DNA of 64,000 nt from Okeania sp. SIO1I7 (GTDB lineage Bacteria; Cyanobacteriota; Cyanobacteriia; Cyanobacteriales; Microcoleaceae), in the NCBI GenBank assembly GCA_010672585.1, contig JAAHGF010000004.1, positions 92,831 to 156,830 on the forward strand. The letters are read 5' to 3'. Under the pieces are notes generated by a model that searched no databases, was not told the DNA's origin, and was given only the letters and a program-made list of their open reading frames with translations. The first letter of the stretch is position 1. Each line of letters starts with the position of its first letter. The translations under genes and the position numbers were made by a program. Below, piece by piece: positions 1 to 64,000 of this stretch.

Positions 1-943
1 GATTTTCTCTCTGTGGAGCCTTCGGAGTATTTTGAGAGAATGATAGTAGATGGAAATTTTGTCTCATCAAAGGTTTGAGACTACTATTGCGTATAGGCAA
101 ATAGTAATGAATCTTTTTTTAGTTTCTCATTTGCGATAAGTTAGTGATTTTCTCTCTGTGGAGCCTTCGGAGTATTTTGAGAGAATGATAGTAGATGGAA
201 ATTTTGTCTCATCAAAGGTTTGAGACTACTATTGCGTATAGGCAAATAGTAATGAATAATTTTTTAGTTTCTCATTTGCGATAAGTTATGGATTTTCTCT
301 CTGTGGAGCCTTCGGAGTATTTTGAGAGAATGATAGTAGATGGAAATTTTGTCTCATCAAAGGTTTGAGACTACTATTGCGTATAGGCAAATAGTAATGA
401 ATAATTTTTTAGTTTCTCATTTGCGATAAGTTATGGATTTTCTCTTGGTGGAGCCTTCGGAATATTTTGAGAGAATGATAGTAGGTGGAAATTTATTCTC
501 ATCAAAGGTTTGAGACTACTATTGCGTATAGCAAAATAGTAATGAATCTTTTTTTAGTTTCTCATTTGCGATAAGTTATGGATTTTCTCTTGGTGGAGCC
601 TTCGGAATATTTTGAGAGAATGATAGTAGGTGGAAATTTATTCTCATCAAAGGTTTGAGACTACTATTGCGTATAGCAAAATAGTAATGAATCTTTTTTT
701 AGTTTCTCATTTGCGATAAGTTATGGATTTTCTCTTGGTGGAGCCTTCGGAATATTTTGAGAGAATGATAGTAGGTGGAAATTTATTCTCATCAAAGGTT
801 TGAGACTACTATTGCGTATAGGCAAATAGTAATGAATAATTTTTTAGTTTCTCATTTGCGATAAGTTAGTGATTTTCTCTCGGTGGAGCCTTCGGAATAT
901 TTTGAGAGAATGATAGTAGGTGGAAATTTATTCTCAATCAAAG
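1..943. repeat. Tandem array of 145-bp units, six full plus one partial
   Basis: Units begin at 1, 146, 291, 436, 581, 726 and 871, exactly 145 bp apart. The last copy diverges after about 935. The unit begins GATTTTCTCT and ends in TTGCGATAAGTTA. Two variants differ at the same few sites (CTCTCTGTGG against CTCTTGGTGG, and TTTGTCTCATC against TTATTCTCATC). The period is not a multiple of three and stops occur throughout, so it is not coding. Each unit can form several stem-loops: TTCTCTC with GAGAGAA around a CTTCGG turn, TCTCA with TGAGA nested in ATAGTAG with CTACTAT, and ACTATTGC with GCAAATAGT. The array runs off the left window edge, so the true copy number is unknown. It could encode tandem small RNAs or be a structural satellite. 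Confidence 0.95.
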
Positions 944-1075
944 GTGTGATACTTTTCCCTATTGAAGTTTTGTTTGTTAGGGAAAGGTTTTGCTAAATTT
1001 TACCTGAAATTAGGAGCAAATAATCTACCTAATTTTTGAGTCCTAAAAAGCTAGTCATTAAATTACAAAGTATGT

Positions 1076-1118
1076 GCCCTATACTGACAATTTTCAGTAT
1101 GAAGCATCAGTATGGGGC
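1076..1118. other. Isolated 12-bp stem-loop
   Basis: GCCCTATACTGA at 1076-1087 pairs with TCAGTATGGGGC at 1107-1118 with one G-T wobble. The loop contains a competing small stem (ACTGA with TCAGT). There is no T tract on either side, so a simple intrinsic terminator is unlikely. It lies between the 145-bp array and the ATPase relic. The rest of 944-1206 shows nothing recognisable. Confidence 0.35.
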
Positions 1119-1206
1119 AGAGAGATTTAGTTTATGATGTTGGTTATCTTAATATTTGACAAGTAGAATTATTTCTAAAGTATTTACTGCGCCAAATATT
1201 CGTAAA

Positions 1207-1530
1207 TTAATGATGTGCTTGACAAGGATTATCCAAGAAATAAACTCTAGAAAAACAGCAAACTTTATAAGCTATGCTAAGAATTAGGCTACTTTCCAGA
1301 AAAGAGATAAACAAAATCTTTAACTCTTTGACAAATTCATCTCTACCAAAGAAATTTTCAGCATCGTTTGGAAGAAGACTAGATTCCTTATAGGGACGAT
1401 TAGGAGCAATTTCTGTTTGTGTTAAATAAAATTTAAGATTGAAAACGAAATTATTTTGAACACCAATACCATATTGGTCTCCATAAATTTTGGAGTTACC
1501 TTGATTGGTTAAGTTAATTTCATTTCCCAT
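1207..1530 (-). pseudogene. N-terminal relic of a STAND/NB-ARC-type ATPase
   Basis: The first 75 or so of 107 residues resemble the start of cyanobacterial STAND (NB-ARC/NACHT) signalling ATPases. There is an Asn/Gly-rich leader (NQGNSKIYGDQYGIGVQNNF), then a PY-K segment leading into NFFGRDEFVKEL, the FFGR motif that normally sits just before the Walker A loop. Here the reading frame ends about 30 residues later in unrelated sequence with no P-loop, so the ATPase and sensor domains are lost. Such proteins often act in antiviral or stress conflict systems (family knowledge). It may express a short peptide, but decay is the simpler reading. It ends 15 bp before a heptanucleotide tract and the ABC gene, a likely rearrangement point. 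Confidence 0.55.
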
Positions 1531-1543
1531 AAACTAGCTATTG

Positions 1544-1588
1544 TTTTCCTTCTTCCTTCTTATTTCTTCCTTCTTCCTTCTTCCTTCT
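1544..1588. repeat. TTCCTTC heptanucleotide tract at the 3' end of the ABC gene
   Basis: About five imperfect 7-nt units (TTCCTTC phase) straddle the stop of the ABC ATPase gene on the minus strand and encode its last eight residues. The same heptamer forms long tracts at 4424-4499 and 60505-60550 and coding linkers at 35735-35776 and 54400-54755. Confidence 0.9.
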
Positions 1589-3242
1589 GCAATAAAGGCG
1601 CCGCACTCAACAATGTCTGAGTATAAGAATGTTGAGGATGATTAAATATTTCTTCTGTTTTCCCCTCCTCCACAATTTTTCCACCATTCATAACAGCAAT
1701 TCTGTCACAAATAAATCTAGCTACCCATAAATCGTGAGTAATAAATAAATAGGTTAAATTTAATTCTTCCTTTAACTCCAACATCAATTCCAAAACTTGA
1801 GTTTGAATAGTAGCGTCTAACATACTCACAGGTTCATCACAAATAATCAGTTTTGGATTAGTAATCAAAGCTCTGGCAATAGCTACTCTTTGTTGTTGTC
1901 CTCCAGATAATTCTGAGGGGTATCTTTTGCCATATTCTACTACTGGAGTCAAACCTACCTTTTCTAACATTTGCTCCACTTGAATTTTAGCTTTCTCTAC
2001 ACTAGCCAAATTATGGATAAATAGGGGGTCAGCTATTATCTGGTCAACAGTCATCATGGGGTTGAGACACGCTAGGGGGTCTTGAAATATCATTTGCATT
2101 TCGCGACGGTAAGGTTGCAATGCTGATAAAGAGAGAGTTGTTAAGTCTTTGCCTTGAAATTCGACCGATCCAGAAGTAGATTTAATTAATTGTAAAATTG
2201 TCCGAGATAGGGTACTTTTACCACACCCAGATTCTCCAACTAATCCTACTATTTCCCCTGGATAGAGGTCTAGGTTAACTCCATCCACTGCTTTGATAAG
2301 TTTACTTTTTCCAGAAAATAATAACTGCTCTATAAAATTACTTTCTAAGGTGTAGTGCTTCTGTAAATTTTTGACCTGCAAAATTGGTTTGAGGATTTTG
2401 GGAACTTCCGTTGATTCAGATTTTTCTGGTTGAATTTGCTCAGGAGTAGATTCAACTACTTGAATATGTAAAGCTGCTTCAAACAGAGATTTGGTATATT
2501 CATGTTGGGGATTGTGGAGAACTTGTTTAATTGAACCTGTTTCTACTATTTCACCTCCATACATTACAGCAATACGGTCACAATATTCTGCCACCATTGC
2601 CAAATCATGGGAAATTAATAACAAGGAAGTCTGACGTTCTTGGCAAAGTCTGGTAAGTTCCCCTAAAATCTGAGACGCTATAGTTACATCCAAGCTAGTA
2701 GTAGGTTCATCCGCAACAATTAATTTAGGGTCCAGTAATAAAGCTAGAGCGATCGCCACCCTTTGTCGCATCCCCCCACTAAATTCATGGGGATATTGAG
2801 ACCAACGACTAGCAGGAATATTTACTGCTTCGAGAGTTTCTATAGATTTTTGTTGTGCCTGAGATTTAGATATATTAGGTTGATGAGCTTGAATTGTTTC
2901 TACGCAATGATCCCCAATAGTCATTAATGGATCGAGGCGAGTCATAGGGTCTTGGAAAACTAATGCTACTGCTTCTCCACGAAATTTTCTCAGTCGAGAG
3001 GGGTTCATCCCAAATATGTATTCTCCCCCAAATGTTATAGACCCCTCAACTTGTACTGACTTAGGTAATAATCTCATAGCAGCACGTCCAAGGGTAGATT
3101 TACCACATCCAGATTCTCCTACTAATCCTAATTTTTCACCTGGTTGAAGTGTGAGGGAGACATCATTTACTGCCCAATGAGATTTTCCACGTTTTTCTGG
3201 ATAAGCTACTCGTAGATTTTTGATATCAAGTAAGGAATTCAT
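1560..3242 (-). CDS. Fused two-domain ABC ATPase of the oligopeptide/dipeptide importer family
   Basis: At 560 aa it holds two complete ABC domains in one chain, like YejF or fused DppD-DppF. Each has a Walker A GLVGESGCGKST (about residues 39-50 and 336-347), a signature (FSGGMRQRVAIA and LSGGQQQRVAIA) and a Walker B (LIVADEPTTSLD and LIICDEPVSMLD). Switch His residues follow in LLISHDLAMV and LFITHDLWVA. It should power uptake of peptides or similar solutes from the cytoplasmic face of an inner-membrane permease, but no permease or binding protein gene is in the window. The C-terminal tail QKEEGRRKK is read from a heptanucleotide repeat and probably replaced the original end. ATG is at 3240-3242 and the domain start fits it well. 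Confidence 0.92.
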   Translation of the reverse strand: MNSLLDIKNLRVAYPEKRGKSHWAVNDVSLTLQPGEKLGLVGESGCGKSTLGRAAMRLLPKSVQVEGSITFGGEYIFGMNPSRLRKFRGEAVALVFQDPMTRLDPLMTIGDHCVETIQAHQPNISKSQAQQKSIETLEAVNIPASRWSQYPHEFSGGMRQRVAIALALLLDPKLIVADEPTTSLDVTIASQILGELTRLCQERQTSLLLISHDLAMVAEYCDRIAVMYGGEIVETGSIKQVLHNPQHEYTKSLFEAALHIQVVESTPEQIQPEKSESTEVPKILKPILQVKNLQKHYTLESNFIEQLLFSGKSKLIKAVDGVNLDLYPGEIVGLVGESGCGKSTLSRTILQLIKSTSGSVEFQGKDLTTLSLSALQPYRREMQMIFQDPLACLNPMMTVDQIIADPLFIHNLASVEKAKIQVEQMLEKVGLTPVVEYGKRYPSELSGGQQQRVAIARALITNPKLIICDEPVSMLDATIQTQVLELMLELKEELNLTYLFITHDLWVARFICDRIAVMNGGKIVEEGKTEEIFNHPQHSYTQTLLSAAPLLQKEEGRRKK

Positions 3243-3701
3243 TTATTATTTCAATTTACGATACTTGCTTTATTAAACAATTAATAATTAACCATTAATA
3301 GCAATTTTATGTGAAGCTGCACATAATTATGAAATTTATTAACTTGTCTGTCTTAATCTACTCTCCTAAATCTTATCTCTCAATCTGCATAATAAGGATA
3401 CTCTATAAACCGGATTTAGTATAACAATTGATAATTAACAATTACCTCTTTTTCAAATAATAGCATTGGGAAACTGATTGTTTTGATTTATTTATTATTG
3501 AAATAAATAGGCTGTAGAGAATGTTTTTAGCAATTATACCATTTTGATAAAATAATATTACGAATAATAAGTGTGATTAAAATACTGTACTAGAGATTTC
3601 CCTTCGACAAAGCGGTGCGACCCCGCGACGATGCCAGTCGCACCTGGTAGCGCACCAAGATAAAAAGATAATTTAAGGTCTAAAAATAGTGTCTAAGCAA
3701 T

Positions 3702-3741
3702 TAATTCTTAATTCTTAATTCTTAATTCTTAATTCTTAATT
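3702..3741. repeat. TTAATTC heptanucleotide tandem repeat
   Basis: Five uninterrupted 7-nt units of the ATTCTTA/TTAATTC type. This is a short tandemly repeated repetitive (STRR) sequence of the kind known from filamentous cyanobacteria. Confidence 0.9.
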
Positions 3742-3830
3742 ATGACTCCTAATAAAGAGGCTAGTCATTTGTAGCAAACATTTATCAAATTGGTATTATT
3801 TGTATGAAGTAAAAATATCTTATTAGTTAT

Positions 3831-3990
3831 TTACCGAATAATTAAGGTAAAAATCCTTTCCTTGGCTACGCCGCGAGCTGTCGCTCTACAAGGAGAAACA
3901 AGAAAAATTTTTCATTATTAGTAAATCCTCTTCTTTTCAAGGAGAATAAATTATTAATAATTAATAATTAATAATTAATTATTAATTGTT
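3831..3990 (-). repeat. Dispersed repeat family II, copy A
   Basis: It starts with TTACCGAATAATTAA and ends in an AATTAAT tract, the reverse orientation of copies at 8903, 11057, 38221, 45093, 45477 and 63062. The middle holds the diverged CCTTTTAAGGGG-like block (here CCTTTCCTTGG). Confidence 0.65.
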
Positions 3991-4362
3991 AAACTACTTC
4001 TTGTTCTCAAGAAGATGTAGCAAAAATGCGTTAGTTTGGTATAAATTTAGTTTGAAGTAGGAGGTATTAGCTCAAGAATTAACAATAAACGATCGCTTAT
4101 TCTTCAAAGTCAAATAATTGGCTAAAGGGAATTTTGTCTATTTTTTTGCAAAAGAGGGGTTACACCTTAAATCATAAACGCTTAATTATTTTATTATTCT
4201 ATAAATTAAGTAATAGCTAGGAAAGATAATTTTTAGAGCTACTGCTTAAGCAAACAAGTATATTTTTTATGCCTTACTCCCTACTCCCTACTGTTTATTC
4301 CCTACTGACAAATATTAAATTAATTTTGTACAGGTACTTAAAACTTTATAAGTTGATTTATA

Positions 4363-4425
4363 GCAGTCAAAGGAAAGAGCGCAGACATATCAAAAACTTA
4401 AAACTCAGACAATGCCAGATTTTTC
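4363..4425 (+). repeat. Dispersed repeat family III, copy 1
   Basis: Shares GCAGTC, GACATATCAAAA and AAAACTCAGACAA with copies at 48287-48350 and, inverted, 60553-60622. Each copy abuts a heptanucleotide or CTTCTTTT tract on the same side. Confidence 0.8.
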
Positions 4426-4499
4426 CTTCTTCCTTCTTCCTTCTTCCTTCTTCCTTCTTCCTTCTTCCTTCTTCCTTCTTCCTTCTTACTTCTTCCTTT
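4424..4499. repeat. TTCCTTC heptanucleotide tract, about eleven units
   Basis: An almost perfect run of the CTTCCTT unit, directly downstream of the family-III repeat and upstream (in genome order) of the zinc-ribbon gene's stop codon. Confidence 0.95.
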
Positions 4500-4508
4500 T
4501 ATAAAATA

Positions 4509-5114
4509 TTAATTCTGACTCCCTACACTAAATTTTCCGTTGAGCTCCTTTCTTTTATTTTCAAATCTGCGTAACATATAAGTAGCAGCACAATCTCCAT
4601 GAGGATTATCCTCCAATATATCTGCTAATTTAAAAACATACTCAGCTATTTCTTCTCCCAATTTATCAATAATAGTCTGACGATTAATCATTTCTTGTTG
4701 ATGCTGACGCATCTTAGCTTGCCATCTACTAGAAAACATCTCATGTATTTTTGTATGCAGTCCAAGAGATTCTAAAATTTTCCACTCTTCAGAATTATCA
4801 AACCAAATACCACCATCATGTAAACAACGTTCTATATAGAAAGGTTGTTTAATATTTATTTTGATGCGTGATAAATAAGTACCACATTCTGGACATAACC
4901 CTGCCTTACCATCAAAAGGCGAGGGTACAAAATCTTCAAATTGATTGTAAGGTAAGATTTCTTCTGGGACATACCATGAAGGTAAACTGTCTAACCAAGC
5001 TTCATAATTTTTTCCAGAAATCCAAAAACCTTTAGATTCTGGGCAGTATTTTACCGGGATATTATCATTTAAAACAGCATCTTCTAAATCTACATCGTAC
5101 TTGGGACTTTTCAT
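4509..5114 (-). CDS. TFIIB-type zinc-ribbon domain protein, unknown function
   Basis: The 201-aa protein has two ribbon-like half motifs. YCPESKGFWISGKNYEAW lies at about residues 23-40 and CPECG-X(n)-ERCLHDGGIWFDNSEEW at about 74-110. This spacing with the GIW(F/L)D signature is typical of the zf-TFIIB (PF13453) group of small bacterial proteins. In the first half the second cysteine pair is replaced (CPES), so probably only one zinc is bound. The C-terminal half is helical and charged (KMRQHQQEMINRQ). There is no signal peptide or membrane segment. It lies 12 bp after the PatD-like gene on the same strand, so the two probably share a transcript. The biological role is not known. Confidence 0.7.
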   Translation of the reverse strand: MKSPKYDVDLEDAVLNDNIPVKYCPESKGFWISGKNYEAWLDSLPSWYVPEEILPYNQFEDFVPSPFDGKAGLCPECGTYLSRIKINIKQPFYIERCLHDGGIWFDNSEEWKILESLGLHTKIHEMFSSRWQAKMRQHQQEMINRQTIIDKLGEEIAEYVFKLADILEDNPHGDCAATYMLRRFENKRKELNGKFSVGSQN

Positions 5115-5126
5115 CGTAATATTTTC

Positions 5127-5504
5127 CTAATCCTGTGTTAATTTTGTTTTACTAAGTATATTCCTGCAATAGCCTGTGAGGATTTTTAGGCGGTCTTTAA
5201 TAGTGGCCAATCTTTTTTGTGTTGTTTGAGGGTTTCGAGATGCTTGCAAAAAGGTTAAATCTACGTATAACAGTCGAAGCTCCTTATGCATCTCTGTTAG
5301 GTAAGACTTTACCTGGAATGCGATAGATCGATCTAGTTCTAAGTTATCTAGACTCATAATCTGAATCTCGAAAAACTTTTGGACTTCTTTCTTCATGGCC
5401 GAAATTTTTTCTAGCTCTAGATTTTCTTGGGTGATAAGTTGTTGCAACTGATGAAGCAGTTGACTGAATTTTTGATATCGCTGATTATGCTCCTTTGATA
5501 ACAT
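5127..5504 (-). CDS. patD: PatD-like heterocyst-frequency control family protein
   Basis: This 125-aa all-helical protein matches from memory the pattern of the PatD family: an N-terminal HxxRYQxFxxLLxQL, a middle VQKFFEIQIMSL, MHKELRLLYVDLTFLQASRNP, and a C-terminal RLKILTGYCRNIL. In Nostoc, PatD affects how many cells become heterocysts and interacts with cell-division machinery (family knowledge). Homologues also occur in cyanobacteria without heterocysts, so a general cell-division role is possible here. It has no signal peptide. It is the first gene of a likely two-gene unit with the zinc-ribbon protein. Identification is by recall of conserved positions, not by alignment. Confidence 0.65.
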   Translation of the reverse strand: MLSKEHNQRYQKFSQLLHQLQQLITQENLELEKISAMKKEVQKFFEIQIMSLDNLELDRSIAFQVKSYLTEMHKELRLLYVDLTFLQASRNPQTTQKRLATIKDRLKILTGYCRNILSKTKLTQD

Positions 5505-5567
5505 AATATAAACTAAATAAATTAAATTAAATTTGTATATATAAGATTAAGTAGGTAGGTTTAATTA

Positions 5568-5837
5568 GGGCTTGCTGATTAAATCTAAAAGTCTTTATAG
5601 ATAAGGGTAAGTTCCTTTTTAAGTATCAAAAAGTGCGAGGTTTTAAGTGGTAATGGTTCAAAAACTGAGGATTTTGGTCAAGATAAGGGCAGAACAATCT
5701 TGGGACAAAACGCCCGCTCCTACCTACTCGCTCATTCCCATTCCTCCTGTCTTCCCCTCCACCGGAGGGCCCCGCGGGTGGGTTGTGTCCTGTCTCCTGT
5801 CTCCTACCCTCACCCATAAGATTTTTTCAGCAAACCC
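5568..5837. mobile_element. MITE-like non-autonomous element, copy 1
   Basis: Bounded by GGGCTTGCTGA at the left and TCAGCAAACCC at the right (inverted termini) and flanked on both sides by TAATTA, a 6-bp apparent target duplication. The interior carries GTCTTTATAGATAAGG and CAAAACGCCCGCTCCTACC, shared in inverse orientation with the copy at 10731-10970. It has no transposase gene, and the two small open frames across it are repeat read-through. Confidence 0.85.
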
Positions 5838-6605
5838 TAATTAAGTGTAAAATGTCCGAAATGAGGAGGAACGACTAAGCAATCCTCATTACTTTACTGG
5901 ATATGCTGTGCCAACTTTTCTGGCCTTGAATGCAGTATTATATTAATTTCTGCCTAGCTACTTAATAATTCTCAAGAAACGTGAGGTACAAAATTCATTT
6001 GCTTTAGTAGGGACGTTAACGATAGTTGTGCGCCAGAAAACGGCAGTTCGTCCGTACGGAAGTAGTAATTGGGGAAACAGGGAATAGATTTGAAGAAAAA
6101 CAACTGTACCTCAGTAATTTGAGAAAGGCTATATTATTAATGTACAAGGTAATAATATAGGATATTCATAATCTCAGTAAAATTGCAGAATCAGTTTTAA
6201 TTGTTCTGTAAATTAATGTCACTCTACGATTACTGATTTGATGAATATTTTTGATACTTTTTTAGAGTCATAATCTATTTATACTCAATAGTAATTATGT
6301 CTTTAATTATTAAGTTATATTTTACATATCCCTAGACATAAAGTACGATTTGATAATATAACCTTATCGCAATGATTATACATAGTTTTCCATATTTTTT
6401 GATCGGAATTAAAGTATAAAAAACAACAGATAATTTCACAAAAGCTGTAACTATAGAGTACAAAGCTAATTGAAATTAAGACCGCTTTCTCATCAACTAT
6501 AAATTGATAATTTCGGTTAAGAAAAGACCGAGATGTAACTCTTGCATCTCTAGTCTAAATTAGCCAAACAAACAACTAATTAACCTAATTGATAAACTAA
6601 CTACT
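5838..6605. other. Long leader region upstream of relA
   Basis: A 770-bp AT-rich region with no convincing open frame. Direct reading shows only a weak stem (GAGGA with TCCTC, about 5861-5885) and scattered TATAAT-like boxes. The relA promoter presumably lies here, but none stands out. Confidence 0.6.
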
Positions 6606-8873
6606 ATGAATACAAAAACTCTAGCACCTAAACCTGTAATCTCATGTGTAATTCCTGACTGGTTACAAGAATGTATAAATAGCAAAAATAACAGCAATAA
6701 TTTAACTAGCTGTTCGCTGGATGCAGCTTTAATTTGTCAAGCATTTGAATTTTCTTATAAGTTACATGAAGGGCAATATCGTAAATCAGGAGAACCTTAT
6801 ATATGTCATCCTATAGCTGTTGCGGGATTGTTGAAATATCTCGGTGGTGATAGTGCGATGATTGCTGCAGGTTTTCTACATGATATTGTTGAAGATACGG
6901 ATGTAACTATTGAAGAAATAGAACAGAAATTTGGCTCGGAAATAGCTTTATTAGTTGAAGGTGTAACTAAGCTTTCTAAATTTAATTTTTCTAGCAAAAC
7001 AGAGCTACAAGCTGAGAATTTTCGTCGGATGTTTTTGGCAATGGCAAAGGATATTAGAGTAATTGTTGTGAAGTTGGCAGACAGGTTACATAATATGAGA
7101 ACTCTGCAACATTTGCCACGTCATAAACAGTTAAGTAAGGCATTAGAAACACGGGAGATATTTGCACCTTTAGCAAATCGTTTGGGAATTGGTCGAATCA
7201 AATGGGAATTAGAAGATTTATCTTTTAAATATATAGAACCAGAAGCTTATCGAGAAGTTCAAGAATTGGTAGCAGATAAAAGAGCTGACCGAGAGGCTAA
7301 ATTGTTAGAAATGACAGAAAATTTACGACAGAAATTAGACCAAGTAGGAATAGAATGCTACGACATTAGTGGTCGCCCTAAACATCTGTATGGAATTTAT
7401 CGGAAAATGCATTTAAAACAAAAAGCATTTCACGAAGTTTATGATATTGCCGGACTAAGAATTATTGTGAATAAAAGGGAAGATTGTTATCGAACTTTAG
7501 CCATTATTCATGACTCTTACCGTCCTATTCCTGGAAGATTTAAAGACTATATTGGTTTGCCAAAACCTAATCGTTATCAATCATTACATACAGGAGTAAT
7601 AGGTAATACAGGTCGCCCTGTAGAAGTGCAAATTAGAACTGTAGAAATGCACCATATTGCTGAGTATGGAATTGCTGCTCATTGGAAGTATAAAGAAACC
7701 AGTTCTAGTAATACTAAAATGACGGCTGAAGATGAAAAGTTTACTTGGTTAAGACAGTTATTAGAATGGCAAAGCGACCTGATAGACGATCAGGAATATT
7801 TGGAGACTATAAAAGGTGATTTATTCTATGAAGATGTTTATGTATTTACACCCAAAGGTGATGTAATTTCTCTCAAACAAGGCTCGACTTCAGTAGACTT
7901 TGCTTATCGTATTCATACAGAAGTGGGAAACCATTGTACAGGGGCTAAAGTGAATGATAAAATTGTTAGTTTAGATACTCCATTAAAAAATGGTGATATT
8001 GTCGAAATATTAACTCAAAAAAATGGGCATCCTAGTCTAGATTGGCTAAATTTTGTGGTAACTGGTGGGGCGCGAAACCGGATTCGTCAGTGGTATAAAC
8101 GTTCTCATCGGGAAGAAAATGTATCTAGAGGAAAGGAATTATTAGAAAAAGAATTGGGTAAAAAAGGTTTTGAATCTTTACTCAAGTCTGAGCAAATGCA
8201 ACTTGTTGCTGAGAGATTTAATTACCATAATGTGGAAGATTTACTAGCAGCTTTAGGTTACGGTGAAATCACTTTAAATTTAGTAGTTAATCGATTACGA
8301 GATGCAACTAGGGAAGTCACACAAGTTGAGCAAAATTCAGATATTTGTGAAGAATTTTCTGAGCATAAATCTAGTTTAATGCTGCCTCGTTCAACTCAAA
8401 CTTCATCTTCAGATAAATCTCATCCTATTGCTGGAGTTGAAGGTTTAATGTATCATTTGGCTGGTTGTTGTAATCCAATTCCAGGTGAACCTATTATTGG
8501 TAGTGTAACTCGCATGCATGGTATTTCTATTCATCGTCAAGGTTGTTCTAATGTGGAAAATATACCTGGGGAAAGGTTAGTTCCTGTTAGTTGGAATTCT
8601 ACTAATGAAAATCAAGGACGACCTCAAACTTATCCAGTTAATATTTGTATAGAAGTGATGGATAGAGTGGGAGTTTTGAAAGATATTTTGTCTCGTTTGA
8701 TGGATAATAATGTTAATGTCCAAAATGCTCAAGTTAAAACAAATCCCGGTCATCCAGCAATTATTAATCTATGTATTGAAGTGAGCGATCGCCAACAATT
8801 TGAAAAGACTTGTACTCAAATTAAAAATATGAGTGATATTTTGAATTTACGTCGTCTTAGTCAAGTTGAATAG
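6606..8873 (+). CDS. relA: Bifunctional (p)ppGpp synthetase/hydrolase RelA/SpoT
   Basis: At 755 aa it has the usual length and order of long RSH enzymes. The HD hydrolase domain carries HPIAVAGLL and HDIVEDTD (about residues 67-98) and looks intact. The synthetase domain has DIAGLRIIV and YIGLPKPNRYQSLHTGV (about 280-345). A TGS domain follows at about 418-477, then the AGCCNPIPGEPIIG-type conserved-cysteine region (about 620-655) and a C-terminal ACT domain (about 680-755). It makes and degrades the stringent-response alarmone in the cytoplasm, and its regulatory half normally contacts the ribosome. It stands alone, with repeats on both sides. The ATG at 6606 places the HD domain at the usual distance, and no strong Shine-Dalgarno sequence precedes it. 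Confidence 0.96.
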   Translation: MNTKTLAPKPVISCVIPDWLQECINSKNNSNNLTSCSLDAALICQAFEFSYKLHEGQYRKSGEPYICHPIAVAGLLKYLGGDSAMIAAGFLHDIVEDTDVTIEEIEQKFGSEIALLVEGVTKLSKFNFSSKTELQAENFRRMFLAMAKDIRVIVVKLADRLHNMRTLQHLPRHKQLSKALETREIFAPLANRLGIGRIKWELEDLSFKYIEPEAYREVQELVADKRADREAKLLEMTENLRQKLDQVGIECYDISGRPKHLYGIYRKMHLKQKAFHEVYDIAGLRIIVNKREDCYRTLAIIHDSYRPIPGRFKDYIGLPKPNRYQSLHTGVIGNTGRPVEVQIRTVEMHHIAEYGIAAHWKYKETSSSNTKMTAEDEKFTWLRQLLEWQSDLIDDQEYLETIKGDLFYEDVYVFTPKGDVISLKQGSTSVDFAYRIHTEVGNHCTGAKVNDKIVSLDTPLKNGDIVEILTQKNGHPSLDWLNFVVTGGARNRIRQWYKRSHREENVSRGKELLEKELGKKGFESLLKSEQMQLVAERFNYHNVEDLLAALGYGEITLNLVVNRLRDATREVTQVEQNSDICEEFSEHKSSLMLPRSTQTSSSDKSHPIAGVEGLMYHLAGCCNPIPGEPIIGSVTRMHGISIHRQGCSNVENIPGERLVPVSWNSTNENQGRPQTYPVNICIEVMDRVGVLKDILSRLMDNNVNVQNAQVKTNPGHPAIINLCIEVSDRQQFEKTCTQIKNMSDILNLRRLSQVE

Positions 8874-8902
8874 TTTTTTTGAAGGAAGAAGGAAGAATTA
8901 AA

Positions 8903-9028
8903 CAATTAATAATTAATAATTAATAATTAATAATTACCTATCCTTTAAAGGAAGAGGATTAACTAATCATGAAAATTTTTCTTTATTATCCCCTTAAAAG
9001 GGGAGGCTTTAAACCAAAATTTTTCTGA
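8903..9028 (+). repeat. Dispersed repeat family II, copy B
   Basis: An AATTAAT heptamer run, then AATTACCT, AGAGGATT and CCCCTTAAAAGGGGAGGCTT, followed by AAACC and a T-rich end. It fills most of the relA-aldehyde dehydrogenase gap (8874-9196). Confidence 0.8.
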
Positions 9029-9196
9029 AAGAAGGAAGAAGGAAAAAATAATTCTATGTCACCTCACATAAAATTGGTATAATACCTACCAACTAATATC
9101 AATTTGATATAGCGTTTCTCAGGCTAATGAGGTACACCTATATTTATTTCTATTCTGTTCCCTGTTCCCTATTCCCTAAAACATAGGAGAAAAACT

Positions 9197-10576
9197 ATGG
9201 TTTTAGACCAATCATCAATCAGTAAGATATTAAATAAACAACGTCAATTTTTTGCCACAGGAAAGACTAGAAATGTTGAATTTAGAATAAAACAACTTAA
9301 ACTTTTAAAGCAGGTTGTTTCAGATGATCGAGAACAAATAATTGCTGCTATTAAAGCAGATTTGAATCGACCAACTTTTGAAGGTTATTTTGAACTTGCT
9401 TTTGTCCAAGAGATAAATAATGCAATTAAAAAGCTAAAATTTTGGATAAAACCTAGAACAGTTTCTACCCCAATTGAACAGTTTCCTGCCGGAGCAAAAA
9501 TTTATCCAGAACCTTTAGGAGCAGTTTTGATTATTGGTGCTTGGAATTATCCATTTCAATTAGTAATATCTCCCTTATTAGGTGCTATTGCAGCAGGAAA
9601 TTGTGCAATTATTAAACCTTCAGAAGTAGCTGCTAATACATCTGAGGTTGTGGCTAATTTAATTGCTAATACTTTTGACCCTGTTTATATTGCTACGGTT
9701 ACAGGAGGAGTAGAAATAACTCAACAGTTATTAGCAGAAAAATTTGACCATATTTTCTTTACTGGAGGTACAAGGGTAGGCAAAATAGTGATGGAAGCTG
9801 CTGCTAAAAATCTCACCCCTGTTACTTTAGAATTAGGTGGAAAAAGTCCTTGTATTGTTGATTATGATATTCAGTTGGAATATACGGCAAAACGTATTGC
9901 TTGGGGAAAGTTTATTAATGCTGGTCAAACTTGTGTTGCTCCTGATTATTTGTTGGTAAATCAAGCAGTTAAATCAGATTTATTAGATCGAATTAAAAAA
10001 TATATTGTTGAATTTTATGGTAAAAATCCTGCTAATAGTCCAGATTATTGTCGGATTATTAATGAAAAACAATTTAGTAGATTAACTAACTTACTCCAAG
10101 ATGGAAAAATAGTTATTGGTGGTGAAACTAATTCAGAAGACCGCTACATTGCTCCAACAATTATTGAGGGAGTTTCCTGGGATTCGTTAATTATGCAAGA
10201 GGAAATTTTTGGACCTATTTTGCCTGTTTTAGAATACAGTAATTTAGAAGAGGCGATCGCTATTGTTAATTCTCGTCCTAAACCTTTAGCACTTTATTTC
10301 TTTTCTCGAAACAAACAAAAACAAGAGCAAGTTTTAACAGAAACTTCTTCTGGTAATGTTTGTATTAATGATACTGTGATGCAATTTGGAGTAGTCTCTT
10401 TACCATTTGGCGGTATAGGAAATAGTGGTATTGGTAGTTATCATGGTAAGGCTAGTTTTGATACTTTTTCCCATTACAAAAGTGTGTTGAAAAAGGGTTT
10501 ATGGTTGGATTTAAACTGGCGATATGCTCCGTACAAACATAAAATAAGTTTGATTAAAAAAGTGATTTTTAAGTAA
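9197..10576 (+). CDS. ALDH3-type (fatty) aldehyde dehydrogenase
   Basis: The 459-aa length is typical of the short ALDH3/fatty-aldehyde group. It has the cofactor-site motif FTGGTRVGK, the general base in LELGGKSP (Glu about 212), the catalytic cysteine in NAGQTCVAPDY (Cys about 246) and the late motifs QEEIFGP and PFGGIGNSGIG. The C-terminus (FDTFSHYKSVLKK and the basic end HKISLIKKVIFK) is characteristic of fatty aldehyde dehydrogenases. It should oxidise medium- to long-chain aldehydes to acids with NAD(P)+, possibly as part of aldehyde detoxification or alkane turnover. A TAGGAGAAAAACT ribosome site supports the ATG. It is apparently monocistronic. Confidence 0.93.
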   Translation: MVLDQSSISKILNKQRQFFATGKTRNVEFRIKQLKLLKQVVSDDREQIIAAIKADLNRPTFEGYFELAFVQEINNAIKKLKFWIKPRTVSTPIEQFPAGAKIYPEPLGAVLIIGAWNYPFQLVISPLLGAIAAGNCAIIKPSEVAANTSEVVANLIANTFDPVYIATVTGGVEITQQLLAEKFDHIFFTGGTRVGKIVMEAAAKNLTPVTLELGGKSPCIVDYDIQLEYTAKRIAWGKFINAGQTCVAPDYLLVNQAVKSDLLDRIKKYIVEFYGKNPANSPDYCRIINEKQFSRLTNLLQDGKIVIGGETNSEDRYIAPTIIEGVSWDSLIMQEEIFGPILPVLEYSNLEEAIAIVNSRPKPLALYFFSRNKQKQEQVLTETSSGNVCINDTVMQFGVVSLPFGGIGNSGIGSYHGKASFDTFSHYKSVLKKGLWLDLNWRYAPYKHKISLIKKVIFK

Positions 10577-10599
10577 TATAGCGCTACCCACTAGGGAAC

Positions 10600-10646
10600 T
10601 TTCAATAATTAATAATTAATAATTAATAATTAATAATTAATAATTA
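10600..10646. repeat. AATTAAT heptanucleotide tract
   Basis: Six tandem 7-nt units. Every frame contains TAA, so unlike the TTCCTTC type it cannot be tolerated inside a gene. Confidence 0.9.
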
Positions 10647-10730
10647 CTGGAGAGTACAAAGTTCTTCTGAAAAATAATTTACTTTCAAGACTGAAAGTAT
10701 CACTGGAAAAGGCTTACATAACCTATATTA

Positions 10731-10970
10731 GGGTTGGCTGAATAAGTCTTCTAGTAGAGGTAGGAGACAGGAGACAGAAAACAGGAGACAGGAGAAATGG
10801 GAATTTACAGGAGGTAGGAGCGGGCGTTTTGTCCCTTAATTTTTCTGCCCAAATCTTGACCAAAATCCGCTCCTAATTGAACAATTACCACTTAAAACCT
10901 CGAACTTTTTGATACTTAAAAAGGCACTTACCTTTATCTATAAAGACTTTTAGATTTAATCAGCAAGCCC
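10731..10970. mobile_element. MITE-like non-autonomous element, copy 2
   Basis: Inverse orientation to copy 1. Termini are GGGTTGGCTGA and TCAGCAAGCCC, flanked on both sides by TATATTA (7-bp apparent target duplication). It shares CAAAACGCCCGCTCCTACC and GTCTTTATAGATAA (read on the minus strand) with copy 1. Confidence 0.85.
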
Positions 10971-11056
10971 TATATTAGTGAATTGAGATTTTCTAACCTT
11001 GAAATCCCTGAAAGCCTTAGCTAGCAATAGTTATTCCCAGAACTTTGCACTTTCTA

Positions 11057-11160
11057 GTTAATAATTATCTCTTTTTAAAAAGAAGGGGATTGGTTAAAAG
11101 GATTTTTTTTCTTTATTATTCCCTTAAAAGGGGAGGCTTTAAACCATAATTTTTCGGTAA
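11057..11160 (+). repeat. Dispersed repeat family II, copy C
   Basis: TTAATAATTATCTCTTTTTA, then AAGGGGATTGG, then CCCTTAAAAGGGGAGGCTTT and the end TTTTTCGGTAA. Confidence 0.75.
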
Positions 11161-11259
11161 CACTTCAGTTATTAAGTAATTAACTTATGCCCATGGATTT
11201 TTTTTGCTAATTTTACCCAAATTAATGTTAATTATTCTTATGTTTACTACTCCCCCACT

Positions 11260-11374
11260 GTAAGCATTCAGCCGTCAGCCATCAGCTATCAGCTATTGCT
11301 TTTAATTTATGATAAAAGCTTTATTAATGTAAGCATTCAGCCGTCAGCCATCAGCTATCAGCTATTGCTTTTAG
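11260..11374. repeat. Two direct CAGCTATCAGC-rich repeats
   Basis: Near-identical 46-bp copies at 11260-11305 and 11329-11374, each starting GTAAGCATTCAGCCGTCAGC and ending AGCTATTGCTTTTA. Related sequence occurs near 59264. Confidence 0.85.
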
Positions 11375-11486
11375 TTTAGGGGAAAAATTTTATGAACCGT
11401 CTTGCTACAAAAGTTGCCTCCCTGGTCCTTAAAGTCAGTTGTTAATTTAAACACCGTCCTTTAAGTAGAGAGTCTTGTAGCTGATA

Positions 11487-11557
11487 GCTGACTGCTAATA
11501 GCTGAATGCTTACTTATTAATTGTCTTACTTTAAGCATTCAGCATTCAGCAGTCAGC
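11487..11557. other. 26-bp arm hairpin made of CAGC repeats
   Basis: The arm at 11487-11512 (GCTGACTGCTAATAGCTGAA and on) pairs with 11532-11557 (TAAGCATTCAGCATTCAGCA and on) with a few mismatches and a 19-nt loop. It lies between genes that converge (aldehyde dehydrogenase and TPR), so it may help separate their transcripts. Confidence 0.55.
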
Positions 11558-11819
11558 TATTCCTACGGAATGCTGCGCAAACAGCTTTATTACTTTTAAA
11601 GGATAAAAAAAGCAATTTCATCAAAGCTTCAGAGTACTAATTTCTGGTTGAAAATGTAGTATAAATTAAATGAATGCTTGCTTTATTCATTAGACATCTC
11701 CAATAATAAAAAATCAAATCAATTATCCCACAGCAATTATCAATTCTTTCCCCCACTCCCCTACTCCCCCACTCCCCCACTCCCCTATTCCCTACTCCCT
11801 ATTCCCTATTTTCTATTCT

Positions 11820-13286
11820 TTATTTTGTCTGTAAATTTTCTAAAGCTTGATGAGCGCTAGATAAATTTGGTGCAAGTTCAATAGCTTTTTCTAACGAAGA
11901 TATTGCTTGTTCATCTAAGCCCAAATTAGTCAAAGCTTCGCCTAAATGATAATGTAAAACACCCGAATTTGGATGAAGTTCAATTGCCCTATTATAAGAA
12001 GCGATCGCTTCATTCCACTTTTCTAAACTTGCCAAAGCATATCCTAATTTATGGTGAAGATCGGCAGCAGTAGGATTAAGATTTACCACTCGACGATAAG
12101 CAGAAATAGCCTCATCAATAAATCCTTGTTGTTCCATCATTTCTGCTAATTTTAAATGAGAATCTATGACAGTTTTATTCTGTTCTTGTCTTCTGGCCAA
12201 TGCCTCTTGTAGATGTTGATTAAACTTTTGATTATCTGGTTTAATTTCTACAGCTTTTTGATAACAATTTATTGCTTCTTCCCACTTTTGCATTTCTGTT
12301 AATGCTTCTCCCAACTGGTCATGTACAACTGCTGAATTAGGATTGATTTTGAGAACCTCACGATATTCAGCTATAGCTTCTTCCCATTTTTTGAGTTGAG
12401 CAAAAGCATAAGCTAACTGATGATGAATTATTGCTGAATTAGGATTAAATTCAATTGCATTTTCATAGGCAGCAATAGCTTCTTCCCATTTTTTGAGTTG
12501 GGCTAAAGCTGCTCCTAAATGATGATAAATTTCGGCATTTTTGAGATTTAGGGAAATAGTTTGCATACAAGCATCAATGGCTTCTTCCCATTTTTGTAAC
12601 TTAGTTAAAGCTAGCCCAATATAATAGTAAGCTTCTGCTAAATCTGGGTTTAAATCAAGAGCATGACGGTAAGAAATAACTGCTTGTTCGAGTTGACCAG
12701 AATTTTCTAGAACCTTACCTAAACTCAAATGATATTCTGGCAAATAGGGATTAATTTCAATGGCTTGATTAAGAGTATCTATAGATTCATTCCACTCTTT
12801 TTTATTTGCTAGAGCTTCCCCTAAATATTGATAAGCTGAAGCAAAGTTTTGGTCAATTTCAATAGCATGACGATAAGCAACTATTGCTTCATCAAATAAT
12901 CCTTGTTTTGCCAAAGCAAATCCTAAACTACTATAAAATTTGGGAAATTCTGAATTAATTTCAATCGCTTGGTTTAGATAAATAACTGCCTCATCAAATC
13001 TATCTAATTTAATTAAAATTTCTCCTAAATTATAGTAAGACCAAGGATAATTTGGTTGCAGTTGAATTCCTTGGTGATATATATTTGCTGCTGCTTCTAA
13101 ATTGCCCTGTAAACTAAGAGCTTCTCCCAAGTTTTGATAAGCTACTGCTGATTTAGGATTAAGTTGAATTACTTGTTGGTAAGCATCAACAGCTTCTGCT
13201 AAATTACCTTCTCTTAGTAGTTTATTGGCAGTACGAAGATAGTTGACACTGCTTTCTGTTTCTGTTGCTATTTTTGAGGTTGACAT
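11820..13286 (-). CDS. TPR-repeat protein (about 13-14 repeats)
   Basis: The 488-aa protein is almost entirely tetratricopeptide repeats of 34 residues with the consensus W-EAI--Y--AIELNPN----Y--LG-AL. The first begins near residue 17 (TANKLLREGNLAEAVDAYQQ) and the last ends near 485. There is no catalytic domain, signal peptide or membrane segment. The repeat block resembles the N-terminal part of the glycosyltransferase-linked TPR proteins at 32228-38131 and 38653-41913. It could be a free scaffold for the same modification machinery, or an origin or remnant of those fusions. It sits at the left edge of the modular enzyme locus, opposite in strand to the sulfotransferase gene. TPR identity is certain, the role is not. 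Confidence 0.9.
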   Translation of the reverse strand: MSTSKIATETESSVNYLRTANKLLREGNLAEAVDAYQQVIQLNPKSAVAYQNLGEALSLQGNLEAAANIYHQGIQLQPNYPWSYYNLGEILIKLDRFDEAVIYLNQAIEINSEFPKFYSSLGFALAKQGLFDEAIVAYRHAIEIDQNFASAYQYLGEALANKKEWNESIDTLNQAIEINPYLPEYHLSLGKVLENSGQLEQAVISYRHALDLNPDLAEAYYYIGLALTKLQKWEEAIDACMQTISLNLKNAEIYHHLGAALAQLKKWEEAIAAYENAIEFNPNSAIIHHQLAYAFAQLKKWEEAIAEYREVLKINPNSAVVHDQLGEALTEMQKWEEAINCYQKAVEIKPDNQKFNQHLQEALARRQEQNKTVIDSHLKLAEMMEQQGFIDEAISAYRRVVNLNPTAADLHHKLGYALASLEKWNEAIASYNRAIELHPNSGVLHYHLGEALTNLGLDEQAISSLEKAIELAPNLSSAHQALENLQTK

Positions 13287-14409
13287 TATTATTTAAAATT
13301 TCCTTTATTTGATAGTTCTGTGTTGGACAATATTGCTCATTAGATGCTAATATTCTACAGTATTTTAGTAGGTTAATTCTGCCCATAAATTTATATAGAA
13401 TCAAATTACCCTGATGTAGTTAACATCATATAGGAAATGTTTTCCTATGTCACTTACTTGAGCCAAGATTACTAAATTTACCAGAGTAAATTAAAAAAAT
13501 TATTATAGGCTGAATTTTGCTCAATAAATAGTTTTTGTTGAGTATTTAAACTATTTAAAGAAGGAGGAAATATTTAGTTATCTCAGAGATAAGGAACAAG
13601 TGGATGGGAATACTGAAAAGTTGCCACTTCGCTCCACAGGACCCCAAGCAATTGTAGACATTACAGGTGAGGTGTGAGATATTAAACTCATCAGGGAAAA
13701 AATAACTTTATTTGTAAAAGAAAACCCAATTTCGCTTAACAGAGAAGATAAAATCTAGGTTTTCCTACTCGCGAACCTGTGAATATATATTTTTTTTAAT
13801 TTTTTCCCACACTTCCCACACTCTCTCTAGCATTACTATGCACCACTACCAAAATCTAAATGTGTCTTAGCTGAAGTCAGAAGTCGGAACCCCATCAGAC
13901 TTTCTGAGTGGATTGGCAAGATGATAAAATCAGGTAAATCAAAATAAGACTAAATTTATTTGAGTTTGTCCTAATGAGACTTACAAAAAACAGAAGTAGA
14001 AAAAAGGCTCAAATATAGACAGGTAGATGTTTTGATGTCAAAAAAGCATAAATCATTAATTAGCAAGGGTTTTCGGCATTTCATCCATGTAATTCCCTTG
14101 TCTAGACTGATTTTCTGGTATTTTTTCTCCCAAAAAATGTCTAAGTAGGACTAACTGAAAATTCAGACAGAAATGGATAAATGGTAACAAGCAAAAAATT
14201 AATATAAGTCATTGACAAATTTAGATGAATAATGGTAATCAGAGTTAAAATTATATAGCACTGCTAACTTATCCTAATTAATAATTAATATTAGAGCTGC
14301 TTAACTTAGTAAGTTTTGTATAATAAATTAACTCCCTAGTAATTCTAATAATTGATGTTCAAAAAAATTATATAGTAATATTAATAACCAATACATAGTC
14401 AAAATCAAT
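13287..14409. other. 1.1-kb divergent intergenic region
   Basis: Lies between the divergent TPR and sulfotransferase-coiled-coil genes. No open frame with coding character, no family-I/II/III repeat and no clear hairpin was seen. It should contain both promoters. Confidence 0.6.
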
Positions 14410-17157
14410 ATGATACACAAAACAGAAAAATCAACTCTAATTATTACCAGTATGCACCGTTCTGGAAGTTCTTTGACAACTTCCATCCTACAAAGTTCTG
14501 GTTTACATATTGGTCGGAAATTAATGGAGGGAACAGAAGATAACCCTCAAGGATATTTTGAAAATTTAGACTTCTATGAATTTCATCAACAAGTATTAGA
14601 ATCTCAAGGAATAGATAGAGATGGTTGGACACTCCAAGAAAGAATAGATATAGAAGAAAATTTTGTAGAAAGAGCAAAAGAAATTATCGCCAAAAATTCT
14701 ATAAGTGGAAATTGGGGATGGAAAGAACCTCGTACAACTTTGTTTCTAGATTTTTGGGCAAATATACTGCCAAATGCCAAATTTTTATTAATTTATCGTT
14801 CTCCTTGGGAAGTAGTTAATTCTCTATATAGTCGGCAAGATAAAATATTTCAAAGTCAGCCAGAATTAGCAGTAAAGTCATGGTTACACTACAATCAAAA
14901 AATTATTGATTTTTATAATTATGCTGCTAATCGTTGTCTATTGACAAATATTCAAACAATCATAAATAACCAAGAACTATTTATTGAAGCAATAAATCAA
15001 AAATTTAAGACAAACTTTAATTATCCCGCTGCCAATATCTACGAACCATCGTTATTTAATAATCAATTATCAGCAGAAGACCATAGATCCACTATCATAG
15101 ATTATTACTTTCCTGAAGCTATAGAAATGTACCAGGAATTAGAAGCAAGAGCTTGGAAACCCACCGATGAAATACCAGACTTTTCCTGGCAAGAAAAAAT
15201 TAAATCATCTCCCTATAGAATTTGGGCTTTTCAAGACTGGATGAATTTGTGTAGTGTAGAAAGTAAGAATAAAAACTTACTAGCAGAAGTAGAAAAATAT
15301 AAAAATCAATACCAACAAAGCCAATTAGAACTAACACAAACCCAGTCTGAATTAACACAAACACGAGATGAGTTAGAAAAATCTGCTTCTCAACTCGATA
15401 CCACCGAAACAACATTATTAGAATCTCAAAAACAACTCCACGCTACAGAAACAGTATTAGAAGAAACTCAGTCTCAACTGAAAAAAGTTGAGCATATCCA
15501 AACCAGATTTAACCAAATAGAAAATGAACTAGCTACAGCCAAATCTAAACTAGGCCAAACTCAAACTGAGCTAACACAATACCAGTCAAAACTAAATAAA
15601 GCTGAAAGTGAATTAAAAAAATATCAAGAAATAGAAAAAGAACTTATACAAACAAAATCTGAACTACAGCAAACTCAAGGAAAGCTAGTACAAAATCAGT
15701 CACAACTACATCAAACCCAAGAAGAACTAGAACAATTTACTTATAGACTTCAGCAAACAGAATCAGTATGGCAACAATCTAAATCCCAGCTAGAAAAAAC
15801 AGAATTATTGTTAGAAAAATCCGAATCCCAAAACAAACAAACTCAAGCCGAATTAGGGAAAGTAAAACATAATTTGTATGAGACTAAAGCAACATTAAAA
15901 AATTATCAAAATCAGCTACACAAAACTCAAGAAGAGTGGGAAAAATCTCAGTCTCAGTTAATAGTAACTGAAGCATCATTACAACAAGATCAGCAACAGT
16001 TAAAAAATGCAGAGACAGCATTAGAAAACTCCCACTCACAACTGAAACAAACTCAGGCAGAATTAGGATATACAAAACATAATTTATCTGAAACTAAAAG
16101 CGAATTAGTAGTTGATAAACATCAGTTACACCAAACTCAAGAAGAGTGGGAAAAATCTCAATCAAAACTAATAGCAACCGAGACAATATTACAAGAATAT
16201 CAGTCACAGTTACAGTCAAAACAGGCAGAGTTAAAAGAATCTAACTCTCAACTACAAAAGCATCAACAAAAATTAGAAAAATCTGCATCTGAGTTGCAAA
16301 AAACTAGCCAAAAATTACAACAAACTCAATCTCAGCTAAATCAAACTCAAGCCGAGTTAACAGAATCTAACTCTCAACTAAAGCAAAAAGAAACAGCACT
16401 ACAAAAGTCAGAAGCACAACTAAAAGAACTGCAAAAAAATCAGCAGGAATGGGAAATATCCAAATCTCAATCACATAAAACAAAGCAAGAATTGAAGCGC
16501 AATAACCTACAAATGCAAGAACTTCAAACAGAATTAGTAGAATCTAATTCACAACTGCAACAGACAGAAAAACTATTGCAACAATCTCACTCTCAAATGA
16601 AACAGACAAAAGCATTATTAAAAGACTTTCAAACTCAGCTACATCAAACTGATGAAAAACGAAAAAATCAGCAACTACAATTACAGGAAACTCAGGCAGT
16701 ATTGCAACAAATTCAGAGTCAATGGAGACAGACAGAAATATTATTGCAACAATCTCAATCTCAACAACAAAACTCACAGAAAGAATTAGTAAAAACAAAA
16801 TATCAACTAACACAAACTCAGTCAGAATTAGAAAAATTGCAGTATCAACAAGCCATTCTGAGAAATTCTAAATCCGAGAGTCAAACAGAATATCAACTAT
16901 TAGTTTGGGAAGCTTGGTATGCTTATCAAAAAGGTGATTTAGTTGAAATGCAAGAGCGCCTTCAGAAATCTTTGAAATATACTGAAAATTCTCGGGCAGA
17001 AATAGTAATGGAATGGTTAGATAGTTTTGCTAATTTATCTCAGCAAAAAGGTCTAGAGTTTGATACTGAAAAACTCACTAATTCTGAAGAATGGCAAAAA
17101 TTGATGAAGCGAACAATGAAAATTCAGAATAAAGCTTTAGTAGGTAGTGAAAAATAA
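14410..17157 (+). CDS. Sulfotransferase with a giant coiled-coil extension
   Basis: Residues 1 to about 270 of 915 form a PAPS-dependent sulfotransferase-like domain. The 5'-phosphosulfate loop is SMHRSGSS at 14-21, a WGWKEPRTT segment follows at about 99, and the 3'-phosphate motif is LLIYRSPWEVVNSL at about 122-135. From about 290 to 830 the chain is a Gln/Glu/Ser/Lys-rich coiled coil built on short L/T-Q-SEL---- repeats without Pro. The last 85 residues look globular (YQLLVWEAWYAYQKGDLVEM). It probably transfers sulfate to a glycan or protein in the cytoplasm, with the roughly 80-nm rod acting as spacer or oligomeriser (inference). Downstream lie a vapBC pair and a related coiled-coil methyltransferase (17936-19222), which suggests a shared assembly. 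Confidence 0.85.
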   Translation: MIHKTEKSTLIITSMHRSGSSLTTSILQSSGLHIGRKLMEGTEDNPQGYFENLDFYEFHQQVLESQGIDRDGWTLQERIDIEENFVERAKEIIAKNSISGNWGWKEPRTTLFLDFWANILPNAKFLLIYRSPWEVVNSLYSRQDKIFQSQPELAVKSWLHYNQKIIDFYNYAANRCLLTNIQTIINNQELFIEAINQKFKTNFNYPAANIYEPSLFNNQLSAEDHRSTIIDYYFPEAIEMYQELEARAWKPTDEIPDFSWQEKIKSSPYRIWAFQDWMNLCSVESKNKNLLAEVEKYKNQYQQSQLELTQTQSELTQTRDELEKSASQLDTTETTLLESQKQLHATETVLEETQSQLKKVEHIQTRFNQIENELATAKSKLGQTQTELTQYQSKLNKAESELKKYQEIEKELIQTKSELQQTQGKLVQNQSQLHQTQEELEQFTYRLQQTESVWQQSKSQLEKTELLLEKSESQNKQTQAELGKVKHNLYETKATLKNYQNQLHKTQEEWEKSQSQLIVTEASLQQDQQQLKNAETALENSHSQLKQTQAELGYTKHNLSETKSELVVDKHQLHQTQEEWEKSQSKLIATETILQEYQSQLQSKQAELKESNSQLQKHQQKLEKSASELQKTSQKLQQTQSQLNQTQAELTESNSQLKQKETALQKSEAQLKELQKNQQEWEISKSQSHKTKQELKRNNLQMQELQTELVESNSQLQQTEKLLQQSHSQMKQTKALLKDFQTQLHQTDEKRKNQQLQLQETQAVLQQIQSQWRQTEILLQQSQSQQQNSQKELVKTKYQLTQTQSELEKLQYQQAILRNSKSESQTEYQLLVWEAWYAYQKGDLVEMQERLQKSLKYTENSRAEIVMEWLDSFANLSQQKGLEFDTEKLTNSEEWQKLMKRTMKIQNKALVGSEK

Positions 17158-17287
17158 ATAGGTATTTGAAAAAAACTAGAGAATTTGGAACAAATGGGTG
17201 TAGGATAAAGTCAGTTATTCGGTGTAGTAAACTAATTTTTAGATTTTGATTCGATCGAGACCTTGGGAATATTTGAAGCAATTATTA

Positions 17288-17293
17288 AGGAGA
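17288..17293 (+). promoter_or_regulatory. Strong Shine-Dalgarno site of the antitoxin gene
   Basis: AAGGAG lies 7 nt upstream of the ATG at 17301 and fixes the start of the AbrB/MazE-like antitoxin. Confidence 0.8.
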
Positions 17294-17300
17294 GGAAAAT

Positions 17301-17561
17301 ATGCACAAGTTACCTACAGAAGTACATCTAAATCCCCAGGGAGAGTTGGTTATTCCAGTAGCCTTGTGGCAATCATTAGGATTTCAGGAGGGCGATCGAC
17401 TGATTGTCCATGAAGATAAAGGACGATTGATCTTGGAAAACCAGGAAACTATTAAGCGACGCTTGAGGACTAGATTTGAAGATGTGTCGCAGGAAAGGAG
17501 TTTGGCAGATGAATTGATTGCCGAACGCCATGGTGCAGGAAAAAAGGAAATGGCCGAATGA
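17301..17561 (+). CDS. AbrB/MazE-fold (VapB-type) antitoxin
   Basis: The 86-aa protein has an N-terminal swapped-hairpin DNA-binding fold signature, EVHLNPQGELVIPVALWQSL followed by GFQEGDRLIVHEDKGRLIL. A basic, helical tail follows that would clamp the toxin. Its ATGA stop overlaps the start of the PIN-domain gene by 4 bp, the classic vapBC arrangement. Base composition here is visibly richer in G and C than in both neighbours, a sign of acquisition. The partner toxin is broken, so this may be an orphan antitoxin acting as a DNA-binding repressor of its own promoter. Confidence 0.85.
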   Translation: MHKLPTEVHLNPQGELVIPVALWQSLGFQEGDRLIVHEDKGRLILENQETIKRRLRTRFEDVSQERSLADELIAERHGAGKKEMAE

Positions 17562-17921
17562 CAGTAGTTTTGGATGCTTCGGCATTGCTGGCCTATCTGA
17601 AAGATGAGCTAGGAAGTGATTTGGTGGATGGTGTACTGGCGGAGTCGGTTATGTCCAGCGTAAACTGGGCGGTAGTGGTGCAGAAGTCGATTTCAGCAGG
17701 TGTAGAGGTGGATGGTTTGCTGGACGATCAGCAAGCTCTGGGACTGAGGATTGAGCCGTTTACACTTGAGGATATTGTGGGAGCAAACCCGCCAAGCAGT
17801 ATTGTCTCTGGGAGACCGTGCTTGTCTCAGTCTGGGATTGCGATTGGGGGTTCCAGTTTTGACGGCTGATCGAACCTGGGCAACTCTAAATCTGTTGGTA
17901 GATGTTCGTGTAATTCGATAA
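17558..17921 (+). pseudogene. vapC: Frameshifted VapC PIN-domain toxin
   Basis: The start MTVVLDASALLAYLKDELGS is a typical PIN domain with its first catalytic Asp. In frame it runs to 17869 and ends in nonsense after FTLED. The genuine C-terminus continues in the +1 frame from about 17778 (WEQTRQAVLSLGDRACLSLG, then VPVLTADRTWATLNL) to TAA at 17919-17921. A short out-of-frame deletion between FTLED and LWEQTR therefore broke the gene. Family members usually have NWAEVV in the middle, where the Glu is a catalytic metal ligand. Here it reads NWAVVV, so activity was probably lost independently as well. If translated it would be a 103-aa truncated protein. Confidence 0.85.
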
Positions 17922-17935
17922 GGAAATGTAAATTA

Positions 17936-19222
17936 ATGGCAGCAACAATAGAAAAACAATTAGAAGAAACTCAAGCTAAATGGCAACAAACTCAGCAGGA
18001 GTTGGATAAAACTAAGTCAGAGTTGCATGATGTCAGAGAAGAGTTTGAGCGATCGCAATCTCAGTTAGATGAAGTATTGGGGGAGTTGGAGCAAACCCAC
18101 TTTGAGTTATATCAACTTAAGGAAAAGGGGGAGCAACAACAGTCGGAGTCTAATGGGGAAGTTGAGCAGGAGTTGGAGGAAACTAAGTCCAAGTTGCAGG
18201 AGACTGAACAGTTGTTGGAGGAGTCGCAGTCGCAGTTAGGTGAGACGATGGCGGTTTTGGAAGAGCATCAGTCTCAGATGGAACAGACTATGGGAGTGTT
18301 GGAGGAGTCCCAGGGGAAGTTGCAGCAGAAGCAGGAAGAGTTGGAGCAGGTTAAGGCAGAGTTAGCACAGAAGCAGTCGGGAGTAGAGTCGGAGTTGCAG
18401 AAAGAGTTGGAAGAAACTAAAGCTCAGTTGCGAGAAACTGAGCAGTTGTTGGAGGAGTATCAGTCGCAGTTGGAGGAGACGATGGGAATATTGGAGCAGT
18501 ATCAGTCACAGTCGCAGCAAAAACATCAAGAGTTGGAGCAGGTAAAACAGGAGTGGGAGCAGACAAAACTTCAGCTACAACAGACTAAAATGGAACTAAG
18601 AAAATTAAAGGGTGACTATAAACCTGAATCTATTATTAAAGATGTGGTAAATATTCTTCAGGAAACAACTAAAGAAGAAAAAATAGAGCTCCCTCAAAAG
18701 TTTAATCAAGGCAGTTTAAATCAGCACCAGAGAATTGCTAGAGTAGCAGAATATTGCGTGCAAACATGGCCTGGGGATCTAATTGAAATAGGTTGTTTTG
18801 AAGGAGAAACAACAAAATTATTAGCTGAGGTTGCACAGAAATATAACAGAAGGTTAGTAGCAGTAAATCCCTGGGAAATAGGAATTCAAAATCCTCAAGG
18901 AGGAGAGTATGAAGCTTTCTTGAAAAAGATTGAATTATATCAAACTAATGTAGACATTGTTAGAGGATCTTCTTTAGATGAAAAAACTATTGCTTTGATT
19001 AAGAGTAGAGAATTATGTTTCGCATTTGTAGATAATTTACATACTTATGATGATTGTTTATCGGACATAAAAACAGTTAGTCATTGTCAAGGTATTATTG
19101 CTGTTAATGACCTATTACTTAATTATGAAATTGATAGTGCTTTTAATAAGGGTGCTGAAGTTACTCAGAGTCGGAAACTTTATCTTCCTATTTGTAAAGA
19201 AGGTTATTTATTAAAACTTTAA
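17936..19222 (+). CDS. Coiled-coil protein with C-terminal class I SAM methyltransferase-like domain
   Basis: Residues 3 to about 225 of 428 form a Glu/Gln-rich coiled coil with repeated LEETKSKLQETEQLLEE-like segments, closely resembling the rod of the 14410-17157 sulfotransferase. From about 232 on there is a Methyltransf_24-type Rossmann domain: LIEIGCFEGETTKLLAE (motif I, about 282-298), RLVAVNPWEIG (motif II), VDIVRGSSLDE and CFAFVDNLHTYDDCLSDI (post-motif). In related enzymes such domains methylate sugar hydroxyls (MycE/TylF-like) or are associated with glycan genes. It follows the broken vapC by 14 bp and precedes the FkbM giant by 114 bp on the same strand. The coding start at 17936 lacks a clear ribosome site apart from AAGGAAAT, 16 nt upstream. 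Confidence 0.8.
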   Translation: MAATIEKQLEETQAKWQQTQQELDKTKSELHDVREEFERSQSQLDEVLGELEQTHFELYQLKEKGEQQQSESNGEVEQELEETKSKLQETEQLLEESQSQLGETMAVLEEHQSQMEQTMGVLEESQGKLQQKQEELEQVKAELAQKQSGVESELQKELEETKAQLRETEQLLEEYQSQLEETMGILEQYQSQSQQKHQELEQVKQEWEQTKLQLQQTKMELRKLKGDYKPESIIKDVVNILQETTKEEKIELPQKFNQGSLNQHQRIARVAEYCVQTWPGDLIEIGCFEGETTKLLAEVAQKYNRRLVAVNPWEIGIQNPQGGEYEAFLKKIELYQTNVDIVRGSSLDEKTIALIKSRELCFAFVDNLHTYDDCLSDIKTVSHCQGIIAVNDLLLNYEIDSAFNKGAEVTQSRKLYLPICKEGYLLKL

Positions 19223-19336
19223 ATTGAATTTATTTGAGAATTTTAATAAATTATAAATATAAAAATACGATAAAAATCATTTTTTTTAGTAAAAAATATT
19301 GTCCAATAAAAACTTTATATGAGTGGAGATTTATAA

Positions 19337-22300
19337 ATGCGAGTCGAAGAATGCTGCCAGGCTTTATTAACTAAAATTTTAGTGAAAGTTGATCAAAAAA
19401 AAGAAGGAGTTTGTATTGATGTTGGTGTAGGAACTTTTGCCTTTTATTGTGAATTATTTGCTGATTTAGGGTTTCCAAGTGTTGCTGTTGAACCCTTACC
19501 AATTAACCCATTGATACAAAGGTGTCAAAAGTCTGATATTACCTTGGTAAAAAGCTGTTTATCAGAAGTTGATGGAGTTCAAAATTTATACGTTGGAAAT
19601 GTAGGTAGTCAGTCTAATAAAAACCCTACACATCTCAATTTTTCTTCCTTATCATCCAACTGGTGGGGAGCTTCTTCTACTAAAGTCAAAGAAGTTCCAT
19701 CAAAGACATTAAAACGTCTACTGGAAGAAATTAAAGCAAATCAAGTAACCTGTATCAAAATTGATATCGAAGGTTCAGAGTCAATTGTTATTTCTCAGTT
19801 TAAGCAGTTACCGAAAACTCTTTTACCGAAAGTAGTAATGTTTGAGTATGGTGGTGGTGCTGAACGAGGAAGTGGTACTAAAGGATGGGAACCTAAATTT
19901 TTAGCTGGTACTTTGGAGTGCCTAAATGTGCTTAAAGAATGTGGATATAGTTTGAGTATTGTAATAGATGGCCAAGAGAATACTGAAGAGTTTATTTTTG
20001 ATTTACAATCTAATGTAATTGACCCTGATAAAATATTCTATTCTAATGCTAAATGGGGCAATATTATTTGTTTTTTGAATTGCCAATACCCAGAATCAGA
20101 AATTAAGCAAGTTTGTCTTCCTTGGTATCAAGGTAATTTGAATCAATCTAAGAGTCAAGAAAAACCCAAAAAAACTCAAAATCAACTGCAATTGAATGGT
20201 GAGTTGAAGGTGATTGAACAACTGATTGAGTCTGGTCATTTAGTGTTTGATATTGGAGCTAATATTGGTGGGTGGACGAAAGAAGTATTAGAGAGAAAAC
20301 AAAATTTGGAAGTTCACTTATTTGAACCTATTCCTAATAATTATACAAGCCTAATCAAAACTCTTGCTCAAGAGATTGATACAAAAACAGTTATTCCCAA
20401 TAATTATGCTTTAGGTCAAGAAGATTGTTTAAAAACTTTTTATTTTTATCAAGACCGACCTCGATGGAGTACAGCTTACCGTAGATTTAAAGTAGAAAAC
20501 CAATATAAACTTCAAAATCCTCAAGAAATTCCAGTTTTAGTAACCACTTTGGATCGATATTGCAACACTTTAGGAATTCAACGAATTAATTTTTTGAAAC
20601 TTGATGTTGAAGGTGGTGAAATGGAAGTTATTCAGGGTGCTGAAGAGTTTCTTAAAAAGGGAAAAATTGATTATATTCAATTTGAATACGGAGGTACTTA
20701 TATCGATGCAAAGATTACTTTAGAAGAGGTTTTTGCTCTTTTAAAAAAATATCGTTACTCTATATTTAAAATTCATCCCTCCCAATTAGAACATATTCCC
20801 AATTTTAATTCAAAATATGAGAACTTTAAGTATAGTAATTTTTTGGCAGTTAATGAAAGACTTGTTTCTAAGGTTTTAGGAATCAAACCTAAGATGTTAG
20901 ATGTGCCCCAACTTTGTCAGGAATATGCTATTACTCCGCGAGGTATTATTCATGTGGGAGCGCATCAAGCAAAAGAGCTAGAACTATATCAAAAAATGAA
21001 CGCTACTCAAGTGTTATTGATTGAAGCTAATCCAAAAGTGTTTAATAGCTTGAAAGAAAAAGTTTCAGGGTTAGAGAATGTACAAGCTATTAACTGTGCA
21101 ATAAGTAATCAAGACGGTACAGCTAATTTACACATTACCTCATTAGACCAAGCCAGTTCTATTCTACCACTTAAAAAAGTAGAGAAAATTTATAAGAATA
21201 TCAAAGAAACTCATCAAATTACAGTACAGTCGAAAAAACTTGATACACTTTTAGAAGAAAAAAAGCTCAAACCGAATGATTTTAATATTCTCAATATTGA
21301 TATTCAGGGAGCAGAACTTTTAGCATTTCAAGGGGCTGAGAACCTACTAAAGTATATTGAAGCAATTAACACTGAAGTTAACTATGAAGAGCTTTACGAA
21401 GGATGTGCATTAATTGACCAACTTGATAAGTTTTTAGAGCAGTATGGATTCGAGCGTGTGGCAACTACATCACCCTATCACCCAACTTGGGGTGATGCTT
21501 TTTATGTGAAAAAACCTGTAGTCACCATGTCAACTTTGGGCGTAAAAGTTCGTTTTGCGAACAACTTGTTCCGATATGCTTTCTTAAAAATCTACTCAAA
21601 GGAGCATAATTTCAGAGTTGAAACTTCAAATTGGATTGGTCAATATTTATTTGGTCATAACGATCCACCTATTCTAAATAAATTACCTCAAGTGCGAGAG
21701 CAAGCCATGCCTTATAAGCTCTCAGAATCTAAAATCCTGAATTCTCAAAAGCCTTTAAAAAACGTCGATTTATTTGGATTTTTTCAATTTCACACCAGTT
21801 ATTATGCTGCTCACAAAGATTATTTTCGATCACTTTTCCAACCTATACCTGAAATTGAATTAAAGTTGAAAAAAGCTCTACAGAATTTGCGTTCCAAAGG
21901 CAAAACAATTGTTGGCTTACATTTACGACGGGGAGATTACAAGTTTGCACCTAGACCCTATCTTTCTGTTGCTCCCAATAGCTTGTACAGAGAATGGCTC
22001 AAAGGTTTTTGGGAAACACTAGATCGACCTGTATTATTCATTGCTAGTGATGAAATAAATAATGTCATACATGATTTCTCAGATTACAATCCCATCACAA
22101 TTCAAGATTTAAACATCGAATTACCTCAAGCGAATTACTATCCAGATTTCTACATTTTAAGTCAATGTGATGTACTAGCAATATCCAATAGTTCATTCTC
22201 ATTTGCTGCAGCCATGCTAAATGAGCGAGCAAAGTTATTCGTTCGTCCTCATTTACCTCAGAAAAAACTTATACCTTTCGATCCTTGGAATAGTGAACCC

Positions 22301-23782
22301 ATATTACGATGGAGTCAGGCTGAACTAGGGGATAAAGTTAACAATCATGTTGAAGGGGTAAAAGTTGAAATCTTAAACGTTCAATCCTCAACAGACTACT
22401 CTCATCAATTACTAGGACGGTGTTTAGACAAGCCAAAATCAGGCGTTCAAATCAACGCTAGTAAAATTGAGTTACTAGGCTGGGTATTGGGAAAAAAATC
22501 TCCCGCAGTTGCCGTGGAAGTCATACATGATGGAAAGTTAATTCACAATATATCTGTTAATCGCTCTAGACTTGATGTGGCTAGACATTATCCCCAATCA
22601 CCAGAAGCTAAGAATTGTGGTTTTGCAGGTAAATTGGATGTAACTCAGTTTCCGGCAGAGTCAGAAATTTGTACTCAAGTTATCTTCAAAGATCGGAGTC
22701 GTTGTCCGATAGCGACAATAAAATTGAAATGGCAAAATTTATCAAGTAGTAGCTTGACCACAGGAGAAAAATTTCAACAAGACTTGAAACAACAGCAAAT
22801 TCGACTTCAAAAGTTTAAAGCTCAACTAGATAACTTATCACCTCCTACACAAAAGCTGCACATACAAGAAACATCAGTAGAGGTTCAACCTGGGCAAGAA
22901 GATGTTCCCTGGTTTGTTATGTCAGCAGCTTTGGCGAGAGGAGAAAGTTATTTGTTGCCAACTCCCAAAGAAATAGAAGAATCTCTAATCGCTGGTATAT
23001 CTACTGTTAAGGACGAAGAAGATATCATTTACCATAGTCTCGCGTGGCAATATCAACAGGGAATCAAAAAATTTGTCATACTAGACCATCAATCTTCAGA
23101 CAATACAGTACAGGAAATTAAACGCTTTAGAAATGATCATCCAGGAGCAATACTCCACTTAATAGAAGACAAAGATCCTAGCTTTCACAAATATAGAAAA
23201 TTAACAGGAGCAGCAGAGCTAGCACACCGAATATGGGGAGTAAAATGGATATTTCCTTTTGATGCAGATGAGTTACTATGCTCAAGTAAGACTGGTTTAC
23301 CAACTCTTCTCAAAGATCTCGAAAAACAGCATAATTGCATCCGTTTAGATAATATAAATTATGTCCTCAGATCGTTTTATGATCATTCAGAGACGAACCC
23401 AATTAAAAGGATGACTCATCGAATGAAAAATACTTCAGGTCAAGGTTATAAAGTTTTAGTTCGTTGGAAACCTGGAATGGTTATTGGACAAGGTCAGCAC
23501 GATGTTTGCTTGAATGGGAAGAGTGTTTCTTACATACATGGTAAACCTCTCGGACTATTTATTAGACACTATCCCTTTCGTTCAAAAGAACATATTAGGA
23601 AAAAAATTATTAAGGGAGGGGAAGCTTATGCAGCAACTCAGGGTTTTCCAGAGCGAGTTGGTAAAGCTTGGAAAAAATGGTATGGTCAGTATCAACTTAT
23701 GGGAGAAGAGTATGTAGATGAGGTCTATAATTTCCACTTGAGTAAATATAAAGATGCAGTATATGATCCAGCTCTACTATAA
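19337..23782 (+). CDS. Six-domain enzyme: three FkbM methyltransferases, GT11-like, GW module and GT92-like glycosyltransferase
   Basis: Domains in order across 1481 aa: FkbM 1 (about 25-270, motif CIDVGVGTFAFY, acidic IKIDIEGSE); FkbM 2 (about 300-500, FDIGANIGGWTKE, LKLDVEGGEME); FkbM 3 (about 535-735, IIHVGAHQAKELELY, LNIDIQGAEL); a GT11 fucosyltransferase-like domain (about 735-1010, RFANNLFRYAF and the donor motif GLHLRRGDY near 861); a beta-rich GW module (about 1038-1145, ELLGWVLGKKSP); a short coiled coil; and a GT92-like domain (about 1210-1481, STVKDEEDIIYH, DHQSSDNT, FDADE near 1308). FkbM enzymes O-methylate sugars or hydroxyls. One chain could therefore extend and repeatedly methylate a glycan. 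It has no signal peptide or transmembrane segment. Its last domain is a paralogue of the end of the 42292-45012 protein. Confidence 0.88.
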   Translation: MRVEECCQALLTKILVKVDQKKEGVCIDVGVGTFAFYCELFADLGFPSVAVEPLPINPLIQRCQKSDITLVKSCLSEVDGVQNLYVGNVGSQSNKNPTHLNFSSLSSNWWGASSTKVKEVPSKTLKRLLEEIKANQVTCIKIDIEGSESIVISQFKQLPKTLLPKVVMFEYGGGAERGSGTKGWEPKFLAGTLECLNVLKECGYSLSIVIDGQENTEEFIFDLQSNVIDPDKIFYSNAKWGNIICFLNCQYPESEIKQVCLPWYQGNLNQSKSQEKPKKTQNQLQLNGELKVIEQLIESGHLVFDIGANIGGWTKEVLERKQNLEVHLFEPIPNNYTSLIKTLAQEIDTKTVIPNNYALGQEDCLKTFYFYQDRPRWSTAYRRFKVENQYKLQNPQEIPVLVTTLDRYCNTLGIQRINFLKLDVEGGEMEVIQGAEEFLKKGKIDYIQFEYGGTYIDAKITLEEVFALLKKYRYSIFKIHPSQLEHIPNFNSKYENFKYSNFLAVNERLVSKVLGIKPKMLDVPQLCQEYAITPRGIIHVGAHQAKELELYQKMNATQVLLIEANPKVFNSLKEKVSGLENVQAINCAISNQDGTANLHITSLDQASSILPLKKVEKIYKNIKETHQITVQSKKLDTLLEEKKLKPNDFNILNIDIQGAELLAFQGAENLLKYIEAINTEVNYEELYEGCALIDQLDKFLEQYGFERVATTSPYHPTWGDAFYVKKPVVTMSTLGVKVRFANNLFRYAFLKIYSKEHNFRVETSNWIGQYLFGHNDPPILNKLPQVREQAMPYKLSESKILNSQKPLKNVDLFGFFQFHTSYYAAHKDYFRSLFQPIPEIELKLKKALQNLRSKGKTIVGLHLRRGDYKFAPRPYLSVAPNSLYREWLKGFWETLDRPVLFIASDEINNVIHDFSDYNPITIQDLNIELPQANYYPDFYILSQCDVLAISNSSFSFAAAMLNERAKLFVRPHLPQKKLIPFDPWNSEPILRWSQAELGDKVNNHVEGVKVEILNVQSSTDYSHQLLGRCLDKPKSGVQINASKIELLGWVLGKKSPAVAVEVIHDGKLIHNISVNRSRLDVARHYPQSPEAKNCGFAGKLDVTQFPAESEICTQVIFKDRSRCPIATIKLKWQNLSSSSLTTGEKFQQDLKQQQIRLQKFKAQLDNLSPPTQKLHIQETSVEVQPGQEDVPWFVMSAALARGESYLLPTPKEIEESLIAGISTVKDEEDIIYHSLAWQYQQGIKKFVILDHQSSDNTVQEIKRFRNDHPGAILHLIEDKDPSFHKYRKLTGAAELAHRIWGVKWIFPFDADELLCSSKTGLPTLLKDLEKQHNCIRLDNINYVLRSFYDHSETNPIKRMTHRMKNTSGQGYKVLVRWKPGMVIGQGQHDVCLNGKSVSYIHGKPLGLFIRHYPFRSKEHIRKKIIKGGEAYAATQGFPERVGKAWKKWYGQYQLMGEEYVDEVYNFHLSKYKDAVYDPALL

Positions 23783-24093
23783 CAATCAATAAATTACGAA
23801 ACCTCAATTCAAGGGTAAAGCATCATTAATACCATAACATTCTAACTTACCAGATTCCACAGAATCAGCACGAAAAAAATTGGAAAAAATCAAATCCCAG
23901 ATGCAAAATATTAGAAAAAAACTGAATAATTCCTAGTTTTTAGTCAGAGAAGATTTGATTCTACTAATCATAGAATTCAGAATAGAATAATGAGAGGATA
24001 TCTTGGAAAAAATTAGGGGTGACTTTGCTTAATTACAAAGGCAAAAATTTATAAAGGTAGAAAAACCTGAAACCTAAATGTAACATCAAAAAG
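23783..24093. other. Gap with a possible coiled-coil relic
   Basis: At 23838-23936 on the plus strand a 32-codon frame ends in SARKKLEKIKSQMQNIRKKL and a stop, resembling the C-terminal coiled coil of a larger protein, with no start. The rest of the gap is AT-rich with nothing recognisable. Confidence 0.4.
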
Positions 24094-24439
24094 ATGGAAT
24101 CACCAATGGAAAATAGTAAAAATGAACAACAAAGAAAAATAGCATCTTATTGGTCTGGGGTTGTTAAAAAAAAACCAAAAAAGCCCATACCTGCGGTTGA
24201 GATGGTGGCAAAGTCCATATATCGTTAGGCACATAAACAAAAAAATTACAGGTCTCCCACTGGATGGGTTGTCTCAAGGTATTACCCAGAGAGCTAAAGA
24301 AATGGCCGGCGATCGCTATCCTTTTTCTCGTTGCGTATCTGTGGGGTGTGGAAATGGACAAAAAGAAATTACCTTAGTTTGTCAAGGTCTGGTTTCTTCA
24401 TTTGAACTTTACGAAATTTTAGAAAAATCTCTAATTTGA
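24094..24439 (+). pseudogene. Frameshifted and truncated SAM methyltransferase relic
   Basis: The frame from ATG 24094 (or 24106) encodes SKNEQQRKIASYWSGVVKK and is shifted within the A9 run at 24166-24174, ending at 24228. The following frame continues KSPYLRLRWWQSPYIVRHIN, then the SAM-binding motif CVSVGCGNGQKEITLV, then stops at 24439 just after FELYEI. Both parts together look like the first 110 residues of a class I methyltransferase associated with glycan clusters. The remainder is missing and the next gene converges 5 bp away. A slippage-prone A tract leaves a small chance that some full-frame product is made, but the C-terminal truncation would still inactivate it. Confidence 0.75.
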
Positions 24440-24444
24440 ATTAA

Positions 24445-25119
24445 TTAATGACCAGACCTAATATAACTTACATAAGATTTATCTAGTAATTTTTGATAAG
24501 ACAAAACACTAGACTCAGAACGACCTTCACCCCGCGTAGCTTCAACAATCCAAACATTAGGATATCCATTATCAACTCGATATTTACCGTGACGTTCGAT
24601 ACCCATAAAATTTGAATGTTCGCTCTTTCCATATTCACAAAATACCACTTTTTGCCATCCTAAATTATCGAGTAAAGATTGCAAAAAATCTTTTGAATAA
24701 AGAAATTGATGACCCCATCCATGAAAGGCACGATTCATAGAAAATGTAGAATCAATACGTCTTTGTGGGTTAGTTTCCGACAGATTAAAATGAGTGGAAA
24801 GTACCCACTCTAGAGCAGGAGTAGAAAGTCGAATTACCCCACTAGGTTTGAGACTTTTCCAAACATTATTGAGGAAAGCGATCGCTCCTTCGAGACTTAA
24901 ATGTTCGAGAAAATGTTCCCCATACACATATTCTAAGCCATTAAAAGGCCAGGGTTTAGTTACGTCCATCACTTGGTCAATACCAGGAAAGGGACGAATA
25001 TCCACATTCCACCAGTCGGCCATGATATTATGAGGTCCACAACCTACTTGTACTTTTTTTATGCCGTTAGGATGATTTGGGCTATTACGAGAGGTATTAT
25101 TTTTGATTGATAGATTCAT
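24445..25119 (-). CDS. Class I SAM-dependent methyltransferase (type 11-like)
   Basis: The 224-aa chain starts with a charged stretch, then KVQVGCGPHNIMADWWNVDI (motif I and II, about 23-42), GEHFLEHLSLEGAIAFLNNV (about 68-87), and VWKSLKPSGVIRLSTPALEWV (post-motif, about 87-107). This SAM-binding order is typical of Methyltransf_11 proteins in polysaccharide loci. The C-terminal half (GWGHQFLYSKDFLQSLLDNL) is the common substrate-binding cap. It probably O-methylates a sugar or a related small substrate. It converges with the methyltransferase relic and has no close partner on its own strand except the asparagine-synthase-like gene 287 bp upstream. Confidence 0.85.
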   Translation of the reverse strand: MNLSIKNNTSRNSPNHPNGIKKVQVGCGPHNIMADWWNVDIRPFPGIDQVMDVTKPWPFNGLEYVYGEHFLEHLSLEGAIAFLNNVWKSLKPSGVIRLSTPALEWVLSTHFNLSETNPQRRIDSTFSMNRAFHGWGHQFLYSKDFLQSLLDNLGWQKVVFCEYGKSEHSNFMGIERHGKYRVDNGYPNVWIVEATRGEGRSESSVLSYQKLLDKSYVSYIRSGH

Positions 25120-25157
25120 AAATTTTTTCTTTAATTCTTGATTAAAGTCTTTTTTAA

Positions 25158-25298
25158 TTAACTATTACTCTCTAAAGGCAGAATTTTATCGGCAGTTAAT
25201 GTCACCACTTTACCATCTTTGAGAGTACTAATTAACTCCTTCAATTTCCGATGCCTTTCAATTGCAGAAGCTATGGCTGCTTTTATACTCGAATCAAT
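25158..25298 (-). pseudogene. Small unidentified coding relic
   Basis: An open stretch reads AAIASAIERHRKLKELISTL followed by KDGKVVTLTADKILPLES and a stop. It has the composition of a real protein tail. Upstream in frame there is a TAA before any ATG, GTG or TTG, so the 5' part is lost. I do not recognise the family. It may be the end of a small regulator or antitoxin-like protein. Confidence 0.35.
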
Positions 25299-25406
25299 TT
25301 ACTCAGAATTTATAGGGATTTTCTTTATTCATTATTTTCTTAGGAAAACTTTTATTAATAGAACTACATCTAGATTTAATTTGACTTAAAAGCGATCGCC
25401 TAACTC

Positions 25407-27716
25407 TTACTTTCTTCCTCCTGACTTCTTCAATTCAAAAGTAGTATCCATTACCCTAAATCTGAGACTTTCAACTGGCTTACCTTTACTATCATAGCGG
25501 AAAGCATGATGTCCATTTCCTTTACCTGCTTTTTTTAAATCTCCTCGAAATTGGCCAGCAACTATTCTATCAATAATCTTGCCATTTTCCAGAACTTCAA
25601 CTGTTAATTGCATGAAAGGAAAATCTAGACACCATACCCAACCAGGGATAAAATTACTATTTTCAGAATCAACAAATCCTTCAAAAGATAATTCTCCTAT
25701 ATTTTCTCCTCCTGGTATCAATGCCATTGCTTTTCTAGCAATTATTATTGGCTTTATATTACTATCAATTTTTTCAGTCAGCAGATTTTTTTTGTCTTGA
25801 TTAAAATTAAATAATTTTCCTGATTTAACGTCTTTAATAATCACACTATCTTCTGTTTTAAATCCTGAACTATTAGCGAATAAAGCTTTTTGAGGAATCT
25901 GGATATTGTGAACTTTAAAGAAGATTGTCATTAGACCAAAAGCACTAATCATTTGTGGCATATTAAATCCCACGGTTTTTATTGTATTTAGTGTTTTTTG
26001 TCGGTCTATTAATTCCCATAAAGGAGATTCTGTATAGTCAGCTAAAATTTCAAAGATGGCTGCTCTAAATTTAGGATTTTTATTAATAGTGTGTTGCCAA
26101 CTTCCATGTTGTGGTAAATTTTTAGGAGCAGGAATTGGGTCTTTAAATATTGAGTTTGAAGCTCCATAAGAGGTTAAACCTCTGTGCCAAGTTTGTTGAG
26201 CAAATGGTATCTCTAATAAACTTGGTTCTAGGCGACGTAACATCGCAAAATGTATTAATTCTTGTTGTCTTTGAGGAGCATTAAGAGCGAAAGCTAATCT
26301 AATTAAACCTGTAGAATTAATTGGCATTACTACTTGATTACTATCAGCGTCTTTTCTCCTAGCTGTTCCTAACCAATTAGGAATACGTTCTTTTATATAG
26401 TATAGGTCTGGAATATCATTAAATTCTGAGCCTAATCCTAAATAATTTTCCATTCTGTTGAGAACTTTTGTGGAAATTTTTCTCCGAATATCCTCTTTTA
26501 ATATTCCTAAAGGATCGAAAGGACCATGAGCGGAAATCATCTGTTCGGGATTAGGCATTGTTGGATAATTAAAAGGCTTTTTCAGGTAGCCTTTAAATAC
26601 TTCTCCAATAAAACCAGCTAATACTAAACCTTTTACACATTGTTTTCCTTGCTTGAGGTCCCACGCACCAAACATTCCATCATTTTGAAATACATGAGTT
26701 GCTAATCTTTTGAGTAATTCTTGTGTTGCTAAAGTGGGGTCTCTAAATCTACCTGGTTTCTTTGTAGTGTGAGGAAGTTTTAAATGATTAGCTAATTTTT
26801 TGGCTACAATTACATCTGGATGTTCTTCAATTCCATTGGTAAATAAACGTAGTTTATCTCTTAAACCTGCTTGTAAGGCTAAGGCTAAAATTAATCTACT
26901 ATCTTTTCCTCCAGTGAGTGCTAGTGGAATATTATCTGCACTACTAAATATAGCTTTAATATTAGCCAAACATTCATTAATACCTTGCTCGACAATACTG
27001 TTAAAAACTTCAGGATTTTTCACCTCGCTTTTACTAGGAGCATTTTGATAAATCCAATCTTTATTTTCATTAACTTTTAGGTCTCCATTTTGCAGTTTAA
27101 TTACTGCTCCTTGTGCGAGTCGAGAAATTCCTTTTATGTATGTGTCTTCTCCCAGCATATACCCGACTACTGGCAAGGCAAGCATAGCTTCTAAATTATA
27201 TTCATACTGGTCATCAATGTGAGGTAATAATGCTATGCGGTTGGTTATTGAGGAGATATTCTTATTTTTTGAATAGTAAATATGTTCGATACTTAATCTG
27301 TCGTTAAAGGCAATTACATTACCATCATCTGAAGCGTGGATAATTGCATATTCTCCTGCCAACAAATCTCTAACTTTCTCAGTATCAAAGTTATTTTTTG
27401 ATAGGAGTAAGTAAATATCAAAAGCTGTTAATATTTTGCCTGTACTACCTATTCCTGTGGATGACCAACAATAACCTTGAATTATGGTGACTGAGATAAT
27501 TTTACTCTCTGATTGATTAATATATATTTGGTCTTTTGTTGAGTAGAAATAATTATCTGTAGCAAAATGAAATAAGGCAATTTTTTGATTAGCTAAAAAG
27601 TAGGAATTATCGGACTGAGACTGGATATGAATTGTCTGTTTGCCCGATTTAATTAATTTTTCCTGCTGATTTTTGTCAAAGGGTGTCAAAGATGACCTGA
27701 CCAAAAATATTCCCAT
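25407..27716 (-). CDS. Asparagine-synthase-like PP-loop enzyme lacking the glutaminase cysteine, with C-terminal GW module
   Basis: In this 769-aa protein residues 1-210 follow the outline of the N-terminal glutamine amidotransferase domain of asparagine synthases (LLAGEYAIIHAS, NDRLSIEHIYYS). The essential second-residue cysteine is absent, since the start is MGIFLV. The ATP-pyrophosphatase domain is clear: PLALTGGKDSRLILALA (about 265-280) and later GMFGAWDLK. The last roughly 85 residues are a separate module (FVDSENSNFIPGWVWCLDFP, then FRGDLKKAGKGNGHHAF) also found in the 32228-38131 TPR-glycosyltransferase. It likely activates a carboxylate by adenylation and uses ammonia or another amine, as in polysaccharide-locus amidotransferases (inference). 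The locus also carries heparinase and sulfotransferase genes, a typical EPS context. Confidence 0.85.
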   Translation of the reverse strand: MGIFLVRSSLTPFDKNQQEKLIKSGKQTIHIQSQSDNSYFLANQKIALFHFATDNYFYSTKDQIYINQSESKIISVTIIQGYCWSSTGIGSTGKILTAFDIYLLLSKNNFDTEKVRDLLAGEYAIIHASDDGNVIAFNDRLSIEHIYYSKNKNISSITNRIALLPHIDDQYEYNLEAMLALPVVGYMLGEDTYIKGISRLAQGAVIKLQNGDLKVNENKDWIYQNAPSKSEVKNPEVFNSIVEQGINECLANIKAIFSSADNIPLALTGGKDSRLILALALQAGLRDKLRLFTNGIEEHPDVIVAKKLANHLKLPHTTKKPGRFRDPTLATQELLKRLATHVFQNDGMFGAWDLKQGKQCVKGLVLAGFIGEVFKGYLKKPFNYPTMPNPEQMISAHGPFDPLGILKEDIRRKISTKVLNRMENYLGLGSEFNDIPDLYYIKERIPNWLGTARRKDADSNQVVMPINSTGLIRLAFALNAPQRQQELIHFAMLRRLEPSLLEIPFAQQTWHRGLTSYGASNSIFKDPIPAPKNLPQHGSWQHTINKNPKFRAAIFEILADYTESPLWELIDRQKTLNTIKTVGFNMPQMISAFGLMTIFFKVHNIQIPQKALFANSSGFKTEDSVIIKDVKSGKLFNFNQDKKNLLTEKIDSNIKPIIIARKAMALIPGGENIGELSFEGFVDSENSNFIPGWVWCLDFPFMQLTVEVLENGKIIDRIVAGQFRGDLKKAGKGNGHHAFRYDSKGKPVESLRFRVMDTTFELKKSGGRK

Positions 27717-27814
27717 GTTTAATTTCCTTTTAAATTCAGCGAGAAACTGGATTTATTCAGCATTAATATTTTTCTCACAACCATTAAACCATAAACCCGG
27801 TTTCTTGAGGTGGG

Positions 27815-27970
27815 TTACCGAATAATTAATAATTAATAATTAATAATTAAATTATTTTGGCTTAAAGCCGACCCTTTTAAGGGGAAAATAAAGAAATAAT
27901 ACTTCCTTATATTCAATTCCGTAACGGTTTTAACCTTCTTGTAATTATCAATTATCGATTATCCATTAAT
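27815..27970 (-). repeat. Dispersed repeat family II, copy D
   Basis: Inverse copy: TTACCGAATAATTAATAATT, then AGCCGACCCTTTTAAGGGG, then CCTTATATTCAATTCCGTAA (the start motif of copies E and H), ending in ATTATCCATTAATG. It occupies most of the gap 27717-28039. That gap also holds a short AAACCGGGTTT-like piece at about 27788-27806. Confidence 0.85.
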
Positions 27971-28039
27971 GAAGGTGGATGGGAATCTCATTATATGATT
28001 TTGTATAATTATTTCCGTCTTGCCTACTCTAGACAAAGA

Positions 28040-28603
28040 CTAAATATTCAAGATAAAACCAGGCAATACATCTTCCCCTGATAAAGTTGTGGGAGAGTCT
28101 AATATTTCTACTTCTTTTCTTTGTCTATAAATTTCAACGCGACGATTTTTTCTATCAATTAGCCAACCTAATTTTACTCCACCATTCATATATTCCTCCA
28201 TCTTTTTTTGCACATCCTTTAAAATGTCAGATGGCGACATTAATTCTAATACAAAATCTGGGGCGATAGGAGGAAATTTTTCTCTTTGTTGGGGAGTTAG
28301 TTTATTCCACCTTTCTAATTTAATCCATGATACATCGGGAGAACGGTTGGAACCATTGGGAAGTTTAAAACAGGTGGAGGAGTCGAACACTTTTCCTCGT
28401 TTTGTTTGACGATTCCATATTACAAAATCAGCAATAAGAGAGGCATTATATTCTCCAGTTTCTCCTCCACTAGGTGGCATTATTATTATTTCTCCTCTAA
28501 TGTTACGTTCAAATTTAATTTCGGGATTATCTCGACATAGTTGATAGAATTGGTCGTCGTTAAGTTTGAGGATATTGTTAAAGTTGATGGTTATAGTTGT
28601 CAT
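28040..28603 (-). CDS. Uma2 (DUF820) family restriction-fold endonuclease
   Basis: At 187 aa it has typical length. Key features are FERNIRGEIIIMPPSGGETG (about 30-49, the MxPxG-x(n)-G motif), NRSPDVSWIKLERW (catalytic Asp about 93), and PDFVLELMSPSDILKDVQKK (Glu-x-Leu-SP-x-D; about 114-133), then the YMNGGVKLGWLID and VLPGF endings. Uma2 proteins carry a PD-(D/E)XK fold and exist in dozens of copies in filamentous cyanobacteria, with unsettled cellular roles. The gene is alone between repeat copy D and the broken heparinase. Confidence 0.93.
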   Translation of the reverse strand: MTTITINFNNILKLNDDQFYQLCRDNPEIKFERNIRGEIIIMPPSGGETGEYNASLIADFVIWNRQTKRGKVFDSSTCFKLPNGSNRSPDVSWIKLERWNKLTPQQREKFPPIAPDFVLELMSPSDILKDVQKKMEEYMNGGVKLGWLIDRKNRRVEIYRQRKEVEILDSPTTLSGEDVLPGFILNI

Positions 28604-29793
28604 GGTTTTGGCATTATAAATAAATGAATTTTTCCTCTGGCAATTCTTAGGTTTATTGACTTTACTTGGGAGGCGAGCAAGTTCGTTGAAATTTAAACCA
28701 TTTATCTTTTAAAGTAGTTTCCTTTCCTCTATATAATTTTAATTCTAGATGATCTGACCATTCTGGCGATAAAATATCCAGTACAATTCTACTCTTATCA
28801 AGATTTGCATTACTTTTAATACCCAGATTTTCTAATTTTTTTTCTGATATAAACATAGCTAAAAAATGAGGATTTAGAGCGCTGGTGCTAAATCGCAATA
28901 ATTGATGATTGGCAAAACTATGATTATGTTTTGATTGAAATGGTTCGATTTTAAGTTCTAGCTCTTCTTGGTTAAAAAATTGCAAAATAAATGAGCAACT
29001 ATTTCCTGCTTCTACCGACTTTAGTCTAAACTTATTGCCATCAATTTTTTCTACACTAAAACTTTTAGGAATATGCAGCAAATACTCATATAGATGATAT
29101 TTTCCATCTAAAAAAGAAGATAACTGAATATCATCAAATGTGACTACATAAGGAAAAGGTTCTCTCACAAAACATAAGTGTCTAATAGCAAAATTAACAG
29201 GATTATAATTATGTAAATTATATGATGGAGTTGCATCTCCTAGAATATAATCAAACACTTCAGAATAATCATATTTTATTATTTTCCCTGATACACCATT
29301 CCCCCTTCCTGAAAATCTTTGACCTTTACCATCAATTAAAACTAAGTTATGACCCAGGGAGGATGATGGAGAATTTTCCCTTGTATCATTAGCAGCACCA
29401 GAGTCAATAATTAGAGGTTGACCTTCAAATATTAATGTAAAAGAATTGTTATCTGATTGGTCGTGAATACCCTCAATATATTTACCACAATTGAAACTAA
29501 CAATTGTTGCTTCCGATGACCAAGAATTTCTAACGTTCAAATAACCAATATCGGAGCAAAAGTGACGTATTGATAAGTTAGTATTTTCTAGTTGAAATTC
29601 TGCTACTGGTGGTTGAGGTAAAAATAAGTAGGCATCAAATAGGAAAGAGAAGTTTAAATTAGGGTCTCTGCCATAAGTTTTTAATCCTTTGCTACCTACT
29701 AATAATTCCCAAACATAAGTAACAAGACTAGGATTTCTGTTACCTATTATAGTTAAATATCCCCATAAACCAGGATGAGGATTCCAACTAGAT

Positions 29794-29848
29794 TCGGCAA
29801 GGGGTCTCCCGTTATAATCGAGCCATTTAACGGGAGGGGAATTGCCGA
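29794..29848. other. Left-end hairpin of the IS605-type element
   Basis: Outer stem TCGGCAA (29794) with TTGCCGA (29842), inner stem CTCCCGTTA (29806) with TAACGGGAG (29828), separated by small G-rich internal loops. Such subterminal palindromes are recognised by TnpA in single-strand transposition (family knowledge). Confidence 0.8.
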
Positions 29849-29856
29849 GCTGCAAA

Positions 29857-30027
29857 TTAAATAGGTGTCGATTGATGTTTTTCTTCTGATTTCTTGTCTT
29901 TAAGTCTTAGTGAATCTATGAAATCACTTATTACTTGGGTCATCGTTTTTTCATTTTCTGCTGCATATAATCTCAGCTTATTTAATCTGTTATGACTTAT
30001 TCGTATATTTAATCCTGTCTTCTTCAT
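29857..30027 (-). CDS. Ribbon-helix-helix protein carried by the IS605-type element
   Basis: From ATG at 30025-30027 it encodes a 56-aa protein, KKTGLNIRISHNRLNKLRLY then AAENEKTMTQVISDFIDSLR. That is a CopG/Arc-like pattern of one beta strand (GLNIRI) and two helices. A longer version from an upstream TTG is less likely. It is divergent from tnpB, with 61 bp between starts, so it could repress both promoters. Small RHH genes next to tnpB are seen in other cyanobacterial IS605-type elements (recalled, not checked). Confidence 0.7.
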   Translation of the reverse strand: MKKTGLNIRISHNRLNKLRLYAAENEKTMTQVISDFIDSLRLKDKKSEEKHQSTPI

Positions 30028-30088
30028 TATGTATAGACAAACTCTACACAAACTATTATAATAAAGCTCTGGTCGAAAAGGAAATAAA

Positions 30089-31349
30089 ATGATCGTAAGT
30101 CATTGTTACAAAATTAAACCAAATCAAGAACAAATAGCTAAGATAGATAATTGGTTAGAACTCTTGAGGAGACATTGGAATTATGCGTGATAGTCAAAGA
30201 TTAGATTGGTTAAATAGAACTAGATGTCAAATAGACCGATGCTCAATAATTTCATGTCCTATTGCCGAGATTCCTTGTAGACCAGATTATTATTTTCAGC
30301 AATCAGCACTTAAAGAAACAAAACAGTTATTTCCTGAGTATAAAGAAATTTACTCTGAAGTTCAACAAATTAATTTACAAAGACTAGATAAAGCTTGGAA
30401 GCGTTGGTTAGTTCCTGACAAAACAGGTAAAAGAGTTGGTAGACCAAGGTTTAAAAAGTCTGGCAAATTAAGGTCGTTAAGCTTTAGTAGAGTTAATCAT
30501 CCTAAAGCAGCAGTTAAGTTTGATGGCAAACAAGTTATTATTAGCAGATTTGGTGCTATTCCAGTAATAGTTCATAGACCAATTCCAGATGGATTTACTA
30601 TGAAAACTGCAACCATAACCAAAAAAGCTGATGGTTATTATATTAGTTTTAGTTTGGAAGATAAGTCAGTTCCTAGTTTAATTACTACAGATAATATCAA
30701 AACTTCTGTAGGTATTGATGTAGGTTTAAAAGAATTTTTAACTACTAATACTGGTGAGACTGTTTCTGTTCCAAATTTATATAGAAAAGCACAATCTAAT
30801 TTAGCTAGAAAGCAAAGTAAAGCAGCTAGAAAAGAAATTGGGTCTAATAACTGGCAAAAAGCACAGAATAAAATAGCTAGATTGCATCAACATATTGCTA
30901 GACAAAGAGAAGATTTTCATTATAAAACTGCTCATAAGTTAGTTAAAGAGTATGATTTAATTGCTGTAGAAGACCTGAATATTAAAGGTTTAGCTAGAAA
31001 TACAAAACTCTCAAAATCAATTTATGATGTAGCCTGGGGTGCTTTTATTCAAAAATTGAATGCAGTGGCGGTAAAACGCGGTGTTCATGTAATTAAAGTT
31101 AACCCTCATAATACATCACAAAATTGTAGTAATTGTGGTCAAAAAGTACCATTAGCTTTGTCAGTTAGAACTCATTCTTGTCCTAAATGTAAAACAGTTT
31201 TAGATAGAGATGAGAATGCAGCAATTAATATATTAAATAAAGCGTTAAACGAGGTGGGTATCATCTTGTCTGCTTGTGGAGGCTTAGGCGTTAGTCAGCC
31301 TGTGAGACAAGAAACTTCTGAAACTTGGGTTCAATTATCTTTGTTTTAG
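30089..31349 (+). pseudogene. tnpB: TnpB RNA-guided nuclease, frameshifted near the 5' end
   Basis: The natural start is ATG 30089 (IVSHCYKIKPNQEQIAKIDN, WLELLRRHWNYA), which hits TGA at 30185. The rest continues in another frame from 30183 (RLDWLNRTRCQIDRCSIISC). Alignment to the second TnpB at 57139 shows the break at the same point in NYxL. The remaining 388-residue frame keeps the RuvC Asp (GIDVGLKEF), the Glu (VEDLNIKGLA), the zinc ribbon (CSNCG then CPKC) and the final Asp (LDRDENAAINIL). The catalytic half could therefore still be translated from an internal ATG at 30183, but it would lack the N-terminal strand. Confidence 0.85.
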
Positions 31350-31352
31350 AAG

Positions 31353-31382
31353 CTCCCGTTATAATCTCCGATTTAACGGGAG
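31353..31382 (+). ncRNA. Right-end hairpin, probable core of the TnpB guide RNA
   Basis: CTCCCGTTA pairs with TAACGGGAG, with GAAG (31349) and CTTC (31387) able to extend the stem. In IS605-type systems the transcript covering the tnpB 3' end and the right end forms the omega/re-RNA, and the sequence just outside the element acts as guide. Here the guide would be the interrupted heparinase gene from about 31401 or 31407. This RNA assignment is inferred from position only. Confidence 0.45.
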
Positions 31383-32227
31383 AGAACTTCACTATGAATC
31401 ATTCCAGTTATTTAGATACTTTCCACGAGGGAATGATTCATACAAATACCATTCAACTAAACGGTCTAATTTATAACTATATTTATCATCTAAAAATTCT
31501 CCATTAACTTTAATATTTTTCTGGCGACAAATGCGAAGTAAAATCCCTAATATTTTAGCAACAAATCCACAATACCAGAGACCTTCCCTCGTCATTCCTT
31601 GGTCGGAAATACCATCAATAAAAAAGTCTTCCACACGACTCATTGCCACATTTAGCAATTCTTGTGCTTTTGGCAGATAATTAAGTAGACTAATAGCAGC
31701 GATCGCTAAACTGGAAAAAGCGATAATTCGATGATTCCAACTATTAAGTTGTTTTTCTTTTCTACCCCAAATTTTACTGTGAGATTCTTGCCAAGTTTCT
31801 CTAGTTTTTTTCTCGATAAATTCTACTAGACAAAGATGTTCTTCTACAGTAAATAATTCAGGAGCTATATCTCTAAATAAGATAATTGCAGTTAGCACAA
31901 AAGCTCTGTGAATTTCCTCACTAAACAAGTTAGGATATCTAGAATAATTTTGGCTAATTTTGTTGACTATATTTTTGGCTAATTTACCAGCTTCCTTATC
32001 CTCTGCAAACTTATAGGCTAAACATAATTCCATCAAAACATTATAAATAACAAATAAACTGGCAGATTCATGTGTTCGTAAAATGGCTTCGGAACCTAAT
32101 TTTTTTGCATAATTACAGTTGGCATTTATTTGGGCAAGAATATTTTTGTATGGATAGACATCACTGAATTTTCTTAAGGTTGTTATTTCTGTTTCACTGA
32201 TCGGCAGAAATTCTAGATTTCTGTTTA

Positions 32228-38131
<5,904 letters not shown>

Positions 38132-38220
38132 TGATTTTTTCTGCTAATGTTAAGAACTGTTTGATTTAGAGGCTATTTTATTTTGATTAATAAATTAATA
38201 TCTTTGAGCCAAGCTTCTAT

Positions 38221-38434
38221 TCATTAATTGATAATTACCTCGGGTTTTAACCGCTACGGAATTGAATATAAGGAATATTTTCTTTTCTTGGTCGATGGTC
38301 GGACAGCGCAGGTTTCGGAGCCATCCCACCCTACGGGAAGCTGCGCTAACGACGGCTTTTTTTCCCTTTAAAAGGGGAGGCTTCAAGGCGCGAATTATTT
38401 AATTATTAATTATTAATTATTAATTATTCGGTAA
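38221..38434 (+). repeat. Dispersed repeat family II, copy E
   Basis: ATTAATTGATAATTACCTCG, then TTTTAACCGCTACGGAATTG, TTGGTCGATGG, a GC-rich middle (CATCCCACCCTACGGGAAGC), CCCTTTAAAAGGGGAGGCTT, AAGGCGCGAATTA, an AATTATT tract and the end TTATTCGGTAA. It fills the 38132-38420 gap between the two giant TPR genes. Confidence 0.9.
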
Positions 38435-38602
38435 ATCACCTTCTTTTTCTGGAAAAATTTGATTTTTAATGATAGTATCGTAGCATTTTCTGAGGTTATC
38501 TAATATTTCATTTTTCCCGGTTATCAGTTTAACCTCAGATAATAATTTTGCGATTTTTTCATTGTGGAGATTCCCGGTTATCTCTTGTTCAAAATATTCC
38601 AT
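38420..38602 (-). CDS. Small hypothetical protein whose 3' end lies in a dispersed repeat
   Basis: The 60-aa frame from ATG 38602 (QEITGNLHNEKIAKLLSEVK, NEILDNLRKCYDTIIKNQIF) has normal amino-acid composition. The frame stays open upstream towards the end of the preceding gene (LILFHSPTVDKEHNLHNL). Its last residues LPNN and stop are read from the TTACCGAATAATTAA end of repeat copy E, so the original C-terminus was probably cut off by the repeat. The family is not recognised. It follows the TPR protein gene on the same strand. Confidence 0.4.
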   Translation of the reverse strand: MEYFEQEITGNLHNEKIAKLLSEVKLITGKNEILDNLRKCYDTIIKNQIFPEKEGDLPNN

Positions 38603-38652
38603 TAGATTATGAAGATTATGCTCTTTATCAACAGTTGGACTGTGAAATAAAA

Positions 38653-41600
38653 TTAGTTTGTGTCTTTAGCAATTAGTTTTTCCTTTTCAACTTTTTTGAT
38701 AATCTGAAATATTTTTTGATATATAATTTGCCAATCAACTTGATAATTTCCATAGGCTCTATTCTGTAATGGTTTAATTTCTTGGCGTTTCAAAAATAAG
38801 GGAGCGATCGAATTTTCTTTCACACGCGACCAAAATCTTTGTTGATTAAGATGACCACGATCGGCATGAGCTACGCCTGGTTTATCACTTAACCATGATG
38901 TAATAACTAATCCCGAACCCACTACACAGATATAAGCATCAATTTGGTGTGCCCAAACTATACTTTCATGTAAAGGAAAACTCAGGGTATTATATATTTT
39001 AACCTGCGGTTTTAGTAGTTTAACAATACTTTCTACTACTTTATTACAATCAATCCAGCCATCAAAAACTATGGCGATTTTGGGAAAATCCTCACTTAAT
39101 TTGTTAATGATATTTGCATATCCTTGTCCTTGTGATTTCCAACTTTTATTGTGGGTCCGAAGGTTAACCCATAGTAGAGGGAAAAACTCTCGATTATTGT
39201 CTTGATTTGGTAATGCTTCTCTGAAATTTTCACTGCATTTATACCAGGCAAAATCATATATTCTAGAAATATATTCTTGACTGATGAAATGTTCTGCTAC
39301 CCTGAAACATAAACAGTTATTATTTAACAATAACTGGAACTTTTTCATGTCTGAAAATTTTCCCAGAACTAACTGTTTTTTATTGTTGAGTTCGGGAAAC
39401 AATTCTGTAACTTGTAGGTGTTGATAATTTCCTATTGCCAAACAATCTATCCAGTCTAACAAAAGATTTTTGTATAAGTAATGTATACCATTTAGTTCTT
39501 GCCAAAAAAAGTGTCCTAAATTGCGTCGAAAGCCAACAATTGATGTTAACAATCTTGGCTGCTTGGAATTAATATATTGTTTAACTTCTCTAAAATAAGT
39601 AACGAAATAAGCTTTTAAGGTATTATAATTACTTTGAGTTTGTTTAGTAATATGAGTATCTTTGTCTGATAATATTAGCACTATCTCAAATTTAGGAATA
39701 TACAAAGATAATTTCCAGCCACCAAAACTACCTGTTAATATATAGAATACTTCCACACCTACGAAACGATAAATAATGGTGAGGTCTTGAAGATAAAAAG
39801 ATTCATTAGTTCTAATTAGATTCCCAGAGAGCGGATCTATAGCATACATATATTGGAATTCTACTATGGTCTGACTAAATTCTACTCCATTATTAAAACG
39901 GCGATCGGGAGTAGCTAGTTTACTATGGGGATAATGTTGTGTTCTTTTGAGAGGATGAGCTGGTAATTCTTGATTAAAATAATTGATATAAATATTTTCT
40001 AGCTGATTATTGTCTAGAGCAATGATTTGCAGATACTCTAAAGATATTCCTAATAGTTGAAGACGATTTTGCTCTGATTCTGTGATTTTGTTTATATCCA
40101 ATATTAGGAATTCACTTTTAGCAAAATAATTTTGAATTTCATTTACTTCTGCTTCCCAATTATCAGCATCTATATTTTCTAGTTCAAAATCGAATTCTTT
40201 GGTATTTTCTTGATTAAACCAATTCCAAATTTTATCATAGATTGAATCTGAAGAATTACGGTCTATTTTTGGCTTTGCTAATGAATAACATTGTGGCTTA
40301 GGCCATTCCTTAAACAAACTAACTGCTTCTGGAATTAACCCTGATTCTGACAAACTAATACTTAACCAATAATACCACCATAAATTCTGTAAATATTTCT
40401 GAAAAACTCGATGATAACAATCAATAACCTGTTGAATTTTTCCCTGTTTTACTAAATACACTCCTAACAGTTTGTATCTAGATATTTGACTATATCTGCC
40501 AGACTTTTTCTCTAGATATAAAATTTTTTCATAGCAGAAAAGTATCGCCTCCCAATCCTGTTTTTCCATCCACAACATCCCTAGTTCATAATAGTCTGAA
40601 CTTTGAGGCTGAAGTTCAGTAACTTTCTGATAACTCTCAATTGCTTGTGTTAAATTTCCAGTTTTTTTGTAGTTTTTTCCACAACGACGATAATCTTCTA
40701 TGAGACTTTGCTTGTGCTGTGACAATAGAGATTCAAGTTTGGCGAAAAATTGAGATTCTGTAGGTAAATTTTCTAGCCCTTTTTGGTAAATATCTAAAGC
40801 TTCACTAAACCTCTCTATTTCTCGCAATATTTTTCCCCATGAATAATAAGCATCACCGTTAGTTGGATTTAATTCAATTACCTTTGAGTAGCAGGCGATC
40901 GCTTCTTCTTTCTGGCCTTGCTTTGATAAAACTTTAGCTAAATTATCATAAAATCCAGAATTATTTGGCTGCAATTCAATGGCATTTTTGTAGGCATCAA
41001 CTGCTTCTGACCATTGCTTTTTTTCAGATAAAGCTAATCCTAAATTGTTGTAAAAAAAACCATTTTGAGAATTTAATTCTATCGCCTGACGGTAAGCATT
41101 AATTACTGCATCCCAATTCTTTAGTTTCATCCAAGCCACACCTAATTTTTGGTAAGACCATAGAGAATTAGGATTGATTTCTATTGCCTGCTCAAAAGCA
41201 ATAATTGCTGCAGAAAAATCACCTTTTTCTAGTAAACTTTTCCCTAGTTTTTGGTAAGCTATCCATGTATTTGGTTGGAGCTTTACAGCTTTTTGATAAT
41301 AACTAATTGCTTCATCCAAACTACCCTGATTTGCCAAAGCATCTCCTAATAAATGATAAGCTCTAAATAAATTAGGATTTAACTCAATTGCTCGGCCATA
41401 ACAAACCATGGCTTCAGTTAACTTCTGATGGTCAAAAAGAGCTTTACCCAGACTTAAACATTCTGATGCTGTCACCGACTCTGGCTCTAAAGTTAATACC
41501 TGATAAGAACACTCAGCAGCTAACTCTGGTTTACCTACCACCTGCCAAATTTTGGCCAAGTTTCGGTAAAATCCAGCAATGTTTGGCTGGAGACTGATAG

Positions 41601-41913
41601 CTTTTTGATAAGAGGCGATGGCTAACTGCCACTGCTTTTGCATGGCATATAGACTACCCATATTGGCATAGACTTCTGCCCAGTCAGGTTGAGCAGCAAG
41701 AGCTTTTGTGTACCAACTCATAGCTTCTTCTTTTTGACCCATAGCCAGACTAATGTTTCCTAGTGTTTTGTATGCAGGGGCAAAGTCTGGTAATTGGACT
41801 AAGGCTTTTTGACAAGCTGCCTGGGCTAGAGCTAATTTTCCTTGGGCAAAATAGATTTCTGCCTGTTGTAAATTTTCTACTGCTGTTGTTTCTGGATTTA
41901 ACTGCGAACACAT
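38653..41913 (-). CDS. TPR protein with large unassigned C-terminal, glycosyltransferase-like region
   Basis: About 15-16 TPRs cover residues 8-560 of 1086 (for example YYNLG-like FYNNLGLALSEKKQWSEAVD), degrading towards the end. Residues about 575-1086 form a region I cannot name. It includes SKLATPDRRFNNGVEFSQTI, SIVGFRRNLGHFFWQELNGI, a LLWVNLRTHNKSW strand, IAIVFDGWIDCNKVVE, and AYICVVGSGLVITSWLSDKP. The pattern of a conserved (G)HFFW-N followed by a late VGxGxxxxSW-xxxPGVAHADRGH is what GT-B nucleotide-sugar binding halves look like, for instance in GT61-type enzymes. No DxD stands out. Cytoplasmic. It is convergent in role, and the same strand, with the 32228-38131 enzyme 521 bp downstream. 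Confidence 0.75.
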   Translation of the reverse strand: MCSQLNPETTAVENLQQAEIYFAQGKLALAQAACQKALVQLPDFAPAYKTLGNISLAMGQKEEAMSWYTKALAAQPDWAEVYANMGSLYAMQKQWQLAIASYQKAISLQPNIAGFYRNLAKIWQVVGKPELAAECSYQVLTLEPESVTASECLSLGKALFDHQKLTEAMVCYGRAIELNPNLFRAYHLLGDALANQGSLDEAISYYQKAVKLQPNTWIAYQKLGKSLLEKGDFSAAIIAFEQAIEINPNSLWSYQKLGVAWMKLKNWDAVINAYRQAIELNSQNGFFYNNLGLALSEKKQWSEAVDAYKNAIELQPNNSGFYDNLAKVLSKQGQKEEAIACYSKVIELNPTNGDAYYSWGKILREIERFSEALDIYQKGLENLPTESQFFAKLESLLSQHKQSLIEDYRRCGKNYKKTGNLTQAIESYQKVTELQPQSSDYYELGMLWMEKQDWEAILFCYEKILYLEKKSGRYSQISRYKLLGVYLVKQGKIQQVIDCYHRVFQKYLQNLWWYYWLSISLSESGLIPEAVSLFKEWPKPQCYSLAKPKIDRNSSDSIYDKIWNWFNQENTKEFDFELENIDADNWEAEVNEIQNYFAKSEFLILDINKITESEQNRLQLLGISLEYLQIIALDNNQLENIYINYFNQELPAHPLKRTQHYPHSKLATPDRRFNNGVEFSQTIVEFQYMYAIDPLSGNLIRTNESFYLQDLTIIYRFVGVEVFYILTGSFGGWKLSLYIPKFEIVLILSDKDTHITKQTQSNYNTLKAYFVTYFREVKQYINSKQPRLLTSIVGFRRNLGHFFWQELNGIHYLYKNLLLDWIDCLAIGNYQHLQVTELFPELNNKKQLVLGKFSDMKKFQLLLNNNCLCFRVAEHFISQEYISRIYDFAWYKCSENFREALPNQDNNREFFPLLWVNLRTHNKSWKSQGQGYANIINKLSEDFPKIAIVFDGWIDCNKVVESIVKLLKPQVKIYNTLSFPLHESIVWAHQIDAYICVVGSGLVITSWLSDKPGVAHADRGHLNQQRFWSRVKENSIAPLFLKRQEIKPLQNRAYGNYQVDWQIIYQKIFQIIKKVEKEKLIAKDTN

Positions 41914-42291
41914 ATCTGCTTATCCTGTTTTCGGAGTTATTAGCAACGAGTTAATCATACTTGTCTTGATTTGAAATTACTAACTAGGTAGAACATTAGG
42001 TGACAAATTTAAGATACTATAGGTAGCTGTATTTGATTATTTTGGCCTAGCTCAGATTTAATTTTGAGGGTCTTTTATAATAAATGATTCTTAGGACGTA
42101 GTTCTATTGCCTTGGAATAGGCAACAATTAGAGTGTCAGCCACCTTAGTAATTAAAGAAAAAGTAAACTCGATCTAATTTTGAGCATCAATTACAGAAAT
42201 ATTATCAACTTTTTATCACACTGTATATCAAATATAAATTTTTGAATTAAAGATCATATCTAAAAATATAGAGAGGTTTCATAATATCAAG
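41914..42291. other. Divergent gap with a TPR-gene relic
   Basis: Between the divergent TPR and sulfotransferase genes. It contains the relic at 42075-42165 and otherwise AT-rich sequence that should hold two promoters. No repeat-family member was seen. Confidence 0.6.
42075..42165 (-). pseudogene. Relic of a TPR-repeat C-terminus
   Basis: The frame reads VADTLIVAYSKAIELRPKNH-LL and stop. AYSKAIELRPKN is a textbook second TPR helix (compare AYRRAIELxPN in the intact genes). No start or further repeats remain. It probably marks a former larger TPR gene upstream of 41913. Confidence 0.6.
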
Positions 42292-45012
42292 ATGACTTTA
42301 CCTAGTTTTATCATCATAGGCGCTCAAAAGTGTGGTACAACTTCCTTGTATAACTATGCGATTGAGCATCCACAAATTTTGCCAGCATCAATGAAAGAAT
42401 TGCATTTTTTTAACTGGCGTTCTAAACCGGGAAACAGAAAAACTGTAGAAGGAGTAGATTGGTATTTATCTCAGTTTCCCACAATTCCTAATGGAAAAAA
42501 TCTCATAACTGGCGAAGCTACGTCAGATTATCTAGTTGACCCACATACTCCCCAGAGAATGTTTAATTTATTACCAGATGTTAAACTAATTGTGCTTCTA
42601 AGAAATCCTGTAGATAGAGCAGTATCTCATTATCATCATAATCGAAGAATTAGTAAAAAACGAGAAATTTTACCTTTCAGACAAGCAATTGAAAAAGAAC
42701 CAGAAAGATTGAATATAGAAAAAGAAAAACTATTATCTGATGAAAATTATAGAAGTTTATTTCATAGAAACTATAGTTATTTAGAAAGAGGAATTTACAT
42801 TGAACAATTAGAAAAATGGATGAGTATTTTTCCCAGAGAACAGTTCTTAATTCTGAAAAGTGAAGATTTTTATGCTCGTCCAAATGTCACACTAAGAGAA
42901 GTTTTTGAATTTTTGGGTTTGCCTAATTATCAAGTAACTAATAAAAAGAAAGATCATCAACTTTCTTATCAGCCAATAGATCCAAAAATCCGCTCAAATC
43001 TTGCTGAATACTTTCAACCTTATAATCAAAAATTAGAAGAATATTTAGGTAGAAAATTTAATTGGGAAATGAATGGCAACAAAGAACAAAAACAACATAT
43101 ATCCCTGTCTCAAGTCAAAGAAAAATTACATAACTATCAGTCTGAGTTAGAGCAAATTAAGTCAAAACTAGATTCAAAATCAATTTCCAAATCAAGGCAA
43201 ACTTTTCAGGAAGTTGAAGAGAATGTAATTAACTCTTTTGTTCAATCATCAAAAATAGTTGTTGAAAATTATGATGCAGACTCTCACCCCATATATGCTG
43301 AATTATTTTGGGGATATAAAATCGAAAAAATTCAGGAAAAAACTAGCGATAGAAATACCATTAATATTTCTGGATGGGCATTAGGAAAAAACAGTCCTGT
43401 AGTTGCTATAGAAATAGTGGAATTGAGTAGCATACTGAAAAAAGTATCTGTTAATCAGTTATGTCCTGATATAGCTAAACGTTATCCAGAAGTACCCCAA
43501 GTAAAAGAAATTGGTTTTAGTATAGATTTCCAAGTCAATAAATTACGACCCAAATTTAACTGGCTAATACAAGCAGTATTAGCCGATGAAACTCGAATGC
43601 CAATAGGTTGTATCCGGACTAATAATACTAAATCACTAAACATTAGAGCTACACCTTTATTGACAGAAGAAGCTATCAAATTTTTAGAAAATTTATTGAA
43701 GCAAAAACCTCATGCTAAAGTATTGGAATTTGGTAGTGGAGGTTCTACTATCTGGCTATCTAAGTTAACTAAAAATCTGACTTCTATTGAGCATGACGGT
43801 AGGTGGTTTCAGCAAGTTAAAAATCAGATTCAGAAACAGAAAAATTGTCATCCAGTAGATATTAAACTATTAGCAAGACCATATCATACAATATGTGAAA
43901 AAATTCCTGAAGAATCTTTCGATTTAATTATTGTAGATGGTCGTGATCGAATGAAATGCTTTGAGGCATCAATTAAACTTTTAAAACCAGGTGGAATATT
44001 GATGTTGGATGATGCACAAAGAGAAAGGTATAAACAAGCTCAAGATTTGTTAATAGATTGGCAATTCACAAAAACTGTTAGCAAAAATCGTCATACTTAT
44101 TGGTGGCAAAAAACACTGCAAAAAATCACAAATATAGAGCCGAACCAATCACTTACAAATCAAAAGCAAATATTTCATAAATCGGAAGAAAGTGCAGTTA
44201 TTGCTGGTGTTTCAATGGTGAAAGATGAAGAAGATATTATCTACTACACTTTAGCTGGAAATTATCGACAAGGCATCACAAAATTCGTAGTTCTAGATCA
44301 TTTATCCTCAGATAAAACGACAGATGAAATTAGACGTTTTGCTGATGATTATCCAGAAGCAATGGTTTACCTAATTGAAGATAGAGACCCTTTATTTCAT
44401 AAGTTTAGAAAAATGTCTGCTGCTGCTGAGTTTGCTCACAGAATGTGGGGAGCAGAATGGATATTTCCATTTGACGCTGATGAAGTTATTGCTTCATTGG
44501 ACAAACCTCTACGAAATATTCTCAGTCAATTGGGGCCAAAACACTTTTGTCTAGGTCTCCAGCACAGAAATTATTTGCCACGCTCATTCTACGATTCGTC
44601 TGAACCTAATCCTCTCAAAAGAATGACTCACAGAAAGAAGGAAGATACTTCTCTTTTTCACAGTCAGGGTTACAGTAAGGTTATAGTTCGTTGGCAATTA
44701 GGTATGGAGATAGATCAGGGACATCATCTTGTAAAGTTTGAGGGAAAGAAGTTACCTGTCACAGCACTTGGAAAAAATCATGGACTCATTCTCAGACAAT
44801 ACAGATATCGTTCTAGAGAACAGATAAAACAAAAAATTGTGAATGGAGGAAAAGCTTACGAAGTAAGCCAAGATATATCACAAAAACATGGTGGCTTTTG
44901 GCAAGAACGTTACAAGCAGTATCAGAAAGAAGGAGAAAAATTTATTGATGAATTTTATGCCACTGAGATTAATGGATATTCAGATGCTATTTATGATCCA
45001 GCCTGGGTTTGA
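42292..45012 (+). CDS. Sulfotransferase-GW module-methyltransferase-GT92-like fusion
   Basis: Domains in 906 aa: a sulfotransferase (1 to about 265) with PAPS loop IIGAQKCGTTSLYNY (8-22) and 3'-phosphate motif KLIVLLRNPVDRAVSHY (about 98-114); a short coiled coil (about 275-305); a GW module (about 343-443, ISGWALGKNSPVVAIEIV); a small class I methyltransferase (about 457-607, KVLEFGSGGSTIWLSKL, FDLIIVDGRDR, LKPGGILMLDDAQR); and a GT92-like domain (about 635-880, SMVKDEEDIIYYTLAG, VLDHLSSDKT, FDADEV near 727). The last domain is closely related to the end of the 19337-23782 protein. One chain could glycosylate, methylate and sulfate a common acceptor. There is no export signal. The start ATG at 42292 puts the PAPS loop at the usual distance. 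Confidence 0.9.
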   Translation: MTLPSFIIIGAQKCGTTSLYNYAIEHPQILPASMKELHFFNWRSKPGNRKTVEGVDWYLSQFPTIPNGKNLITGEATSDYLVDPHTPQRMFNLLPDVKLIVLLRNPVDRAVSHYHHNRRISKKREILPFRQAIEKEPERLNIEKEKLLSDENYRSLFHRNYSYLERGIYIEQLEKWMSIFPREQFLILKSEDFYARPNVTLREVFEFLGLPNYQVTNKKKDHQLSYQPIDPKIRSNLAEYFQPYNQKLEEYLGRKFNWEMNGNKEQKQHISLSQVKEKLHNYQSELEQIKSKLDSKSISKSRQTFQEVEENVINSFVQSSKIVVENYDADSHPIYAELFWGYKIEKIQEKTSDRNTINISGWALGKNSPVVAIEIVELSSILKKVSVNQLCPDIAKRYPEVPQVKEIGFSIDFQVNKLRPKFNWLIQAVLADETRMPIGCIRTNNTKSLNIRATPLLTEEAIKFLENLLKQKPHAKVLEFGSGGSTIWLSKLTKNLTSIEHDGRWFQQVKNQIQKQKNCHPVDIKLLARPYHTICEKIPEESFDLIIVDGRDRMKCFEASIKLLKPGGILMLDDAQRERYKQAQDLLIDWQFTKTVSKNRHTYWWQKTLQKITNIEPNQSLTNQKQIFHKSEESAVIAGVSMVKDEEDIIYYTLAGNYRQGITKFVVLDHLSSDKTTDEIRRFADDYPEAMVYLIEDRDPLFHKFRKMSAAAEFAHRMWGAEWIFPFDADEVIASLDKPLRNILSQLGPKHFCLGLQHRNYLPRSFYDSSEPNPLKRMTHRKKEDTSLFHSQGYSKVIVRWQLGMEIDQGHHLVKFEGKKLPVTALGKNHGLILRQYRYRSREQIKQKIVNGGKAYEVSQDISQKHGGFWQERYKQYQKEGEKFIDEFYATEINGYSDAIYDPAWV

Positions 45013-45092
45013 ACTAGGGGTTAGGGGTTTACGAAGTCAGAAGTCAGAAGTCAGAAGTCAGATAGAGTAGGGGGTAGGGGGTAGGGGAGCCT

Positions 45093-45312
45093 TCATTAAT
45101 GGATAATTGATAATTACCTCTCCCTAAAAGGGACAGGATTGACAAATAAGGAAAAAATTTATTCTCTTGGTCGATTGGATATGGCGCAGGTTTCGGAGCC
45201 ATCCCACCCTACGGGAAGCTCCGCTACGACCGCTTTTTTCCCCTTGAAAGGGGAGGCAGAGTAAGCCGAGTTGTTTAATTATTTAATTATTTAATTATTA
45301 ATTATTCGGTAA
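45093..45312 (+). repeat. Dispersed repeat family II, copy F
   Basis: CATTAATGGATAATTGATAA, TTGGTCGATTGGATATGGCG, CATCCCACCCTACGGGAAGC, CCCCTTGAAAGGGGAGGC, then an AATTATTT tract and TTATTCGGTAA. Confidence 0.9.
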
Positions 45313-45323
45313 GACTGGCGACG

Positions 45324-46068
45324 TATAGCGCTGTGCGCAGGCAACAGCTCCGGAAGGCAACAGCTCATCTGGAGGAATAAAAAACCGATAATATAAGACT
45401 TTTAGCTATTGGACAGTTTTTGTAATTTGTAAATATGCCAGCGCACATTGCTATATGTCGGTAGGGCGACTTCAACAATTAATAATTAATAATTAATAAT
45501 TACCTCTCCTGGAAAAGAAGAGGATTGACGCGGAGCGTGAAAATTTTTTCTTTTCTGTTGGTCGATGGTCGGCCAGCTCCGAGACCTCGCCATCCCACCC
45601 TACGGGAAGCTCCGCTTTTTCCGTTTGTCATGCTCCGCAAACATGTCGGCGATAGCCGTTAACCTAATTATGCGCTAGCAAAACGACCGCTTTTCTCCTT
45701 TAAAGGAGAGGCTTTAAACCTTAATTATTCGGTAAAGAAGTTATTTTTGCCACGGGGATGGATGAGCAACCCTCCAAAAATATTTTGATCAGGTTTGGGT
45801 GTTCGGGTTAATCAGATTGAGGCCAAGAGTAAGCTTTTCTTGACCGCGACTGAGATGTGGGTTGTATAGCAATGTGCGCTGGCATATTTACAAATTACAA
45901 GAACTGTCCAATAGCTAAAAGTCTTATACTATTCCAACGGAGATGCTGCGCAAACGGTTTTTTATTCCCCCAGATGAGCTGTTGCCTCACAGGAGTGCGC
46001 ATTCCCTTGCGACTGGCGTCGTCGCGGGGTCGCACCGCTGTTGCCTGTTGCCTGCGCACAGCGCTATA
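45324..46068. repeat. Large inverted repeat enclosing a family-II copy
   Basis: The left arm 45324-45455 (TATAGCGCTGTGCGCAGGCA to GCGCACATTGCTATA) is inverted at 45865-46068. The right arm has roughly 70 bp extra GC-rich sequence (CATTCCCTTGCGACTGGCGT and on). Both arms contain TAAGACTTTTAGCTATTGGA (or its complement) and the AACAGCTCATCTGG block. Confidence 0.9.
45477..45735 (+). repeat. Dispersed repeat family II, copy G, inside the inverted repeat
   Basis: AATTAATAATTAATAATTAC start, AGAGGATTGACGCGGAGCG, TTGGTCGATGGTCGGCCAGC, CTCCTTTAAAGGAGAGGCTT and the end TTATTCGGTAA. Confidence 0.9.
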
Positions 46069-46237
46069 GACCCAGTTATGCTCAAAAGGGTTGGAGAAAA
46101 TTTTCCCATTTCCCTATTGCCCAAAACCTAAGCCCTTCGGCACGAAGCGATGATAAATATTTTTCTACTTGATCTTCTAAACAGCAAAAAAAATTAATGT
46201 AGTTCTGGAAGTAGTCTGTAACTGAGGAGAGATTTCT

Positions 46238-48241
46238 ATGAATCAGGTAAGAAAAAAAGCCACTTTAAGTTTATGTGCAATTATGAAAAATGAAGGACCT
46301 TATTTGAGAGAATGGTTAGAATTTCATAAGTTAGTTGGTGTTGAAAGATTTTATTTATACAACAACAATAGTACCGATCGTACTCTTGATATTGTTCGTC
46401 CATATAGAGAAAATCACGAAGTAGTTCTGACAAATTGGCCTGTGCAAAATGGTCAACAAATGAAGGCATATAATCATTTCCTACAAAAGTATAAAAATGA
46501 ATCAAAATGGATAGCATTTATAGATTTAGATGAGTTTTTATTCCCCACAGAAAAAAATGATTTAAGAGAAATATTAGAAGAATTCCCAGATGTTCCTGCT
46601 ATTGGAGTTAATTGGTTGATTTTTGGCACATCAGGATATGAGAAAAAACCGAAAGGATTACAAATAGAAAATTTTACTAAACGAGCTAAAGAGGATTTTA
46701 AGGCTAATCTCAATTTTAAATGTATTGTTCGCAGTGAGTTTACTATTGAATGTATGACTCCTCATCATTTTGTCTATGTTAATGATGGAGTAGCAGTTAG
46801 CGAAAATCATGAAAAATTATCGGCAAAAGTTTCTCCTCAACATTCTGTGAAAAAATTGAGAATTAATCATTATTTTACTCGCTCTATGGAAGAAAGTTTA
46901 AATAAAATTAAGAGGGGGAGAGCAACTGTAAATCACAAAAGAAAAATAGGAGAACTTAAATATCATGATCGTAATGAAGTAGAAGATTTAACTATTCAAA
47001 GATATATTCCTAAACTCAAAAAGTCACTAGCCGTATTTGAGAGGGAGAAAGATGGGGTAACTACCTTAGAAGAATCAAATTCATTACTAACTATTGGGAA
47101 TTTAGGTAAAGTAGTACTTGAGAATCAAATTCTACAATTAACAGGTTGGATAGTTTCTCTAATTCTAATTCCTGTTAGTGGTTTTAAAGTTTGGATTGGA
47201 GGTGAAGAGTATAAAGACTTTAAACAAACTCTAGGAATAAAAAGCCCGAGAATAAAAAAAGCCCGCCCTAGATTAAAAGGGGCAGAAAAGGCGAGATTTT
47301 GTCTAGAAATACCTCTCAATAAAATTCATAGAGAAAGCTATCAAGACCTCCTAATTATTTTAATCCCAATGTTGGGAAATTTCGAGGGGTCTGTTTTGAT
47401 CGATGTCTTTAATCCTTCTAGGAAGGTTCCTTCTGAAGAATATATTAGTCAGATTGATAGAAATAGTTCTGTTGATTTTCAGTCTAATGCTTTTAAATGG
47501 TTAGGATATTTAATTCAAAGAATAGGTCTCAAACCAACAGATAGTATTCTTGATATTGGCTGTGGAATAGGTGAAGTTGCTTATGGCTTGACTTATTACT
47601 TAACACCTAAAGCACGTTATGAAGGCATTGAATTTTCAGAAAAAGCAATTGATTGGGCACAGCAAGAAATTACTCCTAGAAAATCTAACTTTAATTTTCA
47701 ATACCAGGATATTTTTCATCCTATTTATAACTCAAAGGGGACTCTACCTATGAAAAATTTTATATTTCCCTATCCAGAAGCAAGTTTTGATGCGGTCTGT
47801 ATTAGTAATTTTTTTACTCATTTATCTAGTATCGATATACGTCATTATCTCCAGCAAATTAAGCGAGTTTTAAAAGTAGGAGGAAAGTGTTTATTTGCCT
47901 GCTTTTTAATTAATTTTGAATCTCAAAATTTAATTGCTGACGGCAAGAGTTCTCAGCATTTAATCTATGAAATAGAAGGTGGTTTCTGTTTAGATTCAGA
48001 ACTTCCAGAAAAGACAATAAGCTTTCAAGAATCCCTAATAATTGATTGGATCAAAGAAAGTGGTTTAACTGTTGTAGGCAAATATTATGGTTCGTGGTGT
48101 GGGCGTAAATCTTTTACTCATCAAGATTTGCTAATTCTGCAAAAAAAAACTGAAGTTCAATCAAAATTTAATAACTACCAAACAGTCTTGAAACAATACA
48201 AGCTTAGATTACAAAAAATTCAGGGAGAATTATGGCAGTAG
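46238..48241 (+). CDS. GT92/Glyco_transf_2_4-like glycosyltransferase-GW module-methyltransferase fusion
   Basis: Residues 8 to about 250 of 667 form the glycosyltransferase: LCAIMKNEGPYLREWLEFHK, YLYNNNSTDRTLDIV, and the metal-binding FIDLDEFLFP (about 93-102), with a late basic NHYFTRSMEESLNKIKRGRA. A GW module follows (about 285-395, LQLTGWIVSLILIPVSGFKV, ARFCLEIPL). The C-terminal class I methyltransferase (about 412-628) has SILDIGCGIGEVAYGLTYYL, IEFSEKAIDWAQ and IKRVLKVGGKCLFACFLINF, ending with YYGSWCGR. That domain is paralogous to the ends of the 48416 and 50825 proteins. A GAGGAGAG site lies about 9 nt upstream of the ATG. Likely it adds and methylates a sugar residue. Confidence 0.88.
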   Translation: MNQVRKKATLSLCAIMKNEGPYLREWLEFHKLVGVERFYLYNNNSTDRTLDIVRPYRENHEVVLTNWPVQNGQQMKAYNHFLQKYKNESKWIAFIDLDEFLFPTEKNDLREILEEFPDVPAIGVNWLIFGTSGYEKKPKGLQIENFTKRAKEDFKANLNFKCIVRSEFTIECMTPHHFVYVNDGVAVSENHEKLSAKVSPQHSVKKLRINHYFTRSMEESLNKIKRGRATVNHKRKIGELKYHDRNEVEDLTIQRYIPKLKKSLAVFEREKDGVTTLEESNSLLTIGNLGKVVLENQILQLTGWIVSLILIPVSGFKVWIGGEEYKDFKQTLGIKSPRIKKARPRLKGAEKARFCLEIPLNKIHRESYQDLLIILIPMLGNFEGSVLIDVFNPSRKVPSEEYISQIDRNSSVDFQSNAFKWLGYLIQRIGLKPTDSILDIGCGIGEVAYGLTYYLTPKARYEGIEFSEKAIDWAQQEITPRKSNFNFQYQDIFHPIYNSKGTLPMKNFIFPYPEASFDAVCISNFFTHLSSIDIRHYLQQIKRVLKVGGKCLFACFLINFESQNLIADGKSSQHLIYEIEGGFCLDSELPEKTISFQESLIIDWIKESGLTVVGKYYGSWCGRKSFTHQDLLILQKKTEVQSKFNNYQTVLKQYKLRLQKIQGELWQ

Positions 48242-48286
48242 AATTCTACTGCCATAACAATATTCTCATCTAATCAACTAGGTATA

Positions 48287-48350
48287 GCAGTCGAAGGAAA
48301 GGGCAAGGACATATCAAAAGCTTAAAACTCAGACAACGCCAGATTTTTTC
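48287..48350 (+). repeat. Dispersed repeat family III, copy 2
   Basis: GCAGTCGAAGGAAAGGGCA, GACATATCAAAAGCTTAAAA, CTCAGACAACGCCAGA, followed by a CTTCTTTTTTC tract. It lies between two fusion genes on the same strand. Confidence 0.85.
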
Positions 48351-48415
48351 TTCTTTTTTCTTTTTTCTTCTTTCTGCGATCAAGCAAAAATTAGTCTTAA
48401 ATATTCAACACAAAA

Positions 48416-50266
48416 ATGAGTAAAATCAATCAATTAGAAGGAGTAAAAACAAAAATTGTTTCGATTCATGTACCAAAAACTGCTGGTACAACATTTAAAC
48501 AAGTTTTGAGGCAAATATATCATCTAGAAGAAATTTTCTTTGACTATCCGCACAGGGGTGATTTTCGTCATAATATGTTAACTAATCCTAAACCGGAAGT
48601 TAAAGTAATTCATGGTCATTTCCCTAGTAATAAATATGATTATAAATTTCCAGAATTTAGAAAAATAATTTGGCTCCGAGACCCAATCAAGAGATTAATC
48701 TCTTTTTACTTTTTTTGGAAGACTTGGCAAATTTTATTAGAAAGTGATGAACAAAATTTATCATCGGTCAAAGAGTCTAATTTGACATTTATAGAATTCG
48801 CCGAAAAACCAGAGATGCAGAATGTAATTAAATCAAAATTTGTTCAAGAGCAAAAATTAACAGAATTTGACTTTGTCGGGATTCAAGAATTTTTTCCTGA
48901 AGATTTACATGAACTAAAATTTATACTAAACTGGCCAGAGTATAAACTTGAAACCCAGAATACCAACCCTTATCCAGAATACAAGTCATTATTAGAAGAA
49001 GTATTATCTAATCAAGAAATAGTGGATAAAATATCAAGTATAAATCAGGAAGATATAGAACTTTATCAAGAAGCACTAAGTTTGCGGGAGACGCGGAGAA
49101 AAACGTCAAAAATACAATACTATACTCAAGAAAATCTCAAAAATTTATTATCTGGAAAACAAGAAATTAGCCAGCAAATAATAAAAACTAATCCTTTACT
49201 TACTTGGGGTTCTATTGACAGGGCAGTCATTAAAAATCAAGTTTTGCGCTTATCTGGGTGGGTCGCTTCCCTTGATGCTGGTATGGTGGAAGGATTTAAA
49301 GTTTTGATTGGTAATCAAGTGTTTAGTTTTTTTGAACAGAATCTCAATATACCCAGTCCAGATGTAGAAAAAATTCATCCTAGTTTAGATAGTGCAAGTA
49401 ATGCCAGATTCCGGCTCAAAATACTTTTAAATCAACAACAAATTAACCAATTAAAGCATTCATTAATTGCTTTAACTCCTCAATTTCAATGTGGTGAGGG
49501 GATAATTTTATTAAAGGTATTAGCACCACTTTTGCCACTGCCGGAAGAGAAAGATATAAAAATAATTGATGTTGATGGCAGCGGTCAATTTATTCGTACT
49601 TCGTTCAAATTACTAGGAGATTTAATTCAGAGATTAGGTTTACAACCTACAGACCATATTCTGGATGTTGGTTGTAATATTGGTACTGTTCCTTATTCCT
49701 TAGTTCATTATTTACAACCTTCTGGTCGTTACGAAGGTTTTGATATGGTAAAAAATTTGATTTCCTCGTTACAAAAGGAAATTACAACACACAAACCTAA
49801 CTTTAACTTTAACTGGCATAACATTCATCACCCTCTGTATAATCCCACTGGCACAATATCAGCAATTAATTTTACTTTTCCTTATCCTGATGAAAGTTTT
49901 AACTGTGTCTGTATTTCTCATTTATTAACTCATTTACAAAGTCTGGAAATTATCCACTATCTTGATGAAATATATCGAGTTTTGAAACCTGGAGGGAGGT
50001 GCTTATTAATTTGCTTTTTAATCAACTCGGAATCAGAACAGTTAATAGCTAAAGGCAAAAGTTATCAACAGCTTATTTATGAAACAGAATATGGTTTTAC
50101 TAAAGATATTAATTTGCCAGAAAGAGGGATTGGTTTTAGGGAAAGTTTACTATTAGAGTGGATAAATGAACGAGGGTTTAATGTTCTAGAAAAATCTTAT
50201 GGTTCTTGGTGTGGTCGGACTTCATCTTTTAAAGAAGATTTGTTAGTTTTGGAAAAAAATATTTGA
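48416..50266 (+). CDS. Sulfotransferase-GW module-methyltransferase fusion
   Basis: The N-terminal sulfotransferase of the Sulfotransfer_2 type (10 to about 225 of 616) has VSIHVPKTAGTTFKQVLRQI (PAPS loop, about 15-34), VIHGHFPSNKY (about 64-74) and IIWLRDPIKRLISFYFF (about 83-99). The GW module (about 262-375) reads LRLSGWVASLDAGMVEGFKV, then PSPDVEKIHPSLDSASNARF. The methyltransferase (about 392-602) has HILDVGCNIGTVPYSLVHYL, IYRVLKPGGRCLLICFLINS and YGSWCGRTSSF. The motif I glycine pattern is DxGCNxG, intact enough for SAM binding. It is tandem with 46238-48241 and 50825-56320 on the same strand, with repeat-bearing spacers. Confidence 0.9.
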   Translation: MSKINQLEGVKTKIVSIHVPKTAGTTFKQVLRQIYHLEEIFFDYPHRGDFRHNMLTNPKPEVKVIHGHFPSNKYDYKFPEFRKIIWLRDPIKRLISFYFFWKTWQILLESDEQNLSSVKESNLTFIEFAEKPEMQNVIKSKFVQEQKLTEFDFVGIQEFFPEDLHELKFILNWPEYKLETQNTNPYPEYKSLLEEVLSNQEIVDKISSINQEDIELYQEALSLRETRRKTSKIQYYTQENLKNLLSGKQEISQQIIKTNPLLTWGSIDRAVIKNQVLRLSGWVASLDAGMVEGFKVLIGNQVFSFFEQNLNIPSPDVEKIHPSLDSASNARFRLKILLNQQQINQLKHSLIALTPQFQCGEGIILLKVLAPLLPLPEEKDIKIIDVDGSGQFIRTSFKLLGDLIQRLGLQPTDHILDVGCNIGTVPYSLVHYLQPSGRYEGFDMVKNLISSLQKEITTHKPNFNFNWHNIHHPLYNPTGTISAINFTFPYPDESFNCVCISHLLTHLQSLEIIHYLDEIYRVLKPGGRCLLICFLINSESEQLIAKGKSYQQLIYETEYGFTKDINLPERGIGFRESLLLEWINERGFNVLEKSYGSWCGRTSSFKEDLLVLEKNI

Positions 50267-50824
50267 TATAGCAATTCCCAAGAAGGGTGAGCTACAAAAT
50301 TGGTTGGTTTTAGGGAACAGGGAACAGGGAACAGAAGACAAATAAAAGATAGGTTTACCTCAAACTTACTGAGAAAGGCTATACCAACCACTAATATCAA
50401 CAGGACTTACCCACGGATGCTAAATCGAGTGAGGGCAAATGCCATTTGCGCTCCGCAAAGCTCCGAATGACGCCCCTACAGATGGTGCTTTAAAGGTCAA
50501 TTTGCCTAAGTCCCGATCAATTTGATGTGAGGTGGCACACAATTAGGTCGTAGGTTTTAGACGAGTTTTATGTGAGGTGGCACAGAATTATGAAATTTAT
50601 TAACTTATCTGTCTCGATCTACACTCAACCCCGATTAAGATATTATTCTATGCAACTTAGAAATGAATTTGGTATAACAGTCGAAGCAAAGATTAGGACA
50701 CCTCTAAAACTTCATGCATCTTACAAATAGTTTTGAATCTAGCTGTTTGCAGAGTATGACAAACGGAAATGCTGATAGCTATATAACTGTTTACTCAAAA
50801 ATAATTTAACAGAGTCTTATCAAT
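50267..50824. other. 558-bp gap with small dispersed repeats
   Basis: Contains a GGGAACAGGGAACAG short tandem (about 50312-50335), a small element with GGACTTA/TAAGTCC ends (50403-50513), a GCATCAGT-poor GC patch (CTCCGCAAAGCTCCGAATGA), a copy of the GTGAGGTGGCACA/ATTATGAAATTTATTAACTT repeat (50525-50630, partner at 3304-3365) and a degraded family-III piece (50681-50725). No gene is supported. Confidence 0.75.
50403..50513. repeat. Possible small element with GGACTTA/TAAGTCC ends
   Basis: A 111-bp segment begins GGACTTACCC and ends CCTAAGTCC, with GC-rich interior unlike its surroundings. GGACTTACGCAGAGAA appears again at the right window edge (63955), perhaps the start of another member or of an IS. 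Only 7-bp ends match, so support is modest. Confidence 0.4.
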
Positions 50825-53800
50825 ATGGAAAAAGTTGAAATAGTACAGAAACAACCTACACAACTAGCAGCAACTACAGGATTTTTAGACCAAGTAGCAA
50901 TAGAAAATGAAACTGTTTGTTTAAGCGGATGGGTTCTCTCTTTTGAGCCTGAGTCTGTAACTAATTTTAAAGTTTTATTTGGCAGTCAACAATTAGTAGG
51001 ATTTGAATTAACTCAAGGTCTTCCTAGCCCTGGGGTGAAAAAAGCACATCCAAATATTTCTGCTGCTAATAACGCTCGGTTTATTATTAGACTACCAATG
51101 AATAAACAGCAGCAAAAACAATTTAAAGATGCTCTGATTATTTTAATTCCTCTAGTTGCTGACCGTGAAGGAGAACCTTTATTAAATGCTGTTAATCCTG
51201 CATTATCTGCTTTAGTTAAAACACCAGAAGCAAGTAATTTACCAAGCCAAACTCCTCCAGTAGAACTTATTTCTGTTCATGTGCCAAAAGCAGCCGGAAC
51301 AGCTTTCAGACAAGTTTTATTACAAGTTTATGGAACTCAGGGAGTTCTGACAGATAAAACTAATATGTTTGAAGATAATATGCCAGCTACTATTCATTGG
51401 CAGACTAAAGTTATTGAGGGTCATTTTCGCGCTGGTAAATACGATAAATTATTTCCTGATACTAAGAGAATTACATGGTTAAGAGAACCTATCCACAGGT
51501 TAATTTCTGATTACTGTTTTCGCCATATATCTAATCCCACAAAAGATTATCTAAATAAACAAGGTTTACTGAAGTTTGCTCAAAGTAACAGTAATCTTAT
51601 GGCTTATTGTGTGAATGGTAAATCTCTGGATTATTTTGATTTTGTCGGAATTACAGAATATTTTGAAGAGGATTTACTGGCACTCAAAAATCTTCTTGGT
51701 TGGTCAGATTATCAAGTTATTTATCAAAATAGAAATCCTTATCCAGAATATCTTGACTTTCAGAAAGAGGTTTTATCAGACAAAAAATTAATGGATGAAT
51801 TGGCAAGTGCTAATAGTCAAGATATGGAACTTTATGCAGCAGCTTTAAAATTACGAGCTGAAGGAAGAAGGAAGAAGGAAGAAGGAAGAAGGAATGAAGT
51901 TAGAAGTGAACAAAAAGAAGGAATAAGTGACATTAATTTACCAGCAGAAAATATAGTTAATAATCAAGGAAGAAGGGAGAAGGAGGAAGGCAAAAGCCAG
52001 AATTCAGAAGTTAGAAGCGAACAAGAAGTTAGAAGTGATATTAATTTGTCAGTACAAAATATAGTTAAGAAGGAGGAAGGAAAAAGTGCAATTAATTTAC
52101 CTGAAAAAAATGTAGTTGATTTGGAACCATATACAGTGCCAGAAAAAACAAAAATATTAGCAACATTGGGTTCTTTGGATAAGGTAGAATTTGACCGTCA
52201 AGAATTATTACTAATAGGTTGGGTAGTTTCTCGTAATTTAGGAGCAGTAAAAAGCTTTCAATTAACTATTGCAGGTACTGAAATAGAAAATTTTGAAACT
52301 GCCTTAAATTTACCAAGTCCTGATGTGAGAAAATTACATCCGAATCTTCATAATTCTGACAAAGTAAGGTTTCGTATCAAGGCATTTCTTAACCCAGAAC
52401 AAATTTCACAATTCCAAAATGCTGAAATTGTTTTAACTCCCATATTTAAAGATGGTAAAGGTCAGGTTTTATCTAAAGTAAAGGAAGGAAGAGGGAAGAA
52501 GCGGTGCGACCCCGCGTCGGCGAAAGACGCAAGCGGTCGGACCCCGCGTCGCCGACAGGCGCAAGGGAACGCCGACCAAGAGAGGGAATGCGCACCAAGA
52601 GAGGAAGAAGGAAGAAGTAATGAAGTCAGAAGTGAACAGGAAGTTAGAAGTGAGGAAGAAGGCAAAAGTGGAATTGATTTACCAGAAAAAAATGTAGTTG
52701 ATTTGGAGCCATATACAGTGCCAGAAAAAACAAAACCATTAACTTTTTCTGAAGCATCCATAGGTCAAGAACAACCAAAATTCATCCCACCAATTGAACC
52801 AATTACAACAATAGGTCATCTAGATCGAGTAGCAAAAGCCAATCAAAAATTAATTATATCTGGATGGGTAGGTTCTTACAATTTTGGTTCTGTAGAAAGC
52901 TTTAAAGTTTTCATCGGCAGTCAAGAATTTACTTCTTTTGAACAAAAATTAGGTCTACCTAGCCCAGATGTAGCAAAAGTTAGGACTCAGCTTAATAATG
53001 CTGAAAATGCTAGATTTAGTCTGGAAATACCCTTGACAAAGGCAGAACTTCAAAACTGCCAAAATACTCTCATTACTCTGACTCCAATATTTCAAGGAAA
53101 AGAGGGAGAAATTCTGTTTCAACTATTTAATCCATCCCTGCCAATTCCTGAAGATAAATATATAGAAGGAAAAGCAATTAACTTTATCCAAAGAAGCTGC
53201 AAATTTTTAGGCGACTTTATCCAAAGAGTAGGTCTTCAACCCACTGCTGAAGTTTTGGAAATTGGCTGCGGAGTCGGTAATATTGCTTATGGTCTAGCCT
53301 ATTATTTAAAATCTCCAGGTCGTTATGAAGGGAATGACTTTTCTGAGGAATTAATATCTTGGGCAAAGCAAAATATTAGCAGCCACAAACCACATTTCAA
53401 TTTCCGTCAGATAGACTCAGATTTGAAACTTCCCTACGACGACAAAAGTTTTGATTTTGTCTTTATCGGTTCCAGATTTACTCAGGTCAGTGGAAAGGAA
53501 ATTCGTAATTATTTAGATGAAATTTATCGAGTTTTAAAACCAGATGGTCGTTTCTTATTCCAATGTTTTTTAGTTAACCACGAGTCAGAACAATTAATAT
53601 CTGAAGGCAAGAGTTCTCAACCTCTTGTTCATAAAGTTCAGGAAGGTTTTACTAAAGACCTAAATTCACCAGAAAAAGGGATGGGTTTTCTGGAGTCTTT
53701 ATTGTTGGAGTGGGCAATTAATGCTGGTTTTAATGTATTAGGAAAATATTATGGTTCTTGGTGTGGACGAGTTGGTAAGAGAAGTTATCCAGATATGGTA

Positions 53801-56320
53801 ATTCTGGAGAAGGAAGAAGTCAGAGTAAATAAGGAAAAAATTGATAGTTTGCTTAAAGAAGAAGCAGAAAATAAGCAGTCAGAAATTTTACAAGACTTGG
53901 AAAAAATAGATAGCGATCGCTCTTCCGAAGAAGTCAGAGTAAATAAGGAAAAAATTGATAGTTTGGTTAGAGAAGAAGCAGAAAGTAAGCAGTCAGAAAA
54001 TTTACAAGACTTGGAAAAAATAGATAGCGATCGCTCTGAGGTTTTGCAGAATAATTTACCATCAGAATCTACTTTAAAAATTACTCCTGAATCTAAGTCT
54101 TCTGCCTCTCCTTTACTGGTGGAAATAATGGCAGATTTGGAGAAATCGCAAATAGAAATCCAAGAAATTCAAGCGGATCTAGAAAAGTTCAAATCTCAAA
54201 AGGAAGATATTCCTGCCAAGAGTCTATTTCCTGTAGAACCAGATATTTCAACTACAGCTAAAAAAAAACTTCTGACTAAACCTTTAGAAGAAGTTACTCA
54301 AAAGTCAAAACTTCCTACCCTTCCGCCCAAAAAAAAACAGGAATTATTGGGTTTATCCGGAGTAACAGTTGAAAATTTTTGGGAAATTATTTTAGTAGAA
54401 GGAAGGAGGAAGAAGGAAGAAGGAAGAGGGGATTTTTCTGATATAGAAGGAAGAAGGAAGAAGGAAGAAGGAAGAAGGGATTTTTCTGATATAGAAGGAA
54501 GGAGTAAGAAGGAAGAAGGAAGAAGGGATTTTTCTGATATAGAAGGAAGAAGGAAGAAGGAAGAAGGAAGAAGGGATTTTTCTGATATAGAAGGAAGGAG
54601 TAAGAAGGAAGAAGGAAGAAGGGATTTTTCTGAATCTTTGATAGAAGGAAGAAGGAAGAAGGAAGAAGGAAGAAGGGATTTTTCTGATATAGAAGGAAGG
54701 AGTAAGAAGGAAGAAGGAAGAAGGGATTTTTCTGAATCTTTGATAGAAGGAAGAAGAGATGACTCTAAACCTTCTATTAGTATTCTTACTCCAACCTGGA
54801 ATTCATCTTTAGATTGGTTTGTGGAAACTGTTTTAAGTGTTCTTAACCAATCTATCCCTAACTGGGAATGGTGTATTGTTGATGATGGCTCGAAACAACC
54901 AGAAATTAGAAATGTACTTGCAGGTTTAGCAGAAAAAGAACCGAGAATTAAAGTTCTACTTTCAGAAGATAATGGCGGAATTAGTGCTGCTACAAATAAA
55001 GCTCTAAATATGGCTACAGGAGAATATATTTGTTTATTAGACCATGATGATACTTTGGCTCCCACAGCATTAGAAGATAGTCTGAATAAACTGGCAGAAG
55101 GATTCGATGTAGTTTATTCCGATGAAGATAAAATTGATTTTTCTGGATTAAATTATATCGTTCCATTCTTTAAACCTGACTGGTCTCCTGAATATTTTCG
55201 TGGTGTTATGTATGTTGGTCATTTATTATGTGTCCGTCGAGAAATAGCTTTAGCTGCGGGTGGTTTTAAGAGTGAATTTGATGGAGTACAAGACTATGAG
55301 TTTATATTACGAGTTTCCGAACAAACTAATAAAATTGCTCATATTTCTCGACACCTTTATCATTGGCGACAAGTTAAAGGAAGTATTTCCGGAGATGCCG
55401 ATGCTAAAGCAGGTATTGAAGTAGTACAACAAGCTGCTGTTAACTCTCATTTACAAAGGATTGGTTTGGCAGCAAAAGCAGAACCAGGTTTAGGTAAACA
55501 TCGGATAAATATTAATCCTTTATCTAGAAATAATCATCCTTTGATTAGTCTAATTATTGCTGCTCCTAATATTTCAGAAAATCTCGATCAATGGTCGAAA
55601 AATCTTTTGTCTGTTTCAACTTATCCGAAAAATGAAGTGATTTTAGTTGGTGGAGAAAAAACAGAAAATATTATCCAAAATTCTGAGGTAAAAGTTTTAA
55701 GTCTATCAGGGCAATTTAATTATTCTCGTGCTTATAATCTAGCTGCCAAAACTGCCCAAGGAGAATATTTTATTTTCCTCAATACTAATTTAGAAGTTGT
55801 TACTGAAGATTGGCAACGACATCTTTTATATTACGCCGAACAATCTGATATTGGTGTAGTGGGAGGACTATTAATTTTCCCAGATGGAATTGTTGAACAC
55901 GCAGGCATTATATTAGGAAAATCTGGAAAAGTTGATTATGTAATGCGAGGTTTTCCCTCTAACCATGATGGTTATGCAGGTTCTTTAGTTTGCGCAAGAG
56001 AAGTATCTGCTGTAAGTCGAGATTGTTTGATGGTGAGTAGGCAAAATTTTGAAATGGTTGGAGGTTTTAATGAACATTTTTTCTCTGATTATCAAGATGT
56101 TGATTTGTGTTTGAAGTTGAGGAAAAATGGCAAGCGAATAGTATTTACCCCTCGTAGTGTTTTAATTAATCATCAATCAGAAAAACACAGACAAAGAAAT
56201 TATGATGTGGTTGACTATATGTTGCTATTAGACCAACAGCAAATTTATATGGATTTGGGCGACCCATATTACAATCTAAATTTTGATATTCAACGTAACG
56301 ATTACACTGTCGTTTTGTAG
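50825..56320 (+). CDS. Giant modular enzyme: sulfotransferase, three GW modules, methyltransferase and two GT2 domains
   Basis: Order in 1831 aa: GW module 1 (about 17-130); sulfotransferase (about 143-340, VHVPKAAGTAFRQVLLQVYG, ITWLREPIHRLISDY); repeat-derived linker; GW module 2 (about 443-553); linker with a GC-rich insert; GW module 3 (about 660-775); class I methyltransferase (about 783-995, VLEIGCGVGNIAYGLAYYL, YYGSWCGR); a helical region with a 38-aa direct duplication (about 998-1073); seven 16-18-aa repeats of EGRRKKEEGRRDFSDI type (about 1192-1312); GT2 domain 1 (about 1315-1500, ILTPTWNSSLDWF, CIVDDGS, LLDHDDT); GT2 domain 2 (about 1571-1831, FIFLNTNLEVV, DYQDVDLCLKLRKNG), whose DxD position reads NTN. 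It probably couples glycan extension, methylation and sulfation. There is no signal peptide. Confidence 0.9.
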   Translation: MEKVEIVQKQPTQLAATTGFLDQVAIENETVCLSGWVLSFEPESVTNFKVLFGSQQLVGFELTQGLPSPGVKKAHPNISAANNARFIIRLPMNKQQQKQFKDALIILIPLVADREGEPLLNAVNPALSALVKTPEASNLPSQTPPVELISVHVPKAAGTAFRQVLLQVYGTQGVLTDKTNMFEDNMPATIHWQTKVIEGHFRAGKYDKLFPDTKRITWLREPIHRLISDYCFRHISNPTKDYLNKQGLLKFAQSNSNLMAYCVNGKSLDYFDFVGITEYFEEDLLALKNLLGWSDYQVIYQNRNPYPEYLDFQKEVLSDKKLMDELASANSQDMELYAAALKLRAEGRRKKEEGRRNEVRSEQKEGISDINLPAENIVNNQGRREKEEGKSQNSEVRSEQEVRSDINLSVQNIVKKEEGKSAINLPEKNVVDLEPYTVPEKTKILATLGSLDKVEFDRQELLLIGWVVSRNLGAVKSFQLTIAGTEIENFETALNLPSPDVRKLHPNLHNSDKVRFRIKAFLNPEQISQFQNAEIVLTPIFKDGKGQVLSKVKEGRGKKRCDPASAKDASGRTPRRRQAQGNADQERECAPREEEGRSNEVRSEQEVRSEEEGKSGIDLPEKNVVDLEPYTVPEKTKPLTFSEASIGQEQPKFIPPIEPITTIGHLDRVAKANQKLIISGWVGSYNFGSVESFKVFIGSQEFTSFEQKLGLPSPDVAKVRTQLNNAENARFSLEIPLTKAELQNCQNTLITLTPIFQGKEGEILFQLFNPSLPIPEDKYIEGKAINFIQRSCKFLGDFIQRVGLQPTAEVLEIGCGVGNIAYGLAYYLKSPGRYEGNDFSEELISWAKQNISSHKPHFNFRQIDSDLKLPYDDKSFDFVFIGSRFTQVSGKEIRNYLDEIYRVLKPDGRFLFQCFLVNHESEQLISEGKSSQPLVHKVQEGFTKDLNSPEKGMGFLESLLLEWAINAGFNVLGKYYGSWCGRVGKRSYPDMVILEKEEVRVNKEKIDSLLKEEAENKQSEILQDLEKIDSDRSSEEVRVNKEKIDSLVREEAESKQSENLQDLEKIDSDRSEVLQNNLPSESTLKITPESKSSASPLLVEIMADLEKSQIEIQEIQADLEKFKSQKEDIPAKSLFPVEPDISTTAKKKLLTKPLEEVTQKSKLPTLPPKKKQELLGLSGVTVENFWEIILVEGRRKKEEGRGDFSDIEGRRKKEEGRRDFSDIEGRSKKEEGRRDFSDIEGRRKKEEGRRDFSDIEGRSKKEEGRRDFSESLIEGRRKKEEGRRDFSDIEGRSKKEEGRRDFSESLIEGRRDDSKPSISILTPTWNSSLDWFVETVLSVLNQSIPNWEWCIVDDGSKQPEIRNVLAGLAEKEPRIKVLLSEDNGGISAATNKALNMATGEYICLLDHDDTLAPTALEDSLNKLAEGFDVVYSDEDKIDFSGLNYIVPFFKPDWSPEYFRGVMYVGHLLCVRREIALAAGGFKSEFDGVQDYEFILRVSEQTNKIAHISRHLYHWRQVKGSISGDADAKAGIEVVQQAAVNSHLQRIGLAAKAEPGLGKHRININPLSRNNHPLISLIIAAPNISENLDQWSKNLLSVSTYPKNEVILVGGEKTENIIQNSEVKVLSLSGQFNYSRAYNLAAKTAQGEYFIFLNTNLEVVTEDWQRHLLYYAEQSDIGVVGGLLIFPDGIVEHAGIILGKSGKVDYVMRGFPSNHDGYAGSLVCAREVSAVSRDCLMVSRQNFEMVGGFNEHFFSDYQDVDLCLKLRKNGKRIVFTPRSVLINHQSEKHRQRNYDVVDYMLLLDQQQIYMDLGDPYYNLNFDIQRNDYTVVL
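52493..52612. repeat. GC-rich repeat insert inside the coding sequence
   Basis: A roughly 110-bp block (GCGGTGCGACCCCGCGTCGG and on) with base composition unlike the surrounding AT-rich gene is read in frame as KKRCDPASAKDASGRTPRRR and so on, between two GRKK/EEGR heptamer stretches. The same GCGGTGCGACCCCGCG core is intergenic at about 3611 and inverted at about 46025. Confidence 0.85.
53816..54043 (+). repeat. In-frame 114-bp direct duplication
   Basis: Two adjacent copies (53816-53929, 53930-54043) encode VRVNKEKIDSLLKEEAENKQ and VRVNKEKIDSLVREEAESKQ. Each ends with a HIP1-containing IDSDRS segment. Confidence 0.9.
54400..54755 (+). repeat. In-frame minisatellite of about 48 bp, seven units
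   Basis: Each unit joins a GGAAGAA heptamer tract to GGGATTTTTCTGATATA or GGGATTTTTCTGAATCTTTG. Translated, the units are IEGRRKKEEGRRDFSD with R/S alternation and two longer FSESL variants. All unit lengths are multiples of three. The antisense frame is also open (54298-55065), an artefact. Confidence 0.95.
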
Positions 56321-56335
56321 TTGTAAACCTACTTT

Positions 56336-56815
56336 TTATTCATCAGTTAAAACCCATTTGTTCTCAATTTTGAAAACCCCCTCTTTATAATCAACCATTG
56401 TGACTGCTGCCAAGGTTTCAATCCAAACCGTGGCACCACAACTATGAGGTTTATTTGCTCGGTACACAATCCGACAGGGACCATGAATTTCAGCTTCATG
56501 GCCGGTTGCTAAATTTTCTGTGCCTTCTTTGACCGAAAGAATTGTCAAATCAGTATTTTTTTTGGTTGTATTGATTCCAATGTGGTTGCGATTGAAGTGA
56601 ACAGTGTTCTTGCCAGAACGCTTATGGGAACACCAACGTGGTTTCGGACCTTTTCTTCTGCGATGTATTCTTGGCATTCCTTCATGCAAGGGAATTACCC
56701 AAACTCGATTATTGATTTTTCTGGCCCCTTGTATGCGGCCTTCTTTAAGCAAGACTCGAACTCTTTGAGTAGATATACTTAAAAGACTTGCTGCTTCTGT
56801 GGTGCTTACAAACAT
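56336..56815 (-). CDS. Helix-turn-helix (excisionase/MerR-like) DNA-binding protein
   Basis: The first roughly 55 of 159 residues (STTEAASLLSISTQRVRVLL, KEGRIQGARKINNRVWVIPL) are an excisionase-family HTH: a helix-turn-helix followed by a winged VWVIP strand. A basic linker follows (PRIHRRRKGPKPRWC, NTVHFNRNHIGINTTKKN). The C-terminal 80 residues (GHEAEIHGPCRIVYRANKPH, CGATVWIETLAAVTMVDYKE) look like a small beta domain I do not recognise. A perfect 17-bp palindrome lies 11 bp upstream of its ATG, suggesting autoregulation. Its end lies 15 bp from the stop of the giant 50825-56320 gene, convergent. It may regulate a neighbour or a defence-type gene. The target is unknown. Confidence 0.75.
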   Translation of the reverse strand: MFVSTTEAASLLSISTQRVRVLLKEGRIQGARKINNRVWVIPLHEGMPRIHRRRKGPKPRWCSHKRSGKNTVHFNRNHIGINTTKKNTDLTILSVKEGTENLATGHEAEIHGPCRIVYRANKPHSCGATVWIETLAAVTMVDYKEGVFKIENKWVLTDE

Positions 56816-57138
56816 GATTTCTTTTATTGCGACTGTCGCAATAGTACATTAGATAGCTGAAATTGTAGTTAGTGGGAAGAAATTTACTGGAGATATGGGA
56901 GTGTGAAAAATGAGAAAATGATTTTCCAGATAGATTATAGATACTCGCAGCTTAAAATCTGTGGCCCAAGGTAGATGATAGAATAGAGAGTAGTTTGATT
57001 TGATTTGGTGTCAGATGAATCGGCAGCAAATTGAATGAGTTCGATGCCCATTAAATTTGCAAACATCCCAGCAGAAGCTTTCGCCCTAGTTGAAAAACTT
57101 GCATGATTATCTTGCAATAACCCCGGAAATTTTCCACC
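56816..57138. other. Upstream region of the HTH gene and left edge of the tnpB relic
   Basis: Holds the operator-like palindrome at 56826-56842 and a TACTAT -10-like box just beyond it (minus strand). A 73-codon minus-strand frame at 56935-57156 (HGGKFPGLLQDNHASFSTRA, GMFANLMGIELIQFA) has some protein-like character but crosses the tnpB start. It could be a gene fragment cut by the element. Confidence 0.45.
56826..56842. promoter_or_regulatory. Perfect palindromic operator candidate of the HTH gene
   Basis: ATTGCGAC-T-GTCGCAAT, two 8-bp half sites around one base. On the minus strand it lies between a TACTAT -10-like hexamer and the ATG of the HTH gene, where a bound dimer would block transcription. 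Confidence 0.6.
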
Positions 57139-58068
57139 ATGCACACTGCCTACCAATATAAATTAAGGCCCAAGAAAGAGCAAATAGCCACAATAGAAAT
57201 GTGGTTGGAATTGTTGCGTCGGCAGTACAACTATAGGTTAGGTGAAAGATTCTCATGGTGGTCAGAAAGCCGTTGTCCAGTTAACGCCTGTCCCTTGGTG
57301 ATGCCAATTCCTCAACTAAGAGATAATCCAAATTATTACTCTCAAAAAAAAGATTTGGTCAATACCAAAGACAAATTTCCGGAATACAAGCTAATTCATT
57401 CTCAGGTTTTGCAAGACTGCATAAAACGGGTAAAACTTGCCTTTGATAGATGGTTGAAAGCCGACAAAAATGGACAGAAATTAGGAAAGCCAAGATTTAA
57501 AGGAAAAGGACGTTATCGCAGTTTTACTTATCCTCAAATCAAACTTGATTGTATTGAAGGAAATCAAATTAATTTGCCCAAAATAGGAAAGGTAAAGTTA
57601 ATTCAGCATCGTCCAATACCAGAAGGTTTTATAATTAAAACAGTGACGATTAGTCGTAAAGCTGATGGTTATTATGTGACTTTATCCCTAGAAGACAAAT
57701 CAGTTCCAGCTTTGACTTTTAATGTTGAACCTACATTAAAAAACACTCTGGGAATCGATATGGGACTGAAGGAATTCTTAGTAACAAGTGAAGGAGAATC
57801 TGTCCCCATACCTCAATATTATAGAAAATCTCAGAAGCGATTAAAGACTCTACAAAAACGTTTATCTCGAAAGAAAAAAGGAAGTAAAAGGAGGCTAAAA
57901 GCTGTTAAAGCTGTAGCCAAACAACATAAAAAGGTAGCCGATAAACGTAAAGATTTTCATTTTAAAACAGCTAATGAATTGTTATCAAAAGCGAATGTTA
58001 TCGCCCATGAAAACTTATATTACTACCTTTATTATCACTCCAGTAAAAGTCTAGATATCTTCCACTAG
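57139..58068 (+). pseudogene. tnpB: C-terminally truncated TnpB
   Basis: The first 290 or so residues are a normal IS605-type TnpB: YQYKLRPKKEQIATIEMWLE, GKPRFKGKGRYRSFTYPQ, and RuvC I GIDMGLKEFLV. The frame runs through the basic helices (KRLSRKKKGSKRRLKAVKAV) to VIAHENL, exactly at the second RuvC acidic motif, then departs into YYYLYYHSSKSLD. The zinc ribbon and third catalytic Asp are missing, so it cannot cut DNA. The break at about 58015 coincides with the 3' end of the secreted-protein gene on the other strand. No right-end hairpin follows. Confidence 0.88.
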
Positions 58069-58390
58069 CTTCGCTCTCTCTAGCCATTTGTAAAAATTCT
58101 GGTCGGTTAAGACCATGACCAGGATAAGTAGAGTAAACAACAAAAGTGCTTGGTGCTTTACCAGTTTTATCATCAAATACTCTAGCAACCGCTAAGTCAT
58201 GACCTTTCAAAACACCATAGTTTTCTGTACAAATATCGATAGAAATTACTCTGGCTTTCAAAGGACCTCCAGCATAAGCAGAAATTGCTGATAAGAAAGT
58301 TACAGCAGATGTAGCAGCAACAGTTAAAGTTAGAGAACGAACCAAGCTTTTTTTTGTTGAATTGATAAATTCTGTAATTACTTTTGACAT
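57998..58390 (-). CDS. Small secreted protein of unknown function
   Basis: The 130-aa protein begins with a Sec signal peptide: a basic n-region (STKKSLVRSL), a hydrophobic core (TLTVAATSAVTFLSAI) and a likely cleavage after SAYA near residue 40. The mature roughly 90 residues (RVISIDICTENYGVLKGHDL, YSTYPGHGLNRPEFLQMARE) form no family I know. The last residues NISFHGR and the stop are read from inside the tnpB relic. The natural C-terminus may therefore have been replaced when the element was truncated. It is divergent from the 58582 gene, so both promoters share 58391-58581. Confidence 0.7.
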   Translation of the reverse strand: MSKVITEFINSTKKSLVRSLTLTVAATSAVTFLSAISAYAGGPLKARVISIDICTENYGVLKGHDLAVARVFDDKTGKAPSTFVVYSTYPGHGLNRPEFLQMARESEASGRYLDFYWSDNKGSNISFHGR

Positions 58391-58581
58391 TTTATTTCCT
58401 CATTTATTTACTCTTTTTGCCCTGTAATTAACCATCTCATACAATTCTAATTCGCTCATTTTCACATCCACAAGTCGGAAAAGGACGGATAAAGACGGAG
58501 ATTTTGTTAAGAAAATATAAAAAGGACGGAGAAAGAAGGATAATAGCGGATAAGCTTTTCAGAAAAATTAATTCTAAGACA

Positions 58582-59112
58582 ATGGACTGGCAAACAGTTT
58601 TAAATTCAATTGATGAGTTAGTCTTTCAGCAAACTGGAAAACACCTAAATAATCTACAAATGGGAATTTTGAAAGGTGTTCTGAATAACGAAAAATATAG
58701 AGAAATTGCAGAACAATATAAATGTTCTAATGGTCATGTTAAGGATGAAGGATACGAACTCTGGCAAATTTTATCAGAGATTTTTGGGCAGAAGTTAAAT
58801 AAGTCAAATTTTATTGCTACAGTCGAACGTTTAGGATTTGCAAATTATCATTCTCGGTTATTTAATCCAGTGCAAATTGGTAGTCTCAATCTTTGCTCTA
58901 ATTCCGAAACAGCAGAATTAGAAAATAGTTATGTTGCAAATACTCAGTCAAATTACAAAAAGACAACTTCTTGCCAACCCATCGTTGAAAATGTCTTATA
59001 CAAAACTAAATTAAATACTGTTTCTAAATTAATCAAACTCGGTTTAACCGCAGAGCAAATTGCTGAAGCGGTAGATTTACCATTAAATGAAGTACAACAA
59101 CTAATGGAGTAA
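58582..59112 (+). CDS. Stand-alone vMAP-type N-terminal HTH protein
   Basis: From ATG 58582 (176 aa) the first 95 residues match the helical vWA-MoxR-associated (vMAP) N-terminal domain that usually precedes NB-ARC or other STAND ATPases: LQMGILKGVLNNEKYREIAE then QYKCSNGHVKDEGYELWQIL and GQKLNKSNFIATVERLG. No ATPase follows. Instead comes a polar linker and a C-terminal helix-turn-helix-like end (LIKLGLTAEQIAEAVDLPLN, EVQQLM) seen at the end of other cyanobacterial proteins. The alternative TTG start at 58504 would add a basic stretch without domain support. It could be an adaptor in a signalling or defence network, or a remnant. Confidence 0.75.
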   Translation: MDWQTVLNSIDELVFQQTGKHLNNLQMGILKGVLNNEKYREIAEQYKCSNGHVKDEGYELWQILSEIFGQKLNKSNFIATVERLGFANYHSRLFNPVQIGSLNLCSNSETAELENSYVANTQSNYKKTTSCQPIVENVLYKTKLNTVSKLIKLGLTAEQIAEAVDLPLNEVQQLME

Positions 59113-59335
59113 ATTTGTCAGTATGATAAGTCAGACAAGTTTAGCGATCGCCTCTGGTTCATTTAAAATCTTTTTATCAGGACTTCTCTCCTCACCCCCC
59201 TTTTTTTAAGAGTGAGTAGTATAAAATTTTATGTTTACTTGAGTAGGATAAACAATAAAAGCTGACGGCTGATAGCTAATTAGCTTATTGACTTACAATT
59301 ACTAAAAAATCACATATTCTAAAGATATAGTTTTG

Positions 59336-60493
59336 ATGAAAAATATTTTATTTGTTCTGTACGAAGATTTTCATTCTAATAGTGCCCTTCATGTGCATCA
59401 TTTTGCGAATAATTTAGTTAAATTGGGCTTTGATTGTGTGGTGGCTGTTCCTAGAAATAAACAGACTGTTTCTCAAGTGGGAGAACATTTAACACATTTA
59501 TATAATGTGACAGAATATGGTGAATTTTATCGGCTGAATAAATTATTTAAAAATCAGCAAGGTCCGGATGTGGTTCATGTTTGGACTCCGAGAGAAGTTA
59601 CGCGAAATTATTGTCATAAACTCCGGAAAGCTTATGATTTTAAATTAGTAATTCATTTGGAAGATAATGAGGAATATGTTCTGGAAAAATATTTAAACAA
59701 ACCTTTTAAAGAAATAGCTAATGCTAATGGATCTCTCGCAATTCCAGATAATGTTTCTCATCCCCAGAAATATCGGGAGTTTCTAGCAAGTGCTGATGGA
59801 GTAACAGTAATTATTGAAAGGTTAAAAGAATTTGTGCCGAATAATGTGCCGAGTTTAGTTTTATGGCCTGGTGTAGAAACCGAGTATTTTTATCCCAGAA
59901 ATCCCAACCCAGAAATAGTAAAAAGGTTTAATATTCCTGAAAATACTTTAGTTTTTTCCTACACCGGAAATGTTCATGCTGCTAATACTCATGAGGTGAG
60001 AAGTTTGTATTTAGCTGTAGCAATGTTGAACCGAGAAGGTAAACCTGCAGTGTTAGTTAGAACAGGTAGAGATTTCTGTAATTTTTTGGGAGATGATGAT
60101 AATTGGGCGCGGAAATATGCCATTGAATTAGGATATCTAGACCGGAGTTTAATGCCAGAAATTTTGGCTTTGGCAGACGTGTTAATTCAACCAGGTAGAC
60201 CAGATAAATTTAATGATTATCGTTTCCCCTGTAAATTACCAGAATTTTTGGCAATGGGTAAACCTGTAATTTTGCCTGCGACTAATATTGGTTTGGTGAT
60301 GGAAAATGAGAAAGATGCTTTGGTTTTGCCTATGGTTGATGCAGTGAATATTGTTGAATCGGTGGGTAAGTTGTTTGAGGATAACTCTCTATCTGAAAAG
60401 TTAGGTCAAGGTGCAATTAATTTTGCTAAAACTAATCTCAATTGGCAGAAAAATACAGAATTATTGAAATCTTTTTATCAAGAGATTCGGTAG
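59336..60493 (+). CDS. GT4-type glycosyltransferase
   Basis: The 385-aa GT-B protein has an N-terminal acceptor domain (NILFVLYEDFHSNSALHVHH, PDVVHVWTPREVTRN) and a nucleotide-sugar domain: VFSYTGNVHAANTHEVRSLY (about 208-227), ALADVLIQPGRPDKFNDYRF (about 278-297), and FPCKLPEFLAMGKPVILPA (about 296-314), the E-x7-E-type region of GT4 retaining enzymes. It should transfer a sugar during surface polysaccharide or glycolipid synthesis at the cytoplasmic face of the membrane. The ATG at 59336 is preferred over the adjacent TTG at 59333. It is monocistronic, just outside the modular locus, and may belong to the same pathway. Confidence 0.88.
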   Translation: MKNILFVLYEDFHSNSALHVHHFANNLVKLGFDCVVAVPRNKQTVSQVGEHLTHLYNVTEYGEFYRLNKLFKNQQGPDVVHVWTPREVTRNYCHKLRKAYDFKLVIHLEDNEEYVLEKYLNKPFKEIANANGSLAIPDNVSHPQKYREFLASADGVTVIIERLKEFVPNNVPSLVLWPGVETEYFYPRNPNPEIVKRFNIPENTLVFSYTGNVHAANTHEVRSLYLAVAMLNREGKPAVLVRTGRDFCNFLGDDDNWARKYAIELGYLDRSLMPEILALADVLIQPGRPDKFNDYRFPCKLPEFLAMGKPVILPATNIGLVMENEKDALVLPMVDAVNIVESVGKLFEDNSLSEKLGQGAINFAKTNLNWQKNTELLKSFYQEIR

Positions 60494-60552
60494 TTTTTTG
60501 TGCCAGAAGGAAGAAGGAAGAAGGAAGAAGGAAGAAGGAAGAGGGAAGAGGG

Positions 60553-60622
60553 AAGAGGGAAAAATATTGCTTTGTCTGAGCTTTCAGGTTTTGAATCTGT
60601 CCGTACCCTTTGCTTCGACTGC
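60553..60622 (-). repeat. Dispersed repeat family III, copy 3 (inverse)
   Basis: TTGTCTGAG, TCAGGTTTTGA and TTTGCTTCGACTGC correspond to the complement of copies 1 and 2. The heptamer tract 60505-60550 abuts the same end as in those copies. Confidence 0.75.
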
Positions 60623-60792
60623 CAGATTATGGAAAGCCTCAAATGTTAATTTATGGCTTTCTCTCTATTAGACATCTCCAATAATAAAAAATCAAATCAA
60701 TTATCGTAGATAAATCATCAATTATTTCCCTCTACTCCCTACTTCCTCTTTTCCAGAGAGGTCTATTTTAGATTCGTCTTCTGATATAATTA

Positions 60793-61085
60793 GGGTTTGC
60801 TGAATAAAGTCTTTTGGTCGGGGTAGGAGTCAGGAGTCAACACACCCCTGCCCCTCCCCAACCCACCCCCGCCCCTCCCAGGAGGGGAGCCAGGAGGGGA
60901 AGTCAGGAGGAACGGGGAATTATAGAGGAGGTAGTCGGAAAAATTGTAAGAGTGATTTTTCTGCCATAATCGTCCCAAAATACTAGCTTTATGCAGCTCT
61001 TGCCAGCAAAAAACTGACACTTTTTTAGACAAAAAAATGCTACAACCTTTATCTGTCAATGCTTTGATATTTAATCAGCAAGCCC
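60793..61085. mobile_element. MITE-like non-autonomous element, copy 3
   Basis: Termini GGGTTTGCTGA and TCAGCAAGCCC, flanked by TAATTA on both sides. The interior is GC-rich with CCCGCCCCTCCCAGGAGGGG and differs from copies 1 and 2 except near the right end (ACCTTTATCT then ATTTAATCAGCAAG). Confidence 0.85.
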
Positions 61086-61258
61086 TAATTATGCCAACTG
61101 GGTAATAATAAAAATTAACTACTCTAATATTGTGTAGCGGAAACTAAGGTTTCTTTGTAAAAAAATATAGTAGATACAGTAAGAATTCAAATTTTTTGAT
61201 ACAAAAATTGCTTATAGAAAGCTTAAGGTGAGGAGCAAAAGAGCCAAAAATCCCATTG

Positions 61259-61615
61259 TTATTCCATTTCTGTTGGTTTAAGTAGTAACTCCACTCCCTC
61301 TAATATTTTTTCTACTCTCTCCGGTGAAAGAGTACCTATTTTCTCTGTCAATTTTGCTTTTTCTACTGTGAAAATCTGGGATATATTCACAACTGTTTGA
61401 TCTGGTAAATTTGCCTCACCTACTGCCAAAACAATATTACCAGGAACAGCAGCAAGCTTGAGATTAGAACTTAAACTACAAACAACCACAGTCTTAATCA
61501 AACTAAAATTAAAAACATTGTTCTGAATTACAACATGAGGATGTCTGTAAGTACCTTGAGAACCGGATGGTTCATCTAATTCAATCCAGAATATATCACC
61601 TTGATTAATTAGCAC
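61259..61615 (-). CDS. PemK/MazF-family toxin (endoribonuclease)
   Basis: At 118 aa it has the expected length. Motifs are the start INQGDIFWIELDEPSGSQG (nucleotide-binding beta hairpin with Gly-Ser-x-Gly), RHPHVVIQNNVFN (active-site Arg about 24), VVVCSLSSN and NLPDQTVVNISQIFTVEKA. Members cleave mRNA to arrest growth when the antitoxin is degraded. It overlaps the upstream antitoxin gene by 7 bp, so both are co-translated from the promoter at 61889-61917. Confidence 0.92.
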   Translation of the reverse strand: MLINQGDIFWIELDEPSGSQGTYRHPHVVIQNNVFNFSLIKTVVVCSLSSNLKLAAVPGNIVLAVGEANLPDQTVVNISQIFTVEKAKLTEKIGTLSPERVEKILEGVELLLKPTEME

Positions 61616-61863
61616 TCGTCCTCTATTATACTCCTATGATGTCCACTAATACTACTTATTGATGTCAATGCTTCTGTCTCAGAAACATCCTCATAAGCAG
61701 CATTTATTTTTTCTAGCAATAGTCGATTTTGATGCCGACGAATAAACTCCTCTAGAGCGATCGCAATTAAACGACTTCTAGATATTTTCATTTCTGCTGC
61801 TAGTGCTTCAGCTTGTTCAAACAGATACTCTTGTAATGAAATTGCAGTTTTGACAGTGGCCAT
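61609..61863 (-). CDS. Ribbon-helix-helix antitoxin of the PemK/MazF pair
   Basis: The 84-aa protein opens with an RHH DNA-binding fold: VKTAISLQEYLFEQAEALAA then EMKISRSRLIAIALEEFIRR. An acidic tail (AYEDVSETEALTSISSISGH, ending IIEDEC) would wrap the toxin. It lies first in the operon, directly downstream of a consensus promoter that it probably represses. Confidence 0.9.
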   Translation of the reverse strand: MATVKTAISLQEYLFEQAEALAAEMKISRSRLIAIALEEFIRRHQNRLLLEKINAAYEDVSETEALTSISSISGHHRSIIEDEC

Positions 61864-61888
61864 ATAATTATAATTTAACTTTTATGTT

Positions 61889-61917
61889 AGTATAATCACA
61901 GGTTATATTGCTGTCAA
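61889..61917 (-). promoter_or_regulatory. Consensus sigma70 promoter of the toxin-antitoxin pair
   Basis: On the minus strand TTGACA (61917-61912) is followed by exactly 17 bp and TATACT (61894-61889), 26 bp before the antitoxin ATG. Confidence 0.8.
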
Positions 61918-62301
61918 TACTTATTCTCAAAGGTCTTACCTCTGGGATTTATTGAGACATTTAAATCCTCCTGATACTCAAACTCAAAATTATCCTATAT
62001 TCTAGATTTAATTTAGAGTCAATTTGTTTCAAATAATTCCAGAGAAAATCTTAAATTCAGGAAAAATCTAAAATCTAAGATTGAAAAGGACAGAGGCCAG
62101 AAGGAAAAATTGCTTGAGATTTGAATCTTGATCCAATCGTAGGAAGTGTAAAAATATCCAGTATTCCAGCCTTCATAGCAAAAAGGCAAGAAGTTTTGGG
62201 TGTCTAATAACGGAATCTTCATCTGCGACCTTGCTATAACTTCTGCCACTGAAGCAAATATTTTAGTTCTACTTAGATAAATAGAGTAATTAATCATAAC
62301 T
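61918..62301. other. Gap upstream of ccdA
   Basis: It holds a 92-codon minus-strand frame (62019-62297, KIPLLDTQNFLPFCYEGWNT) that begins 5 bp from ccdA. The frame resembles no family I know, and its end is made of AAATCTAAAATCTAAG-like repeats. I rate it as doubtful. No other structure was seen. Confidence 0.45.
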
Positions 62302-63036
62302 ATGGAAACTTTTCTGACTTTACTTTACGAAACTACTCAATATGCAAATACCATAGTGAAGACTCAACTCATACATCTAAGTTGGGTCAGTTTGATAATT
62401 ATATTTGTAGCTGGTTTACTTACCAGTTTGACACCCTGTATGCTTTCGATGTTACCAATAACTATTGGTTATATTGGTGGATATGAAGCCCAGAACCGTA
62501 TTCAAGCTGCTGCTCAATCTACTTGGTTCTCTTTAGGATTAGCCACAACTCTTGCTGGTTTAGGGATTGTAGCATCATTGCTGGGAAAAGTATATGGTCA
62601 AGTAGGTATAGGATTGCCAATTATTGTTAGTATAGTTGCTATTTTAATGGGTCTTAATTTACTAGAAGCATTGCCATTACCTATGCCTTCTTTTGACAGT
62701 ATGGGATGGATATCTCAAGATTTACCTAAAGGAATACGTTCATATTTATTAGGTTTAACATTTGGTTTAGTTGCATCTCCCTGTAGTACTCCCGTATTAG
62801 CAACATTATTAGCTTGGGTTTCTACAACTGGAGACTTGGTTTTAGGAGGGGTTTTATTGTTATTTTATGCTTTTGGTTATGTAACGCCTTTGATATTAGC
62901 AGGTGCTTTTATAGCTAATATTAAAAACTTTTTAGAACTACGAAAATGGTCTAGTTGGATTACACCTGCTAGTGGTATTTTATTAGTTGGTTTTGGTGTA
63001 TTTTCTCTGTTATTTAGAATAGTACCAATTACTTAA
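62302..63036 (+). CDS. ccdA: Cytochrome c biogenesis thiol-disulfide transporter CcdA
   Basis: The 244-aa protein has about six hydrophobic segments. The first redox cysteine is in SLTPCMLSMLPITIGYIGGY (about 50-69), the second in GLVASPCSTPVLATLLAW (about 152-169), each next to Pro as in the CcdA/DsbD-beta family. It passes electrons from cytoplasmic or stromal-side thioredoxin across the thylakoid or plasma membrane to keep apocytochrome c haem-binding cysteines reduced. In many cyanobacteria ccs1 follows. Here repeats follow (63037 on), so the partner must lie elsewhere. Confidence 0.95.
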   Translation: METFLTLLYETTQYANTIVKTQLIHLSWVSLIIIFVAGLLTSLTPCMLSMLPITIGYIGGYEAQNRIQAAAQSTWFSLGLATTLAGLGIVASLLGKVYGQVGIGLPIIVSIVAILMGLNLLEALPLPMPSFDSMGWISQDLPKGIRSYLLGLTFGLVASPCSTPVLATLLAWVSTTGDLVLGGVLLLFYAFGYVTPLILAGAFIANIKNFLELRKWSSWITPASGILLVGFGVFSLLFRIVPIT

Positions 63037-64000
63037 AAACAAGGTAGTTTGATAGATAGTATTCATTAATGGATAATTGATAATGGATAATTGATAATTA
63101 CCTCGGGTTTTAACCGCTACGGAATTGAATATAAGGAAATATTATTTCTTCACAGGAGTCGATTGGATATGGCGAAAAGACCTCGCCATCCCACCCAACG
63201 GGTGCGCTCCGAAGAGAGAACTCCGTTCCGCTGTCGCGTTTCGCGTCAGCGTTGCGTTACGCCAGTTTTGCGAAGCAAAAGCAAACGACCGCTGTCTTGG
63301 TCGATTGGATATGGCGAGGGGACCTCGCCATCCCTCGACCGCTTTTTTCCCCTTAAAAGGGTCGGCTTCAAGGCGCGAATTATTTAATTATTAATTAGTT
63401 AATTATTCGGTAATACCATTTATCAAAAAAATACTATATTTACATAAGACTTCAATGATCAAGTAAAATAATTAAGTAATTAGTAGTAGTTAATAACGTT
63501 TTTAGCGATTCTTAGCTAGTAAATGTATATTATTCTTATGTTTACTACTCCCAGTACGAGCGTCCCATGTAATTTTCCTGCCCACTCCCCTACTCCCTTC
63601 CTCAATAAAACATAGAAAATTTTTTGAGATTTGGTATGATTTATGGTTGAGGTGGTAAACAAAAAATAGTCAAATTATTGATACTTTAGTCAAAATAGGT
63701 TAAAAATATGCTCAAAAGTTTATCTTTTCTTTTGCGGGTTTAATACCCCACCGTCAATGGGAGTGATTAAAATTGCTTGGGGTTTGTAGACACGGAGTGG
63801 CCTGTCGAAGACTATCCATAAGCAATTTTCCCTTCTGCCTTCTTCAAACAGTAATGGTAATACCATTTCACTTTAAGGATGTCACAAATAGTTTCAAAGT
63901 TATAATGTCAAATAATCCGTTGAAAGTATTGAAACTTCAAAGTTTTTTGTCTTAGGACTTACGCAGAGAATCTATATATAGCGATGGTGAATGGTATTTT
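63037..64000. other. Terminal non-coding region
   Basis: Family-II copy H occupies 63062-63413. After it come a TTATTCTTATGTTTACTACT repeat (about 63530, partner at about 11233), an ACTCCC tract (63586-63598) and AT-rich sequence. GGACTTACGCAGAGAA at 63955 is a possible element end cut by the window. No gene is supported. Confidence 0.7.
63062..63413 (+). repeat. Dispersed repeat family II, copy H (longest)
   Basis: CATTAATGGATAATTGATAA, TTTTAACCGCTACGGAATTG, TCGATTGGATATGGCG twice (63160, 63301), a GC-rich middle rich in CGC/GCG, CCCCTTAAAAGGGTCGGCTT, AAGGCGCGAATTA and TTATTCGGTAA. The TCGATTGGATATGGCG duplication explains its greater length. Confidence 0.9.

What the first reader, a model, noticed from the sequence alone, without database searches (positions are those of the whole stretch)
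19337..56320. A Gly-Trp-centred accessory module repeated nine times in seven proteins
Seen: about 90-110 residues with a GW(V/A/I) core, a following strand like V-(V/F)-(V/I)-(G/D)G, a central R/S-xD(V/L)--(H/A)-P or RxDLxxA element and a final F-(L/I/A)-(I/L/F)P strand. Copies lie at about 22450-22770, 25410-25660 (minus), 35820-36150 (minus), 43320-43620, 47090-47420, 49200-49540, 50875-51215, 52150-52480 and 52800-53140. They sit beside sulfotransferase, methyltransferase, glycosyltransferase and PP-loop domains, so they are probably a shared acceptor- or partner-binding domain, like a carrier-docking or carbohydrate-binding module. The three sequence subgroups may be one fold.
Basis: partly seen in the sequence, partly recalled or inferred. 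Interest (0 to 1): 0.8.

Follow-up and report, generated by a model that had tools for sequence, protein, structure and literature searches.

The report
Unnamed Ig-like module in sugar-modifying enzymes
Nine copies of a small, so far unnamed protein module sit beside enzymes that look like builders and decorators of surface sugars; relatives occur in many bacteria, and the module may hold the sugar chain or the enzyme complex, though no binding has been shown.

Summary
All nine segments exist within 75 bases of the stated places; profile searches find these nine and no tenth. None reaches a Pfam or NCBIfam cut-off. Profile comparison joins the subgroups as a chain: E (E1, F1, G1-G3) to A (A1, D1), and A to C (B1, C1); E to C directly is weak or absent. 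Models of one E and one C copy are confident (mean pLDDT 92.6, 95.0) with the same order of main elements, distantly like Ig/FN3 beta-sandwiches. A was not modelled.

The family is wide: the window's phylum, many alphaproteobacteria and several other phyla. Partners are glycosyl-, sulfo-, methyl- and acetyltransferases and some carbohydrate esterases. In 18 of 18 relatives with stand-alone E genes the module precedes a methyltransferase; in 6 of these the gene lies about 3 kb from Wzt_C, part of a polysaccharide exporter. In the window's genome and one relative, two A modules each lie just after wzt.

Best reading: a non-catalytic domain that holds the polysaccharide acceptor (CBM-like). Binding is inferred, not shown. 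New variant of a known kind.

The parts
22397..22735 (+). Module A1 (subgroup A) in the 1481-aa ORF 19337-23782, between GT11-like and GT2_4 domains
   Evidence: A5 profile iE 1.6e-39, own copy in the profile
25410..25733 (-). Module B1 (subgroup C), C-terminal end of the 769-aa PP-loop (Asn_synthase-like) ORF 25407-27716
   Evidence: A8 profile iE 2.1e-23, own copy in the profile
35852..36184 (-). Module C1 (subgroup C) between TPR array and GT2 domain of the 1967-aa ORF 32228-38131
   Evidence: A8 profile iE 9.5e-29, own copy in the profile; AF2 mean pLDDT 95.0
43294..43638 (+). Module D1 (subgroup A) between sulfotransferase and methyltransferase of the 906-aa ORF 42292-45012
   Evidence: A5 profile iE 4.5e-36, own copy in the profile
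47066..47416 (+). Module E1 (subgroup E) between GT92/GT2 and methyltransferase of the 667-aa ORF 46238-48241
   Evidence: A4 profile iE 2.6e-40, own copy in the profile
49184..49528 (+). Module F1 (subgroup E) between Sulfotransfer_2 and methyltransferase of the 616-aa ORF 48416-50266
   Evidence: A4 profile iE 8.7e-46, own copy in the profile
50846..51199 (+). Module G1 (subgroup E), N-terminal to Sulfotransfer_2 in the 1831-aa ORF 50825-56320
   Evidence: A4 profile iE 6.5e-45, own copy in the profile
52136..52486 (+). Module G2 (subgroup E), after the sulfotransferase of the 1831-aa ORF
   Evidence: A4 profile iE 1e-41, own copy in the profile
52781..53134 (+). Module G3 (subgroup E), directly before the methyltransferase of the 1831-aa ORF
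   Evidence: A4 profile iE 1.3e-44, own copy in the profile; AF2 mean pLDDT 92.6
48449..49069 (+). Sulfotransfer_2 domain of protein F, neighbour of module F1
   Evidence: residues 12-218, E 1.1e-11
49658..49996 (+). Class I methyltransferase domain of protein F, neighbour of module F1
   Evidence: residues 415-527 (Methyltransf_25, E 4.5e-11)
53252..53548 (+). Class I methyltransferase domain of protein G, neighbour of module G3
   Evidence: residues 810-908 (Methyltransf_25, E 7.3e-18)
54779..55135 (+). GT2 domain at the C-terminal side of protein G
   Evidence: residues 1319-1437 (best of two stretches, E 1.3e-35 for the protein)

Best explanation
The nine segments are copies of one domain family that has no Pfam or NCBIfam model in the copies searched (called here the GW module): about 100-118 residues, predicted as an Ig/FN3-like beta-sandwich (seven strands in the C1 model, nine strand segments in the G3 model) with a short helix after the fourth main strand. 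It is a non-catalytic accessory domain of enzymes that build and decorate cell-surface polysaccharide. Most likely it works as a carbohydrate-binding module: it holds the polysaccharide acceptor so that the neighbouring sulfo-, methyl- or glycosyltransferase acts on it, for assembly inside the cell of a glycan that a Wzm/Wzt ABC transporter exports. Shown by computation: presence, family unity with A as link, fold class, neighbouring enzymes, and the wzm-wzt location in some relatives and on another contig of the same genome. Inferred: the glycan ligand, the acceptor-holding role, and that the enzymes of this window serve that same pathway.
For: Nine copies, shuffles empty. hhalign probability E-A 97.5%, A-C 96.6% and 96.5%; scores 61.5 and 48.7 against 100 column shuffles each with maxima 11.7 and 11.3. 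AF2 mean pLDDT 92.6 and 95.0; in both, GW lies in the second strand, the xD element in the helix and F in the strand after it. Foldseek's best hits are Ig, FN3 and PKD proteins. Of 87 module ORFs scanned, neighbours at E <= 1e-5 include Glyco_trans_1_4 in 24, Glycos_transf_2 in 12, SASA esterase in 4, GNAT in 3, Sulfotransfer_3 in 2. In 18 of 18 relatives with stand-alone E genes the module is followed by a methyltransferase; in 6 of these 18 Wzt_C lies 2.8-3.0 kb away. L228 order: module-MT, Wzm, Wzt, sulfotransferase, GT2, with orthologues in L231. Two tandem A modules lie in a protein two genes after wzt on C30 of the same genome and in L246. Precedent: an isolated Ig-like domain of C. youngae ORF12 bound LPS (PMC11127046, section 10 read).
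Against: No glycan binding was tested and no known CBM family matches (one CBM_4_9 hit at E 0.086 in 67 modules). Profile comparison with five Wzt_C sequences gives no signal. Only GW is invariant in all three alignments, which looks structural; no universal binding residue is seen. In 12 of 18 genomes the module-MT gene is not near Wzt_C, and the window's genome has one Wzt_C, on contig C30, not in the window. The loci L228 and L231 are syntenic beyond the operon too, so they are one conserved locus, not independent events. No matched control stands behind the neighbour tallies. 11 of 87 module ORFs carry Hint_2, and 8 of 18 hosts whose ends I printed finish in a hydrophobic stretch, which glycan binding does not obviously explain. 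In C. youngae ORF12, an extracytoplasmic enzyme, the CBM was not needed for activity.
Confidence: 0.5

Rival explanations
1. The module is a protein-protein assembly domain: it docks the tailoring enzymes onto each other or onto a membrane platform, making a synthesis complex. Glycan contact is incidental.
For: Many hosts are multi-enzyme chains, some with repeated modules. Of 18 hosts whose ends I printed, 8 are short frames (262-313 codons, stop to stop) with a module and a hydrophobic C-terminal stretch, which look tail-anchored by eye. E modules sit directly before one methyltransferase type in 18 of 18 relatives with stand-alone genes.
Against: Also found in L158, a SASA esterase with a signal-like N-terminus by eye, where a cytoplasmic partner is unlikely. 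The subgroups probably differ too much in sequence to bind one common partner surface (inference).
Confidence: 0.25
2. The module is a structural spacer (FN3-like) that only sets distance between enzymes or between enzyme and membrane, with no ligand.
For: Ig/FN3-like fold, strict conservation only of GW across groups, several copies in one protein.
Against: A spacer would not explain the recurring glycan enzymes (no matched control) nor R51 and A47 within subgroup C: 63 of 63 rows of A8, at least 90% of the 67 rows of A7; both lie outside the search pattern.
Confidence: 0.17
3. The segments are ends of the neighbouring catalytic domains, or unrelated domains that share only a GW motif.
For: E and C are not joined in the controlled run (score 2.7, reversed 2.6, best of 100 shuffles 9.3). 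E modules precede the same methyltransferase type in 18 of 18 relatives with stand-alone genes.
Against: Isolated segments of E and C fold with mean pLDDT above 92; G1 and G2 have no methyltransferase directly after them; A links to both E and C well above shuffles; direct E-C comparison with the tool's own alignments gave 46.7% and 61.2%.
Confidence: 0.05

Closest known systems
Ig-like CBMs of O-polysaccharide enzymes: K. pneumoniae ORF6-O7 terminator (PMC11231755, abstract and passages seen) and C. youngae ORF12 (PMC11127046, passages and section 10 read)
   Same: Ig-like domain fused to glycan-assembly enzymes; for O7 a methyltransferase protein in a wzm-wzt cluster
   Different: Those sequences were not on hand, so homology was not tested. 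ORF12 acts outside the cytoplasm. No kinase was seen in the module-MT protein of L228. [quoted passage not shown]
Wzt C-terminal CBM (PF14524)
   Same: Accessory domain of the same export pathway; found in some of the same loci
   Different: Not attached to an ABC ATPase in the hosts seen; profile comparison gives no signal (five Wzt_C sequences only)
Bacterial Ig domains (Big_7 PF17957, He_PIG PF05345)
   Same: Ig-like fold class; 2 of 67 group C modules touch Big_7 weakly (best E 0.033); He_PIG lies between two modules in L158
   Different: No match at threshold; profile comparison with 8 Big_7 segments gives no signal
WbdD chain terminator of E. coli O9a (PMC3482155, abstract read)
   Same: A methyltransferase of the ABC-exporter pathway, as module-MT is beside wzt in 6 of 18 genomes
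   Different: WbdD has a kinase and a coiled coil; Pfam shows only methyltransferase families in the one module-MT protein scanned; termination not tested

Membership tests
Carbohydrate-binding module (any CAZy CBM) | Non-catalytic domain in carbohydrate-active enzymes | tested here: met
   no catalytic family on the module; hosts include glycosyl-, sulfo-, methyltransferases and SASA esterases
Carbohydrate-binding module (any CAZy CBM) | Sequence match to a named CBM family | tested here: not met
   one CBM_4_9 hit at E 0.086, no other CBM listed
Carbohydrate-binding module (any CAZy CBM) | Measured carbohydrate binding | not testable with these tools
   needs purified module
Ig-like / FN3-like fold | Beta-sandwich matching Ig or FN3 structures | tested here: met
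   Ig, FN3, PKD proteins lead; TMq 0.40-0.51 for G3 and 0.31-0.54 for C1 in the 50 rows shown each; one hit at E <= 0.001 for G3, none for C1: a distant match only
Wzt_C (PF14524) | Profile match | tested here: not met
   one of 27 A-type modules at E 0.17
Big_7 (PF17957) | Score over the curated cut-off | tested here: not met
   not listed; 2 of 67 at best E 0.033; profile comparison
WbdD-like chain terminator (for module-MT proteins) | Methyltransferase next to wzm-wzt | tested here: inconclusive
   6 of 18 genomes, two genera, one conserved locus
WbdD-like chain terminator (for module-MT proteins) | Kinase domain in the protein | tested here: not met
   L228 module-MT only: methyltransferase families alone at E <= 1e-5
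WbdD-like chain terminator (for module-MT proteins) | Coiled-coil ruler in the protein | not tested
   no coiled-coil predictor was run
WbdD-like chain terminator (for module-MT proteins) | Stops chain growth | not testable with these tools
   needs mutant and glycan analysis

The most novel reading that the evidence does not exclude
The GW module is an unnamed, widespread acceptor-holding domain that different enzymes of one surface-polysaccharide pathway share, so that methylation, sulfation and glycosylation of a growing chain are all directed by the same kind of glycan grip before Wzm/Wzt export; module-methyltransferase would be a chain-capping enzyme with a built-in CBM.
Probability: 0.25. 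Interest if true: 0.72.

Novelty: new variant of a known kind. Interest (0 to 1): 0.52.

Why it matters
More than a hundred proteins seen here carry this domain, yet neither Pfam nor NCBIfam, in the copies searched, has a model for it, so these enzymes are half annotated. If it grips the acceptor, it would help to explain how large multi-enzyme chains decorate one polysaccharide, and its profile would mark surface-glycan genes in cyanobacteria-like genomes and alphaproteobacteria.

Tried and rejected
Known families: Pfam, NCBIfam and PDB sequence searches with single copies and with profiles gave only weak hits. P22_AR_N (0.0094 for D1, 16.6 bits against a cut-off of 30.7), fluorinase (0.0012, 2 of 67), intimin (0.0046, 2 of 67) and a mitoribosomal protein (0.0043, PDB) were judged chance, each being weak, partial or in one or two members. 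Big_7 and Wzt_C were tested by profile comparison without signal (comparators of only 8 and 5 sequences, so weak negatives). No phage record matches one C-type query. For the methyltransferase part of G, none of the 44 PDB rows at E <= 0.01 is named WbdD. Paper searches, of which I saw listings, do not show this domain described; (S. meliloti locus tags recalled from memory) gave nothing useful. Direct E-C homology failed in the controlled run. Neighbours of module-MT against random regions was planned: control regions were fetched but never scanned, so no enrichment test was made; of 110 neighbour ORFs 42 were scanned. The 87 ORFs were taken shortest first from 97 loci until a residue limit, are stop-to-stop frames often cut by locus ends, come in part from close relatives, and only 25 of 39 families were shown. 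Conservation of the DL--AG-GDG-H-F residues in A8 is biased, because its rows from other phyla were fetched with a pattern that demands them; GW, A47 and R51 are outside the pattern. A8 also leaves out three of the ten rows of A6 (L072, L073, L075) and the four rows; in A7, with those four, A47 and R51 are nearly invariant, not invariant. One search prints '119 of 80' by a wrong denominator; the loci are 119 (L081-L199), and its final profile was built on these loci, so one search was run with the older profile.

Full report
1. Observation. The window lies in a 9.5 Mb genome (G000:C44:92831-156830). No tool names the organism; I take it as a cyanobacterium, because phycobilisome genes lie near module genes in relatives of its order. 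Seven ORFs carry the nine segments. Catalytic domains by Pfam: A, FkbM methyltransferase, GT11 and GT2_4; B, an Asn_synthase-like PP-loop domain (20.6 bits, just under its cut-off of 21); C, TPR array, GT2 and Glyco_trans_1_2; D, sulfotransferase, Methyltransf_24, GT2_4; E, GT92 and methyltransferase; F, Sulfotransfer_2 and methyltransferase; G, Sulfotransfer_2, methyltransferase, GT2. The best stretches of these families lie outside the modules. Profiles find nine modules and no tenth, and shuffled ORFs give none (the profiles contain the window's copies). The same genome holds at least three more, all of type A: one on C77, after TPR and GT2 domains, and two in tandem on C30.

2. One family in three subgroups. 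Single-sequence scores separate E (five copies), A (two) and C (two). After adding relatives, E and A join (hhalign 97.5%) and A and C join (96.6%; 96.5%). Against 100 column shuffles each, the real scores are 61.5 versus a maximum of 11.7, and 48.7 versus 11.3. E and C directly: 46.7% and 61.2% with the tool's alignments, but in the controlled run a score of 2.7, against 2.6 for the reversed profile and up to 9.3 in shuffles. Family unity therefore rests on A as the link.

3. Fold. AlphaFold2 models of G3 (28 rows) and C1 (63 rows) have mean pLDDT 92.6 and 95.0, pTM 0.84 and 0.85. G3 has nine strand segments and two helices, C1 seven strands and one helix; the main elements come in the same order: strand 1, strand 2 with GW, two further main strands, a short helix at the xD[VL] element, a strand with F, then the last strands. 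Foldseek ranks MHC class I heavy chains and other Ig-domain proteins for G3 (best E 5.1e-4; one hit at E <= 0.001; TMq 0.40-0.51 in the 50 rows shown; which domain aligned is not stated) and FN3, PKD and other beta-sandwich proteins for C1 (best E 0.013; TMq 0.31-0.54). This is a distant fold match, not membership. The two models were not superposed, and no A model was made.

4. Distribution. The E seed matches 22 of 195 genomes of the order, own included; two of these (G027, G179) score better with the A profile, which leaves 20. The genus has E modules in 5 of 5 genomes, own included. A: 11 of 292 of the phylum; C: 7 of 292, own included in both (the C hit in G362 has stops inside; seeds of two sequences only, so these are low estimates). 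The profile of ten sequences from the window's phylum, none pattern-selected, finds a module in 118 of these 119 loci at iE 1e-3 or better (116 at 1e-5), and none in 8,896 reversed ORFs. The 80 titles listed are mostly genera that I know as alphaproteobacteria, plus Larkinella, Aquificaceae, Thermodesulfobacterium, Planctomycetota, Acidobacteria, Solirubrobacterales, Cobetia and Desulfovibrionales. Plasmid records add Sinorhizobium, Azospirillum, Paracoccus and Methylomagnum among others. Of 67 C modules the best family E-values are 0.0097 (Pfam) and 0.0012 (NCBIfam), each family in one or two members.

5. Neighbouring domains. Among 87 module ORFs (of 97 loci with an ORF of 250-1100 residues, shortest taken first), Pfam at E <= 1e-5 gives Glyco_trans_1_4 in 24, Glycos_transf_2 in 12, Hint_2 in 11, He_PIG in 5, SASA in 4, GNAT in 3, Sulfotransfer_3 in 2, and PhyH, AIDA, RicinB lectin and Methyltransf_11 in 1 each; 25 of 39 families were shown. 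Ten ORFs scanned singly include GT chains, one with five modules (L193), a methyltransferase (L143), PA14 (L171) and L158, a SASA esterase with He_PIG between two modules. L158 starts with a signal-like stretch and ends in what I recall as a type IX sorting domain (by eye). Of the 18 hosts whose ends I printed, 8 finish in a hydrophobic stretch (by eye). No matched control was run for these tallies.

6. Gene neighbourhood. In all 18 genomes outside the genus with stand-alone E genes, the module is followed within 20 residues by a class I methyltransferase. The other matches are G153, which has the sulfotransferase fusions of the window, and G027 and G179 with A modules. Wzt_C was found in 24 of 24 genomes asked. 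It lies 2.8-3.0 kb from the module in 6 of the 18: G113, G079, G130 (one genus) and G104, G121, G150 (another). In 10 it is on other contigs, in 2 (G126, G190) hundreds of kb or more away. L228 shows module-MT, Wzm, Wzt, sulfotransferase, GT2; L231 has orthologues at 50-70% identity in the same order, with one extra ORF after wzt. Genes beyond are syntenic too, so this is one conserved locus. On contig C30 of the window's genome, Wzm and Wzt are followed by a methyltransferase protein and then a 2565-residue Sulfotransfer_3/GT2/GT1 protein with two tandem A modules. In G153 the order looks the same: Wzt_C and two A modules, the other genes by length and N-terminus only. The window's genome has no other Wzt_C, so none in the window.

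7. Mechanism. In the ABC-transporter pathway the polysaccharide is finished inside the cell before export (PMC4390846, passages), and a CBM on the exporter's ATPase reads the terminal residue (PMC11231755, passages). K. [quoted passage not shown] In C. youngae an isolated Ig-like domain bound LPS but was not essential; that enzyme works outside the cytoplasm (PMC11127046, passages and section 10). By analogy the GW module most likely grips the acceptor chain. Steps shown: fold class, neighbouring enzymes, location. Steps inferred: ligand, grip, capping or tailoring order.

8. Verdict.

Noticed in passing
window 54396-54735, 51859-52068, 52597-52661 (protein G) and 33773-34222, 35590-35778 (protein C); also 45033-45062 between genes: Tandem repeats of 7-base units (AGAAGGA, ACTTCTG and kin) lie inside coding linkers between modules and enzymes, and also between genes. 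They recall short heptamer repeats of cyanobacteria (recalled). In G153 the matching sulfotransferase-to-module linker is only a few residues (L041).
   Followed up: partly
window 28662-29855 and 31392-32036 (both -), with 30183-31349 (+) between them: A heparinase II/III-like C-terminal part and a second minus-strand ORF without a Pfam hit lie on either side of an ORF that by eye looks like a transposase gene; perhaps one gene split by an insertion. The middle ORF was not scanned.
   Followed up: no
window 57139-58068 (+): IS605 OrfB-type transposase just beyond the module cluster.
   Followed up: no
window 14410-17157 and 17936-19222 (+): A Sulfotransfer_3 protein and a Methyltransf_24 protein, each with long coiled-coil-like repeats by eye, stand upstream of the module genes. 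Coiled coils act as chain-length rulers in known terminators (PMC11231755 abstract).
   Followed up: no
NZ_CP058177.1 19604-19813: A C-type module match (38.9% identity, 64% of query, E 3e-4) on a 60-kb Enterobacter hormaechei plasmid from a freshwater sample.
   Followed up: no
L077 (Sinorhizobium medicae CP140910.1 981414-993623): A module protein sits in a run of GT2, methyltransferase and GT4 genes next to a type I secretion adaptor and a calcium-binding protein gene.
   Followed up: no
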